Below are positions 1-54,134 of a DNA stretch of 54,134 nucleotides, in pieces. How positions within the stretch are numbered: position 1 is the first letter of the stretch; each line of letters opens with the position of its first letter. This DNA comes from Dokdonia sinensis (GTDB lineage: Bacteria; Bacteroidota; Bacteroidia; Flavobacteriales; Flavobacteriaceae). Made by a program: the position numbers and the translations under genes. Location: the NCBI RefSeq assembly GCF_003688895.1, contig NZ_REFV01000019.1, forward strand, positions 1-54,134, read 5' to 3'. The notes under the pieces are model-generated. The model worked only from the letters and a program-made list of their open reading frames with translations. It had not been told where the DNA came from and made no database searches.

Positions 1-331
1 AGTGAACTTTCCACGATGCAATCGCAAAGACTTGAGCTTGGTAATCCTTCACACAAGCTAACTACCATAAAACTACAATAGGCATCACTCCAATTGCTAA
101 AAACGATTAAATATCAACGGCTCCGTATATGAAAAGTAGCGCTGAAAATAAGCAGTTACTTTTCGGATGAAACACAAGCCGGATTTTTAAATTTTACTAT
201 TTATCTTTTTTATTGGAAATCGTCAAATTTAAAAATTTGGCGACTTTTCAAAAATACCCAAACCGTAGTGTTAGCAATGATTTGCGCTATTTTTTATATA
301 CATTGTTGCCAGTAGTACTTTCCACACAATC
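1..331. other. Non-coding left edge with hairpins
   Basis: I see no gene here. Two potential hairpins are visible. At 131-164 the arms GAAAAGTA and TACTTTTC are perfect 8-bp complements with further pairing inside. At 221-242 CGTCAAATTT faces AAATTTGGCG with one mismatch. The segment is AT-rich and borders the toxin-antitoxin pair, so it may be part of a mobile cassette, but that is inference. Confidence 0.4.
305..314. repeat. Left inverted repeat flanking toxin-antitoxin pair
   Basis: GTTGCCAGTA at 305-314 is the exact reverse complement of TACTGGCAAC at 1059-1068. The similarity continues for about seven more bases with two mismatches (shared TACT). The two arms enclose both toxin-antitoxin genes and nothing else. 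Confidence 0.45.
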
Positions 332-634
332 TTAAACGTCCAGCGACAATTTTAAACTTCCGCCTAATCCTTCTCGTATAATTCGCATCAGAGTAGAAAG
401 TCGGATATCACTTGCATTATTTTCAATCCGAGAAATATAGTTTTTAGTCGTACCAACTTTTTCGGCTAGCTGTTGTTGCGTTAAATGTTGTTTTTTTCTT
501 GCCTCTTGGATTAGCACACCGATTTTAAAGGTTTCAAATTCCTCTTGAAATTCTTTACGAGATTCTGTACCAACTTTTCCGTATTGTTCGTCTAAATGGT
601 CGTCAAACGATGTAATTCTTTTATCTGTTTTCAT
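332..634 (-). CDS. XRE-family antitoxin (HigA-like)
   Basis: This is a 100-residue DNA-binding protein. An XRE/Cro helix-turn-helix spans about residues 37-95, with the recognisable LTQQQLAEKVGTT-NYISRIEN pattern. Its start overlaps the end of the upstream toxin-like gene by 14 bp in the same operon. In toxin-first HigBA modules the antitoxin binds the toxin and represses the shared promoter. The role is therefore inferred from the HTH and the gene order. The long charged N-terminal arm before the HTH is the likely toxin-binding part. A solitary regulator is the main alternative but fits the overlap poorly. Confidence 0.8.
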   Translation of the reverse strand: MKTDKRITSFDDHLDEQYGKVGTESRKEFQEEFETFKIGVLIQEARKKQHLTQQQLAEKVGTTKNYISRIENNASDIRLSTLMRIIREGLGGSLKLSLDV

Positions 635-962
635 AATATTCCTTTTTTAACCGTTCCGCTTTTTTAATTTCTTTTTTGGGTGTTTTTTGCGTTTTCTTTT
701 GAATTCCGCTCAATAGGATAATTAAATTCCCTTTGTCGAAAAAGCAGAAGATTCGGAATATTCCATTTCCTGCTGAAATTCGCACTTCCCAAAGTCCGTC
801 AGTATTCGTAAGATTTTTAAAAAACTTTTCTGGAACAATTCGGTTATTTCTCAACAAAATAAGTGTCCAGTCAATTTTCTTACGAACAACGAGCGACTGT
901 TTTAAATAGAAATCCTTAAAGTGGTTTTCGTAAAATCCTATTTCTCTTTTAAATTCGCTCAA
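621..962 (-). CDS. RelE/HigB-type toxin (phage Gp49-like family)
   Basis: This 113-residue basic protein has the pattern of the HigB/Gp49 branch of the RelE superfamily: LWEVRIS-NGIFRIFCFFDKGN-IILLSGIQKKTQKTPKKEI followed by a lysine-rich C-terminal helix. Family members are mRNA interferases that cut mRNA on the ribosome. The VRI..NGIFRIF strand and the K-rich KKTQKTPKKEI segment carry the residues expected for RNA contact. It is the first gene of a two-gene operon, ahead of its XRE antitoxin, which is the usual HigBA order. Length is normal for the family. Toxicity itself is inferred. Confidence 0.82.
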   Translation of the reverse strand: MSEFKREIGFYENHFKDFYLKQSLVVRKKIDWTLILLRNNRIVPEKFFKNLTNTDGLWEVRISAGNGIFRIFCFFDKGNLIILLSGIQKKTQKTPKKEIKKAERLKKEYYENR

Positions 963-1309
963 TTAGTTAGTCATTAAATTCAGAGCAAAGTTACCTAAAA
1001 AGGCAACATTCTCCAAATCTAATCAAAAATTTTAATGCGAAGAAGGATTTCAGAGTATTACTGGCAACGTGAGTATAAAACTAAGTTACCATTTTTATTC
1101 CATTCACATCTCAAAAAAGGCGCGTTATCAAATGGTTTTGTAAATTAGATCGGAATCAATACATGGGTGCGTTATCGAAAGTTTTGTGGCTCACCAAATA
1201 ATAAATGTGATTTTTGACTGCAATTTGCCATCTAGTATTTTCGCGCAAGGGCACAAAAAAAGCCTCAACAAATTGTCAGGGCTTAAATAAATTATAATAA
1301 TTATTAGTT
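963..1309. other. Intergenic region upstream of higB-like gene
   Basis: No credible gene is present. The right arm of the inverted repeat lies at 1059-1068. Two imperfect direct copies of GCGTTATC followed by a GTTTTGT-like tail begin near 1122 and 1169. The segment should contain the toxin-antitoxin promoter on the minus strand, but I could not identify convincing boxes. Confidence 0.4.
1059..1068. repeat. Right inverted repeat flanking toxin-antitoxin pair
   Basis: TACTGGCAAC is the mate of GTTGCCAGTA at 305-314. Together they bracket a module of about 750 bp. Confidence 0.45.
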
Positions 1310-2173
1310 CTAACTCACATTACGCACAGGACGGTTTAAGATAAGATCGAGATAGAGGTTAATCTTACGCTTTAATTCCTGTCGTGGGCTTATAAAATCC
1401 AAGAAACCGTGTTCTTGTACAAACTCTGCAGTTTGGAATCCGTCTGGAAGTTCTTTTCCAGTCGTATCACGCACCACACGCGGTCCTGCAAATCCTATGA
1501 GCGCGCCAGGCTCAGAAATATTGATGTCTCCCAGCATTGCAAAAGAAGCCGTAGTTCCTCCCGTCGTTGGGTCTGTACATAACGAAATATAAGGAATGTT
1601 AGCATCTGCCAGTTGCGCAAGTTTTGCACTTGTTTTGGCTAGTTGCATTAGCGATAGGGCTGCTTCCATCATACGGGCACCTCCAGACTTTGAGATAATC
1701 ATAAAGGGAATTTTGTTTTTAAGCGAGTAGTCTGCAGCGCGGGCAATTTTTTCTCCCACAACGCTTCCCATAGATCCGCCTATAAAGCGAAAATCCATAC
1801 AGGCAATCACAATATCCTCACCTCCAGATTTACCTACTGCGGTACGCACGGCATCTTTAAGTCCCGTTTTATCCTGCGCATCTTTAAGACGGTCGCTGTA
1901 CTTCTTTTTATCCTCAAATTTAAGTGGATCTTTTGAAGTCAAGTTAGGGTCTAGCTCTTTGAATTTATTATCGTCAAAAAGGATTTCAAAATACTCATGA
2001 CTCCCGATACGCACGTGATATCCATCTTCTGGACTCACATAGAAGTTCTGTTCCAGTTCCTCTGTATCTATTACTTTCCCAGTAGGGGATTTGTACCAGA
2101 GTCCCTTGGGCGTGTCTTTTTTATTTTCAGTCGGGGTGTTTATTCCCTTTTCTTTTCTTTTAAACCAAGCCAT
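1310..2173 (-). CDS. accD: Acetyl-CoA carboxylase carboxyltransferase subunit beta
   Basis: The protein is 287 residues. It forms half of the carboxyltransferase that moves CO2 from carboxybiotin to acetyl-CoA, giving malonyl-CoA for fatty acid synthesis in the cytoplasm. The crotonase-like core is clear, with [26 protein letters not shown] and the glycine-rich [16 protein letters not shown]. The N-terminal zinc ribbon found in E. coli AccD has lost all four cysteines: S29, G32, S47 and D50 occupy the ligand positions, while the surrounding GLWYK and EELE pattern remains. A copy of the CTTTCGCGAAAG palindrome lies just upstream at 2205-2216. fbaA is the next gene upstream on the same strand, 101 bp away. 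Confidence 0.95.
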
Positions 2174-2203
2174 AATGTACTATTAGGTTGTGCGGGTTTG
2201 TCC

Positions 2204-2217
2204 GCTTTCGCGAAAGC
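2204..2217. repeat. CTTTCGCGAAAG palindrome, copy 1
   Basis: GCTTTCGCGAAAGC lies between the fbaA stop and the accD start on the minus strand. Confidence 0.9.
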
Positions 2218-2274
2218 TTACTTGTCCAGAATTCATTTCGGGAGCAAAAAACCACAATTAAGGCTGTAAAAATA

Positions 2275-3342
2275 CTACAACGTATTCACATTATTCAAAT
2301 CCTCAAATGCTTTTTCTAAACGAGCACGCATCGTCTCCTCACTTTTACGTACCCAAACACGTGGATCATAGTACTTTTTGTTAGGCACATCTGCTCCGTC
2401 AGGGTTTCCTATTTGAGATTTTAGGTAGTCTGCTTTGGCTCCAAAATAATCGCGTATTCCTTCCGTATAAGCATATTGCAAATCGGTATCGATATTCATT
2501 TTGATCACCCCGTAGCTTATTCCCTCGCGTATTTCCTCCACCGTAGAACCGCTTCCTCCGTGAAAAACGAAGTCAATAGTATTATGAGGTACGCCGTACT
2601 TTTCTGAAATGTACTCCTGTGAATTCTTAAGGATTTTTGGCGTAAGTTTTACATTTCCTGGCTTGTACACACCGTGCACATTCCCAAAGGCAGCTGCAAT
2701 CGTAAACTGATCGCTTACCTTCTTAAGCTCTTCATAAGCGTATGCTACTTCTTCTGGTTGCGTGTAGAGTTTAGAATCGTCCACATCTGTATTGTCTACA
2801 CCATCTTCTTCTCCTCCGGTAATACCAAGTTCGATTTCTAAGGTCATATCCATCTTGCTCATACGCTCAAGGTAGGTCTTACAAATCTCAATGTTTTCTT
2901 CTATAGGCTCCTCACTCAAATCAATCATATGGGAGCTAAAAAGTGATTTACCATACGTTTTATGGTGCTTCTCACTAGCGTCTAGTAATCCGTCTATCCA
3001 AGGCAATAATTTTTTTGCACAGTGGTCTGTATGCAGGATTACGGTTGCTCCGTAAGCTTCGGCAAGTTCGTGTACGTGTTTTGCACCAGCTACAGCGCCG
3101 GCAATTGCGGCCTTTTGACCATCGTTAGAAAGTCCTTTACCCGCATTAAACTGAGCACCTCCATTACTAAACTGGATAATCACAGGAGCATTGAGCGCAG
3201 CCGCAGTTTCTAAAACTACATTGATACTGCTGGACCCGATAACATTTACTGCAGGAAGGGCAAAGCCTTTTTCCTTTGCATAGTTAAAAACGTCTTGTAC
3301 TTCGCGACCTGTCGCTACTCCTGGTTTAAGTGTATGGCTCAT
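2275..3342 (-). CDS. fbaA: Class II fructose-bisphosphate aldolase
   Basis: This 355-residue cytoplasmic glycolytic and gluconeogenic enzyme interconverts fructose-1,6-bisphosphate with dihydroxyacetone phosphate and glyceraldehyde-3-phosphate, using zinc. Visible family marks are LHTDHCAKKLLPWIDG (zinc-binding His and catalytic Asp region), ELGITGGEEDGVDN, the ANFGNVHGVYKPGN-type segment and DFVFHGGSGS. The length matches the long E. coli FbaA-type subfamily. It starts at ATG and is followed 101 bp later by accD on the same strand. That gap holds a palindrome copy, so co-transcription is possible but not shown. Confidence 0.96.
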   Translation of the reverse strand: MSHTLKPGVATGREVQDVFNYAKEKGFALPAVNVIGSSSINVVLETAAALNAPVIIQFSNGGAQFNAGKGLSNDGQKAAIAGAVAGAKHVHELAEAYGATVILHTDHCAKKLLPWIDGLLDASEKHHKTYGKSLFSSHMIDLSEEPIEENIEICKTYLERMSKMDMTLEIELGITGGEEDGVDNTDVDDSKLYTQPEEVAYAYEELKKVSDQFTIAAAFGNVHGVYKPGNVKLTPKILKNSQEYISEKYGVPHNTIDFVFHGGSGSTVEEIREGISYGVIKMNIDTDLQYAYTEGIRDYFGAKADYLKSQIGNPDGADVPNKKYYDPRVWVRKSEETMRARLEKAFEDLNNVNTL

Positions 3343-3535
3343 AATGTTTATTTTCTGTTTTTAGAGTCGTAAAAATACGAAAAATAAGCCTTTTTAAAGG
3401 AGATACAAGCAGGTGATGACGATAACGTTTGCGCTCTTTGACTTCGCTTAGGGAGTAAACTTGAGCAGGGTCTTCTTGTTCTATACTACCAGATAGTTTT
3501 GACAGCATTAGACTTATTGATAGAATAAATTTTTG

Positions 3536-3656
3536 GTCATTTCGACGACAGGAGAAATCGCATAATGAAACTCAGGAAAGTAGCTCAGGGAAACTTGCTC
3601 ACTCAAACCTGCTCACTGTGATAGGATTTCTCGGCGCTGCGCTTTGTCAAAATGAC
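3536..3656. repeat. Dispersed repeat with inverted ends, copy A
   Basis: The element begins GTCATTTCGAC and ends GTCAAAATGAC, which are inverted ends with one mismatch. The body contains GGAGAAATC-CATAAT, CTCAGG, AACTTGCT and GATTTCTCGGCGCT. The same elements recur in the same order at 16956-17099. It has no coding capacity, so a MITE-like or REP-like element is the likeliest class. Confidence 0.7.
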
Positions 3657-3665
3657 AAAGTTCTA

Positions 3666-3720
3666 GTCATTTCGACGACAGGAGAAATCGCATAATAAAG
3701 CTCAGGAAAACTTGCTTACT
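3666..3720. repeat. Dispersed repeat, truncated copy B
   Basis: It repeats the first ~55 bp of copy A (GTCATTTCGACGACAGGAGA through AACTTGCTTACT) and then stops. The right inverted end is absent. It lies 10 bp after copy A in the same orientation. Confidence 0.65.
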
Positions 3721-3934
3721 ATTGCAAACATCTCTCCTCACGTCTTCCTCTCGCTCGTTCCTCACTCTTCGGAGACAAATGCAAAGAGAGGCACTGTTGC
3801 GGAATCAATTAAGAGTATAATTGATTTGAAAGCTCCCTTCCTTTTTCACATCCGACGTGCGACCTAAGATGCAAGAGGAATTTGTAAGGGCTAAGACTGG
3901 ATATTGCGTACTGCTCCAGAAATGATAAATTTTC

Positions 3935-3970
3935 AACTTCAACTTCAACTTCGATTTCGATTTCGATTTC
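3935..3970. repeat. Hexanucleotide tandem repeat
   Basis: Three AACTTC units are followed by three GATTTC units, exactly 36 bp. The array overlaps the stop codon of the minus-strand DUF2071 gene (3969-3971) and continues downstream of it. Confidence 0.85.
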
Positions 3971-4682
3971 ATTTCCTGATAACCCTTTTCCCCTCAATAG
4001 TAGTTGGAGCACCCTCAGCAAGAATGACAGAGGTCGGTTGTTGCTCATTAAGAAAAGCAAACTCACTACCGTACACGTGACCAAAATCTACATCGATATT
4101 ATAGTCTTGAACGGCATATTGTTCCCATTTGGGGTGGGTAACTTCGTACTCGTTTGTTTTTGTCTCGTTTACTCTAGCGTATCCCCAATAATGTTCACAT
4201 ATAAACTCGGCTTCACTATTTTTTGGGATAGGTTGGATGTTTTTGCCTGCTTGCACAGAAAATTCTTGCCAGTCGCCAGTTTTCTCCCAGCGATATGTAA
4301 CGCTTCTGTGGTCTGAAGTCTCACGCCACTTATGGCTCATTTTTGCGCAAGTGTAGTTTTCTCCGTAGAGCGTATTTGCCACCCAGACAATGGCATTTTT
4401 AGGTACGGTTTCATTTATAAAGACGACGCCCCGTTTCCAGATACCATTATGTTTATGGCGTACGTAAAAACGTAAGTTTACTTCTTCAAAGTTTACGTGA
4501 TAGGGTATCTTAATTCCAAGCACTCGCGTGTTGAGAAACATAAAGCCTACAAGGCTCACGTAGCACTTGCCTTGCCAGAGATCGAGTTCTGTTCCATACG
4601 GCAGATATTCTCTCAGAATTTCTGGATCTACAGCATAGTTTGCTAGCGCCAGTTTTCTCCATGCCGCAGTAAGGAAACTCAT
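3969..4682 (-). CDS. DUF2071 (YqjF-like) protein
   Basis: The protein is 237 residues and is recognised as DUF2071 from the N-terminal MSFLTAAWRKLALANYAVDPEIL-EYLPYGTELD-WQGKCYVSLVGFMF and the later VNLRFYVRHK--G-WKRGVVFINE. The family is widespread in bacteria, with a fold compared to acetoacetate decarboxylase, but its reaction is not established. No signal peptide is visible, so it is probably cytoplasmic. It follows ilvE by 15 bp on the same strand and is probably co-transcribed. Its stop codon lies in a hexanucleotide repeat, so the C-terminus could change if the repeat changes length. Confidence 0.8.
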   Translation of the reverse strand: MSFLTAAWRKLALANYAVDPEILREYLPYGTELDLWQGKCYVSLVGFMFLNTRVLGIKIPYHVNFEEVNLRFYVRHKHNGIWKRGVVFINETVPKNAIVWVANTLYGENYTCAKMSHKWRETSDHRSVTYRWEKTGDWQEFSVQAGKNIQPIPKNSEAEFICEHYWGYARVNETKTNEYEVTHPKWEQYAVQDYNIDVDFGHVYGSEFAFLNEQQPTSVILAEGAPTTIEGKRVIRK

Positions 4683-4697
4683 ATTTTTTTGTGGAAT

Positions 4698-5744
4698 TTA
4701 GATTTTTACTCTCCAGCCGTGATGATCTGCAGCACGGTTATATTGGATGTCGTTAAGTGCTTTTTTAAAACGTTGTGCATAGCTGTCGCTCACATCAGAC
4801 GGTAATTTGTGATCTACACCATCGTGAGCAAAACTTTCTACGGGAACTACCACAGCGGCTGTTCCCGCGCCAAACATTTCTAGAAGTTTCCCCTTTTGAG
4901 CTGCTTCCTTAATTTCGGCTACAGAGACAGGGCGTACTTCTACAGTAACACCAGCTTCTTGCGCTAGTTTTATGATACTCTTGCGTGTGATTCCGTCCAG
5001 AATTCTATCATTCGTAGGGGCAGTTAGGAGTGTATCGCCTACGCGAAAGAACATATTCATCGTTCCCGCCTCTTCCAGATATTCGTGCGTGTTTGCATCT
5101 GTCCATACGATCTGGTCGTAGCCATCTGCCTTAGCAAGGTTAGTAGGATAAAACTGCGCGGCATAGTTTCCAGCTGCTTTTGCAAAACCTACACCACCAT
5201 CTGCCGCACGGCTAAATTTTTGAGCAAAAACAACCTTTACTTTCCCAGAATAGTACGCCTGTGCGGGAGCACAAATAATCATAAAACGATATGCATTAGA
5301 AGGTGAAGCCGAAACGCCATTTTGTGTAGCAATCACAAAGGGACGGATATAAAGCGAGTTTCCATCGCCAGACTTTATCCAGTCGTTATCCATCGTAAGC
5401 AACTTGCGCATCCCATCCATAAAATACTCCTTAGGAAATTCAGGGATTGCAAGTCGGGCAGACGATTTATTGATACGCGCCCAGTTATCTTCTGGGCGAA
5501 AAAGAAACGCATTCCCATCGTCGTCCTTAAACGCTTTCATACCTTCAAAAACAGCTTGCCCGTAGTGAAACACCTTTGCACTCGGCTCAATTTGCATCGG
5601 GCCGTAAGGCACGATTTCTGGCTCCTTCCACTTTCCGTCCACAAAGTCACATTGAAACATATGGTCCGTAAAAGTGCTTCCAAACACGAGATTATTAAAA
5701 TCTACATCATTTATCTTGCTTGTCGGTCGTTGCGTAATCTTCAT
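4698..5744 (-). CDS. ilvE: Branched-chain amino acid aminotransferase
   Basis: This 348-residue PLP enzyme (fold type IV) interconverts valine, leucine and isoleucine with their 2-oxo acids, using 2-oxoglutarate/glutamate. Family motifs are FHYGQAVFEGMKAF, LYIRPFVIAT, then GGVGFAKAAGNYA, where K189 is the expected Schiff-base lysine, and EEAGTMNMFF. Length matches the long BCAT type found in Bacteroidota and eukaryotes rather than the ~310-residue E. coli IlvE. It starts at ATG and the DUF2071 gene follows after 15 bp. Confidence 0.95.
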   Translation of the reverse strand: MKITQRPTSKINDVDFNNLVFGSTFTDHMFQCDFVDGKWKEPEIVPYGPMQIEPSAKVFHYGQAVFEGMKAFKDDDGNAFLFRPEDNWARINKSSARLAIPEFPKEYFMDGMRKLLTMDNDWIKSGDGNSLYIRPFVIATQNGVSASPSNAYRFMIICAPAQAYYSGKVKVVFAQKFSRAADGGVGFAKAAGNYAAQFYPTNLAKADGYDQIVWTDANTHEYLEEAGTMNMFFRVGDTLLTAPTNDRILDGITRKSIIKLAQEAGVTVEVRPVSVAEIKEAAQKGKLLEMFGAGTAAVVVPVESFAHDGVDHKLPSDVSDSYAQRFKKALNDIQYNRAADHHGWRVKI

Positions 5745-5841
5745 TTTCAGGCTGTTTTGAGCCGCAAATTTAAGAATTAAAGCCCCTTAAACGTCGGTTA
5801 AATTCATAATTTTGCGCTAATCAAGATTTAAAACTTTAGTT

Positions 5842-6384
5842 ATGAGAACTTTATTTGCAATAGCCCTCGCGGGAACGCTTCTTTTAGGATGTAAAGAGGA
5901 GGGTAATAAGGAGTCCGCTTTCGCGAAACCTGTGCTGAGCGGAGCCGAAGTAGCGGAAACCCCATCCACCACCGTGCAAGAAGATTACACAAGTTATGGC
6001 GACAAGATATCTGCCCAGAACGCACTGTCAAACACCGCAATAGCCGAAAAATATAAAACACTGAAAGCTGGCGATACCGCAATGGTAAAGTTTGAAGCAC
6101 CCATAAATAGTGTATGTGCAAGTAAAGGATGCTGGATGCGTCTGGACATAGGACAAGAGGAAGAGGTTTTTGTCAAATTTAAGGACTACGCATTCTTTGT
6201 GCCTTTAGACGCAACGGGAGAAGCCGTAGTAGAGGGTAAGGCATACCTAGAAGAAGTCGCTGTAGACGAGCTCAAACATATGGCCGAAGATGCAGGAAAG
6301 ACAGAAGCCGAAATTGCCGCAATCACCACACCACAGCGCGAACTCCGATTTATGGCAAACGGGGTACTCATCAAGTCCAAATAG
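5842..6384 (+). CDS. DUF4920 lipoprotein
   Basis: This is a 180-residue predicted lipoprotein. A hydrophobic signal ends in the lipobox LLGC, with the lipidated cysteine at 17. The DUF4920 core runs from about residue 50 to the end, with the conserved APINSVCASKGCWMRL segment carrying two cysteines. The function of the family is unknown. The linker after the lipobox (about 25-40) is made from two dispersed repeats: AFAK comes from a CTTTCGCGAAAC variant of the palindrome, and PVLSGAEVAE comes from a CTGAGCGGAGCCGAAG motif that resembles the intergenic sequence at 7179-7195. mnmD starts 3 bp after the stop. Confidence 0.85.
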   Translation: MRTLFAIALAGTLLLGCKEEGNKESAFAKPVLSGAEVAETPSTTVQEDYTSYGDKISAQNALSNTAIAEKYKTLKAGDTAMVKFEAPINSVCASKGCWMRLDIGQEEEVFVKFKDYAFFVPLDATGEAVVEGKAYLEEVAVDELKHMAEDAGKTEAEIAAITTPQRELRFMANGVLIKSK

Positions 6385-6387
6385 GTC

Positions 6388-7065
6388 TTGAAGCGCACGA
6401 TTATAACCACCGGCGACGGTTCTAAAACCATCCACATTCCCGAGTGGAATGAGCAATATCATAGCAAGCACGGCGCCATACAAGAAGCGCGTCACGTGTT
6501 TCTGGAAACAGGCTTGCAGCATTTTCTAAATGAAAACCCAGAACGGAAATCTGTTTCAATATTGGAAATGGGTTTTGGAACGGGGCTTAATGCGCTGTTG
6601 ACCTATTTTAAGACCAAAGATTTAGGGATTTCTATAAATTACACAGGAGTCGAGGCGTTCCCAGTTTCTCCCGAAGAAGCAATGGCAATGGAGTATGCGA
6701 GTCAACTGGACCGTCCTATTGCTCCAGAAATATATAGAAAAATGCACGAGATTCCATTTGGAAATCGAGAGTCTGTTTCTGATACGTTCCAATTAGAGAA
6801 ACGCCAGCAAAAGTTTGAGGATATTGAGGATATGGGAGTTTTTGATTTAGTGTACTTCGATGCCTTTGGCCCACGGGTGCAACCTGATCTCTGGACAGAA
6901 TTTATTTTCAAGAAAATGTTTACGGCTTTAAAGTCTGATGGTGTACTCACTACCTATTGTGCCCAAGGTGCAGCAAGACGAGCAATGCAAGCCGTAGGTT
7001 TTGAAGTGGAGCGATTACCCGGGCCTCCGGGAAAGCGGGAGATGCTACGGGCGACTAAGGTTTAG
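6388..7065 (+). CDS. mnmD: tRNA mnm5s2U34 methyltransferase (MnmD)
   Basis: This 225-residue SAM-dependent methyltransferase is related to the N-terminal half of bifunctional MnmC. It makes the last methylation at wobble uridine 34 of some tRNAs. Visible motifs are SILEMGFGTGLNALLT (SAM-binding loop), VEAFPVSPEEA and DLVYFDAFGPRVQPDLWTE, with YCAQGAARRAMQAVGFEVERLPGPPGKREM at the C-terminus. There is no FAD oxidase domain, so it is the stand-alone form. The start is TTG, 3 bp after the stop of the DUF4920 gene. No upstream ATG fits, and the next residues match the family N-terminus. Confidence 0.92.
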   Translation: MKRTIITTGDGSKTIHIPEWNEQYHSKHGAIQEARHVFLETGLQHFLNENPERKSVSILEMGFGTGLNALLTYFKTKDLGISINYTGVEAFPVSPEEAMAMEYASQLDRPIAPEIYRKMHEIPFGNRESVSDTFQLEKRQQKFEDIEDMGVFDLVYFDAFGPRVQPDLWTEFIFKKMFTALKSDGVLTTYCAQGAARRAMQAVGFEVERLPGPPGKREMLRATKV

Positions 7066-7220
7066 TTTTTTTGTTTTGGTAAATTCGATACAATACGCTG
7101 AGTCCTTCAACTCCGTTCTTGATCATCGGACCACTCAATCACCTTTGATTTTTATTATTTATCATCACTATCCGAACCCTGAGCGTAGCCGAAGGGTGCT
7201 TTCGTTTAAATCTCCACTCC

Positions 7221-7357
7221 GCGTAAGAAATCTTCGCGCCTTTGCGCCTCCGTGAGAAACATTTCTGTCCGAGTAAGAAACCTCCGTGCCTTTGTGTCTC
7301 CGTGAGAACCTCCACGTTCGAGTAGGCCTCCTCCGTGTCTTAGTGTCTCCGTGAGAG
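7221..7357. repeat. Three degenerate ~50-bp tandem units
   Basis: The units start near 7221, 7271 and 7320. Each reads G-GTAAGAAA/GAGTAG, then CTCCGTG or CTTCGCG, then CCTTTG-G-CTCCGTGAGA. The third unit runs into the 3' end of the DUF2809 gene and encodes its last residues. A second short repeat-like string (CCCTGAGCGTAGCCGAAGGG, 7177-7196) lies just upstream. Confidence 0.75.
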
Positions 7358-7732
7358 ATAAATTTCCACCCCATAAACAACCAAAGCCCCAACCAAATAA
7401 GCCAAAACATCCCACCAATCAAAAGTACTCCCTAAAATAATCGTAGCAATCTTATTTTCCTCCAGCCCCATCATTTCAAGAAATGGAAAAGCCTGTAAAG
7501 TTTCTATTGCGATAGCAATTCCTAAAGAAATAAGAAGTAATTTTTTCTTCCATTTAAAATTTGGTTTAGAAAATAGGGACACGACAAACATCCCAAAACA
7601 ATACACCAGAATCACCGCCAGAAAATCACCAAAAATGGGTCGAATAAATGTGTCGGTAAAAAACAGGGCAATACAGATTTCCGTAATCAGGATGATAGTG
7701 AAAGCAATAAAATAGCGGAGACTATTTTTCAT
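7340..7732 (-). CDS. DUF2809 membrane protein
   Basis: This is a 130-residue integral membrane protein with about four hydrophobic segments. The family pattern is visible as TFIRPIFGDFLAVILVYC and GSTFDWWDVLAYLVG. No enzymatic role is established for DUF2809. It is the last gene of the minus-strand run that begins with the Coq4-like gene, 21 bp after the preceding 99-residue membrane gene. Its last residues (LSRRH) and stop codon are encoded by the third unit of the 50-bp tandem repeat, so the C-terminus appears to have been remodelled by that repeat. Confidence 0.8.
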   Translation of the reverse strand: MKNSLRYFIAFTIILITEICIALFFTDTFIRPIFGDFLAVILVYCFGMFVVSLFSKPNFKWKKKLLLISLGIAIAIETLQAFPFLEMMGLEENKIATIILGSTFDWWDVLAYLVGALVVYGVEIYLSRRH

Positions 7733-7753
7733 TGAAAAATTATTTAGTATAAT

Positions 7754-8053
7754 TTATAAAATTTCAAGCACGAGATAAGCGCAAGCATACGCCAGCGGAA
7801 TATTGAGCAACATGATGCCCATAGTCAGAAATACTTCCTTGATTTTACACTTTTTACGCACGGCGTTTATGATAACCAGAAGCAACACAATAAGGTGCAC
7901 GGCAACGGTAGGATAGAGATGGAAAAATCCAATTACCAGCGAATAGTCATTCGGATACACGGCATAAATTAAGGTCTGTAAAAGACCGAATACGGCGCTA
8001 AAAAAGGCAAGTTTTAGCGCAAAACGGTTAATAGGATGTTCCAACGATTTCAT
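7754..8053 (-). CDS. Small membrane protein, unknown
   Basis: This 99-residue protein has three or four predicted membrane segments (about residues 12-30, 38-65 and 76-97) and a short basic loop AVRKKCKIK. I do not recognise a family. Its start lies 26 bp inside the 3' end of the DUF4173 gene on the same strand, so translation is probably coupled. The DUF2809 gene follows. The context suggests an accessory component of the membrane operon, without further support. Confidence 0.65.
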   Translation of the reverse strand: MKSLEHPINRFALKLAFFSAVFGLLQTLIYAVYPNDYSLVIGFFHLYPTVAVHLIVLLLVIINAVRKKCKIKEVFLTMGIMLLNIPLAYACAYLVLEIL

Positions 8054-9446
8054 AGGTTTTGTTTTGAGAGTTTAATATTCCTTGTAATGTTTTGGATTGC
8101 CAAGTTTCTTCATCTAGCTTGAACTTCCAGCTATGGTATTCTCTTTCTATGCGGTCTCTATCTAAAGATTTTGATGGGTACGCTTTCGCGAAAGCGTATA
8201 ACAAATCTCCATTATCGGGTCCAAGAGAAATGAGATATGGAATGTCTGGGTTTTTAACTGTTCCGAGATTAAAATGTGTGATGCTCCTTGTCCAACTGAA
8301 ACTTGCCAAAAGGATAAGCACCACAAACGCCACCCGTGCATTTGTCTTAAACATAAATAGCAGGTTATGTTTTCGGGCAATTTTGAGGTAGGTCGTGACC
8401 ATTCCCACAACGCAAAATAGAAGATACACAAACACACCGATGCGCTTATAGGTAAGACCAAAACCTGTGCTGTACAGGAAGTTTTTATATGTGGTGAGTA
8501 AGACAATCAGAATATTGAGCCCTAGCCAAACGTAAGTGAGTGTCCTTAGCGTAGCACTCTTTTTATAGAAATTGAGATTTCCTCGGAAGAGGATTAAAAT
8601 AATCGTGATCGCAATGATAATAGAGGTCACCAGCGCATTCACACCCTCGTGCACCGTAGCCGAAAGAACCACAGCATCCTCCAGCGGATTCTGAGCCAGA
8701 TACATCACATCTGCCAGGATGAAGAGAAGGATTAAGCCGTTGAGCGCTCCTAGAAGTATAGTTCCTAGTAGGGCTTCTTTTTGAAGTCTGGATTTTTGGC
8801 TTTCGGCCAGGAGTTCTTCTTTGAGGTGAAGCGATGCGTTGCGGTCTATGGTGGTGATAATATCAAGTTCGGCGGGAGCGGTGAGGTTGCGTAGGAGGAC
8901 ATAACCCATTACAGCGAGGATAAACCAAGGGAAATTAAAAAATGACAAGTCTATCGCATCGAGCCATTTACCGAAAATGGGATTTGCTATTCCGTAGAGA
9001 CTTGCAAATAGAACGCAAATAATGACGACGACAACTGTGGTGAGGAGAATGAAACCAATGTCTTTTTTCTGTTTGGGCGGTGCGATGTTTTTGTCGCGAT
9101 GTATGTGTGCGTGTAGTACGCCTATGGTACTCTGATACATTCCATTAAACCATTGCACGTATACCGAGTTTCCTCGTCCAGAAATACTTCCCGCAAAGAC
9201 CAAAAAGGCGATAAAATAATTGAATTGCGCCAGTCCACTATTTACCGTAAAGACAAAAATACCGCTTAGCACATAGAGACTTGCGCTAAAAATAAAGTCT
9301 CGCCTAGAGCGAATAGAAGGTTTGGAAACGACAACGAGAGCAACGGCAATAATTGCAAAAAGTAACATATTGAGGCCAAAGTCTTGGTCATAAAACAACG
9401 TACTGAATAGTAGCGCTAAAGGCAGATGGATGAGATTCTTTTTCAT
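8028..9446 (-). CDS. DUF4173/DUF4153-type multispan membrane protein
   Basis: The protein is 472 residues with about ten to twelve membrane segments. Recognisable stretches include NPIFGKWLDAIDLSFFNFPWF, TVHEGVNALVTSIIIAI and YKRIGVFVYLLFC-VGMVTTYLKI. The family has no proven biochemical function. A soluble C-terminal tail (about 405-472) carries LYAFAKAYP, whose AFAKA is encoded by a palindrome copy at 8181-8196. The gene overlaps the upstream Coq4-like gene by 4 bp and the downstream small membrane gene by 26 bp, which indicates one operon. Confidence 0.82.
   Translation of the reverse strand: MKKNLIHLPLALLFSTLFYDQDFGLNMLLFAIIAVALVVVSKPSIRSRRDFIFSASLYVLSGIFVFTVNSGLAQFNYFIAFLVFAGSISGRGNSVYVQWFNGMYQSTIGVLHAHIHRDKNIAPPKQKKDIGFILLTTVVVVIICVLFASLYGIANPIFGKWLDAIDLSFFNFPWFILAVMGYVLLRNLTAPAELDIITTIDRNASLHLKEELLAESQKSRLQKEALLGTILLGALNGLILLFILADVMYLAQNPLEDAVVLSATVHEGVNALVTSIIIAITIILILFRGNLNFYKKSATLRTLTYVWLGLNILIVLLTTYKNFLYSTGFGLTYKRIGVFVYLLFCVVGMVTTYLKIARKHNLLFMFKTNARVAFVVLILLASFSWTRSITHFNLGTVKNPDIPYLISLGPDNGDLLYAFAKAYPSKSLDRDRIEREYHSWKFKLDEETWQSKTLQGILNSQNKTYEIVGTSY
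8181..8196. repeat. CTTTCGCGAAAG palindrome, copy 2
   Basis: CGCTTTCGCGAAAGCG lies inside the DUF4173 gene, read as AFAKA in the soluble tail. Confidence 0.9.
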
Positions 9447-9913
9447 TGTAAAGTGATTTTAAATGTGTGTTGTAATTGTGCGAGTGGTTGCTCAAGCAGT
9501 TTTAAAAAATTTAGATTGTAGAACATATGTGCGGAGCGACCTTTACTAAAAGCTTCTCGAAAATGGGGAATCTCATCCATAAAAAGTATGCTACCGATTG
9601 CGATGACGATAAATAAGTATAAAGAGCGTTTCCCGTTGCCCAGCAGGTAAAATTGCATTGCAATTTCTTCGGGTACGGAGATTCCTGTATTTGTGAGAAC
9701 GTGATAGATGTCGTGATTTTCCAGTTGAGGTTCTGGTGTAAAGTGATTACGTAGCAAGAAGCAACCCAGGTGATACCCCAGAGAGTTTTCAGGGTAGGTA
9801 AGCAGTTGCTTTGCAGAAATTCCCCACGGCGCCTCGCTCTTAAAGAGGAATCGATAGGGGAGTTTGCTCCATTCATAAAGTCGTTCCAGAATCAAATATC
9901 GTATTATTTTCAT
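9443..9913 (-). CDS. Coq4-like protein
   Basis: The protein is 156 residues. It carries H67-D68-x-x-H71 followed by eleven residues and E83, the HDxxH-x11-E metal-binding signature of Coq4. In eukaryotes and some proteobacteria Coq4 acts in ubiquinone biosynthesis. Flavobacteria normally use menaquinone, so the substrate here is open. The surrounding GYHLGCFLLRNHF and IAMQFYLLGNG also suit the family. A hydrophobic segment lies near 96-111. The gene starts at ATG. An operator-like palindrome lies directly upstream at 9919-9940, and its stop overlaps the DUF4173 start by 4 bp. Confidence 0.75.
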   Translation of the reverse strand: MKIIRYLILERLYEWSKLPYRFLFKSEAPWGISAKQLLTYPENSLGYHLGCFLLRNHFTPEPQLENHDIYHVLTNTGISVPEEIAMQFYLLGNGKRSLYLFIVIAIGSILFMDEIPHFREAFSKGRSAHMFYNLNFLKLLEQPLAQLQHTFKITLQ

Positions 9914-9918
9914 AGTTG

Positions 9919-9940
9919 TAAAGTACTTTGTATTTCAAAG
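9919..9940. promoter_or_regulatory. Operator-like site upstream of Coq4-like operon
   Basis: The site contains AAAGTACTTTG followed by the near-palindrome CTTTGTATTTCAAAG (9926-9940), six bases from the Coq4-like ATG. Nearly the same sequence lies at 11048-11068 upstream of the membrane gene on the other side of the winged-helix regulator. Binding by that regulator is inferred from position and symmetry. Confidence 0.6.
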
Positions 9941-9962
9941 CAAATAAGAAAAAAAATATAGT

Positions 9963-10256
9963 TTATGTGTTGCCTAATAATTTTTCTAGGGCTTCAATAT
10001 GTTTCTTAAATGCATTTTTTCCTTTACGTGTAGCGCTGTAACTGGTATTTGGCTTCCGACCGATGAAGGATTTTTGTACGGCTATGTATTCTTCTTTTTC
10101 AAGGGCTTTTGCGTGACTCGCCAGATTTCCATCTGTGGCATCCAAGAGTTCTTTGAGCTCCTTAAAATCGGCGCTTTCATTTACCATCAAGACACTCATA
10201 ATCCCCAGGCGCACCCGGTGGTCAAAGGCTTTATTGATATTGTTAATGATGGACAT
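9963..10256 (-). CDS. Winged-helix transcriptional regulator
   Basis: This 97-residue protein is a single winged-helix DNA-binding domain of the PF13601 (HTH_34) type. Features are HRVRLGIMSVLMVNESADFKELKELL, the recognition helix DGNLASHAKALEKEEYIAVQKS and the wing GRKPNTSYSATRKGKNAFKKHIEALE. Members usually act as small dimeric repressors. The gene sits between the 222-residue membrane gene and the Coq4-like operon, and both neighbours carry the same palindromic site upstream. A TAGCTTTG -7-like box for this gene lies at 10290-10297 on the minus strand. The effector is unknown. Confidence 0.88.
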   Translation of the reverse strand: MSIINNINKAFDHRVRLGIMSVLMVNESADFKELKELLDATDGNLASHAKALEKEEYIAVQKSFIGRKPNTSYSATRKGKNAFKKHIEALEKLLGNT

Positions 10257-10356
10257 TTTTTTAGTCGGTAGTTTTATTTATAAATCTAGCAAAGCTAAGG
10301 TGGTTGAGTGATTTTTTATTGAGCGATAGCGCAATGAAAAATTGTATCGAAACCTC

Positions 10357-10372
10357 CGCTTTCGCGAAAGCG
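10357..10372. repeat. CTTTCGCGAAAG palindrome, copy 3
   Basis: CGCTTTCGCGAAAGCG lies 3 bp past the stop codon of the 222-residue membrane protein gene (minus strand) and upstream of the regulator gene. Confidence 0.9.
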
Positions 10373-10375
10373 TAC

Positions 10376-11044
10376 TTATACCTTATCATATTTCCTATAC
10401 ATAATAGTCCCATAAATAATATGAAACACCCCAAAACCTAGCGCCCAAAAGTACAATCCATATCCTATAAATTGCGTGGCAATGAGTCCAATAATTACAT
10501 TTGCTATTCCTAGATATTTAATATCTCCAAGGGTGAATTTGCTTGCATTTACGAGTGCTAATCCGTAAAAAATAAGCGTGGCGGGAGCAATAAGCCCAAT
10601 CAATCCATATTGAATAAGAACTATGCAGAAAGCGCCACCTGTAAATAGTGGAATAGCAAAGTTGTAGATGAGTCTACGAGAAGAGGTATCCCAGATTTTT
10701 TCGTCGTGCTTTTTGGCTTTTTTGATAGTAAAAATAATGCCTGTAACTAAAGCTAATATTAGCGTAACCAAACCAATTAGCAATAATTTAGTTGCAAGTC
10801 CATCGTGGTCGGCTAAAAAGAGCTGATACAATTCCCTTATGTATAATTCTTGTGTTGAATTGCTTTCAGAAGGTAATCCGGGTATTGTTTGAAATGCTAT
10901 GACGCGATATGCAACTACAAATGCTATAAGCGCATACACTCCGGCGAGAATACCTGACAATCCACTCAAGGACATAAAACGGGAAGACTTGTGCATCATA
11001 TTTTTGATACTGGCGATGTCTTCGAGATATTTTGATGACTCCAT
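10376..11044 (-). CDS. Membrane protein, unknown, paired with HTH regulator
   Basis: This 222-residue protein has a cytoplasmic-looking N-terminus (ESSKYLEDIASIKNMMHKSSRFMSLSGLSG) and about five membrane segments. I do not recognise a named family. It lies upstream of the winged-helix gene on the same strand. A strong promoter-plus-operator lies directly in front (11048-11093), with a half-site overlapping the -7 box. The simplest reading is that this protein and the downstream Coq4-like operon are both controlled by the winged-helix regulator. Confidence 0.75.
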   Translation of the reverse strand: MESSKYLEDIASIKNMMHKSSRFMSLSGLSGILAGVYALIAFVVAYRVIAFQTIPGLPSESNSTQELYIRELYQLFLADHDGLATKLLLIGLVTLILALVTGIIFTIKKAKKHDEKIWDTSSRRLIYNFAIPLFTGGAFCIVLIQYGLIGLIAPATLIFYGLALVNASKFTLGDIKYLGIANVIIGLIATQFIGYGLYFWALGFGVFHIIYGTIMYRKYDKV

Positions 11045-11047
11045 AAT

Positions 11048-11093
11048 AAAGTACTTTGAAATTCAAAGTTAATACAATTTTAGTTTTCCGCAA
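11048..11093 (-). promoter_or_regulatory. Promoter with overlapping operator for 222-aa membrane gene
   Basis: Reading the minus strand, TTG (11093-11091), 19 bases, then TAACTTTG (11071-11064) matches the Bacteroidota sigma consensus. The perfect palindrome CTTTGAAATTCAAAG (11054-11068) overlaps the -7 box and is followed by AAAGTACTTT (11048-11057), itself a palindrome. Binding there would block transcription. Confidence 0.65.
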
Positions 11094-11223
11094 CAGAGAA
11101 TGCAAAAGTTTTTGATTTTTTTATGTTACCTCGATGCTGTGCGGTACCGCTTTAGCGAGAGCGGTGTTAAAAATTTATTATGCGTGAATAGTATTTTCGG
11201 TTACATTTGTGAAAACGGTTTAT

Positions 11224-11679
11224 ATGAAATTTCCCAGTCCAAGTAAATTTAACCTATATACGATGGCTAAGCTTCCCGCAGCGTGGCTCACAGGTGTGCG
11301 TGTTAAACGTGTGAATGAAAAATCGTGTACGGTTTCTGTAAAGCATAGATGGATTAGTCAGAATCCTTTTAAAAGTATGTTCTGGGCGGTACAGGGAATG
11401 GCAGCAGAGCTGGCAACAGGAGCTTTAGTAATAGGCTATATCCAAAACAGCAATAAAAAGATCTCAATGCTCGTGGCAAACAATAATGCTACGTTTACGA
11501 AAAAAGCTACCGGTAGAATTAACTTCGTTTGTAACGACGGTGATAAAATTAAAGAAGCAATAGCTCAAACCATCGCAACAGGAGATGGTCAAACGTGCTG
11601 GATGAAAGCTGTGGGGACAAATAAAGACGGTGTTCAGGTCTCTGAGTTTAATTTTGAATGGACGGTCAAAGTCAAATAA
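11224..11679 (+). CDS. DUF4442 hot-dog-fold protein
   Basis: This protein of about 151 residues starts MKFPSPSKFNLYTMAKLPAAW and contains the DUF4442 pattern GVRVKRVNEKSCTVSVKHRW--QNPFKSMFWAVQGMAAELATGAL. DUF4442 proteins are hot-dog-fold and thioesterase-like, but the substrate is unknown. A GTG start five codons earlier (11209) is possible. I chose the ATG at 11224 because TACATTTG at 11202-11209 looks like a -7 box and would place transcription start after the GTG. No signal peptide is visible. It stands alone, followed 64 bp later by the GlmU-like gene. Confidence 0.82.
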   Translation: MKFPSPSKFNLYTMAKLPAAWLTGVRVKRVNEKSCTVSVKHRWISQNPFKSMFWAVQGMAAELATGALVIGYIQNSNKKISMLVANNNATFTKKATGRINFVCNDGDKIKEAIAQTIATGDGQTCWMKAVGTNKDGVQVSEFNFEWTVKVK

Positions 11680-11743
11680 TTCATAATTGTCAGCACAAAA
11701 TTTTGAATTCCTTTAACTTCGTAGTCCTAATTTTTACCTCGCT

Positions 11744-12919
11744 ATGAATTATATCCTTTTTGACGGAACGGTACGCAATCAGCTTTTACCATTTACCTAT
11801 ACGCGCCCTGTGGCAGATATTCGTGTGGGTATACTTACCATAAGAGAGAAGTGGGAGCATCATCTGGAAACAACAACGTCTACCGTTACTGAGGATTATC
11901 TGAGTGATAAATGGTCTATCGTTGAGTTTGAGGAGAATGTGATGATTAACGCATCGTATCTTCCTACGCGTAATCTTGTGACTATCATTAAAGGAATGAC
12001 AGCTGGGCAGGCTATTTTTGATGGAGAAGAAGCTATTGCTTTCTATGTGAAGGAGGACGAAGAAGTAGATTTTAATACCTACGAAATCATCGAATATACC
12101 TTTGATGATATTTTTAGAATAGAACATACTTGGGATATTTTCTCTAAAAACGGTCGTGCTATCGAGGAAGATTTTGCACTACTTACGCAGGAGCGAACTT
12201 CCGAACCAATTCCCGAGACGACCGTAGCTTTTTATCCAGAGCGTATTTTTATAGAAGAAGGAGCAAAGCTTCCACTTTGTTCACTTAATGCTGAGGCAGG
12301 TTCTATCTACATAGGTAAAGATGCTGAAATTATGGAAGGTGCAATGATACGTGGTCCTTTTGCCTTGTGTGAGCACGCAACAGTAAAAATGAGTGCAAAA
12401 ATTTACGGTCCCACCACCATAGGTCCCCATTGCAAAGCGGGTGGTGAAATAAACAACTCCGTCCTGATGGCATATTCTAGCAAAGGACATGATGGTTTCT
12501 TAGGAAACAGTGTTCTAGGAGAGTGGTGTAACATAGGCGCAGATAGTAACAACTCTAACCTCAAAAACAATTATGCCTCAGTAAAATTGTGGGATTATGA
12601 ATCTGGAAGATTTAAAGATACCGGCCTACAGTTTTGCGGTTTGATGATGGGCGATCATAGCAAGTGTGGCATCAACACGATGTTTAACACGGGAACGGTT
12701 ATAGGCGTAGCCACAAACATTTTCGGTAGCGGATTCCCACGCAATTTTGTTCCTTCATTTTCTTGGGGAGGTGCGAGCGGTTTTGTACCGCATCAAACTA
12801 AAAAAGCCTTTGAAACCGCACGCATCGCTATGGCGCGTCGAGATATTGAATTGACAGAGCAAGATGAAGCTATTTTAAATCACGTTTTTGAGGAGACCAA
12901 GCAGTATCGGAAAGGGTAA
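11744..12919 (+). CDS. GlmU-like sugar nucleotidyltransferase family protein
   Basis: The protein is 391 residues. The C-terminal half (about 165-330) is a left-handed beta-helix of hexapeptide repeats, seen in AGSIYIGKDAEIMEGAMIRGPFALCEHATVKMSAKIYGPTTIG. It also contains the GlmU-like HDGFLGNSVLGEWCNIGADSNNSN segment. The N-terminal part is the divergent PF13562 type (MNYILFDGTVRNQLLPFTYTRPVADIRVG) and lacks the standard LAAGxGTRM nucleotide loop. It is probably involved in nucleotide-sugar metabolism, but it should not be named GlmU because the uridyltransferase motif is absent. The family is common in Bacteroidota. Confidence 0.85.
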   Translation: MNYILFDGTVRNQLLPFTYTRPVADIRVGILTIREKWEHHLETTTSTVTEDYLSDKWSIVEFEENVMINASYLPTRNLVTIIKGMTAGQAIFDGEEAIAFYVKEDEEVDFNTYEIIEYTFDDIFRIEHTWDIFSKNGRAIEEDFALLTQERTSEPIPETTVAFYPERIFIEEGAKLPLCSLNAEAGSIYIGKDAEIMEGAMIRGPFALCEHATVKMSAKIYGPTTIGPHCKAGGEINNSVLMAYSSKGHDGFLGNSVLGEWCNIGADSNNSNLKNNYASVKLWDYESGRFKDTGLQFCGLMMGDHSKCGINTMFNTGTVIGVATNIFGSGFPRNFVPSFSWGGASGFVPHQTKKAFETARIAMARRDIELTEQDEAILNHVFEETKQYRKG

Positions 12920-12926
12920 TTTCCTT

Positions 12927-13220
12927 TTAAGGTTTCTCCAAAATATTTCTAATAACCCAGCCCCAGTCAACCACAGTAGCCAGTAAAAAGAGTATTGTAA
13001 TAGACACCACGAGAGCAATGGTCGTCGTAATTACTTCGCGTCGCTTACGTTTTTTAATCGCTTTGCGCACTTGGCTAAAATCTGTGATAAGCGATTTGTC
13101 TTCTTCAGGTTTTTCAGTGCTGGTAACAGAGCGATGCTTATTTGCACGATAGCGCCTCTCGACTTTACGTCGTGTTCTTTTTAGTTCTAATTGTCTAGTA
13201 AGGGTGGATGCATAGCTCAT
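12927..13220 (-). CDS. Small single-pass membrane protein, unknown
   Basis: The protein is 97 residues: a very basic N-terminal 60 residues (RTRRKVERRYRANKHR, KKRKRREV) followed by one hydrophobic segment (about 65-84) and a short end. I recognise no family. It converges with the GlmU-like gene, with 7 bp between the stops. By the positive-inside rule the basic part should be cytoplasmic. Confidence 0.6.
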   Translation of the reverse strand: MSYASTLTRQLELKRTRRKVERRYRANKHRSVTSTEKPEEDKSLITDFSQVRKAIKKRKRREVITTTIALVVSITILFLLATVVDWGWVIRNILEKP

Positions 13221-13350
13221 AATCTTTCGGCATTGGTTCTAATTATGAGTAGGAGAAATAAGTGAAATGTTACAGATTTATTCAATCCGCACTTTTTAAA
13301 AGACACGTCGACACCTTTTGTATTCTTGCTGTAAAATGATTTTTACGCTA

Positions 13351-13378
13351 AAACTCTAAACTCTAAACTCTGAACTCT
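13351..13378. repeat. Heptanucleotide array AAACTCT
   Basis: Three AAACTCT units are followed by one GAACTCT unit, exactly 28 bp. The array lies 9 bp downstream of the stop codon of the minus-strand peptide-binding lipoprotein gene. Confidence 0.9.
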
Positions 13379-13387
13379 GAATTTCGA

Positions 13388-15028
13388 CTAACGACTTTTC
13401 TTAACCCTCTTCAAAACCAAAAAATTCTGAGCATTCGGTGTAAATCCAGAAATATTCTTTCGCGTAAAGCGCACAACTTCGTCGTAATAAAGTGGAACAA
13501 TGGGAGCCTTGCTCATTGCTAGGGAATCCATTTTTGCATAAAGCTTTTTACGTTCCTCCACATCATTTATGGATAGGCTTGCTTTGTACATTTGGTCGAA
13601 TTCAGCATCGCTAAAATGCGTATAATTCGGCCCATTGGGCGTAAAGTTTTTACTGTAAAATAGGCTTAAATAGTTTTCGGCGTCGGGATAATCTGCAATC
13701 CAACTGGCGCGGAAGGCATCTAACTCGCCACTACTTTTCATTTGACGCAGGGTAGAGGGTGGCATCACTTCAATTTTGATATCCAGCCCCGCTTTTTGGA
13801 GCTCCCGCTGTATGTACTCACAGATGTCCAGATACTGACTGTTAGTTCCTATAGTTAATTGTGGTTCGGTATCTCCTGTTTCTTGAATGTATTGTTGTAT
13901 TAGCTTTCGCGAAAGCGTAACATCGTACCCATACCCCTCAATTTTTTCATATCCCGGTAATCCTTTAGGTATAAACCCATGCACCGCTGGCTCGCCGATT
14001 CCATTGCGCAGATAGGTTATCATCTTTTGACGGTCAAAACCGTAGTTTACAGCTTTTCGCAGGAGTTCAGATTGCACTTCGGGCGTGTCACTGCCCAAGA
14101 AAAAACCGATGTACTCCGTGTTGAGGTGCGGGCTCTTCACCATATTTACATCGTCTTGGTACTTTTCTCGTAAGCTACCAGAAGAGGTGAGAAGTTCGTC
14201 CTTATACGACGGATCAAGGCTATTCAAAAAATCAATATTTCCCTGTGCAAATTGTAGAAATTCGCTCTGTTTATCGGGTAAAAAAGTGATCGCCACCGCC
14301 TCAAGATAGGGTAGAGCATTGCCTTCTTCATCTTTCTCATAATACAGTTCATTCTTGCGAAAAACCAATTTCACCCCTTCTTCCCAGCGCTTAAATTTAA
14401 ATGGGCCCGTCCCTATGGGATGTGAGCGGAATTCGCTTCCGTAATGCTCCACAATCTCCCGTGGAACAACCGAACAATAGCGCATACTGAGCAAGCCGAG
14501 ATAGGCAGGAAAAGGTTTTGTGAGCTGTATTGTAAAGGTGCTGTCATTTGTCGCTTGGTAAGATTCCACATTCCCCAAGACCCAGCCACCGGGCGAAGCC
14601 ACGCGGTCGTCTGTTAATCGGTCAAAAGAATAGACGAAATCCTCAGCAACCACCTTGCGTGTGCTGTCTGGCGTTTTAAATTGTTCGTGTTTGTGGTAAA
14701 AAACATCATCTCGAAGCGTAAAAGTATATGTCATCGCATCGTCAGAGATTTCCCAAGACTTTGCAATATCAGGAACTACGTTGAGGTCGTTATCCAACTG
14801 TACCAGTCCATTAAAAAGCTGATTTACGGGCCAGATAATCGAAGGATTACGAGCAAAAGCAGGATCAAGCGTTGAGATCTGGTATTGCTCATTGTAGCGA
14901 AAAACCTCGTGGTCGCGGGAGGAGGTGTTAGAGTTTGAGCAGGAGGTGAGGAGGGAAAGAGTGAATATGAGCCAGATAAAAGTAAAGTATCTTCTGGATG
15001 CTGGATGCTGGATGCTGGATGATTTCAA
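13388..15028 (-). CDS. Oligopeptide/dipeptide ABC transporter substrate-binding lipoprotein
   Basis: This 546-residue protein is of the SBP_bac_5 family, which binds peptides or similar solutes outside the cytoplasm for ABC import. The lipobox LLTSC has its cysteine at 30, after a hydrophobic stretch at 15-29. Family marks include ISTLDPAFARNPSI, PDIAKSWEISDDAMTYTFTLRDDVFYH, AEDFVYSFDRL and SHPIGTGPFKF. No permease genes are nearby. The only reasonable start is TTG at 15028; an in-frame TAA lies about ten codons further upstream. Codons 3-12 are encoded by a heptanucleotide array, so slippage would shift the frame. A palindrome copy at 13904-13915 is read as LSRKL. Confidence 0.88.
   Translation of the reverse strand: MKSSSIQHPASRRYFTFIWLIFTLSLLTSCSNSNTSSRDHEVFRYNEQYQISTLDPAFARNPSIIWPVNQLFNGLVQLDNDLNVVPDIAKSWEISDDAMTYTFTLRDDVFYHKHEQFKTPDSTRKVVAEDFVYSFDRLTDDRVASPGGWVLGNVESYQATNDSTFTIQLTKPFPAYLGLLSMRYCSVVPREIVEHYGSEFRSHPIGTGPFKFKRWEEGVKLVFRKNELYYEKDEEGNALPYLEAVAITFLPDKQSEFLQFAQGNIDFLNSLDPSYKDELLTSSGSLREKYQDDVNMVKSPHLNTEYIGFFLGSDTPEVQSELLRKAVNYGFDRQKMITYLRNGIGEPAVHGFIPKGLPGYEKIEGYGYDVTLSRKLIQQYIQETGDTEPQLTIGTNSQYLDICEYIQRELQKAGLDIKIEVMPPSTLRQMKSSGELDAFRASWIADYPDAENYLSLFYSKNFTPNGPNYTHFSDAEFDQMYKASLSINDVEERKKLYAKMDSLAMSKAPIVPLYYDEVVRFTRKNISGFTPNAQNFLVLKRVKKSR
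13903..13916. repeat. CTTTCGCGAAAG palindrome, copy 4
   Basis: GCTTTCGCGAAAGC lies inside the peptide-binding lipoprotein gene, read in the LSRKL frame rather than AFAKA. Confidence 0.9.
14994..15021. repeat. Heptanucleotide array CTGGATG x4 in coding sequence
   Basis: Four perfect CTGGATG units on the plus strand (CATCCAG on the coding strand) form codons 3-12 of the peptide-binding lipoprotein. The unit length is not a multiple of three, and the array has no stop codon in any forward frame of the gene. It lies 12 bp from the stop of the four-helix-bundle gene. Confidence 0.92.
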
Positions 15029-15032
15029 AATG

Positions 15033-15383
15033 CTAAAACTTGTTTCTATAGGCGATTAACATATTCATAAGCTTGTAACAAAAGTCGTACTTAATTTTGA
15101 AATGGGCTGGATCTATGTAGCCTCGATTTTTAGCTTTGTATAAACAAGTGACCACTTCTGCTAATGAACGAATAGAATAGCCTAAAAATTTGCGTTGTTC
15201 TGGATCGGATTGTAAAATACTGCCTTCCGATATGTTAAGAGCTATAGAATCTACTGCTCGTCTTATTTGAGAGGTGAGATTAAATATTTCTTTCTTTGGA
15301 AAATCATTTGTTAGTAAATTAATGTCCTCTCCTAAAGTCATCGCATCTTGCCAGATTCTCAATTTTTCAAATTTGAAACTCAT
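15033..15383 (-). CDS. Four-helix-bundle protein (23S rRNA intervening-sequence type)
   Basis: This 116-residue protein has the family pattern KFEKLRIWQDAMTL, FPKKEIFNLTSQIRRAVDSIALNISEGS, QRKFLGYSIRSLAEVVTCLYKAKNRGYID. Relatives occur in rRNA intervening sequences and as the Avd accessory protein of diversity-generating retroelements, but most copies have no known role. No reverse transcriptase or rRNA gene is present here. The gene lies 4 bp before the TTG start of the peptide-binding lipoprotein. It is bracketed by heptanucleotide arrays in opposite orientation (15421-15455 upstream, 14994-15021 downstream). Confidence 0.88.
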   Translation of the reverse strand: MSFKFEKLRIWQDAMTLGEDINLLTNDFPKKEIFNLTSQIRRAVDSIALNISEGSILQSDPEQRKFLGYSIRSLAEVVTCLYKAKNRGYIDPAHFKIKYDFCYKLMNMLIAYRNKF

Positions 15384-15420
15384 ACTGTGCTTTTGTTCGA
15401 AGTTACATTTTTATTTAAAG

Positions 15421-15455
15421 CATCCATCATCCCGCACCCAACATCCTGCATCCCA
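15421..15455. repeat. Degenerate heptanucleotide array (CATCCNN x5)
   Basis: Five seven-base units are seen: CATCCAT, CATCCCG, CACCCAA, CATCCTG and CATCCCA. On the minus strand they read NNGGATG, with one NNGGGTG unit. This is the same consensus as the array at 14994-15021 but on the opposite strand, so the two form inverted flanks around the four-helix-bundle gene. Confidence 0.8.
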
Positions 15456-15509
15456 CTACTTCATTCGTTTAAAAGAAAATCGTAATTTTACCGGCAGTAA
15501 AATTTCGAA

Positions 15510-16853
15510 ATGAAAGACTCCAAAAACGTCGCCTTTTATACACTAGGTTGTAAGCTCAATTTCTCTGAGACTTCGACCATTGCGCGCAATTTTACGGACG
15601 AAGGTTTTAACCGTGTGGACTTCTCTGAACCGGCCGATATTTACGTCATAAACACCTGTAGTGTCACCGAAAATGCAGACAAGCGTTTTAAAACCATAGT
15701 CAAGCAATCGCAAAAAGGAAATCCAGATGCGATTGTTATCGCCGTAGGTTGCTACGCACAGTTAAAGCCAGAAGAGTTAGCCAGTGTGGATGGTGTTGAT
15801 TTGGTACTCGGAGCGACCGAAAAATTCAATGTTACCAGTTACATCAATGACCTTCTTGCAAATCCAGAACGTGGTACAAAAGACGGAGAAATACATTCCT
15901 GCGAGATTAACGAAGCCGACTTTTATGTAGGTTCCTACTCCATAGGTGACCGCACACGTGCTTTCTTAAAAGTTCAGGATGGTTGTGATTATAAATGTAC
16001 CTATTGCACGATTCCGCTAGCGCGAGGGATTTCTCGTAGCGATACGATGGACAATGTGATAAAAAATGCAAGCGAAATCGCTTCACAAGACATTAAGGAA
16101 ATTGTGCTCACCGGAGTAAACATAGGCGATTACGGTAAGGGCGAATTTGGCAATAAACGCCACGAACATACTTTTCTGGATTTAGTGACAGAACTTGATA
16201 AAGTAAAAGGTATTGAGCGTTTACGTATTTCGTCTATCGAGCCTAATCTTTTAAAAAACGAAACTATTGATCTGGTTGCTCAGTCTCGCGCTTTTGTACC
16301 ACATTTTCATATTCCGTTGCAGAGTGGGAGTAACGAGTTGCTCGGTAAAATGAAGCGACGTTATAACAAAGAATTGTATGTGGACCGCGTAGAGAAAATA
16401 CGCGAAGTAATGCCCCACGCCTGCATCGGGGTTGACGTCATCGTAGGTTTTCCCGGGGAAACTGACGAGCTTTTTCTCGAGACCTATAACTTTTTGAACG
16501 AGTTAGATATTTCCTATCTACACGTTTTTACATATTCCGAACGTGACAATACGGAGGCCGTAACTATGGATGGCGTTGTACCTAATAAAGTACGCGGTAA
16601 ACGTAGTAAAATGTTGCGTGGCCTTTCGGCGAAAAAGCGTCGTGCGTTTTATGAAGCACAACTAGGAAGCACCAGAACGGTCCTTTTTGAAAGTGAAAAT
16701 AAAGAAGGCTACATACACGGTTTCACCGAAAACTACGTAAAAGTAAAAGCCCCGTGGAACCCAGAACTTGTAAACCAACTCCACGAAGTAGAGCTCACAA
16801 AGATAGATGAGGACGGGATGGTGCGGTTTGAGTTTGTGGGAGTGCCTGCTTAG
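15510..16853 (+). CDS. mtaB: tRNA t6A37 methylthiotransferase MtaB
   Basis: This 447-residue radical-SAM enzyme converts t6A to ms2t6A at position 37 of tRNAs reading ANN codons. The N-terminal UPF0004 domain has cysteines in TLGCKLN, INTCSVTE and AVGCYAQ. The radical-SAM cluster is C159-x3-C163-x2-C166 in GCDYKCTYCTIPLARG, followed by VGFPGETDELF and a short C-terminal TRAM-like region. The ADKRFKTIVKQ segment suits MtaB rather than MiaB or RimO. It starts at ATG, 55 bp after the heptanucleotide array. Confidence 0.93.
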   Translation: MKDSKNVAFYTLGCKLNFSETSTIARNFTDEGFNRVDFSEPADIYVINTCSVTENADKRFKTIVKQSQKGNPDAIVIAVGCYAQLKPEELASVDGVDLVLGATEKFNVTSYINDLLANPERGTKDGEIHSCEINEADFYVGSYSIGDRTRAFLKVQDGCDYKCTYCTIPLARGISRSDTMDNVIKNASEIASQDIKEIVLTGVNIGDYGKGEFGNKRHEHTFLDLVTELDKVKGIERLRISSIEPNLLKNETIDLVAQSRAFVPHFHIPLQSGSNELLGKMKRRYNKELYVDRVEKIREVMPHACIGVDVIVGFPGETDELFLETYNFLNELDISYLHVFTYSERDNTEAVTMDGVVPNKVRGKRSKMLRGLSAKKRRAFYEAQLGSTRTVLFESENKEGYIHGFTENYVKVKAPWNPELVNQLHEVELTKIDEDGMVRFEFVGVPA

Positions 16854-16926
16854 ATTTTCTTGCAAAGAGGCGAAGGCTCATAGTTTTACTTGGAATCTAC
16901 AGAGCCTAAGTATTTTGTTTATCACG

Positions 16927-16938
16927 CTTTCGCGAAAG
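16927..16938. repeat. CTTTCGCGAAAG palindrome, copy 5
   Basis: Exact core, 73 bp downstream of the mtaB stop. Confidence 0.9.
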
Positions 16939-16955
16939 TGTAAACACTAGGACTG

Positions 16956-17099
16956 GTCATTTCGACCCTTCGACAAGCTCAGGACAGGCTTTAGGAGAAA
17001 TCCCATAATCTAGCTCAGGAATTTAGCTCAGGCAAACTTGCTTACTCAAACGCATTCATTGTGATGAGATTTCTCGGCGCTACGCTTTGTCGAAATGAC
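16956..17099. repeat. Dispersed repeat with inverted ends, copy C
   Basis: It runs from GTCATTTCGAC to GTCGAAATGAC, perfect inverted 11-bp ends. Inside are AGGAGAAATC-CATAAT, CTCAGG, AACTTGCTTACTCAAAC, GTGAT, then GATTTCTCGGCGCTACGCTTTG, as in copy A. A CCCTTCGACAAGCTCAGGA string inserted near the left end is absent from copy A and accounts for most of the length difference. Confidence 0.75.
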
Positions 17100-17263
17100 G
17101 ATTCGTTTCATCTTCATCTTCAACTTTGATTTCCTTCGATAGCTATCCGGATCAATTTGAGCTTCAAGCAAAGCGCCTTCGTGTCATCTTGTCACATTGT
17201 GCAACGTGGTACTTTTTTCGCTTTAAGCGAAGAAGAAATTTTATAACACAAAACACATATACA

Positions 17264-19150
17264 ATGTCAACAGGAAAAATTAATGTATCGGTAGAGAATA
17301 TCTTTCCGCTTATTAAGAAGTTCTTATATAGTGACCACGAGATTTTTCTCCGTGAGCTTATCAGTAATGCCACAGATGCGACGCTTAAGTTAAAGCATCT
17401 TACTTCTATAGGAGAGGCAAAAGTAGAATACGGGAATCCTCGTATTGAAGTAAAAATTGATAAAGAGGGAAAGAAACTCCACATTACAGACCAAGGAATT
17501 GGGATGACGAAGAAAGAGGTGGAGAAATACATCAATCAGCTTGCGTTTTCTGGAGCTGAGGAATTTTTAAATAAGTATGAAGAAGGAGCAAAGGACACGG
17601 GAATCATAGGACATTTTGGTCTTGGTTTCTACTCTGCTTTTATGGTGGCGAGCAAGGTTGAGATTATTACAAAGTCTTACAAAGACGAACCAGCAGCACA
17701 CTGGACTTGTGATGGAAGTCCAGATTTTACGCTTGAAGAAGCAGACAAAACAGATCGAGGAACAGAAATTATCCTCCACATTGCAGATGACAGTACTGAG
17801 TTTCTAGAAGACAACCGCATTTCTGAATTGCTTGCTAAGTACAATAAGTTTATGCCAGTGCCCATTAAGTTTGGTACGAAGACAGAAACGCTTCCTAAGC
17901 CTGAGGATGCAAAAGAAGATGAGCCAGCACCTACAAAGGAAGTAGATAATATCATAAACAACCCGAATCCAGCTTGGACAAAGCAACCTACGGACCTTGA
18001 GGAGAAGGATTACAACGAGTTTTACCGTGAGCTTTATCCAGCACAATTTGAGGAACCGTTGTTCAATATCCATTTGAATGTGGATTATCCTTTTAACTTA
18101 ACGGGGATTTTATATTTCCCAAAACTTGGCCAAGATATGAATATCCAAAAGGATAGAATCCAATTGTATCAAAACCAAGTTTTTGTAACCGATAATGTAG
18201 AAGGAATCGTACCAGATTTCTTAACAATGTTACGTGGTGTTATAGACTCTCCAGATATCCCATTAAATGTGTCGCGTAGTTACTTGCAAGCAGATGGTGC
18301 GGTGAAGAAAATTTCTGGCTACATCACACGTAAAGTAGCAGATAAGCTGAAAGCGCTTTTTAATAGCGATAGAGCAGATTTTGAAGCAAAGTGGAATGAT
18401 ATCAAACTCGTTATCGAGTACGGAATGTTATCTGACGATAAGTTCTTTGAGAAGGCAGACAAGTTTGCATTGTTCCCTACAGTAGATGACACTTACTTTA
18501 CTTGGGAAGAGCTTGAAGCGAAAATTAAAGATGCTCAGACTGATAAGGATGGTAAAATGGTGGTGCTTTATGCGAGTGATAAAGATGCACAGCACGCATA
18601 CATCCAGAGTGCAAAGGATAAAGGATATGAAGTCTTACTTCTAGATTCTCCTATCGTACCACACTTGATACAAAAACTAGAGACGAGCAAAGAAAATGTA
18701 AGTTTTGTTCGTGTGGATGGAGATCATATCGACAATCTTATCAAAAAAGAAGAAGAGCAAATCTCAAAACTGTCTGACGAAGAAAAGGAAACACTCAAAA
18801 CCACAATTACTGACGCTATTGCTGCACAATCGTACACGGTACAAGTGGAAGCGATGGACAGCAATGCAGCGCCATTCATCATCACGCAACCAGAATTTAT
18901 GCGTCGTATGAAAGAGATGCAACAGACAGGTGGTGGCGGTATGAGTATGTTTGGTAATATGCCAGAGATGTACAACCTAGTTGTAAATGCAAATAGTGAA
19001 CTTGCTTCTGAAATTTTGAATACGAAAACAGATAAGAAGAAGCAACGTTTAATTAAACAGTCGTTTGACCTTGCAAAGCTCTCCCAAAACCTATTGAAAG
19101 GAGAGGAGCTTACAAGCTTTATAAAGCGTTCGTATGAGATGATTAAATAA
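17264..19150 (+). CDS. htpG: Molecular chaperone HtpG (Hsp90)
   Basis: This 628-residue ATP-dependent chaperone has an N-terminal GHKL ATPase. Visible motifs are LRELISNATDATLKL, ITDQGIGMTKKEV and GHFGLGFYSAFMVA, followed by the middle domain NVSRSYLQAD and the dimerisation domain. The reading frame stays open further upstream, but the first 46 codons of that extension do not look like HtpG. The ATG at 17264 gives MSTGKINVSVENIFPLIKK, the family N-terminus. An intrinsic terminator follows at 19171-19209. Confidence 0.96.
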   Translation: MSTGKINVSVENIFPLIKKFLYSDHEIFLRELISNATDATLKLKHLTSIGEAKVEYGNPRIEVKIDKEGKKLHITDQGIGMTKKEVEKYINQLAFSGAEEFLNKYEEGAKDTGIIGHFGLGFYSAFMVASKVEIITKSYKDEPAAHWTCDGSPDFTLEEADKTDRGTEIILHIADDSTEFLEDNRISELLAKYNKFMPVPIKFGTKTETLPKPEDAKEDEPAPTKEVDNIINNPNPAWTKQPTDLEEKDYNEFYRELYPAQFEEPLFNIHLNVDYPFNLTGILYFPKLGQDMNIQKDRIQLYQNQVFVTDNVEGIVPDFLTMLRGVIDSPDIPLNVSRSYLQADGAVKKISGYITRKVADKLKALFNSDRADFEAKWNDIKLVIEYGMLSDDKFFEKADKFALFPTVDDTYFTWEELEAKIKDAQTDKDGKMVVLYASDKDAQHAYIQSAKDKGYEVLLLDSPIVPHLIQKLETSKENVSFVRVDGDHIDNLIKKEEEQISKLSDEEKETLKTTITDAIAAQSYTVQVEAMDSNAAPFIITQPEFMRRMKEMQQTGGGGMSMFGNMPEMYNLVVNANSELASEILNTKTDKKKQRLIKQSFDLAKLSQNLLKGEELTSFIKRSYEMIK

Positions 19151-19170
19151 TCAGCTCTATTTAATAGACG

Positions 19171-19209
19171 AAGCCGCTTTTCAGAAGAAACTGAGAAGCG
19201 GCTTTTTTT
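19171..19209 (+). terminator. Intrinsic terminator of htpG
   Basis: AAGCCGCTTTTCAG and CTGAGAAGCGGCTT form a 14-bp stem with one G-T pair and loop AAGAAA, followed by seven T. It also lies against the stop of the converging gene at 19213 and may serve both. Confidence 0.9.
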
Positions 19210-19212
19210 GTT

Positions 19213-19602
19213 TTATAGTGATATTAGGATGCTTTCGCCTTCAAAACTTATATCTATAATATTACCTCCGCAGGGTTCAACCAAAATGGTTGAGTTAGGT
19301 AATCCAAAGTCACAAGGCGCTGGAGCAGGTTGAAGGGTAGCGAGAGGTATCATATCTGCACCATTCATAATGGTAGCTTGAACAATCTCAAATCCTGGAG
19401 GGATGCTAAGGGGTTCACAGCCCATTACACCCACTCCTATTTCCATCACCCCAGCAGTATCACCACAGGGGGCGCCCGTGCTCTTAATTTTGAGTTGAAC
19501 GTGAAACTGACATTCTGTTGTAAAATTACACACACTCTGTCCCATTGCATTGCTCGCAAAACCTAACATACATAGAACCATCATTGTTTTTAAAGTTTTC
19601 AT
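19213..19602 (-). CDS. Small secreted cysteine-containing protein, unknown
   Basis: The protein is 129 residues. It has a signal peptide MKTLKTMMVLCMLGFASNAMGQ with likely cleavage after AMG, and five cysteines in the mature part (CNF, ECQF, PCGD, GCEP, PCDF/PCGG region). I recognise no family. The mature chain is mostly short hydrophobic strands, consistent with a small beta-sandwich. It converges with htpG and has 198 bp of unannotated sequence upstream, so it is probably transcribed alone. Confidence 0.65.
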   Translation of the reverse strand: MKTLKTMMVLCMLGFASNAMGQSVCNFTTECQFHVQLKIKSTGAPCGDTAGVMEIGVGVMGCEPLSIPPGFEIVQATIMNGADMIPLATLQPAPAPCDFGLPNSTILVEPCGGNIIDISFEGESILISL

Positions 19603-19800
19603 AATAAATATGTTTTAAAGATTATATGCTTATATCAATCTCAATACTATATTGTTACCTATAAAAGGTTTTTTATGCTATTACTGAAACAAGTTCAGAA
19701 CAAGTCGCAAAAGCATAAACCAGAGAATTCAAAATCTTGTAACCTAATTATCATTTCTTCCGTCTGATAAATAATATTCACAATCAAAAATCAATCAATT

Positions 19801-20184
19801 ATGAAAAAATTATTTTTAATTATCGTCCTGTGCACATTAGGAATAGGGGCGTTTGCTCAGGAGCCAGACACAGCTTTGTACAAAGAAATCGTAACTGTGC
19901 AATCTGAAAACCAGGTGAAACTAAGCTTAGAACAGTTAGCGTCTTATGTAGGTGATTATGAGTTAAAAGAAGGTTTTTCAATTAAATTTTATATCAAAGG
20001 AGGAGATTTTATGAGTCAGGCGACCGGACAGGATGCTCACTTTATGATCGCACAGGGCAACCATAAATTTATCCCGGCAGACTTTCCTTCGGTAGCAACT
20101 TTTGTTGCAAATGAGGAGGGCGTTTTTGATAAACTTATAATTACTCAATCCGGGAGAGATTTTGAATTCAATCGAGTCGATTAA
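19801..20184 (+). CDS. Small secreted DUF3471-like protein
   Basis: The protein is 127 residues. A signal peptide ends at GAFAQ, and the mature protein contains LASYVGDYELKEGFSIKFYIKGGDFMSQATGQDAHFMIAQGNHKF. This resembles the DUF3471 module often found at the C-terminus of secreted serine beta-lactamase-like proteins. No catalytic domain accompanies it here. It starts at ATG. Function is unknown. Confidence 0.65.
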   Translation: MKKLFLIIVLCTLGIGAFAQEPDTALYKEIVTVQSENQVKLSLEQLASYVGDYELKEGFSIKFYIKGGDFMSQATGQDAHFMIAQGNHKFIPADFPSVATFVANEEGVFDKLIITQSGRDFEFNRVD

Positions 20185-20316
20185 TACTTTGAGGTTATAG
20201 CGCGGAAATTAGTTATGATAGTATTTTAGGAAGTTGAGTCCATTTTTGCGAAAGCGTAACAATTCCCTTCTGTTTGCGACCTATGAATAGTTACCTTTAG
20301 GAATCAAAACAGCACT

Positions 20317-20871
20317 ATGGCAAGAACAGAATCGAATATGCTCGCGCTGGGCACAAAAGCACCAGAGTTTCAACTTATAGACACAGTTACAAATCAGCTA
20401 ACGAGCTACACGGATATTCGTGGGGAACGCGGGACGGTGGTAATGTTCATCTGCAATCACTGTCCTTTTGTGATTCACGTGATAGATGAAATTGTGCGCA
20501 TTGCAAATGATTATCGTGTGCTTGGTTTTGGCTTTGTGGCCATAAGCAGTAATGACGCCCTCAACTACCCTCAGGATGGTCCGGATATGATGTGGCAATT
20601 TGCTAGAAAAGAGAGTTTTACTTTCCCGTATTTATATGACGAAACACAGGAAGTGGCAAAGAAGTACGATGCGGCTTGCACTCCTGATTTTTATGTTTTT
20701 GGGCCTAACAATAAACTAGTTTACCGTGGTCAGATGGATGATAGTCGTCCAGGTAACGGTATCCCTACAAACGGTCGAGACCTTCGGGAAGCGCTGGACA
20801 GTATCTTTAATAGCCGCTCGCAACAAAAAAACCAAAAGCCTAGTATAGGTTGTAATATTAAATGGAAGTGA
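20317..20871 (+). CDS. Thioredoxin-fold (AhpC/TSA-type) protein
   Basis: This 184-residue thioredoxin-like protein has the motif MFICNHCPFV, with C46 and C49 in a CxxC arrangement. It also has TKAPEFQLIDT at the start, VAISSNDALNYPQDGPDMM, and the cis-proline-type CTPDFYVFGPN. The N-terminus lacks an obvious signal sequence, so it may be cytoplasmic. Family members act as thiol oxidoreductases or peroxiredoxins, and the partner is unknown. A terminator lies at 20977-21004. Confidence 0.85.
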   Translation: MARTESNMLALGTKAPEFQLIDTVTNQLTSYTDIRGERGTVVMFICNHCPFVIHVIDEIVRIANDYRVLGFGFVAISSNDALNYPQDGPDMMWQFARKESFTFPYLYDETQEVAKKYDAACTPDFYVFGPNNKLVYRGQMDDSRPGNGIPTNGRDLREALDSIFNSRSQQKNQKPSIGCNIKWK

Positions 20872-20895
20872 GGCATATGGAGATTTGAATTTTTT

Positions 20896-20913
20896 CCGCT
20901 TTCGCGAAAGCGG
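20896..20913. repeat. CTTTCGCGAAAG palindrome, copy 6
   Basis: CCGCTTTCGCGAAAGCGG, an 18-bp perfect palindrome, lies 25 bp after the stop of the thioredoxin-fold gene. Confidence 0.9.
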
Positions 20914-20976
20914 TATATCCCTCTGCTTAACTTTTTTTATATCATTACTTAACAACAAATATTTGATATCAATACG

Positions 20977-21004
20977 CCGTAAGATTAAGTCTTGCGGTTT
21001 TTTT
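20977..21004 (+). terminator. Intrinsic terminator before cdaA
   Basis: CCGTAAGA and TCTTGCGG pair with one G-T, followed by seven T. It separates the thioredoxin-fold gene from cdaA. Confidence 0.75.
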
Positions 21005-21065
21005 ATAGGATGTCTTTTAAGACTCTACATATTTCTGTTACATTTACGTTAGACTAAGCAACCTT

Positions 21066-21842
21066 TTGGAAATACTAGAAAGCATTCGGATTTTTGATGT
21101 GATAGATGTCATACTTGTGGCAACGTTACTTTACTATGTTTATAAACTGGTAAAGGGTACCGTAGCGATTAATATATTTATAGGTATTGTAGTGATCTAT
21201 CTTATTTGGCAACTTACAGAGTGGTTACAGATGGAGATGCTCAGTATAATATTGGGTCAGTTTATAGGCGTAGGTATGTTTGCGCTCATAGTAGTATTTC
21301 AACAAGAGATTCGTAAATTTTTACTACTTATAGGAAGTACTAACCTTGCAAGTAGAACAGGTTTTTTAAAAAATTTCCAATTTCTAAAAAAAGAAGGAGG
21401 CATAGACCTTGATATTAATGCAATTATTCAAGCCTGCGAAAATATGGGCGAGACTAGAACAGGAGCACTTATTGTAATACGCCGTACCACAAGTCTTGAT
21501 TTTGTCAAGTCTACAGGTGACGCTATGAAGATAGAAGTAAATCGCCCTATAATAGAAAGTGTATTTTATAAAAATAGTACACTACACGATGGAGCAATGA
21601 TTATAGAAGATAATTTTATAACCGCAACGCGTGTGATATTACCGGTAACAAACGAGCGTAAAATACCCTTAAGATTTGGGTTGAGACACAGGGCTGCAGT
21701 AGGGATTACGGAGAAAACGGATGCTGTTGCTATAGTGGTAAGTGAGGAAACTGGAACCATAAGTTATGTAAAAGACGGGGATTTTGAGCTTTTTCAAACC
21801 CCAGATGATTTAAGAACAATCTTACTAGATGACTTGACATAG
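21066..21842 (+). CDS. cdaA: Diadenylate cyclase CdaA
   Basis: This 258-residue membrane-bound DAC-domain enzyme condenses two ATP to cyclic di-AMP. Two or three N-terminal membrane segments (about 10-75) precede the catalytic domain. The motifs D175-G176-A177 (LHDGAMII) and R207-H208-R209 (GLRHRAAVG) are intact. The start is TTG at 21066, and no in-frame ATG gives the conserved N-terminus. The DUF3667 gene starts one base after its stop. c-di-AMP controls potassium and osmotic balance in other bacteria, which fits the K+ channel gene downstream. Confidence 0.93.
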   Translation: MEILESIRIFDVIDVILVATLLYYVYKLVKGTVAINIFIGIVVIYLIWQLTEWLQMEMLSIILGQFIGVGMFALIVVFQQEIRKFLLLIGSTNLASRTGFLKNFQFLKKEGGIDLDINAIIQACENMGETRTGALIVIRRTTSLDFVKSTGDAMKIEVNRPIIESVFYKNSTLHDGAMIIEDNFITATRVILPVTNERKIPLRFGLRHRAAVGITEKTDAVAIVVSEETGTISYVKDGDFELFQTPDDLRTILLDDLT

Positions 21843-21843
21843 T

Positions 21844-22860
21844 ATGGCAACAGATACTTCAGACACGACTCCAGAAAGAATTCCTGATAAACCCAAACGC
21901 AAGCCTAAGAAACGACGCCAGCTACTCGTGGTTACTGATAACTGCAAAAATTGTGGAACTTCTTTGTCCTTAGATCAACGATTTTGTTCGAACTGTGGAG
22001 CAAAACGTATGTATAATAGACTTAATGCTCGTAATCTGTTAGAAGATTTTACGGAGCGATTTCTCAATATCGAGAACGTTTTTTTGAAGACCTTTTTTGC
22101 TCTTTTTACAAAACCTGAAGATGTTATAGATGGTTATGTTCAAGGCGTTAGGAAACGTTACATGTCTGCTTTTAGTTATTTTGCTGTTGCGCTTACACTG
22201 GGGAGTATTTATATTTTTCTGTTTAGAAATTGGTTTCTTACAGAGACCGATTACTTAAATTTTTTTGACGGAGTAAATCAGGGTGCGGGCAATGAAGTGT
22301 TTGGGGAGTCCCAGAAATATGTAGATTATTTTCTAGATTACAACTCTTTTTTTTCTTTTATATTAATCCCGTTCTATGCCATTATTTCCAAACTTGTTTT
22401 TTGGAACTATAAGAAGTATAATTTTATTGAGCACGTCGTCATTTACCTCTATGCATATTCTCAAACACAGATAATAACTAACGTACTTTTGATTCTATTC
22501 ATCTGGACAGGAATAGGATCTCTGATTGTGAGTTCCATTACGTCCATTATTCCTTTTTTCTACACAGCCTATGTTTTGTACAAGGTCTTTGATTTGAACA
22601 TGACAAGTTTAATTCTCAAAGTACTTTTATTTCTTGCAATATTGATGCCTGTAAGTTGTATTTTCTTTGGACTCGTTGGTGCCGGGGTATATTATTCTGG
22701 GACTTTGGATTCTTTTATTGAAGATGTAAAGCAACAGAGTGAAATACATAAGGCTGCAAAGGAAGCTGCAAAAGTTGCTAGGGATAGTATTGTAATCGAT
22801 AGCGTGAGTCAAACATTAAAAAATATAAAGGACACTCTGCAAATGTTGCGTCTCTTTTGA
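21844..22860 (+). CDS. DUF3667 zinc-ribbon membrane protein, copy 1
   Basis: The protein is 338 residues. A zinc ribbon (C34, C37, C48, C51) sits in NCKNCGTSLSLDQRFCSNCG and is followed by the DUF3667 signature ARNLLEDFTERFLNIENVFLKTFFALFTKPEDVIDGYVQG-RKRYMSAFSYF. About five membrane segments follow, then a charged coiled tail. Function is unknown. It starts one base after the cdaA stop, so co-translation is likely, and a paralogue of equal length follows after 37 bp. A role linked to c-di-AMP is suggested only by position. Confidence 0.88.
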   Translation: MATDTSDTTPERIPDKPKRKPKKRRQLLVVTDNCKNCGTSLSLDQRFCSNCGAKRMYNRLNARNLLEDFTERFLNIENVFLKTFFALFTKPEDVIDGYVQGVRKRYMSAFSYFAVALTLGSIYIFLFRNWFLTETDYLNFFDGVNQGAGNEVFGESQKYVDYFLDYNSFFSFILIPFYAIISKLVFWNYKKYNFIEHVVIYLYAYSQTQIITNVLLILFIWTGIGSLIVSSITSIIPFFYTAYVLYKVFDLNMTSLILKVLLFLAILMPVSCIFFGLVGAGVYYSGTLDSFIEDVKQQSEIHKAAKEAAKVARDSIVIDSVSQTLKNIKDTLQMLRLF

Positions 22861-22897
22861 GGTAGAAATTTTATATTGAATCTTTAATATTGAGGAT

Positions 22898-23914
22898 ATG
22901 GGTAAACTTTCAAAAGCCGAAAGGAAAGCTTTAAAAAAAGAATCAAGATTGCTTGAGATCACAGAAACCTGTATCAACTGCGAAGAGAAGCTCGCACTAG
23001 ACCAAAGGTTTTGTAATTATTGTGGAGGCAAACGCATTTATAACAGACTTACTTGGCGTAACCTTTTTGAAGACTTTGTAGATCGTTTTCTCAATCTTGA
23101 GAATTCCTTTCTTCGCACATTTGTAGCGATGTTCAGGCAGCCAGAAGATGTGATAGGTGGTTATATGAACGGGATGCGCAAGAAATACCTGCCCGCCTTC
23201 AGCTATTTTGCTATTGCAGTTACCATTGCAGGTTTTTCTGCATTTATTCTTCAGAATTACTATATAGACGATTTTATACAGGCGCAGATAGACGCACAGG
23301 TCACTATGTTTCAAGATGAGCCGACACAGCAGCTGCAACAGGAATTTTTGCAGGGCTGGCTTAAGGAGTATATGGCCTTTGTTCTTAATTATCAATCGCT
23401 TATCTATTTTTGTTCCATACCTCTTCTGGCTTTAATTTCTAGAATAGTCTTTTGGAACTATCGCAAATACAATTTTGTAGAGCACCTTGTAATTTACTTA
23501 TATAGTTACTCACATATTGTAATGATTATTCTAGTTGTTGGGATGTTACTTTTATGGAATCAGACATTGTACCAAATGTTTAGTATGATTTCATTTGTGA
23601 TAATGATTATATATACAGCTTACGTTCTCAAGAGGTTGTTTAATCTTTCATCAGGTAGCCTCGTGCTCAAAACGGCTTTCTTTGCTCTGGTGAGCGGAGC
23701 TGTAGTGCTGCTTTTGTCTTTTGTATTTCTCGGAGTTGTGGTTTCAAAGGCTCTTTCAGACGACCCAAGTGATAGTCAATTTATTATTATGATGAGAAAA
23801 TCCATCGAGATGGGCAAGGAAAAAGCGCGTGCTCAAAAAGCAAAAGACTCTTTAGTCCTAGATTCGTTAGAAAGAAACAAATTGCATACGTCGGCAAGTG
23901 ATATTTCTAATTAA
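22898..23914 (+). CDS. DUF3667 zinc-ribbon membrane protein, copy 2
   Basis: This 338-residue protein is a tandem paralogue of the preceding gene. It has the same zinc ribbon (C25, C28, C39, C42), NLFEDFVDRFLNLENSFLRTF, KYLPAFSYFAIAV, and the shared RIVFWNYRKYNFVEHLVIYLYSY. The N-terminus is shorter and the acidic loop between the first two membrane segments is longer. The copies have diverged well beyond a recent duplication. A perfect 44-bp palindrome starts one base after the stop. Confidence 0.88.
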   Translation: MGKLSKAERKALKKESRLLEITETCINCEEKLALDQRFCNYCGGKRIYNRLTWRNLFEDFVDRFLNLENSFLRTFVAMFRQPEDVIGGYMNGMRKKYLPAFSYFAIAVTIAGFSAFILQNYYIDDFIQAQIDAQVTMFQDEPTQQLQQEFLQGWLKEYMAFVLNYQSLIYFCSIPLLALISRIVFWNYRKYNFVEHLVIYLYSYSHIVMIILVVGMLLLWNQTLYQMFSMISFVIMIIYTAYVLKRLFNLSSGSLVLKTAFFALVSGAVVLLLSFVFLGVVVSKALSDDPSDSQFIIMMRKSIEMGKEKARAQKAKDSLVLDSLERNKLHTSASDISN

Positions 23915-23958
23915 GAGGGTGATACGTACGCTTTCGCGAAAGCGTACGTATCACCCTC
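23915..23958. repeat. Perfect 44-bp palindrome containing copy 7
   Basis: The sequence from GAGGGTGATACG to CGTATCACCCTC is a perfect inverted repeat of 44 bp centred between 23936 and 23937. The core CTTTCGCGAAAG is at 23931-23942. It begins directly after the DUF3667 stop codon. No T-run follows, so it is not a standard terminator, although the RNA would form a very stable hairpin. Confidence 0.95.
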
Positions 23959-24031
23959 ACAAATTCATCTTAAACCTTCCTGAAATCTGCGTCTAAAACC
24001 TTTAATTTAGCCTGTCTGAAGAATCGCGCCT

Positions 24032-25162
24032 ATGACACTAAATATTCTAACTAGCTATTCCCGCAATGAAATTTTATTTTATGTGCGAAGAGCCCTGTGG
24101 ATACTTATTGCATGGACGGTAATTTCTAACGTGCTTTTCTTGTATGAATTTTTTACTCTAAAAAGTAATAATGCTCTAGATTCTTCCTTTGACTTTAAGA
24201 CCGCTTTTGAGGCAAATCTTATAGTGGGGATATGTGCTGGTCTTATAGGTGGGATATTCACAGTAAATGTTATGGAAATCTGGTTGCGCAAATATCCTTT
24301 CTGGCGTGCTCTTTTGTATATTGTCTTTTTGTACGTTGCTGGTGCTTTTATCGTAAGTACTCTTGGAGCATTCTACTTTAATGCAGATACTTTGGGTAAA
24401 ACTTGGGAGCACCCCGACACGATCGCTGCTGTAGGAGAGTTTTATTCGAGTTTTCTGTTTATAAAGAATTTTATTGTTTGGTTGTTTATTGTACTGCTTA
24501 CCCTGATTATACTTATGATTAACGATAAATATGGTCCAGGAGTGTTCCCCGATTATCTTATGGGACGCTATTTTTTACCTAAGACGGAGACGCGTATCTT
24601 TATGTTTGCAGATATTAGAGACGCAACAGGAATTGCAGAAAATTTAGGTGAGAAGCGCTATTTTAATTTTCTCAAGGATTTTTTTAGTGACATAGCACCC
24701 GCTGTAATGCAAACAAAAGGTGAGGTCTATCAGTATGTAGGAGACGAGGTGGTTCTCACATGGAAAATGAGAAATGGCACCCATAATAGTAATACATTAC
24801 GCTGTTATTACAGAATGAGAAAAATCGTGTCACAGAAGAGCGATAAGTATCTTAAAAAATATAATGCTGTTCCTCACTTTAAAGTAGGAATTCATTGCGG
24901 GAAAGTAATGGTGGGAGAATTGGGCAGGATAAAACGAGATATTGCTTTTTCTGGGGATGTGCTAAATACTACAGCCCGTATACAAGCCGCGTGTAATGAC
25001 AAATCTGTAGATATTCTAGCTTCAAAACACTTTGCAGATAAGCTCTACAGACTTCCTAGGGGAATACGTCCTGTGCCTATGGGTGAAGAGTTTCTTAAGG
25101 GGAAAACGGAACAAGTTGCACTCGTTACCTTTGAGCGTGGTTTCTTGACGGGAGCGGGTTAA
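24032..25162 (+). CDS. Class III nucleotide cyclase with membrane domain
   Basis: The protein is 376 residues. Four membrane segments (about 20-165) are followed by a C-terminal cyclase homology domain. Metal-binding aspartates D194 (FADI) and D238 (YVGDE) and the transition-state residues N312 and R316 (LNTTARIQ) are present. At the purine-selecting positions the protein has Q234 where adenylate cyclases have Lys, and D303 as in adenylate cyclases. Activity is therefore likely but the cAMP/cGMP choice is not certain. It lies between cdaA-DUF3667 and a K+ channel on the same strand. Confidence 0.88.
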   Translation: MTLNILTSYSRNEILFYVRRALWILIAWTVISNVLFLYEFFTLKSNNALDSSFDFKTAFEANLIVGICAGLIGGIFTVNVMEIWLRKYPFWRALLYIVFLYVAGAFIVSTLGAFYFNADTLGKTWEHPDTIAAVGEFYSSFLFIKNFIVWLFIVLLTLIILMINDKYGPGVFPDYLMGRYFLPKTETRIFMFADIRDATGIAENLGEKRYFNFLKDFFSDIAPAVMQTKGEVYQYVGDEVVLTWKMRNGTHNSNTLRCYYRMRKIVSQKSDKYLKKYNAVPHFKVGIHCGKVMVGELGRIKRDIAFSGDVLNTTARIQAACNDKSVDILASKHFADKLYRLPRGIRPVPMGEEFLKGKTEQVALVTFERGFLTGAG

Positions 25163-25226
25163 AACGTTTTATAAATAATTGAAGGCAGCATAGTCTGGCT
25201 TCAGAGAATTTTGGGTAATTTGCAGA

Positions 25227-25457
25227 ATGCTTAAGATTATTTATGACATACGCCATTTTTTTGAGAAACACGGGTTTTACGTTTCTTCTAGACTTGCAGA
25301 CCGCCTGGGGATGCGAGCAAAAAACGTCAGATTGTTTTTTATTTATGTTTCTTTTGCCACGCTTGGGGTTGGATTTGCCCTATACTTGACATTTGCATTT
25401 TGGCTTAAATTAAAAGACTTTGTTTACACAAAAAGGACTTCGGTTTTTGATTTATGA
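25227..25457 (+). CDS. PspC-domain small membrane protein
   Basis: The protein is 76 residues. It contains a PspC domain (FEKHGFYVSSRLADRLGMRAKNVRLFFIYVSFATLGVGFALYLTFAFWLK) with one or two membrane segments. PspC proteins sense envelope stress in the phage-shock response, but short stand-alone versions like this are uncharacterised. Its stop overlaps the start of the K+ channel gene by 4 bp (ATGA), so the two are translationally coupled. That suggests a partnership at the membrane. Confidence 0.82.
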   Translation: MLKIIYDIRHFFEKHGFYVSSRLADRLGMRAKNVRLFFIYVSFATLGVGFALYLTFAFWLKLKDFVYTKRTSVFDL

Positions 25458-26473
25458 GTTTTCTCAGGTTATTTAGAGATAAGATTTTTACAGCAATATT
25501 TTTGTTAGTATCTACCCTCGCTATTGGAGTGTTGGGGTATAAATATGTAGCAGGATATGATTGGGTAGATGCTGCCTATATGACGGTAATAACTATTACC
25601 ACAGTAGGGTATGGAGAAGTAAATCCGCTCACGCCAGAGGCAAAAATTTTTACAATAGTTCTTATCTTGTGTAGTGTTATTATTGTAGGATTTGCAATCT
25701 CGGTAATTACAGAATACATAATAAGTAGAAATTCATACAGCGACTTAAAAGACAAAAAAGTGCAAAATAAAATAGATGGTTTAAGAGATCATATTATTGT
25801 CTGTGGTTATGGACGCAACGGACAGCAGGCAGTACAAAAGTTACTCGCTTACAGGAAACAGTTTGTTATTATTGAAATGGATGAGGATCTTATAGAACGC
25901 TATGATGACAATGATGATATCCTTTTTGTGCACGGTAATGCAAATGAAGATGAGATTTTAGAAATCGCGGGAATAGAAAGAGCATCTACCTTAATTTGTG
26001 CCTTACCAGAAGACGCAGATAACCTATTTGTGGTGTTGAGCGCAAGACAACTTAATAAGAGTCTAAAAATAATAAGTCGTGCTACAGCAGAAACTTCACA
26101 GAAGAAATTAAAACTCGCTGGGGCAGATAATGTTATTATGCCTGATAAAATAGGTGGTGATCATATGGCTTCACTTGTAGTTGTACCAGATTTAATTGAG
26201 TTTCTGGATAACCTCTCGGTAGTAGGAGAGGAGGATAGTATTAATGTAGAGGAAATTAGTTTTGATCAAGTATGTCAGGACGGGAAAGAGCGCTCTATAA
26301 AAGATATAGATCTTAGATACAAAACAGGTTGTACCATAATAGGTTATCGCGCACCATCCGGAAAGTATGTTGTAAATCCAAGCGCAGATCAACTATTAGC
26401 ACGAGATTCTAAGCTCATTGTTATAGGAAGACCGGAGCAAATTAAAAGCTTACATGATACCTTTGGGATTTAG
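25454..26473 (+). CDS. Potassium channel with RCK (TrkA-N/TrkA-C) domains
   Basis: The protein is 339 residues. Two membrane helices flank the pore, with selectivity filter T50-V-G-Y-G54 (ITTVGYGEV). A TrkA-N/RCK Rossmann domain starts at HIIVCGYGRNGQQAVQKL (about 110), and a TrkA-C domain occupies about 255-339. It conducts K+ and is gated by a cytoplasmic ligand. RCK_C domains of other K+ transport proteins bind c-di-AMP. With cdaA four genes upstream, such control is a reasonable inference. A terminator follows. Confidence 0.93.
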   Translation: MSFLRLFRDKIFTAIFLLVSTLAIGVLGYKYVAGYDWVDAAYMTVITITTVGYGEVNPLTPEAKIFTIVLILCSVIIVGFAISVITEYIISRNSYSDLKDKKVQNKIDGLRDHIIVCGYGRNGQQAVQKLLAYRKQFVIIEMDEDLIERYDDNDDILFVHGNANEDEILEIAGIERASTLICALPEDADNLFVVLSARQLNKSLKIISRATAETSQKKLKLAGADNVIMPDKIGGDHMASLVVVPDLIEFLDNLSVVGEEDSINVEEISFDQVCQDGKERSIKDIDLRYKTGCTIIGYRAPSGKYVVNPSADQLLARDSKLIVIGRPEQIKSLHDTFGI

Positions 26474-26493
26474 CACTTACCGAAGTTTTAAGA

Positions 26494-26525
26494 CCCTTTT
26501 ACTTGAATAAAGGGCTTTTTTTTTG
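26494..26525 (+). terminator. Intrinsic terminator after K+ channel gene
   Basis: CCCTTT and AAAGGG form the stem, then C and nine to ten T. Confidence 0.8.
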
Positions 26526-26566
26526 CATATTGTGGCTTCTAATAAAACTAACTTAACATATACTTA

Positions 26567-28273
26567 ATGATGAAGAAATACCTTCTATTGCTCATAGGTT
26601 TATTCAGTACACTAAATATTTTTGCGCAAGACGCTCAGGAAATGGGCATTGATCAAAAAATTGATCAAGCATTTCAACCCATATCAGATTTCTTTTTTAA
26701 TATGATTTTCTTCGTAGTTCCTGGAACTGGAGGAGCCCCTTTTGTTTTAATTTTATTAGTAGCAAGTGCAGCTTTTTTTACAATATACTTTGGGTTTCCA
26801 AACTTTCGTTATTTCTGGAGAGCAATACAAACCGTACGTGGGAAGTATGAGGATATTGAGAAGCACGGCGCTGCAGAGCTTTACGGTGAAGATGGAATTG
26901 CACAAGGTAAGGACCTCACAAATGTAGATCTTGATGAGCATATTGAAGGTCTTGAAACCGATGATAATCTAGCGGTAGACGGCGATATAGTCGATACCAT
27001 AAGAGATGAAAGTTCGGAAGGAGAAGTGACGCACTTCCAGGCACTTGCCACAGCAGTTTCTGGTACGGTGGGTAACGGTAATATCGCGGGAGTAGCGCTG
27101 GCTATTGCACTAGGAGGTCCGGGAGCAACATTCTGGATGATTGTTTGTGGTTTACTAGGAATGTCTACAAAATTTGTAGAATGTACCCTAGGGGTTCAGT
27201 ATCGTGATGTAGGAGAAGATGGAACTATTTACGGAGGTCCTATGTACTATCTTACTAAGGGGCTAAAGTCAAAGGGCTTTGCAACTCTAGGTAAAGTGGC
27301 GGCAGTAATTTTTGCAATTTTCTGTATAGGAGGTTCTTTTGGAGGAGGTAATGCTGCTCAGTCTAATCAGGCGACTATTGTATTAAAAGAAATGTTTAAC
27401 TGGGAAAGTACAGCTGCAGGAGCTATTGTAGGAGTCGTGCTTGCAATTGTAGTAGGTGTCATAATTATTGGAGGAATAAAACGTATAGCGCAGGTAACTG
27501 AGAAGGTAGTCCCTTTTATGGCTGTGATGTACGTTGTAGCCTGTTTATATATTATTTTAAGTAACTTCTCATTAATAGATGATGCAGTTGGTTTAATCGT
27601 TCAAGAAGCATTTAACCCTACTGCAATTGGAGTAGGTGGGTTTATAGGAGTATTACTGGTAGGATTTAAAAGAGCAGCGTTCTCAAACGAAGCTGGAGCA
27701 GGTTCTGCCTCTATTGCTCACTCTGCTGTTAAGACAAAATATTCTGCTAGTGAAGGTCTAGTTGCATTACTCGAGCCATTTATTGATACGGTTTTGATCT
27801 GTTCTATGACGGCACTTGTGATTATTATATTCAACTTCGGAGGCTTCTTTGAATATGGAGGTGATGGTCTAGGAGGAGTAATGATAGACGGTGAGTCTTT
27901 TGAAGGAGCAGGAATCACAGCAAAAGCATTTGCTGAGTATATTCCTTACTCTGACGTATTCTTAACCATTGCGGTTGTTCTCTTTGCGGTATCTACAATG
28001 ATATCCTGGTCTTACTACGGTCTTCAGTCTTGGAAATTCCTTTTCGGAAGAGGTAAGGTAGCAGATTTAGTTTATAAAATCTTATTCCTACTATTTGTAG
28101 TCATTGGGGCATCGGCTAGTATGAATTCTATTTGGGCATTCTCAGACGCTATGATATTTGCGATGGTATTTCCGAATATGATAGGATTATTCTTCTTGTT
28201 CCCAGTTGTTAAGAAACAACTTAAGCGCTATCTAGATGCTATCAAGCTTAAAAAAGAGGCTATAGTAGATTAA
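26567..28273 (+). CDS. Sodium:alanine symporter (AGCS family)
   Basis: This 568-residue transporter takes up alanine or glycine with Na+. Family marks include TGNGNIAGVALAIALGGPGATFWM, CTLGVQYRDV---GTIYGGPMYYL, FSNEAGAGSASIAHSA and SWSYYGLQSWKFLFG. It is longer than the usual ~450-540 residues: the N-terminus carries a cleavable-looking signal (LLLLIGLFSTLNIFAQ), and an acidic insertion (about 95-150, rich in D and E) sits before the conserved core. Two adjacent ATG codons can serve as start. Confidence 0.93.
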   Translation: MMKKYLLLLIGLFSTLNIFAQDAQEMGIDQKIDQAFQPISDFFFNMIFFVVPGTGGAPFVLILLVASAAFFTIYFGFPNFRYFWRAIQTVRGKYEDIEKHGAAELYGEDGIAQGKDLTNVDLDEHIEGLETDDNLAVDGDIVDTIRDESSEGEVTHFQALATAVSGTVGNGNIAGVALAIALGGPGATFWMIVCGLLGMSTKFVECTLGVQYRDVGEDGTIYGGPMYYLTKGLKSKGFATLGKVAAVIFAIFCIGGSFGGGNAAQSNQATIVLKEMFNWESTAAGAIVGVVLAIVVGVIIIGGIKRIAQVTEKVVPFMAVMYVVACLYIILSNFSLIDDAVGLIVQEAFNPTAIGVGGFIGVLLVGFKRAAFSNEAGAGSASIAHSAVKTKYSASEGLVALLEPFIDTVLICSMTALVIIIFNFGGFFEYGGDGLGGVMIDGESFEGAGITAKAFAEYIPYSDVFLTIAVVLFAVSTMISWSYYGLQSWKFLFGRGKVADLVYKILFLLFVVIGASASMNSIWAFSDAMIFAMVFPNMIGLFFLFPVVKKQLKRYLDAIKLKKEAIVD

Positions 28274-28285
28274 AATAAAAGAACA

Positions 28286-29161
28286 ATGCATAAATTCAAG
28301 TCCCACTTCGTCTATGATACACAGAAACGGAGTGGGATTTTGATTTTGCTAACGATCATTCTCATTGCATTAGGATTTGCTTTCTGGTATGAACCCAGTT
28401 ATGATATTGCGTTAAGCCCAGAAGAGGCGCAAGAGATTCAGGTCTTTCAACAACGCATAGATTCTTTAAAGGGCGTTGAGATTGAGAATAGGAAACCTAA
28501 AGTTTACCCTTTCAACCCAAACTTTATAACAGACTATAAAGGGTACACACTAGGAATGTCTACACTAGAAATTGATAGGTTGCACCGCTTTCGCGAAAGC
28601 GATAAATGGATAAACTCCATCGCAGATTTTAAAAGAGTAACGCAGGTTTCTGATAGTCTTCTCAATAAGATCTCACCTTACTTTAAATTCCCAGATTGGG
28701 TAACAAACCCTAAAACCACAACCTCATACAGCAGTAAGCGCACTTGGAAAACGACCGAAGAAAAAGGAGATATCAATACCGTAACGCTCGCACAACTTGA
28801 GGCTATAGAAGGCGTAGATGCGCAAAGTGCTCATAAAATTTTGAAATACAGAAATAAGATAGGAGGTTTTATTATCTACAAGCAGGTATACGATGTTTAC
28901 GATGTACCGTATGATACTAAACGAGCGATACTAGATGAGTATACCGTACAGCAAGTGCCAGTAGTAAGCAAGCTTAATGTAAATACTGCATCTGCATCAG
29001 ACCTATCTACGGTCCCCATGCTTTCCTTTGAACTCGCAATGGAAATTGTTAATTATAGAACACTTCGCGAGGGAATTACTTCCATTGAAGAATTAGCAAA
29101 AATCGACGGTATGACCTCATATAAATTTGAGAGAATAAAGTTATATTTGAATATTGATTAA
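28286..29161 (+). CDS. Helix-hairpin-helix (ComEA-like) membrane-anchored protein
   Basis: The protein is 291 residues. One N-terminal membrane segment (about 17-37) is followed by an outside domain with two or three ComEA-type helix-hairpin-helix units (NTVTLAQLEAIEGVDAQSAHKILKYRNKIGGF and LNVNTASASDLSTVPMLSFELAMEIVNYRTLREGI). Such domains bind DNA. ComEA acts in DNA uptake, but this protein is longer and I see no competence genes beside it. A palindrome copy at 28588-28599 encodes RFRES in frame. It starts 12 bp after the symporter. Confidence 0.85.
   Translation: MHKFKSHFVYDTQKRSGILILLTIILIALGFAFWYEPSYDIALSPEEAQEIQVFQQRIDSLKGVEIENRKPKVYPFNPNFITDYKGYTLGMSTLEIDRLHRFRESDKWINSIADFKRVTQVSDSLLNKISPYFKFPDWVTNPKTTTSYSSKRTWKTTEEKGDINTVTLAQLEAIEGVDAQSAHKILKYRNKIGGFIIYKQVYDVYDVPYDTKRAILDEYTVQQVPVVSKLNVNTASASDLSTVPMLSFELAMEIVNYRTLREGITSIEELAKIDGMTSYKFERIKLYLNID
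28586..28601. repeat. CTTTCGCGAAAG palindrome, copy 8
   Basis: The core at 28588-28599 is inside the helix-hairpin-helix gene, read as RFRES. Confidence 0.9.
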
Positions 29162-29217
29162 AAATTGCTATCAGAGGTGCTGTTTTTCTACAGTATTCTC
29201 AATCAACATCATTACAA

Positions 29218-30390
29218 ATGACAGATTTATATTATACAGAGGAGCACCATCTTTTTCGCGAAAGCTTAAGAGATTTCCTCCAGAAAGAAGTAGTGCCTCA
29301 TATTGATAAATGGGAAAAAACAGGTCACATAGAGCGTTTTATTTGGGAGAAAGTAGGTGAGATGGGATTCTTCGGAATTAATTATCCTGAGGAATATGGC
29401 GGTATGAACCTCGACCTTTTCTATACTGTAATTTTTCTAGAAGAGTTGCAGCGTATCAATTCAGGAGGATTTGCAGCCGCTATGTGGGCGCACGCTTATC
29501 TTGCGATGACCCACCTTAATGCTGAGGGTGATGACCGCATCAAGCAAAAATACCTAGCACCTAGTATTGAAGGAAAGATGATAGGATGCTTGTGTATTAC
29601 AGAACCTTTTGGTGGGAGTGATGTGGCAGGAATGCGCACAACTGCTGTAAAAGAAGGTGATCACTACGTACTTAATGGCTCTAAAACATTTATCACAAAC
29701 GGAGTGTATTCAGATTACTTAATTGTTGCGGCTAAGACAAGTCCAGAGCTGGGCGGAAAGGGGATGAGCATTTTTGTGATGGATCGCGATACGTCGGGAA
29801 TTTCTGCAACGAAACTGGATAAACTGGGATGGCGAGCATCAGATACGGGAGAAATTGCTTTTGATAATGTAAAAGTGCCTGTCGAGAACCTAATGGGCGA
29901 GGAGAACAAAGGGTTTGCTTATATAATGCAGCACTTTGCGCTGGAGCGTCTCATTATGGGAATAAATGCACATGCAAGAGCAGAGTATGCCATAGAATAT
30001 GCCCTAGACTATATGAAAGACCGTACGGCTTTTGGTAAGACCATTAATACATTTCAAGCGCTCAGACACTTAATGGCAGAGCGCACCTCCGAGGTTGAGA
30101 TGGCAAAAGCATTTAATTATGCCACGGCTTATAGACTAAATAGAGGCGAGTATGTAGTAAAGGAGGCTACAATGTCTAAGCTTATCTCTACTAAAATTGC
30201 AGATCAGGTCATAAACGATTGTTTGCAGATGCTAGGAGGTTATGGTTATATGGAAGAGTACCCCCTTGCGCGTATGATGCGTGACAGTAGGTTAGGTCCT
30301 ATAGGTGGCGGAACCTCGGAAATTTTGAGGGAAATTATTGCAAAAATGGTCATAGACGGAAAGACCTATGATCCAGCAACAAAAAAGTAG
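29218..30390 (+). CDS. Acyl-CoA dehydrogenase
   Basis: This 390-residue flavoenzyme oxidises acyl-CoA to 2-enoyl-CoA and passes electrons to ETF. Motifs include CITEPFGGSDVAGMRT, GSKTFITNG, YMKDRTAFGKTI, QMLGGYGYMEEYPLARMMRDSR and IGGGTSEI. The medium-chain catalytic Glu position is Gly here (GGGT). E256 in ARAEYAIEYALDYMKDR aligns with the helix-G Glu of the long-chain type, so that is the likely base. A near-copy of the palindrome (29253-29264, one mismatch) encodes FRESL near residue 13. Confidence 0.92.
   Translation: MTDLYYTEEHHLFRESLRDFLQKEVVPHIDKWEKTGHIERFIWEKVGEMGFFGINYPEEYGGMNLDLFYTVIFLEELQRINSGGFAAAMWAHAYLAMTHLNAEGDDRIKQKYLAPSIEGKMIGCLCITEPFGGSDVAGMRTTAVKEGDHYVLNGSKTFITNGVYSDYLIVAAKTSPELGGKGMSIFVMDRDTSGISATKLDKLGWRASDTGEIAFDNVKVPVENLMGEENKGFAYIMQHFALERLIMGINAHARAEYAIEYALDYMKDRTAFGKTINTFQALRHLMAERTSEVEMAKAFNYATAYRLNRGEYVVKEATMSKLISTKIADQVINDCLQMLGGYGYMEEYPLARMMRDSRLGPIGGGTSEILREIIAKMVIDGKTYDPATKK
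29253..29264. repeat. Near-copy of the palindrome
   Basis: TTTTCGCGAAAG differs from the core by one base. It lies in the first codons of the acyl-CoA dehydrogenase gene. Confidence 0.6.
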
Positions 30391-30423
30391 CCACAAAGTT
30401 TTTTAATATTTTTTAGATTAGGG

Positions 30424-30453
30424 TTGCTCATTTATTTATTACACGTATATTTG
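30424..30453 (+). promoter_or_regulatory. Promoter of rpsU
   Basis: TTG at 30424-30426, 19 bases, then TATATTTG at 30446-30453, matching the Bacteroidota housekeeping promoter. The leader is about 40 nt. Confidence 0.8.
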
Positions 30454-30480
30454 CAGCCTGAAAACAGAATAAGAATCAAA

Positions 30481-30491
30481 AGAAAGGAGGT
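30481..30491 (+). promoter_or_regulatory. Strong Shine-Dalgarno of rpsU
   Basis: AGAAAGGAGGT lies 6 bases before the ATG and is complementary over 11 bases to the usual 3' end of 16S rRNA. Other starts in this window have no such sequence. In Bacteroidia, bS21 helps hide the anti-Shine-Dalgarno, so a strong site on rpsU allows feedback control. Confidence 0.88.
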
Positions 30492-30497
30492 ACATCT

Positions 30498-30692
30498 ATG
30501 TTAATCATACCAGTAAAAGACGGAGAAAATATCGATAGAGCGCTTAAACGTTTCAAGCGTAAATTTGATCGAACAGGTACAATGCGTGCATTAAGAGATC
30601 GTAAGCAATTTACGAAACCTTCTGTAGTAAGAAGACGTGAAATTCAAAAGGCCTCTTATATACAGGGACTTAGAGATAGCGAAAATATCTAG
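30498..30692 (+). CDS. rpsU: Ribosomal protein bS21
   Basis: This 64-residue basic small-subunit protein (MLIIPVKDGENIDRALKRFKRKFDRTG) is located near the 16S 3' end. Tyr54 is present; my recollection is that this residue contacts the anti-Shine-Dalgarno region in Flavobacterium ribosomes. The gene has its own promoter (30424-30453), an unusually strong Shine-Dalgarno (30481-30491) and a terminator (30764-30810). The arrangement fits autoregulation, in which ribosomes lacking bS21 expose the anti-Shine-Dalgarno and translate rpsU preferentially. Confidence 0.96.
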   Translation: MLIIPVKDGENIDRALKRFKRKFDRTGTMRALRDRKQFTKPSVVRRREIQKASYIQGLRDSENI

Positions 30693-30763
30693 AGATATCT
30701 AAATCCGTTACCTAATGGGTAGACTGGATTTAACAGGAAGACTAATCCTCTTTCATAATACAT

Positions 30764-30810
30764 ACCGTTGCATTATAAAGTTTATCTTTGTGATGCAACG
30801 GTTTTTTTTT
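30764..30810 (+). terminator. Intrinsic terminator after rpsU
   Basis: ACCGTTGCAT and ATGCAACGGT form a 10-bp stem with a 19-base loop, followed by nine T. Confidence 0.85.
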
Positions 30811-30894
30811 GCGCTATGTGCAACAATCCCGACGTGTATCGGAATTTCTTGTTGAGAGCATATTGTTTGTAAACATATTTAAGCCTTCCTCTTA

Positions 30895-31785
30895 ATGTCA
30901 TTACTCTCATTTCTAGATTATCTCAAACTTGAGAAAAACTATAGCGATCACACGGTACTCGCTTATGAGAAGGATATCGAGGCTTTTTTCGCTTTCGCGA
31001 AAGCGGAATATGAACAAGAATCACTTATTGATATTAATTACGGGCAAATACGCAGCTGGATTGTGAGTTTGGTGGATAATGGAATATCCAATAGAACCGT
31101 AAATAGAAAAATTTCGTCTTTAAAATCTTATTACAAATTTCTGCTGAAATTAGAGGCAATAGAAGTTTCACCTCTAGCTAAGCATCGAGCGCTAAAAATC
31201 CCAAAGAAAGTACAAGTGCCATTTTCTCAAAATGAAGTGGAAAACGTGATTAACGAACTTAGGAAGGCCACAGACTTTGAATCCTTGAGAGATCTTGCGC
31301 TAGTTGAACTTCTATATGCTACAGGAATGCGTAGGGCAGAACTTATCAATCTTACAATGGATCAAGTAGATATGAAACAAAATTTGATTCGGGTTGTGGG
31401 AAAACGTAATAAAGAAAGGATGCTTCCTTTATTGCCCAGTCTTAAAAAGACAATTGAGGCTTATTTATCTGTTAGAGAGGATGTTGTTATTGATTCTTCC
31501 CAGTCAAATGTGTTACTTACTAGCAAAGGAGTTAAAATGTATGATACTCTTGTCTATCGCATAGTAAATCGTTATTTTAGTAGAACGTCTAACAAATTAA
31601 AAAGGAGTCCTCATATTTTGAGGCATTCATTTGCGACACATCTTCTTAATGAAGGAGCAGATTTAAATATCGTAAAGGAATTATTAGGGCACGCGAGTCT
31701 TGCTTCTACGCAGGTATATACTCATAATAGTATAGCTGCGCTCCGAAGTGTATATGAAGATGCGCATCCTCGTAACAAAAAATAA
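30895..31785 (+). CDS. xerD: Tyrosine recombinase XerD-like (chromosome dimer resolution)
   Basis: This 296-residue recombinase has the full catalytic set: R146 (ATGMRRAEL), K170 (GKRNKER), H240 and R243 (HILRHSFATHLL), H266 (LGHASL) and Y275 (VYTH). The N-terminal core-binding domain covers about 1-95. The length and conserved gene order (rpsU, xer, hpf, tRNAs, tuf) point to the housekeeping Xer enzyme, not an integrase of a mobile element. XerC versus XerD cannot be decided from sequence alone. A palindrome copy encodes AFAKA at 33-37 in a helix of the N-terminal domain. Confidence 0.9.
   Translation: MSLLSFLDYLKLEKNYSDHTVLAYEKDIEAFFAFAKAEYEQESLIDINYGQIRSWIVSLVDNGISNRTVNRKISSLKSYYKFLLKLEAIEVSPLAKHRALKIPKKVQVPFSQNEVENVINELRKATDFESLRDLALVELLYATGMRRAELINLTMDQVDMKQNLIRVVGKRNKERMLPLLPSLKKTIEAYLSVREDVVIDSSQSNVLLTSKGVKMYDTLVYRIVNRYFSRTSNKLKRSPHILRHSFATHLLNEGADLNIVKELLGHASLASTQVYTHNSIAALRSVYEDAHPRNKK
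30992..31003. repeat. CTTTCGCGAAAG palindrome, copy 9
   Basis: Exact core inside xerD, read as AFAKA (residues 33-37). Confidence 0.9.
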
Positions 31786-31847
31786 TTTGCGGCGTAGACC
31801 TTAAAGGCGCAAATGCGCTATGTTCTAACTTTAAAGACAAATAGCTT

Positions 31848-32150
31848 ATGAAAGTGACCGTTGAAGCACCAAAGTTTGATGCAGATGTTAAACTCACACA
31901 ATTTATCAACGCAAGGGTGGGTAAACTAGAGAATTTTTACGATCGGATTACACATGCAGATGTGTTTTTAAAGCTCGAGCCTAATGTAAGACCAGCAAAT
32001 AAAATAGTTGAGGTTTTAGTGAGCGTTCCTGGTGACGAATTTATCGTTAAGAAAATGGCCAAATCTTTTGAAGAGGCTACTGATAACTGCGTACAGTCTA
32101 TGGAGCGAATTTTATTAAAGCACAAAGAGAAGATCAGGGTGCGTGCTTGA
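31848..32150 (+). CDS. hpf: Ribosome hibernation-promoting factor (HPF/RaiA, short form)
   Basis: This 100-residue protein is of the ribosome-associated inhibitor family, which binds the 30S decoding site in stationary phase and stabilises inactive ribosomes. Features are MKVTVEAPKFDADVKLTQFINARVGKLENFYDRITHADVFLKLE and the basic C-terminal helix MAKSFEEATDNCVQSMERILLKHKEK. It lacks the C-terminal dimerisation domain of long HPF. The tRNA cluster promoter starts 22 bp downstream. Confidence 0.92.
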   Translation: MKVTVEAPKFDADVKLTQFINARVGKLENFYDRITHADVFLKLEPNVRPANKIVEVLVSVPGDEFIVKKMAKSFEEATDNCVQSMERILLKHKEKIRVRA

Positions 32151-32172
32151 TCAAAAAAAAATAAAAAAGTTT

Positions 32173-32201
32173 TTGGTAAATATAAAAAATGTATACATTT
32201 G
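32173..32201 (+). promoter_or_regulatory. Promoter of tRNA cluster
   Basis: TTG at 32173-32175, 18 bases, TACATTTG at 32194-32201. It lies 63 bp before tRNA-Thr(TGT). Confidence 0.78.
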
Positions 32202-32263
32202 CAGTCCGTTAGAAATAGCGGACTTTTTTATGCTTCATTTGCGAGGCGTAGTAAAGTATAAAA

Positions 32264-32337
32264 GCCGATGTAGCTCAGCTGGCTAGAGCAGCTGATTTGT
32301 AATCAGCAGGTCGTGGGTTCGAGTCCCTCCATCGGCT
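32264..32337 (+). tRNA. tRNA-Thr (TGT)
   Basis: The acceptor stem pairs GCCGATG with CATCGGC. The anticodon loop is TTTGTAA with anticodon TGT, and the T arm contains GGTTCGAGTCC. CCA is not encoded. Confidence 0.97.
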
Positions 32338-32439
32338 CTTTTTTAACTTGTTTTTTCAAGTTAAAAAGTTCTTTAAAATAATGATCATATTATCAATTAT
32401 AATTGCGTATTTTTGCCCACCGAAAATTGATAGTACAAC

Positions 32440-32521
32440 GGGGAGATACTCAAGCGGCCAACGAGGACTGACTGTAACTCAGTTGTTTTTAACTTCGCAG
32501 GTTCGAATCCTGCTCTCCCCA
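32440..32521 (+). tRNA. tRNA-Tyr (GTA)
   Basis: The acceptor stem pairs GGGGAGA with TCTCCCC. The anticodon loop CTGTAAC has anticodon GTA, and the long variable arm is expected for tRNA-Tyr. CCA is not encoded. Confidence 0.97.
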
Positions 32522-32663
32522 CATCTTTTTACGATTAAAATGTAATCGTATCAAAAACATTTTCAAAGCGTTTTAAAACAATTGTTTTGAAAGTGTGTTT
32601 TGAAAACTTGAAATTTTGTAACCTTTAGTTTTAAACCTTTTTTTGGGGTTTTTGATTATAAAT

Positions 32664-32736
32664 GCGGGAGTAGCTCAGTTGGTAGAGCGTCAGCCTTCCA
32701 AGCTGAATGTCGCCAGTTCGAACCTGGTCTCCCGCT
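32664..32736 (+). tRNA. tRNA-Gly (TCC)
   Basis: The acceptor stem pairs GCGGGAG with CTCCCGC. The anticodon loop CTTCCAA has anticodon TCC. CCA is not encoded. Confidence 0.97.
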
Positions 32737-32827
32737 CTAAAGTCATTTTCCGCGTGATCGGAAATCTTATTCTTTATAAAGTAAACTTGTAGGGAATAAT
32801 AATGAGTAATGCCTTTGGCAAAGTTTG

Positions 32828-32839
32828 CTTTCGCGAAAG
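32828..32839. repeat. CTTTCGCGAAAG palindrome, copy 10
   Basis: Exact core, 13 bp before tRNA-Thr(GGT), inside the tRNA cluster. Confidence 0.9.
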
Positions 32840-32852
32840 CGTAATCACACAA

Positions 32853-32924
32853 GCCGACGTAGCTCAGGGGTAGAGCGTTTCCTTGGTAAGGAAGAGGCCA
32901 CGGGTTCAATTCCCGTCGTTGGCT
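32853..32924 (+). tRNA. tRNA-Thr (GGT)
   Basis: The acceptor stem pairs GCCGACG with CGTTGGC, with one G-T. The anticodon loop TTGGTAA has anticodon GGT. CCA is not encoded. The tuf gene follows. Confidence 0.96.
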
Positions 32925-33034
32925 CAAAAAATAATAACAATGAGTGCTGGTCGCACTCACTTTCCGTGCTTGCACAAAAAGGGATTAGATCAAAATAAGT
33001 ACACTAATAATAACTAAGATTAAATAATTACATT

Positions 33035-34222
33035 ATGGCAAAGGAAACATACGATCGTTCGAAACCCCATTTAAATGTTGGTACTATCGGACACGTAGAT
33101 CACGGTAAAACAACTTTAACTGCTGCTATTACGAAAGTATTGGCAGATGCAGGTTATTCAGAAGCTTCTGCTTTTGATCAAATTGATAATGCCCCTGAGG
33201 AAAAAGAAAGAGGTATTACAATTAACTCTTCACACGTTGAGTATGCTACTGCAAATCGTCACTATGCACACGTAGATTGTCCAGGTCACGCCGATTACGT
33301 AAAGAATATGGTTACTGGTGCTGCGCAAATGGACGGTGCTATTCTTGTGGTTGCTGCTACTGATGGTCCTATGCCACAAACACGTGAGCACATCCTTCTT
33401 GGTCGTCAGGTAGGTATTCCTCGTATCGTTGTTTTTATGAACAAGGTTGATATGGTGGATGATGAGGAATTACTTGAGCTAGTAGAAATGGAAATTAGAG
33501 ATCTTCTTTCTTTCTATGAGTACGATGGTGATAATGGACCTGTAATTGCTGGTTCTGCTCTTGGTGCACTTAATGGTGAGCAAAAGTGGGTTGATACAGT
33601 ATTAGAGCTTATGGCTGCTGTAGATACTTGGATTGAAGAGCCATTGCGTGAGACTGAAAAGCCTTTCTTAATGCCTATTGAAGATGTATTCTCAATTACA
33701 GGTCGTGGAACTGTTGCTACGGGTCGTATCGAAACTGGTATTGCAAATACAGGAGATCCTGTTGAGATCATCGGTATGGGTGCAGAAAAACTTACATCTA
33801 CAATTACTGGTATTGAAATGTTCCGTCAGATCCTTGATAGAGGTGAGGCTGGAGATAACGCAGGTATCCTTTTGAGAGGTATTGAAAAGTCAATGATCTC
33901 TAGAGGTATGGTAATTGTAAAGCCAGGATCTGTAACTCCTCACGCTAAGTTTAAGGCAGAGGTTTATATCCTTAAAAAAGAAGAAGGTGGACGTCACACT
34001 CCATTCCATAATAACTACCGTCCTCAGTTTTACGTACGTACAACTGACGTAACGGGTAACATTATACTTCCTGATGGGGTTGAGATGGTGATGCCTGGAG
34101 ATAACTTAACAATTACTGTTGAGCTTATCCAACCAATCGCACTTAACTTAGGTCTTCGTTTTGCCGTTCGTGAAGGTGGTAGAACTGTAGGAGCTGGTCA
34201 GGTTACTGAGATACTAGATTAA
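33035..34222 (+). CDS. tuf: Elongation factor Tu
   Basis: This 395-residue GTPase delivers aminoacyl-tRNA to the ribosome. G motifs are [24 protein letters not shown] and [12 protein letters not shown]. Domains 2 and 3 follow, including GRIETGI and the [16 protein letters not shown] segment. It starts at ATG without a Shine-Dalgarno. The placement after tRNA-Thr and before tRNA-Trp and secE is the conserved arrangement. A hairpin at 34245-34272 probably ends the transcript. Confidence 0.98.
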
Positions 34223-34244
34223 TTCTAGAGAATAAATAAAAGGA

Positions 34245-34272
34245 AAGGTGTCTCGTAAATACGGGACGCCTT
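34245..34272 (+). terminator. Hairpin after tuf
   Basis: AAGGTGTCTCGTA and TACGGGACGCCTT pair over about 13 bp with two G-T pairs and almost no loop. Only a weak T-run follows, so termination is likely but not certain. Confidence 0.6.
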
Positions 34273-34411
34273 GACTTTTGTAATGAGGGAATGTGGTTGT
34301 GCTTTTGCGAAAGTGAAGTAGTTAGCTGTTTTTCTCTTTAAAATTTTGGTAGTAAACTAGATTTACTTTTTATAGGTAATCTTAGGTTTGGATATTAAAA
34401 TTTTAAAATAT

Positions 34412-34484
34412 ACGGGATTAGCTCAGTTGGTAGAGCACTGGTCTCCAAAACCAGGTGTCGTGAGTTCGAGTCTCCCATCCCGTG
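34412..34484 (+). tRNA. tRNA-Trp (CCA)
   Basis: The acceptor stem pairs ACGGGAT with ATCCCGT. The anticodon loop CTCCAAA has anticodon CCA. It lies between tuf and secE. Confidence 0.97.
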
Positions 34485-34580
34485 CAATAAATGAAGTATA
34501 CGCTTCTGTTGAAACAATGAATAGAATGGTTTAAATGATTAGTGAATCATTTTTATACTATTCTTTAAGATATCAATACT

Positions 34581-34781
34581 ATGGCTGGATTAGTAAATTA
34601 CGTTCAAGAATCCTATAATGAACTTAAAAACCACGTAACGTGGACACCTCTTGCAGAAGCTCAACGCCTTATGGTTGTGGTTGCTGTATTTTCTGTAGTG
34701 TTCGCACTTGCTATCTGGGGTGTAGATACCGTTTTTAGTAAGTTGATTGCATTGTATTTTGAAAAAATTGTAGGAGCATAA
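34581..34781 (+). CDS. secE: Preprotein translocase subunit SecE
   Basis: This 66-residue single-span SecE has the pattern ESYNELKNHVTWTPLAEAQRLMVVVAVFSVVFALAIWGVD. It clamps SecY in the inner-membrane translocon. It is short, as is typical for non-enteric bacteria. nusG starts one base after its stop. Confidence 0.95.
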   Translation: MAGLVNYVQESYNELKNHVTWTPLAEAQRLMVVVAVFSVVFALAIWGVDTVFSKLIALYFEKIVGA

Positions 34782-34782
34782 T

Positions 34783-35337
34783 ATGGCTAAGACAACAAAC
34801 AAAAAGCAATGGTACGTAGTGCGCGCCGTTAGTGGACAAGAAAATAAAATCAAGGCATATATCGAGCAGGAAATCGGTCGTCTTAATCTTGAAGACTACA
34901 TTGAAGACGTGTTAGTGCCTACTGAAAAAGTAATACAGATTCGTAACGGAAAAAAAGTAAATAAAGAGCGTGTTTATTTTCCAGGTTATATAATGGTAAA
35001 AGCGTATTTGGGCGGAGAAGTTCCTCACATCATAAAATCAATAAATGGTGTTATTGGATTTCTTGGAGAGGTAAAAGGAGGTGATCCTGTACCACTAAGG
35101 AAATCTGAAGTGAATAGAATGTTAGGAAAAGTTGATGAATTGTCGGTTCAAACAGACAGTATTGCAATCCCATTCACATCAGGTGAGACTGTAAAAGTTA
35201 TTGATGGTCCTTTCAACGGTTTCAATGGAACTGTGGAGAAGGTTAATGAGGAAAAGCGCAAACTAGAGGTAATGGTTAAGATTTTCGGAAGAAAAACACC
35301 TCTCGAGTTGAGTTATATGCAGGTTGAAAAAGTATAA
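34783..35337 (+). CDS. nusG: Transcription antitermination protein NusG
   Basis: The protein is 184 residues. An NGN domain (WYVVRAVSGQENKIKAYIEQEI, VYFPGYIMVKAYL) is followed by a C-terminal KOW domain (FTSGETVKVIDGPFNGFNGTVEKV). It binds RNA polymerase and couples transcription to translation and Rho. It starts one base after secE and precedes the ribosomal protein genes by 82 bp. Confidence 0.96.
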   Translation: MAKTTNKKQWYVVRAVSGQENKIKAYIEQEIGRLNLEDYIEDVLVPTEKVIQIRNGKKVNKERVYFPGYIMVKAYLGGEVPHIIKSINGVIGFLGEVKGGDPVPLRKSEVNRMLGKVDELSVQTDSIAIPFTSGETVKVIDGPFNGFNGTVEKVNEEKRKLEVMVKIFGRKTPLELSYMQVEKV

Positions 35338-35419
35338 GAAATTAATTGTTACATTAATATATTTTGGATTTTGTTCAATTGCTTCCACATGATGAACAGG
35401 TCGAATTAAATTTTTAAAA

Positions 35420-35860
35420 ATGGCAAAAGAAGTAAGTAAGGTTGTTAAGTTACAAGTTCGAGGGGGCGCTGCAAACCCTTCTCCACCAGTAGGACCTGCT
35501 TTAGGTGCAGCCGGCGTTAATATTATGGAGTTCTGTAAGCAGTTTAATGCTAGAACACAAGATAAAGCTGGTAAAGTGCTTCCTGTTGCGATTACTGTTT
35601 ACATGGATAAGTCTTTTGATTTTATTATCAAAACACCTCCAGCAGCAGTTCAATTATTGGAAGCAGCCAAAGTTAAAAGCGGTTCTGGTGAACCTAACCG
35701 TAAGAAAGTAGCAAAAGTAACTTGGGATCAAGTACGCGCTATTGCAGAGGACAAAATGCCTGACTTGAATGCGTTCGAAATTGGTAGTGCTATGAAAATG
35801 GTAGCCGGTACAGCACGTTCAATGGGTATCACGGTAAAAGGTGGTGAAGCTCCTAACTAA
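35420..35860 (+). CDS. rplK: Ribosomal protein uL11
   Basis: This 146-residue large-subunit protein of the GTPase-associated centre contains [36 protein letters not shown] and the C-terminal [13 protein letters not shown]. It binds 23S rRNA next to the L10-L12 stalk. rplA follows after 21 bp. Confidence 0.97.
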
Positions 35861-35881
35861 ACATCCAAAAAGAAAATCAAA

Positions 35882-36583
35882 ATGGCAAAATTAACAAAAA
35901 AGCAAAAGGAAAATCAGAGTAAAATTGAGGTCGGACAGACTTACAATTTGTCTGATGCTTCTGCTTTAATAAAAGAAGTAAGCAACGTAAACTTTGATCC
36001 TTCTGTAGATATTGCTGTACGTCTTAATGTAGATCCGCGTAAAGCGAATCAAATGGTTCGTGGGGTAGTTACACTACCGCATGGAACAGGTAAAGATGTA
36101 AAAGTACTTGCCCTGGTAACTCCAGACAAGGAAGCAGAAGCAACAGAAGCTGGAGCAGATTTCGTAGGTCTGGATGAGTATCTAGAAAAAATCAAAGGTG
36201 GTTGGACAGACGTAGACGTTATTATTACAATGCCTAGCGTTATGGGTAAACTAGGGCCATTAGGTCGTGTCTTAGGACCACGTGGATTAATGCCTAACCC
36301 AAAGACAGGTACAGTTACAATGGATATTGCAAAAGCAGTTTCTGATGTAAAAGCTGGTAAGATTGATTTTAAAGTTGATAAAACTGGAATCATTCATGCT
36401 TCAGTAGGAAAAGCTTCCTTTGATGCTGAGAAAATAGCTGGTAATGCAAGAGAATTAATAACCACGTTAGTAAAGCTTAAGCCTCAAGCTGCTAAGGGAG
36501 TGTACATCAAGAGTATTTTTATGTCTAGTACAATGAGCCCTTCAGTAGAGGTTGACACTAAACGCTTTGCAACTGACGACTAG
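35882..36583 (+). CDS. rplA: Ribosomal protein uL1
   Basis: This 233-residue protein of the L1 stalk helps move deacylated tRNA from the E site. Clear segments are [62 protein letters not shown] and [15 protein letters not shown]. In other bacteria it represses its own rplKA mRNA. I could not locate such a site with confidence. Confidence 0.97.
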
Positions 36584-36599
36584 TCCAATATTATAGATT

Positions 36600-37121
36600 A
36601 TGACAAGAGAAGAAAAATCAGTAGTAATTAAGGATTTAACCGCACAGTTAGCAGACAATACTAACATTTACCTTGCGGATATTTCAGGATTAAATGCTGG
36701 CGCAACATCAAATTTACGTCGCGCCTGTTTTAAAGCTGGTATCAAGTTAGCGGTGGTTAAAAATACATTGCTTGAAAAAGCAATGGATGCATCAGACAAA
36801 GATTTTGCAGAACTTCCTTCAGTATTAAAAGGGAATACGGCCATTATGATGTCTGAAACAGGAAATGCACCTGCAAAGGTTATCAAAGAATTCCGTAAGA
36901 AATCTGATAAGCCTTTATTAAAAGGAGCATTTATTGAAGAAGCGGTTTACCTAGGTGATGATCAACTAGATGCCCTTGTAGATATCAAGTCTAGAGAAGA
37001 ACTTATTGGGGACATCGTTGGATTGCTTCAATCGCCTGCTAAGAACGTTATTAGCGCTCTTAAGTCTAGCGGAGGGAAACTTGCTGGTATTATCAAAACA
37101 CTTTCTGAGAAGGAAGGATAA
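36600..37121 (+). CDS. rplJ: Ribosomal protein uL10
   Basis: This 173-residue base of the L7/L12 stalk contains MTREEKSVVIKDLTAQLADNTNIYLADISGLNAGATSNLRRACFKAGI and KVVKNTLLEKAM-type sequence. The C-terminal helices bind L12 dimers. It lies 16 bp after rplA. Confidence 0.96.
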   Translation: MTREEKSVVIKDLTAQLADNTNIYLADISGLNAGATSNLRRACFKAGIKLAVVKNTLLEKAMDASDKDFAELPSVLKGNTAIMMSETGNAPAKVIKEFRKKSDKPLLKGAFIEEAVYLGDDQLDALVDIKSREELIGDIVGLLQSPAKNVISALKSSGGKLAGIIKTLSEKEG

Positions 37122-37178
37122 ACGTGTACGCACTCAATTACAATTATATTTTATTAAAGATTTTAAAAACGATAGAAA

Positions 37179-37553
37179 ATGGCAGATTTAAAAGATTTCG
37201 CAGAACAATTAGTTAACCTTACTGTTAAAGAAGTAAACGAGTTAGCAAATATTTTAAAAGACGAGTATGGTATCGAACCTGCTGCTGCAGCTGTTGCTGT
37301 TGCTGCTGGTGGAGCTGCTGGTGGAGACGCTGCAGAGGAGCAGTCAGAATTTGACGTTATCCTTACAGCTGCTGGTGCTTCTAAACTTGCTGTAGTTAAA
37401 CTTGTAAAAGAACTTACAGGTGCTGGTCTTAAAGACGCAAAAGAGCTTGTAGATAATGCTCCTTCTCCAATTAAGGAAGGTGTTTCTAAAGATGAGGCTG
37501 AAGCACTTAAAGCTCAATTAGAAGAAGCTGGTGCAGAGGTTGAGCTTAAGTAA
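37179..37553 (+). CDS. rplL: Ribosomal protein bL12 (L7/L12)
   Basis: This 124-residue stalk protein has an N-terminal dimerisation helix, an alanine- and glycine-rich hinge ([23 protein letters not shown]) and a factor-binding C-terminal domain ([54 protein letters not shown]). It recruits translation GTPases. A hairpin region separates it from rpoB. Confidence 0.97.
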
Positions 37554-37576
37554 GCTCAGCATATAAAGCAGATAAA

Positions 37577-37668
37577 GGTTTAGGTTAATTGTGCTTGTTA
37601 AGAGTGCAATTTGACCTAAACCATTTGTCGTATATAACGGTCACAGTTTTTTGTGGCAGACTTTTTTT
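37577..37668 (+). terminator. Hairpin/attenuator region between rplL and rpoB
   Basis: GGTTTAGGTTAATTGTGC pairs almost completely with GTGCAATTTGACCTAAACC (37577-37622). About 40 bases later comes a short CACA/TGTG stem and then seven T (37662-37668). A partial terminator here would reduce rpoBC relative to ribosomal proteins, as known from E. coli. Processing by an RNase is the alternative. Confidence 0.6.
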
Positions 37669-37750
37669 GGTTTCTCGTCTATAAATAAGAATCAAAAGTA
37701 TCGACCTGCAACTGGTGCAGGTTACGTTTCTAATCAAATTTCGTTCGTTG

Positions 37751-40700
37751 ATGATGCAAGATGCAAAACAAGCTGAAAGAATTAGTTTCTCATCGGTAAA
37801 GAACAGACCAGAATATCCAGATTTTCTAGATATTCAAGTAAAATCATTTCAAGATTTCTTCCAGCTGGAAACTAAGCCAGAAGAAAGAGGAGATGAAGGT
37901 CTTTACAATACCTTTCTTGAGAACTTCCCTATTACTGATACCCGTAATAACTTCGTATTAGAGTTTTTAGATTATTTCGTAGATCCCCCTAGATATTCCA
38001 TTCAGGAATGTATCGAGCGTGGTCTTACATATAGTGTTCCGCTTAAGGCACGTCTAAAACTTTATTGTACAGACGAGGAACACGAAGATTTTGAAACCAT
38101 CGTACAGGACGTTTATTTAGGAACTATTCCTTATATGACACCGAGTGGTACATTCGTTATTAATGGTGCTGAGCGTGTCGTAGTTTCCCAACTTCACCGT
38201 TCTCCAGGAGTGTTCTTTGGACAGTCCTTCCACGCAAATGGAACAAAATTATATTCTGCCCGTGTAATCCCTTTTAAAGGATCTTGGATAGAATTTGCTA
38301 CAGACATTAATAGTGTGATGTATGCATATATTGATCGTAAGAAAAAGTTGCCAGTAACGACACTTTTCCGTGCGATTGGTTTTGAGCGTGATAAAGATAT
38401 CCTAGAGATTTTTGACCTTGCCGAAGAAGCAAAAGTTTCAAAATCAGGATTAAAAAAATATTTAGGTCGTAAGCTTGCTGCTCGTGTTTTAAATACTTGG
38501 CACGAAGATTTTGTAGATGAAGATACAGGAGAGGTCGTATCTATAGAGCGTAACGAGATAGTTCTTGACCGTGATACTGTTCTTGAAAAAGAGCACATTG
38601 AAGAAATTCTTGAGGCGGGTGCAAAAACGATTTTACTTCATAAAGAAGATAATCAGCAGGCAGACTACGCAATTATTCATAATACATTACAGAAAGACCC
38701 AACAAACTCTGAAAAAGAAGCTGTTGAGCATATCTATAGACAATTACGTAATGCAGAGCCGCCAGATGAGGAAACTGCACGTGGTATAATAGACAAGTTA
38801 TTCTTCTCAGACCAACGTTATAACCTAGGTGAAGTAGGTCGTTATAGAATGAATAAAAAATTAGGTCTTGATATCGCAATGGATAAGCAGGTGCTTACCA
38901 AAGAGGATATTATTACCATCATCAAGTATCTTATTGAGTTAATTAATTCAAAAGCAGAGATTGATGATATTGATCACCTATCTAACCGTCGTGTTCGTAC
39001 GGTAGGAGAGCAACTTTCATCGCAATTTGGTGTTGGCCTTGCACGTATGGCAAGAACAATCCGTGAGCGTATGAACGTACGTGATAACGAGGTATTTACT
39101 CCTATTGATTTGATTAATGCAAAGACGTTGTCTTCTGTGATTAATTCATTCTTCGGGACGAACCAGTTATCACAATTTATGGATCAGACGAACCCACTTG
39201 CGGAGATAACGCACAAGCGTCGTCTTTCTGCTCTTGGGCCTGGAGGTCTTTCTCGTGAGCGTGCAGGATTTGAAGTACGTGATGTACACTACACGCACTA
39301 TGGAAGGCTTTGTCCTATTGAAACTCCTGAAGGACCGAACATCGGTCTGATTTCTTCACTTTCTGTTTATGCTAAGGTGAATGGAATGGGATTCATCGAG
39401 ACTCCATACCGTAAAGTTGAAAATGGTAAGATTGATTTAAAATCTGAACCACAATATTTAAGTGCAGAGGAGGAAGAAGGCAAGTTAATCGCTCAAGCGA
39501 ATAACCCAATGAAAGATGACGGAACAATTACTGAAGAAAAAGTAATTGCTCGTATGGAAGGTGATTTTCCAGTAGTAGATCCAGATACGGTTCACTACGC
39601 AGATGTTTCGCCTAATCAGATAGCATCTATCTCTGCATCACTCATTCCTTTCTTGGAGCACGATGATGCAAACCGTGCACTAATGGGATCAAATATGATG
39701 CGTCAGGCAGTACCACTTATTATGGCAGATGCGCCTATTGTTGGTACGGGTCTGGAACGTCAGGTAGCTACAGATTCTAGAGTTCTTATTAATGCAGAAG
39801 GTGCAGGTACTGTAGAGTATGTGGATGCAAATATGATTACGATTAAATATGATCGTACAGATGATGAGCGACTTGTTAGTTTTGATGAGGACTCAAAAAC
39901 TTACAACCTTATAAAATTTCGTAAAACGAATCAAGGTACAAATATCAATCTCAAGCCCATTGTGGCTGTAGGAGATAGGGTAGAAAAAGGACAAGTATTA
40001 TGTCAGGGGTACGCTACCGAAAAAGGAGAGCTGGCACTAGGACGTAATATGAAGGTAGCCTTTATGCCTTGGAAAGGATATAACTTTGAGGATGCAATCG
40101 TAATTTCTGAAAAAGTTGTACGCGATGATATTTTTACTTCTATTCACATCGATGAGTATTCTTTAGATGTACGTGATACAAAATTAGGTAACGAAGAGTT
40201 GACTAATGATATTCCTAATGTTTCTGAGGAAGCTACACGCGATCTTGATGAGCACGGGATGATTCGTATCGGGGCAGAGGTAAAACCAGGGGATATCCTT
40301 ATTGGTAAGATTACTCCTAAGGGAGAATCAGATCCTACACCTGAAGAAAAACTTCTTCGGGCGATTTTTGGAGATAAAGCAGGTGATGTAAAAGATGCAT
40401 CTCTAAAAGCTTCTCCATCTTTACGTGGTGTTGTAATTAACAAGAAGTTATTTGCAAGAGCAATAAAGGATAAGCGTAAGAGAGCAAAAGATAAAGAGGA
40501 CATCGCGATACTAGAAGATCAGTATGATGTGAAGTTTGACGAATTACAAGCAATAGTAGTTGAGAAACTATTTAAACTTGTTAATGGAAAAACAGCACAA
40601 GGTGTGATGAATGACTTAGGTGAGGAAGTTCTTCCTAAAGGAAAGAAATTTACGCTTAAGATGCTAAATTCTGTAGAAGATTACACGCACCTTACGCAAG

Positions 40701-41569
40701 GAACGTGGACTACAGATGATAAGACAAATGCTCTTATAGCGGATTTACTGCATAACTATAAGATTAAAGAAAACGACCTGCAAGGTAACTTGCGTCGTGA
40801 GAAGTTTACCATCTCTGTAGGAGATGAACTTCCAGCTGGAATTATCAAGCTTGCTAAAGTTTACATTGCTAAAAAGCGTAAACTTAAGGTAGGAGATAAG
40901 ATGGCGGGACGTCACGGTAACAAAGGTATCGTTGCTCGTATCGTACGTGAAGAAGATATGCCATTCCTTGAGGATGGAACACCGGTGGATATTGTATTAA
41001 ATCCACTTGGGGTACCTTCTCGTATGAACATCGGTCAGATATATGAGACCGTGTTAGGTTGGGCTGGTCAGAAACTAGGACGCACATATGCGACACCTAT
41101 TTTTGATGGAGCAACACTAGACGAGATTAATAAACTTACCGACGAAGCTGGAATTCCACGTTTTGGGCATACATACCTTTATGATGGTGGAACAGGAGAT
41201 CGTTTTGATCAACCAGCAACTGTAGGTGTGATTTATATGTTGAAACTAGGACATATGGTAGACGATAAGATGCACGCGCGTTCTATCGGTCCATACTCAC
41301 TTATTACGCAGCAACCTCTTGGAGGTAAGGCGCAATTTGGAGGGCAACGTTTTGGTGAGATGGAGGTTTGGGCACTTGAGGCTTACGGAGCTTCGGCGAC
41401 ATTACGTGAGATCTTGACTGTAAAGTCCGATGACGTAATAGGTCGTGCTAAGACATACGAAAGTATTGTTAAGGGAGAACCTATGCCAGAGCCAGGATTA
41501 CCAGAATCGTTCAACGTATTGATGCACGAGCTCAAGGGACTGGGACTAGACATTCGTCTGGAGGAGTAG
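37751..41569 (+). CDS. rpoB: RNA polymerase subunit beta
   Basis: This subunit is about 1272 residues. Landmarks are [30 protein letters not shown] at the start, the rifampicin region [67 protein letters not shown], and the C-terminal [24 protein letters not shown]. The rifampicin region has the sensitive-type residues. The ATG pair at 37751/37754 is preferred over an in-frame ATG at 37715 because the extra 12 residues do not match the family. Confidence 0.97.
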
Positions 41570-41609
41570 TTTGAATAACGCAAGGTGAAAGTGGGTTCTT
41601 AGGAGTCCG

Positions 41610-41621
41610 CTTTCGCGAAAG
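41610..41621. repeat. CTTTCGCGAAAG palindrome, copy 11
   Basis: Exact core in the 100-bp spacer between rpoB and rpoC, within a co-transcribed essential operon. Confidence 0.9.
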
Positions 41622-41669
41622 CGTAACCTTCAAACAAACAATTTATTTAATTCGAAAGAATACAGCATT

Positions 41670-44600
41670 ATGGCAAGAATGAATGATAAGCAGCAGCAAG
41701 CACCGAAATTTAACAAGATTTCAATAGGTCTAGCCTCTCCAGAGTCTATCCTAGGGGCATCTCGTGGTGAAGTGCTCAAGCCAGAAACTATAAACTACCG
41801 TACGCACAAACCAGAGCGTGACGGACTTTTTTGTGAGCGTATCTTCGGTCCTGTAAAGGATTATGAGTGTGCTTGTGGAAAATATAAAAGAATACGCTAC
41901 AAAGGGATCGTTTGTGACCGTTGTGGTGTAGAAGTAACAGAGAAGAAAGTGCGTCGTGACCGTGTAGGACACATCTCACTAGTGGTGCCAGTAGCACACA
42001 TCTGGTACTTTAGAAGTTTACCTAATAAAATAGGATATCTTCTAGGTCTTCCATCTAAGAAATTAGATATGATCATTTATTATGAGCGTTACGTGGTGAT
42101 TCAGCCAGGTATTGCAAAGAATGAAGAAGGAGAAGATCTACAGAAAATGGATTTCCTTACAGAGGAAGAGTATCTAAATATTTTAGAGACTATTCCTCAG
42201 GAAAATCTATATTTAGATGACGAAGATCCGAACAAATTCATCGCCAAAATGGGTGCTGAATGTTTGATCGAACTCTTAAAGCGCATCGATCTAGATGAGC
42301 TTTCTTACGAGTTACGTCATAAAGCAAATAATGAAACGTCTAAGCAACGTAAGACAGAAGCATTAAAGCGTCTACAAGTTGTTGAGGCATTACGTGATGC
42401 AAATAAGAACCGGGAGAATAATCCAGAATGGATGATTATGAAGGTTGTGCCAGTAATTCCACCAGAATTACGTCCCTTGGTGCCACTAGATGGAGGTCGT
42501 TTTGCAACATCAGATTTAAATGATCTATATCGTCGTGTAATCATACGTAATAACCGTTTAAAGCGATTGATGGAAATCAAGGCGCCAGAGGTAATCTTAC
42601 GTAATGAGAAGCGTATGCTACAGGAATCTGTAGATTCACTTTTTGACAACACGCGTAAATCATCTGCAGTAAAAACAGATTCTAACAGACCATTAAAGTC
42701 ACTTTCAGATAGCTTAAAAGGTAAGCAAGGACGTTTCCGTCAGAACTTACTAGGTAAGCGTGTAGATTATTCTGCACGTTCTGTAATTGTCGTAGGACCA
42801 GAACTTCGTTTGTTCGAATGTGGTATACCTAAGGATATGGCTGCAGAGCTTTACAAGCCATTCGTGATCCGTAAGTTGATCGAGAGAGGAATTGTAAAGA
42901 CAGTTAAATCTGCAAAGAAAATAATAGATAAGAAAGAGCCTGTAGTTTGGGATATCTTAGAGAATGTTCTTAAGGGACATCCTATTCTCCTTAACCGTGC
43001 TCCTACGCTTCACCGTCTTGGAATTCAAGCATTCCAGCCTAAGCTTATTGAAGGAAAAGCAATCCAGTTACACCCATTAGTTTGTACGGCTTTCAACGCC
43101 GATTTTGATGGGGATCAAATGGCAGTTCACCTTCCATTAGGACCTGAAGCAATTCTCGAGTGTCAATTATTGATGCTTGCATCTCACAATATCTTGAACC
43201 CTGCAAATGGGGCACCGGTAACGGTACCATCTCAGGATATGGTATTGGGTCTTTACTATATGACAAAGGCCAGAAAGTCGACTAAAGAGTTTCACGTAAA
43301 AGGAGAAGGGATCACTTTCTACTCTGCAGACGAGGTGACTATTGCTTATAACGAAAAAAGAGTAGACATTAACGCTATCGTAAAAGTGCGCGCCATGGAC
43401 TACAATGAAGACGGAAATCTTGTTCCTCAAATCATTGAGACTACAGTAGGTCGTGTTTTATTTAACGAAGCTGTACCGGAAGAGGCAGGTTTTATTAATG
43501 AAGTATTAACTAAGAAATCACTTCGTGATATCATTGGTAATATTCTTAAAGTTACTAGTGTCCCTAGAACTGCAGATTTCCTTGATCGAATCAAAACGAT
43601 GGGTTATGGATATGCATTCCGTGGAGGATTATCTTTCTCACTTGGAGATATCATTATTCCAGAGGAGAAGCACGCAATGATAGACGAGGCAAACGAGCAG
43701 GTAGATGTAATTTCAGGATCTTATAATATGGGTCTGATTACAAATACAGAGCGTTACAACCAGGTTATTGATGTTTGGACATCTACAAATGCTACGCTTA
43801 CGGAACTTTCTATGAAGCGTATCCGTGAGGATCAGCAAGGATTTAACTCGGTGTATATGATGCTTGACTCAGGAGCACGTGGATCTAAAGAACAGATACG
43901 TCAGCTTACTGGTATGCGTGGTCTTATGGCAAAACCTAAGAAATCTAATGATGGAGGCGGTGCTATTATTGAAAATCCGATTCTCTCTAACTTTAAAGAA
44001 GGACTTTCAATACTTGAATACTTTATTTCTACACACGGTGCACGTAAAGGACTTGCAGATACCGCTCTTAAAACGGCAGATGCAGGATACTTAACACGTC
44101 GTCTGGTAGATGTTTCTCAAGATGTGATCATTAATAGTGAAGATTGTGGTACGTTGAGAGGTGTAGAGGTAAGCGCACTTAAGAAAAATGAAGAGGTAAT
44201 AGAAACACTAGAAGCGCGTATCGTAGGACGTACATCTCTTAATGATGTGATCAATCCGCTTACAAGCGAGGTAATCGTTGCGGCTGGTGAAGAAATAACT
44301 GATGTCATAGGAGGAATAATTGGAGCAGCACCTATTGAATCTGTAGAAGTGCGTTCTGCACTTTCTTGTGAAGCTACTAAAGGTATCTGTGTAAAATGTT
44401 ACGGGCGTAATCTTGCAACAGGTAAAACAGTACAGATGGGTGAAGCAGTAGGAGTTGTGGCGGCACAATCTATTGGAGAACCAGGAACTCAGCTTACACT
44501 TCGTACCTTCCACGTAGGTGGTGTGGCAGGAGGTGTTTCTGAGGCGAGTAGTGTAACGGCTAAGTTTGATGGGAAACTAGAAATAGAAGACTTAAAGACT

Positions 44601-45974
44601 GTAAGTGGAGAGGATAGTGAGGGCAATAAAGCAGAGATTGTTATCTCTCGTACATCTGAAGCTAAACTTGTAGATCCAAAAACAGGAATTACTTTGAGTA
44701 CAAACTCAATTCCTTACGGTTCACAGTTATTCAAAAGCTCTGGAGAAAAGGTAAAACAAGGAGAAGTAATCTGTAAGTGGGATCCATTTAATGGGGTTGT
44801 AATTTCAGAATTCTCTGGAAAAATCAAGTTCGAAAGTATTGACCAAGGTGTTACTTACCGTGTTGAGACAGATGAGCAAACAGGATTCCAGGAGAAAGTT
44901 ATTTCAGAGTCTAGAGATAAGAAAAAGATACCAACATTGATTATAGAGGATAGCAAAGGAAACGCGCTACGTTCGTACAACTTACCAGTAGGAGCTCACT
45001 TAATGATTGATGATGGAGAAAAAGTAAAAGAGGGTAAGATCCTTGTAAAAATTCCTCGTAAGTCTGCAAAGGCTGGAGATATTACAGGAGGTCTTCCACG
45101 TGTAACAGAGCTTTTTGAAGCGCGTAATCCATCAAATCCAGCAGTAGTATCTGAGATTGACGGAGTGGTGTCATTCGGAAAAATAAAACGTGGTAACCGC
45201 GAGATTATCGTTGAGTCCAAACTAGGAGAGGTTAAGAAATACTTAGTAAAGTTATCTAATCAGATCCTTGTTCAAGAAAACGATTATGTACGTGCTGGTA
45301 TGCCACTTTCTGATGGTTCTGTAACACCTAATGATATCTTGAATATCAAAGGGCCGTCTGCGGTACAGCAGTATCTAGTAAACGAAGTGCAAGAAGTATA
45401 TCGTCTACAAGGGGTTAAGATTAATGATAAGCACTTTGAGGTTGTTGTGCGCCAGATGATGCGTAAAGTACGTATTGTAGATCCAGGAGACACGATATTC
45501 TTAGAGAATCAATTGGTCCATAAGTCTGACTTTATCGAGGAGAATGATGCCATTTTCGGAATGAAAGTGGTAGAAGATCCAGGCGATTCAGAGACGTTAA
45601 AAGCGGGTCAGATTATATCACCACGTGAGATGAGAGATGAAAACTCCTTATTACGTCGCGAGGATAAGAATCTTGTTACTGCAAGAGACGTGACTGCTGC
45701 AACGGCAACTCCAATTCTGCAAGGTATTACACGAGCGTCGTTACAGACCAAGTCATTCATCTCTGCGGCATCTTTCCAAGAGACAACTAAGGTATTAAAC
45801 GAAGCTGCTGTAAGTGGTAAAGTTGATACTTTAGAAGGTCTTAAAGAGAATGTAATCGTAGGACACAAAATTCCTGCTGGTACTGGAATGCGTCGTTACG
45901 ACAATATTATCGTAGGAAGCAAAGAGGATCTCGAGAATATGATGGCCGAAAAGCAAGAGGTTAATTATAATTAA
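41670..45974 (+). CDS. rpoC: RNA polymerase subunit beta prime
   Basis: This subunit is 1434 residues. An N-terminal zinc site ([20 protein letters not shown]) precedes the catalytic NADFDGDQ loop, whose D478, D480 and D482 hold the active-site Mg2+. The second zinc cluster ([21 protein letters not shown]) and the trigger-loop region ([25 protein letters not shown]) follow. It is co-transcribed with rpoB and followed by a clear terminator. Confidence 0.98.
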
Positions 45975-46013
45975 GAGGCTGTTTTTACTTAAGTGAAAAT
46001 AGCAAGAGATAAT

Positions 46014-46048
46014 ATCCCGTTCTGAATATTTCAGGACGGGATTTTTTA
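46014..46048 (+). terminator. Intrinsic terminator of rpoBC
   Basis: ATCCCGTTCTGAA pairs with TTCAGGACGGGAT across a short loop, followed by six T. Confidence 0.9.
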
Positions 46049-46078
46049 TTGTTGTTTTTAAATGAGATGAGTTAAGAT

Positions 46079-46098
46079 TACGCTTTCGCGAAAGCGTA
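46079..46098. repeat. CTTTCGCGAAAG palindrome, copy 12
   Basis: TACGCTTTCGCGAAAGCGTA is a perfect 20-bp palindrome and the best example of the extended consensus. It lies 30 bp past the rpoC terminator. Confidence 0.92.
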
Positions 46099-46310
46099 TG
46101 AATCTGTATCTTCATAGCATTATATAATACTTTGTCAAGGCAGGTGACCCATAAAGTAAATAGGAATTGTGATAGACGGGAGGTCTCTAGAGTTATTGGA
46201 ATTCACCTTGATAAGCAATTGAATATCATTGCAAACGGAAGAAATTTAAAATTAAATAACAAAAGCGTTAGACGGGATGAGATTTCCGCCTTCGCGGAAA
46301 TTAAATTAAG

Positions 46311-46634
46311 ATGGCAGACGAAAAAAATCCTCAGAATAACAAAAAAGGACAAATCAATATAGAATTGGATGAGGCCGTAGCACAGGGAACATACTCTAAT
46401 CTTGCAATTATCAACCATTCGGTATCAGAATTTGTAGTGGACTTTGTAAATATAATGCCAGGTACTCCTAAGAGTAAGGTTAAGTCTAGAATCATCCTAA
46501 CACCGCAGCACGCTAAACGACTTGCAAAGGCTTTACAGGAAAATGTCAAGCGTTTTGAAAAGGCGCACGGAGAGATTAAAGATTATGAAAAACAACCTAT
46601 TCCATTAAATTTTGGCCCGACAGGTCAAGCCTAA
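46311..46634 (+). CDS. DUF3467 protein
   Basis: This 107-residue protein contains QINIELDEAVAQGTYSNLAIINHSVSEFVVDFVNIMPGTPKSKVKSRIILTPQHAKRLAKALQENVKRFE, the full DUF3467 pattern. The family is small, soluble, widespread and of unknown function. It starts at ATG. The neighbours give no further hint beyond proximity to rpoC. Confidence 0.9.
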   Translation: MADEKNPQNNKKGQINIELDEAVAQGTYSNLAIINHSVSEFVVDFVNIMPGTPKSKVKSRIILTPQHAKRLAKALQENVKRFEKAHGEIKDYEKQPIPLNFGPTGQA

Positions 46635-46715
46635 GCTTTTGGGTGTTTTTAGTCAAAGAATGAAGTCTTACTTACTATAAACTTATTTTTAATTTAATAA
46701 CGGATACATCGCTTA

Positions 46716-47285
46716 ATGATTTTAAAACGGCTCAAGACAGAAACAGACAAACTTCATCGCGAGGTCGAAGAAGGAAATCTTGCAAAATATATAATGGATG
46801 GCTCTATCACGCAGCCTGTATATGAAAGATTGTTGCGTCAGAATTTTGAAGTGTATAAAGCTGTTGAGGACTGTATAAATAATAGATACGATGTACTTCC
46901 AGAAGAGCTTAAACCCTTTGCTGGTTATACAAAAACAAATGCCCTTGCAGCAGATATTAGGGGTTTTTCTAATCTTCCTCTTCCGCAGCCTGATAGACTC
47001 ATTACACCTCGTAAGGTTTTGTCTTTAGTGGGTAAAATGTATGTTATCGAAGGATCGATGGTGGGTGTTACAATGATTGCAAAAAAGATACAGTCTTGTG
47101 GCGCGTTGAGTCATATAGAAAAACACCACTTCTATAACGCTGATTCAGAAAACAGCATGTTACGCTGGAAAAAATTTAAAGATGCCGTTGCGTCACTCAA
47201 GTTATCGGACGATGATATGGATACAGCTGTTCAAAGTGCTAAGGATACGTTTATGTTGTTTAAGAAAGCTTTCGCGAAAGCGTAA
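46716..47285 (+). CDS. Heme-oxygenase-like protein (BphO type)
   Basis: This 189-residue helical protein carries the heme-ligand region TETDKLHREVE (H14 the likely proximal ligand) and the distal-helix pattern MYVIEGSMVGVTMIAKKI. Bacterial heme oxygenases open heme to biliverdin with release of iron and CO, and the BphO branch feeds bacteriophytochromes. No phytochrome gene is nearby. The last residues, AFAKA, and the stop codon come from palindrome copy 13 with its GCGTAA flank, so the C-terminus appears to have been supplied by the element. Confidence 0.8.
   Translation: MILKRLKTETDKLHREVEEGNLAKYIMDGSITQPVYERLLRQNFEVYKAVEDCINNRYDVLPEELKPFAGYTKTNALAADIRGFSNLPLPQPDRLITPRKVLSLVGKMYVIEGSMVGVTMIAKKIQSCGALSHIEKHHFYNADSENSMLRWKKFKDAVASLKLSDDDMDTAVQSAKDTFMLFKKAFAKA
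47269..47280. repeat. CTTTCGCGAAAG palindrome, copy 13
   Basis: Exact core at the very end of the heme-oxygenase-like gene. The following GCGTAA supplies the last alanine and the stop. Confidence 0.92.
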
Positions 47286-47344
47286 AACAAATCATAAAAA
47301 GCTTTCTTTCAATTTCTTGAATTATCTTTTTTTGTAAGTGCAAC

Positions 47345-48949
47345 CTATTTTTTAGCCTGTCGCTCAAATTCGCTTACATAATGCATTTTTACTGAAGGAT
47401 ATTTTTGCTGCGTCATTTGTAAGGTAAAAGGAGAATCTGCCAAGAAAACAAGTTGACCTCTTTTATCTTTTGCCATATAGCGTTGCTTTACTCGTAAGAA
47501 CTCTTTAAATTCTTCACTCTTAGGATTTTCTGGGTCTACCCAGCAAGCTTTATGAACGCTTAAAGGCTCATAGGTACATTTTGCACCATATTCGTGTTCT
47601 AGACGATATTGTATAACTTCGTACTGAAGTGCTCCTACAGTTCCTATTACTTGGCGACCATTGAGCTCAAGTGTAAATAGCTGAGCGACTCCCTCGTCCA
47701 TTAATTGATCTATTCCCTTAGATAGTTGCTTAGACTTCATAGGGTCAGCATTATTAATATAACGGAAATGCTCCGGAGAGAACGCTGGTATCCCTTTATA
47801 ATGAATTTCCTCACCAGAAGTAAGCGTATCACCTATTTTAAAGTTTCCAGTATCGTGTAGGCCTACGATATCTCCAGGATATGATATATCTACAATTTCC
47901 TTACGCTCTGCAAAAAAGGCATTGGGGCTCGAGAATTTTAGTTTCTTTTTATTGCGTACGTGTAAATAGGGGGTATTACGTTCAAAAACACCAGAAACAA
48001 TCTTTATAAAAGCAAGACGGTCCCTGTGTTTGGGATCCATATTTGCGTGAATCTTAAATACAAATCCAGAAAAATTTTTTTCTTCAGGCCTCACGAGACG
48101 TTCCTCGCTTTGCTTGGGTCGCGGTGCGGGAGCGATAGATATGAAGCAATCTAGTAATTCTCGCACTCCAAAATTATTAAGCGCCGATCCGAAGAAAACT
48201 GGTTGCTGTTTTCCTTGTAAATATAGTTCTCTATCAAAAGGGGGATAAACGCCACTAACGAGTTCTATTTCCTCACGCAAATTATCGGCCGAGGTGGTTC
48301 CAACTAGTTCGTCTAGCTTTTTATCAGATAAATCTTTTATCTCAACCGTTTCTTCAATGTTTTTACGGCTGTCTCCACTAAAAAGATTCACATTGTGTTC
48401 CCACATATTATAAATTCCCTTAAAGTCGTATCCCATACCGATAGGAAAACTCAAGGGAGCAACTTTGAGATGTAATTTTTGTTCAATTTCATCTAGAAGG
48501 TCAAAAGCGTCTTTACCTTCTCGGTCCATTTTGTTTACAAAAACTATAATTGGAATATTGCGCATACGACAAACCTCTACAAGTTTCTCCGTTTGCTCCT
48601 CGACACCTTTTGCCACGTCTATAACCACGATAACACTATCTACGGCAGTGAGTGTTCTGAAAGTATCTTCTGCAAAGTCTTTGTGACCAGGAGTGTCTAG
48701 GATGTTGATCTTAACGCCTTCATACTCAAATGCGAGAACGGAGGTTGCAACAGAAATCCCACGCTGGCGCTCAATTTCCATAAAGTCACTCGTCGCGCCT
48801 TTCTTGATTTTGTTTGATTTTACCGCCCCTGCTTCTTGAATTGCTCCTCCAAAAAGAAGTAATTTTTCTGTCAAGGTTGTTTTGCCAGCATCTGGGTGGG
48901 ATACAATCCCAAAGGTTCTACGTCTTGCGATTTCTTTAGCTACACTCAT
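47345..48949 (-). CDS. prfC: Peptide chain release factor 3
   Basis: This 534-residue translational GTPase removes RF1/RF2 from the ribosome after termination. Motifs are SHPDAGKTTLTEKLLLFGGAIQEAGAVK, GISVATSVLAFEY, DTPGHKDFAEDTFRTL and VFVNKMDREGKD, plus the RF3 C-terminal region with IGTVGALQYEVIQYRLEHEYG. It starts at ATG. The gene converges with the heme-oxygenase-like gene, with 59 bp between them. Confidence 0.96.
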   Translation of the reverse strand: MSVAKEIARRRTFGIVSHPDAGKTTLTEKLLLFGGAIQEAGAVKSNKIKKGATSDFMEIERQRGISVATSVLAFEYEGVKINILDTPGHKDFAEDTFRTLTAVDSVIVVIDVAKGVEEQTEKLVEVCRMRNIPIIVFVNKMDREGKDAFDLLDEIEQKLHLKVAPLSFPIGMGYDFKGIYNMWEHNVNLFSGDSRKNIEETVEIKDLSDKKLDELVGTTSADNLREEIELVSGVYPPFDRELYLQGKQQPVFFGSALNNFGVRELLDCFISIAPAPRPKQSEERLVRPEEKNFSGFVFKIHANMDPKHRDRLAFIKIVSGVFERNTPYLHVRNKKKLKFSSPNAFFAERKEIVDISYPGDIVGLHDTGNFKIGDTLTSGEEIHYKGIPAFSPEHFRYINNADPMKSKQLSKGIDQLMDEGVAQLFTLELNGRQVIGTVGALQYEVIQYRLEHEYGAKCTYEPLSVHKACWVDPENPKSEEFKEFLRVKQRYMAKDKRGQLVFLADSPFTLQMTQQKYPSVKMHYVSEFERQAKK

Positions 48950-49054
48950 AGTTTTTTCTTGCAGGGTGCAAATATAAGCAGAAGAAAATGGTCGGGCTAT
49001 CAGGGGTGGACTGATTTAGGTTTAATAGTGGCAATTGTAACGTTTAGAGATACG

Positions 49055-49066
49055 CTTTCGCGAAAG
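49055..49066. repeat. CTTTCGCGAAAG palindrome, copy 14
   Basis: Exact core in the divergent intergenic region, about 105 bp upstream of prfC. Confidence 0.9.
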
Positions 49067-49176
49067 CAGACAGCAATTATAATGCAGATTTTCTAAAAGT
49101 TTTTGTAAGAAAAACTAGTTATTGTGTATTTGGGCGACTAAATGAGTTGTTATGTCTAAAAACCAGTAAGTTACAG

Positions 49177-49205
49177 TTGGGCTTTAGAAAACAATATTAT
49201 ATTTG
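49177..49205 (+). promoter_or_regulatory. Promoter candidate for secreted-protein/adhesin operon
   Basis: TTG at 49177-49179, 18 bases, TATATTTG at 49198-49205. The start codon is 240 bp further on, so a regulated long leader or a second promoter is possible. Confidence 0.6.
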
Positions 49206-49444
49206 TGACACCCAGCTTAGTATTCCAAATCATATTTAATCGCGCAAGCGGATAACTTAAGACGTATATTATGGGGGTAATTACATCAACTTCACAAAGG
49301 GTTCGACATTTTTTTGCAACGTGTCACGTACCATTAGCTAACTAAATTCTATTTTTTTAAGAAACATCCTTTAGGGTTTACACTAATTATTGTGTATTAC
49401 TCTAGTCGGCTTGGCTTCTTATTATATCTAAATCATTTTTTGAT

Positions 49445-49927
49445 ATGAAAATTAATACACAAATAATTTTTACCATACTATTTGCCTTGACCGCTATTAT
49501 TGTTCAAGCACAGGATTGTCAATCCTCTTTAAGTGTTGAAAAAAATAGATCCTTTAAGTCTGTTTCTAATTATGGTACAGTTTACAACTTATTGCTTAGA
49601 AATGATAGTAATCAGAAAAGTACGTTTCAAATCACAGCAAAACAACTTACAACAACCTGTGGTAATAAAAAGCAAGTATCCTTAAAGCCAAATGCAAAGG
49701 TTGACATTACTTTTTTAGATAATAGACTTATCAGCATAAAAGATAATAGGATTACTGTTCCTGGAAATACAACTATAAATCTTAAGGCAAAAATTAAAGC
49801 TCCCAAAGGTACTCCAGTTAATACTTGGGGCTGTGTGGAGGTTCAGGTAGCAAATGTTAATTGTAAGTCTATCTCAAGTAGTACAATTCTAAGTGCTTGG
49901 ATTCTAGATCCCTCAGCTTCAGAATAA
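49445..49927 (+). CDS. Secreted protein with beta-sandwich-like domain
   Basis: This 160-residue protein has a signal peptide ending IIVQAQ. The mature chain has repeated beta-strand patterns (YGTVYNLLLRNDSNQKSTFQITAKQL, VPGNTTINLKAKIKAPKGTP) and four cysteines. It resembles the Ig-like strands of exported proteins, but I cannot name a family. The adhesin gene starts 33 bp after its stop, so the two probably form an operon. A role in adhesin export, anchoring or complex formation is plausible but unproven. Confidence 0.7.
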   Translation: MKINTQIIFTILFALTAIIVQAQDCQSSLSVEKNRSFKSVSNYGTVYNLLLRNDSNQKSTFQITAKQLTTTCGNKKQVSLKPNAKVDITFLDNRLISIKDNRITVPGNTTINLKAKIKAPKGTPVNTWGCVEVQVANVNCKSISSSTILSAWILDPSASE

Positions 49928-49960
49928 TTTACTGTTATTTCAAAATTAAACTTTTTTTAG

Positions 49961-52900
49961 ATGAAAAGATTATTACAATATAAAGGTATGGTTAAGGTGA
50001 AGAGTGTTTGTTTATTTATCATCGCTTCATTTTTCTTCACAATATCTGCTCAGGGACAATCAAATGATCCTAATGTCACCATTGAGAAAATAGCCGTGCC
50101 TAATCCCGACACCTGTAATCAATTTGATGTAACGATTAGCATAACGGGAAATCCACCGCCACAACCTGTTGAAGCGGTTCTGGTAATTGATAGGTCTGGT
50201 AGTATGGGTAATAATGGCGGACCACCAGATTCTAATGGAAATTTACCTATTGATTATGCGCAAGATGCTGCTCTAAATTTTGTAGAAGAGCTTTTTTTAG
50301 CTTCAAATAATCCTACAGGACTGAATAAAGTAGGATTAGTGACTTATGCTGATACGGCGACTCAAGACACGGGACTATTAGAAGATACTCCAGCAAATAG
50401 AATATTGCTTACAAATGCAATAAACAATATTATAACCACAGGATTCACAAACGTCCACGATGCAATCCTCGAAGCTGACGATTTATTGAGTACGCAAGGT
50501 ACGTTTGACTGTGGCACTTCTAGATCTATAGTGCTTTTAACAGACGGGGTTGCTAACAGGAGAAATAATACAGATGGTACCTTAGACGGTTGTCAAGAAA
50601 CTGTGGATTTAAATCAGCCTAATACTGCTGGAAATGATACAGATTGTATCACCTTTGCAATAGATGCGGGTGTTGCTGCTCAAACCACAGTTGTAGGAAC
50701 AGAACTTTATGAACAGTCCATCTACTCTATAGGTCTTTTATCATTTTATGAGAATGATGCGGTAAGACTTAATAATGCGACGGTAACTTTGGAGGGGATA
50801 CAAAATACTGGTGGTGCCACCGTAACCTTTGAGGCAGCAGATTTAACAGGAATATATTCTGATATTCTAGGGCAATTAGTTTTTGCCGCACGAGCCTTGC
50901 CAGGTCAGTCGCTAGTATCAAATCAGGTATCTGCTGGTTTCGACCTCGTTCCAGGTAGTATTGTTTCTAGTGAGACTCCAGATGCAAGCGATGTCACTAT
51001 AAACGGTGATGTACTAGAGTGGTTCGTTGAGCAAGTTGGTAATGAGACTATAACACTACAATATTCTATCGTTGCCGAGAATGATGCTATATGCGGTGTT
51101 TCTGATTCTGGAAGTTCGGTAATTAATTATATAAATGCCAGTTGCCAGCAGTCATCTGCATTTTTTCCAAGCCCACAGTTCTGTGTACCTTGTCCAGAAC
51201 TTAATGCGGCTATTGAAAGAGACGAATGTAATGATGCTATCGTTTATGACGGAACTTTTAGTTTTCGGGACGATGACGCTAATATGCCTTTGTGCGGTAC
51301 TTTAGAAGATAACTTTCTTTGGACTTTTTTCCTTAATGGAAATGTAATAGGAACTTCGACCCAACTGGATGGTACTTTTAATTACACAGGAGCAGCTCCC
51401 TTTGAAGGAACATTGTCTGCGACGTTGTCCTATGATGGTACTTTTGGAGGTGGTTGTGCACTCAGTACAGATGACGCAACTACAACTACGATAATTCCGC
51501 AAGAGGTGGCGGTAATTGCTACCCCTACAGATGTTTCTTGTTTTGGGGGTAGTGACGGCTCTATTTCTTTAAGTGTTTCGGGTGGTACTCCGCCATATAC
51601 ATACCAATGGAGTAATGGTGCAACTACACAGAACCTTAGCGGATTAACAGCTGGGGTATATGAGGTTGTAGTGACTGATAGTGCACAATGTTCCGTACCT
51701 GTAAGCCCAGCTCAGACTACGGTAGGCCAGCCAGAGCCTATTGCTGTAAACATAACTAGAGTAAATGCTACAAGTGCGCAAGGTTGTAATGATGGAGAAG
51801 CTACTGCTATAGCGACCGGTGGAACGGCGCCTTATAGTTATCAATGGAGTGCGAGTACAGGAAATCAAACAGGGTCTACTGCCACCGCTCTTCCCGCTGG
51901 AACACATTCAGTTACAATTACTGATCAAAATGGATGTACGCTTACGCAAAGTGTTGTAGTAGACTGTACAAATACCTGTGACGCTGTTGTGGCGATTATA
52001 GGTGACGTTACAAACGTTTCTTGCGCTGGAGAAAATACTGGAGCGGCAACTGTGGGAGCCAGTTCTAATGCAAATCTAGGGGCGACTTTTACTTTTACTT
52101 GGAGTAATGGTCAGATAGACTCTGGAGTAACAACAAGTACGATTTCTAATCTTTTACAAGGAGTTTATACGGTAAGTGTTACCATAGACGGGACAGTATG
52201 TGATCCTGTTGAGCAAAGTGTTTCTATATCTGAACCAGACAGTCCTGTAAGTGTTACGGCTTCTGCCACAGATGAAACTGGACCTGGACTTTCTAACGGT
52301 ACCGCAACGGCAAACCCGTCAGGAGGAACACCTCCTTATACTTACTTATGGAATACAGGTGCCACCACACAATCTATTTCTGGTTTAGCTCCGGGAACTT
52401 ATAATGTTACAGTAACAGATGACAATGGTTGCACAGTACAAGTGCCAGTAACGGTTAATCCAGGGAGCTGTCTTAATCTTAGCATCTCAACAAATGCAAC
52501 ACCTGTAAGTTGTAATGGGTTTTCTAATGGAAGTGCTTCCTCAGTTACTACCGGAGGAACAGGACCATTTACTTATTCTTGGAGTAATGGTGCTACTACA
52601 CAGAACCTTTCTAATCTGCCAGCAGGAACTTATATTGTAACTGTCACCGATTCATTTTCGGCCTGTACCGCTCAAAGTTCTGTTACCGTCAATGAGCCAA
52701 GTGTCTTAAGTTCCGGAATTGCAGTTGCTAATGTGCTTTGTCGTAATGATAATACCGGTTCATTAAACCTAACTGTTAATGGAGGCACAACACCTTATAC
52801 ATTTGCTTGGAGTACCGGAGCCACTTCAGAGGATCTTGTAGGTCTAGCTGCAGGTGGTTATACTGTGACTATTACAGACGCAAATGGTTGTACAACTTCA

Positions 52901-54134
52901 GCTTCTGCCACTATTACCCAACCAGCTACTGTTGTGGGAGGTAATGTAGCAGCGACAGATGAGAATGGAGTCACCGCAAACGATGGAAGTGCTACAGCGC
53001 AAGGAGTAGGCGGGACACCTCCTTATACATATTCTTGGAGCAACGGAGAATCTACACAGACAATTACGGATCTTGATAGTGGAGATTATACCGTGACAAT
53101 AACTGATGGTAACGGTTGTACTTATATAGAGACGGTAACGGTAGGCTCGGCTAACCAAACGCCCACGGCAAACGACGACGAAGAAACTACCCTAGAAGAC
53201 ACACCAGTAAATATAGATGTTACAGATAACGATGATTTCGGTGCTGACGGACCTTCTATAGGAACAATTACGATCATCACGCAACCTTTAAATGGTACTG
53301 CAACGGTAAATGATAATAATACGCCCAACGATCCTTCAGATGACACCATAGACTATACGCCTGGGCCTAATTACAATGGCACAGATACATTAGAATATCA
53401 AATTGAAGATAGTAATGGGGATACCGCTTTCGCGAAAGCGGACATCACAATAACACCTGTTCAAGATGCCTTTGACGATGCGGCAACAACAGATGAAGAT
53501 GAGCCGGTTCAAATTGATATCCTTGATAATGATTTATTTTCAGGCAATTATCCAGACGATTTTGAGGTCTCGGCAGTTAGAACACCTGCAAATGGAACAG
53601 TAACAATTTTGCCAAATGGTGAGGTAGTCTATACGCCAAACCCTAACTATAACGGAACAGACACTTTTGATTACACGGTTACGGTAAATCATCCTGACGG
53701 GACAACTTCTACCGAAATAGCAACTGTGGTGGTTACTATAATCCCTAAAGCAGATGTTACAAATGACTCTGAAACTACTTTAGAAGACGTTCCAGTATTA
53801 GTTGATATTCTTCCCAATGATGACTTCTCTGGAGTTTATGGGCTTGATTATGAAACAACTTCAGTAACCAATCCTGCAAATGGAACGGTAACAATCAATG
53901 GCGATGGAAGTGTGACATATACTCCAGACCTCGACTATAGTGGAACAGATACCTTTGACTATACTGTAACCGTTTTAAATGCTGATGGTACAACTGAAAC
54001 AGAGACTGCTACGGTAGTTGTCACCATCCGTCCAGTAGATGCTAATGATGATAGCGCTACGACCGATGAGGACGTGGCTGTTGATATTGATGTATTTGAC
54101 AACGATGTGTTGGGCGATCCTACGATTGACACAG
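49961..54134 (+). CDS. Giant VWA/SprB-repeat adhesin, 3' end outside window
   Basis: The frame is open for 1391 codons to the window edge. A signal peptide (to about 30) is followed by a von Willebrand A domain (about 70-280) with MIDAS residues D77, S79, S81 and a second D195. A Cys-containing beta region (to about 515) is followed by seven SprB-type repeats (about 518-1064; pattern SGGTPPYTYQWSNGATTQNLSGL-AG-Y-VTVTD). Then come three cadherin-like repeats and the start of a fourth (from about 1066; pattern DEDTPV-IDV-DND---YTPNPNYNGTDTFDYTV). It is probably a surface adhesin, perhaps of the gliding/type IX secretion kind. A palindrome copy encodes AFAKA at 1156-1160. Confidence 0.9.
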   Translation, partial: MKRLLQYKGMVKVKSVCLFIIASFFFTISAQGQSNDPNVTIEKIAVPNPDTCNQFDVTISITGNPPPQPVEAVLVIDRSGSMGNNGGPPDSNGNLPIDYAQDAALNFVEELFLASNNPTGLNKVGLVTYADTATQDTGLLEDTPANRILLTNAINNIITTGFTNVHDAILEADDLLSTQGTFDCGTSRSIVLLTDGVANRRNNTDGTLDGCQETVDLNQPNTAGNDTDCITFAIDAGVAAQTTVVGTELYEQSIYSIGLLSFYENDAVRLNNATVTLEGIQNTGGATVTFEAADLTGIYSDILGQLVFAARALPGQSLVSNQVSAGFDLVPGSIVSSETPDASDVTINGDVLEWFVEQVGNETITLQYSIVAENDAICGVSDSGSSVINYINASCQQSSAFFPSPQFCVPCPELNAAIERDECNDAIVYDGTFSFRDDDANMPLCGTLEDNFLWTFFLNGNVIGTSTQLDGTFNYTGAAPFEGTLSATLSYDGTFGGGCALSTDDATTTTIIPQEVAVIATPTDVSCFGGSDGSISLSVSGGTPPYTYQWSNGATTQNLSGLTAGVYEVVVTDSAQCSVPVSPAQTTVGQPEPIAVNITRVNATSAQGCNDGEATAIATGGTAPYSYQWSASTGNQTGSTATALPAGTHSVTITDQNGCTLTQSVVVDCTNTCDAVVAIIGDVTNVSCAGENTGAATVGASSNANLGATFTFTWSNGQIDSGVTTSTISNLLQGVYTVSVTIDGTVCDPVEQSVSISEPDSPVSVTASATDETGPGLSNGTATANPSGGTPPYTYLWNTGATTQSISGLAPGTYNVTVTDDNGCTVQVPVTVNPGSCLNLSISTNATPVSCNGFSNGSASSVTTGGTGPFTYSWSNGATTQNLSNLPAGTYIVTVTDSFSACTAQSSVTVNEPSVLSSGIAVANVLCRNDNTGSLNLTVNGGTTPYTFAWSTGATSEDLVGLAAGGYTVTITDANGCTTSASATITQPATVVGGNVAATDENGVTANDGSATAQGVGGTPPYTYSWSNGESTQTITDLDSGDYTVTITDGNGCTYIETVTVGSANQTPTANDDEETTLEDTPVNIDVTDNDDFGADGPSIGTITIITQPLNGTATVNDNNTPNDPSDDTIDYTPGPNYNGTDTLEYQIEDSNGDTAFAKADITITPVQDAFDDAATTDEDEPVQIDILDNDLFSGNYPDDFEVSAVRTPANGTVTILPNGEVVYTPNPNYNGTDTFDYTVTVNHPDGTTSTEIATVVVTIIPKADVTNDSETTLEDVPVLVDILPNDDFSGVYGLDYETTSVTNPANGTVTINGDGSVTYTPDLDYSGTDTFDYTVTVLNADGTTETETATVVVTIRPVDANDDSATTDEDVAVDIDVFDNDVLGDPTIDT
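53425..53440. repeat. CTTTCGCGAAAG palindrome, copy 15
   Basis: The core at 53427-53438 lies in the first cadherin-like repeat of the adhesin, read as AFAKA in the strand before the next repeat. Confidence 0.9.

Follow-up and report, generated by a model that had tools for sequence, protein, structure and literature searches.

The palindromic word CTTTCGCGAAAG is iterated throughout the genome of Dokdonia sinensis. Its copies are numerous, regularly spaced, set in arms of biased composition, stringently conserved between species and distributed over separate clades. We tentatively read it as a DNA uptake-type self-recognition sequence, the best of the explanations weighed here. A palindrome with an uptake-like evolutionary signature in the Bacteroidota, in a genome lacking a pilus-type ATPase over threshold, would mean either separately built self-DNA recognition or a novel chromosome-structuring protein, and both possibilities can be put to a direct test in Dokdonia donghaensis DSW-1. 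In the open-access literature, as represented by titles and the openings of abstracts, no such palindromic word was found for Dokdonia or Nonlabens.

The iterated word and its copies in the window

The original prediction listed 15 exact copies in the window (the whole 54-kb stretch of DNA that was analysed). All 15 were found where it placed them, and 100 dinucleotide shuffles of the window gave 0 copies. It had allowed that the genome-wide count might be near expectation, or the copies limited to the window. Neither was so: the whole genome carries 917 copies of CTTTCGCGAAAG versus 2 of a reversed control word, and 383-937 copies are present in each of the 17 Dokdonia congeners searched (17/17). 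The iterated word is confirmed as genuine and genome-wide.

As proposed, copies occur both between and inside genes (coordinates are given without strand; the core is a perfect 12-bp palindrome). Nine of the 15 lie outside open frames. Six of these are intergenic, at 2205..2216 (20-mer TCCGCTTTCGCGAAAGCTTA), 10359..10370, 16927..16938, 20899..20910, 23931..23942 (where 16 more bases pair per side in the arms) and 46083..46094 (full 20-mer). Two others were correctly assigned to the tRNA cluster (32828..32839, in the spacer between tRNA-Gly and tRNA-Thr) and to the rpoB-rpoC spacer (41610..41621), and the last, at 49055..49066, has no surrounding open frame of more than 120 aa. The remaining six are inside open frames, five of them in listed ORFs. 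Frame 1, read as AFAKA, is used at 8183..8194 in ORF 8028-9446(-), a copy with the full 20-mer TACG...CGTA, at 30992..31003 in ORF 30895-31785(+) and at 47269..47280, at the 3′ end of ORF 46716-47285(+). The copy at 13904..13915 in ORF 13388-15028(-) is in frame 0 (LSRKL), that at 28588..28599 in ORF 28286-29161(+) is in frame 2, and that at 53427..53438 lies within a 1391-aa open frame running off the contig end.

The positions flanking the core are T at -4, A or C at -3, C at -2 and G at -1. The extended consensus proposed earlier was therefore nearly right, with TACG alone too narrow: because -3 is A or C, T[AC]CG-core-CG[GT]A describes the sites better, and the full 20-mer named earlier is matched by 3 of the 15 window copies. 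Among the six proposed degenerate copies, those near 5917 (5918..5929, CTTTCGCGAAAC), 29253 (29253..29264, TTTTCGCGAAAG) and 34301 (34302..34313, CTTTTGCGAAAG) carry one mismatch and those near 11148 and 20246 carry two; the sixth, near 46287, is weak (3/12 mismatches). The place aligned with the second of these is perfect in G009, G003 and G016, which we take to be the complete genome of Dokdonia donghaensis DSW-1 and which has 921 copies; a perfect copy is aligned with the third in G009 and G006. PacBio sequencing was used for the DSW-1 genome (PMC4974333).

A single mismatch lowers over-representation by a factor of 105 to 385 in four genome samples, of which the Nonlabens one is small (38 perfect copies and 4 with one mismatch). 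According to PMC1939737, the fall at one mismatch is 92-fold for the Haemophilus and 82-fold for the Neisseria uptake sequences, and the known uptake words (DUES) are not palindromes. The Dokdonia word resembles the DUS/USS of Neisseriaceae and Pasteurellaceae, families for which uptake words have been described (PMC7811141), in its many perfect copies and steep one-mismatch fall, and differs from them in being palindromic.

Arms, spacing and genome placement

Taken whole, the element is about 52 bp long, a palindrome of 12-16 bp lying within arms that are almost C-free 5′ of the core on each strand. An example is 8163..8214, comprising the 8183 core and 20 bp on each side, with 0 C among 32 scored 5′-flank bases. 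In intergenic copies the roughly 20 nt 5′ of the core are rich in T and G and hold almost no C, on both strands. No conserved sequence was found beyond the word and these composition-biased arms, and flank preferences are unlike among Dokdonia, Nonlabens and G230. Folding as single-strand DNA gives -6.3 kcal/mol. Extended hairpin arms were rejected: beyond about the fifth arm base, pairing is close to that expected from composition.

The keto share of the arms is 0.92, 0.79, 0.83 and 0.74 at positions 5, 8, 11 and 14, and 0.48-0.75 between them, in 102 clean intergenic copies. This 3-bp rhythm first resembled the RecA triplet. A codon position effect had also been considered, as the commonest frame places third positions there, but the rhythm is present in these intergenic copies as well.

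The word is a highly iterated palindrome with a palindromic extension, and the original description as a HIP1-type palindrome holds to that extent: in PMC4390886, HIP1 is likewise an iterated palindrome with a palindromic extension. That the word arose as HIP1-type words might, from methylation-dependent mismatch repair or mutation bias, is nevertheless highly improbable in our estimation. With 12-16 bp and 20-bp arms it is longer than the 8-bp HIP1 (16 versus 8 bp), and the skewed arms set it apart from both HIP1 and the alternate HIPs of cyanobacteria. Since the arms are enriched in both G and T, deamination of C is not a sufficient explanation by itself. As far as the C5 family is concerned, the methylation form of the proposal is weakened by the lack of a consistent methyltransferase: PF00145, rejected as a candidate reader, is found in only 7/16 motif-rich genomes and in 8/13 motif-poor genomes searched.

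Even spacing, for which a test had been suggested, was borne out. The density is about one site per 4 kb and the spacing is far more regular than chance, with gaps <1 kb numbering 15/186 versus 51 expected in G016, and 2 versus 20 expected in 400 kb of the Dokdonia sinensis genome. Coding DNA is under-used: 179/336 sites lie wholly in ORFs in a sample that is 90% coding by our own ORF calling, and the frames of these sites split 97:48:34. Even spacing, under-use of coding DNA and clade-specific, dialect-like flanks are all shared with DUS/USS. A test for skew with respect to ori and ter had also been suggested: 40 sampled segments display no clear ori-ter trend, though several at 1.64-2.25 Mb are sparse in sites. 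Copy number has no clear relation to genome size (Spearman 0.37, P 0.24; 12 genomes of >=99% completeness).

Arms and density also bear on a recombination signal of the Chi kind, here palindromic and two-way, that would halt or redirect end resection from either side, with keto-rich 5′ arms favouring RecA loading. RecA prefers GT-rich DNA and E. coli Chi is set in GT-rich islands; the T/G-rich, nearly C-free 20 nt 5′ of the core on both strands and the frequency of about one site per 4 kb recall Chi in the RecBCD/AddAB systems. Known Chi words, however, are short and not palindromic, whereas the Dokdonia word is symmetric over 16 bp. A one-strand reader would need only a half-site, yet the enrichment of half-sites beyond those in perfect copies is weak at most, at about 1.1-1.9 times the Markov expectation with decayed copies included. 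We regard this explanation as distinctly unlikely.

Conservation and turnover between genomes

Conservation between genomes, suggested as a check, is stringent. Between G006 and G009, 57/57 aligned sites are unchanged at 93.3% identity, versus 50% of control 12-mers; 3/60 sites fall in DNA unaligned between the two, which makes up about 10% of the stretch. Around the sites identity is 0.918 at 1-20 bases and 0.906 at 21-50 bases, and there is no raised identity close to sites between the two species compared. The word is thus conserved in a permissive neighbourhood, but since identity is also low far from sites (0.920 beyond 3 kb, 0.905 beyond 5 kb) the effect of the neighbourhood is blurred. 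A strictly kept word in somewhat permissive surroundings is again DUS/USS-like: PMC2397512 describes Neisseria DUS as highly conserved words with slightly more divergent surroundings.

Among window copies, those at 28588 and 41610 were found in 6/6 aligned Dokdonia relatives, and the 30992 copy is intact in G004 and altered in 5 others (4 by substitution, 1 with a gap). Turnover of sites is largely by substitution. Among 68 rows of changed sites, which are taken over ordered congener pairs, are not independent and exclude the Dokdonia sinensis genome, 44 have substitutions only with surroundings still aligned and 24 have gaps.

The high copy number and the gaps in 24/68 rows could suggest that a repeat or a miniature mobile element has been copied round the genome. 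A discrete inserted unit of the MITE or REP type was not observed: nothing is conserved past the word and its biased arms, 44/68 rows carry substitutions only, and the spacing is too regular for random insertion. We consider this origin extremely improbable.

Distribution, candidate readers and the uptake-type reading

Across 397 genomes sampled from the family, more than 100 copies occur only in Dokdonia, Nonlabens and one further genus. To the original prediction we add this distribution over separate clades, the C-poor arms, and copies in phages: the word is present in some phage contigs, and two cultured Nonlabens phages were without it.

No reader protein was found among the candidate families searched (PF00145, PF17762, PF00437 and a DUF5689 subtype). 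A ParB paralogue was rejected, the PF17762 HTH having one strong copy per genome in 34 genomes; weak second matches in G011, G034, G061 and G184 do not track the motif. The pilus ATPase of type II/IV secretion (PF00437) is below cut-off in the Dokdonia sinensis genome (G000), and above threshold in 7/31 genomes (5/14 motif-rich, 2/17 motif-poor); this ATPase stands here for the type IV pilus machinery with receptor pilin of DUS/USS systems. A C-terminal subtype of DUF5689 had looked promising on five sequences; it was dismissed when both subtypes occurred within Dokdonia (30-sequence alignment, C-terminal blocks).

These searches bear on the main rival explanation, which is possible but less probable than uptake. 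On this view a protein specific to the lineage, with a role in chromosome organisation or maintenance (a nucleoid domain, segregation or replication factor), would bind the sites, which would be needed every few kb and kept by purifying selection. A palindrome with symmetric arms would suit a dimer on duplex DNA, and even spacing, 0/57 losses and the copies in some phage contigs are consistent with it. The word also resembles parS and Noc-binding sites in being a 16-bp palindrome with TTTC...GAAA halves, although its centre is two bp shorter and its copies number hundreds. Unlike in parS/Noc systems, no extra strong ParB-type protein accompanies it. Sites of known nucleoid proteins are usually degenerate, whereas one-mismatch copies are scarce here; the absence of a reader among the families searched and of clear links to genome size or the ori-ter axis also speaks against this rival.

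Among the roles originally proposed, uptake fits best by evolutionary signature. A protein that serves as receptor or handles DNA, and that is probably a symmetric dimer, would recognise the 16-bp palindrome CGCTTTCGCGAAAGCG and the C-poor arms, so that word-bearing DNA would be preferentially taken up or recombined. Such a bias (molecular drive, selection, or both) would fill the genome over evolutionary time, and its outcome would be evenly spaced, nearly perfect copies favouring spacers and one cheap reading frame. We infer that a protein reads the word and that it acts in DNA uptake by the flavobacterial route known from Riemerella. In Riemerella columbina, own DNA competes for uptake and foreign DNA at equal dose does not, according to PMC7965970. 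ComEC was found in 14/14 and a DUF5689 homologue in 30/30 genomes searched; DUF5689 includes a protein that Riemerella cannot do without in transformation (PMC8459023). Both are equally present in motif-poor genera and therefore do not explain the distribution of the word. In contrast to DUS/USS, the arms are nearly C-free 5′ on each strand, the host belongs to the Bacteroidota, and no pilus-type ATPase is over threshold in Dokdonia sinensis; the uptake role is here putative.

A more specific proposal, which we think rather unlikely, is a new class of two-way self-DNA signals. A symmetric dimer would dock on the palindrome or cut at it, while the keto-rich, C-free arms would be RecA-loading tracts on both strands. 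One word would then mark self DNA and start recombination from either side, and flavobacterial lineages that are not sisters would each have gained or kept it separately.

Such words do not seem to be in general use in the family, since an iterated 11-mer was seen in 0/74 loci that come from other genera and measure 10 kb or more, a test of limited power. In genus g164 another iterated word is absent, with no 11-mer in more than 4 copies in 40 kb. The sampled sequence contains no recent Nonlabens-Dokdonia exchange; this, the 0/74 loci and the lack of raised identity close to sites count against the uptake reading. A heavy-metal gene cluster of motif-poor genera carries the word, which may be a marker of transferred DNA.

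Abundance and conservation of the palindrome

All 15 exact copies of the 12-bp palindrome CTTTCGCGAAAG that had been predicted in the window were confirmed at their expected starts, and none was obtained in 100 dinucleotide shuffles. It is by far the most frequent 12-bp palindrome in the window, the runner-up having only 2 copies. The word also extends beyond the window: the 3.65-Mb assembly, of which the window is contig 11, carries 917 copies, compared to 2 for a reversed control word. Each of the 17 congeners searched contained 383–937 copies. Using an expectation derived from base composition, the observed/expected ratio fell between zero and one mismatch from 5391 to 50 in the window's genome, from 6799 to 36 in G016, from 6847 to 18 in Nonlabens and from 2847 to 27 in G230, a genome of 46% G+C.

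Conservation of the sites, proposed as a check between strains in the original prediction, was observed between congeners. When the genomes G006 and G009 were compared (93.3% identity, 230 kb aligned), all 57 aligned G006 sites were intact in G009, compared to 50% of 3000 control 12-mers; 3 of the 60 G006 sites fell in unaligned DNA. In the reverse direction, measured over the 56-kb rpoB stretch alone, G006 retained 13 of the 15 G009 sites and differed at 2. At about 77–83% identity, among congeners other than the window's genome, 62–100% of aligned sites were kept vs 0–49% of controls, which were few (11–47 in each comparison). The window's own genome aligns to relatives over about 21 kb only, which leaves 2 to 4 sites in each comparison. 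Among ordered congener pairs, which are not independent, 44 of 68 changed rows carried substitutions only and 24 included gaps. The lowest conservation was measured at bases 5–12 from the core (0.69–0.70, compared with 0.94 for the core itself and 0.78 for bases 41–60). Identity between G006 and G009 was under average in bins near the sites, yet this was likewise the case for bins beyond 3 kb.

Flanking arms, spacing and genomic placement

Reading outward from the core, G (0.97), C (0.87), A or C, and T (0.77) follow (111 sites in 454 kb of the window's genome). At 102 clean intergenic sites drawn from two Dokdonia genomes, the 5′ flank of each strand is depleted of C, down to 0.01–0.10 from position 4 to 20, with T increased and G increased at many positions; composition is flat beyond about position 30. 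Nonlabens arms are likewise C-poor over about 20 bases (38 sites), and those of G230 clearly so only to about position 8 (26 sites). Past about the fifth position, pairing between arms showed no excess over that predicted from composition. The arms look like a composition preference rather than an extended hairpin. One site, at 23915–23958 of the window, lies within a 44-bp perfect inverted repeat whose arms are far longer than those of all others in the 454 kb checked.

As for the even spacing to be looked for, gaps over 400 contiguous kb of the window's genome were more regular than chance, with a coefficient of variation of 0.66 vs 0.99 expected (simulation interval 0.82–1.20) and 2 gaps under 1 kb vs 20 expected. 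In G016 (40 spread segments, 226 sites), 15 of 186 gaps were under 1 kb vs 51 expected. Segment counts in G016 gave no clear gradient between origin and terminus, but several segments at 1.64–2.25 Mb were sparse.

Using gene calls from a simple ORF caller, 336 of 337 sites could be placed, the remaining one being too close to a segment end. In this sample, which is 90% coding, 179 sites were wholly in ORFs, 102 clean intergenic and 55 near or across ORF edges. Sites inside ORFs were split 97:48:34 between reading frames, and the favoured frame encodes Ala-Phe-Ala-Lys-Ala in all three such window copies.

Other repeats were observed. A 107-nt repeat is present at 3550–3656 and 16993–17099 of the window (84% alike), with shorter related copies, also at 3527–3709. 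A unit of ~49 bp ending in CTCCGTGAGA occurs in three head-to-tail copies at 7217–7356. In G230 (stretches L151–L152), ACAACGGTCTC and AACGGTCTC recur within 40 kb, with 6 and 10 copies.

Distribution among genera and viral contigs

Across 397 sampled genomes of the family, representing 237 genera, more than 100 copies were found only in 6 genomes of three genera, g1, g11 (taken as Nonlabens) and g210; the highest count below this group was 21. Members of the order outside the family had 0 or 1 copy each (23 genomes). In an rpoB tree obtained by a short search without bootstrap, a Nonlabens sp. genome with 467 copies groups with g11, Dokdonia and g210 fall in a starred clade separate from that of Nonlabens, and the motif-rich label takes two changes. 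Genus g164, which shares one clade with Dokdonia and g210, has only 13 and 8 copies. Among 74 stretches of 10 kb or more surrounding rpoB, taken from other genera and almost all from Bacteroidota, none contained any 11-mer present four times with 400-bp spacing, whereas two 20-kb pieces of the window did; the power of the test is limited, as the Nonlabens rpoB locus (8.7 kb, below test length) has no copies despite the 467 genome-wide. Four genomes (G116, G326, G091 and G082) carry 11–21 copies, above the reversed control and far under the three rich genera; these may be either relics or imports.

In several motif-poor genera the copies are clustered, and a pair 933 bp apart recurs in at least 4 genomes. 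In G118 the pair sits among genes for an AcrB-type pump, an outer-membrane efflux protein, a multicopper oxidase and a heavy-metal P-type ATPase; this heavy-metal/copper cluster with Dokdonia-type sites occupies 2987–13735 of stretch L145, and its counterpart in G127 is L146. These stretches share 77% identity over 14 kb and each retains the pair, whereas a third G118 site is unshared. We infer that such clustered copies were transferred from motif-rich donors, and the sites in the heavy-metal cluster are a possible marker of such transfer.

The 16-mer (core plus palindromic extension) was present in 41 stretches from 30 viral contigs; since stretches of one contig may overlap, the former number gives no total site count. 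In 22 of the 30 contigs the flanks are C-poor as on the chromosome (median 2 of 32 in both), and the other 8, with one copy each in a C-rich context, look like chance occurrences. Six of seven proteins scanned from two word-bearing contigs matched PHROGs, including terminase, portal, head protease, tape measure and integrase. Two cultured Nonlabens phages, with no annotated integrase and with a host genome outside the comparison, had no copy even allowing one mismatch, and a related Winogradskyella phage had none. Contig IMGVR_UViG_3300040781_000495 (L231, L248, L251), which we read as a Mu-like phage, carries several copies, mostly in C-poor context; among named phages, Winogradskyella phage Peternella_1 has the terminase closest to its own.

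Relation to DNA uptake sequences

In its dynamics the word is closest to DNA uptake sequences. For these, 92- and 82-fold drops at one mismatch and even spacing are reported (PMC1939737), and DUS are described as conserved though their surroundings are slightly more divergent (PMC2397512). Another account presents uptake sequences as scarce in coding and new DNA and as built up by molecular drive (PMC7811141). That the word is an uptake-type sequence is proposed tentatively, at a little under even confidence, because its conservation and spacing fit molecular drive and direct selection for a role in the chromosome alike. DUS and USS are usually non-palindromic and accompanied by pilus machinery. 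The Dokdonia word is palindromic, and in the window's genome the one pilus component searched for, the type II/IV secretion ATPase, scored below threshold; the word is therefore not classed among them.

Competence is present in the order, in Riemerella anatipestifer, where a transposon screen reported as essential ComEC, DprA, ComF, RecA, a DUF5689 protein, an outer-membrane protein and two others, the last four being described there as without similarity to known machinery (PMC8459023). In Riemerella columbina, own DNA is reported to compete and foreign DNA at equal dose not to, and the same source gives F. johnsoniae as not competent under these conditions (PMC7965970). ComEC turned up in all 14 genomes searched for it and DUF5689 in all 30, whether rich or poor in the motif. 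The machinery therefore has homologues here, yet these genes do not explain the distribution of the word.

A strong T2SSE-type ATPase was detected patchily, in 7 of 31 Flavobacteriaceae genomes (G004, G011, G013, G017, G281, G034 and G368), the carriers being 5 of 14 genomes rich in the word and 2 of 17 poor in it. The DUF5689 protein (L298–L327) seemingly has at least three C-terminal types, switching within and between genera.
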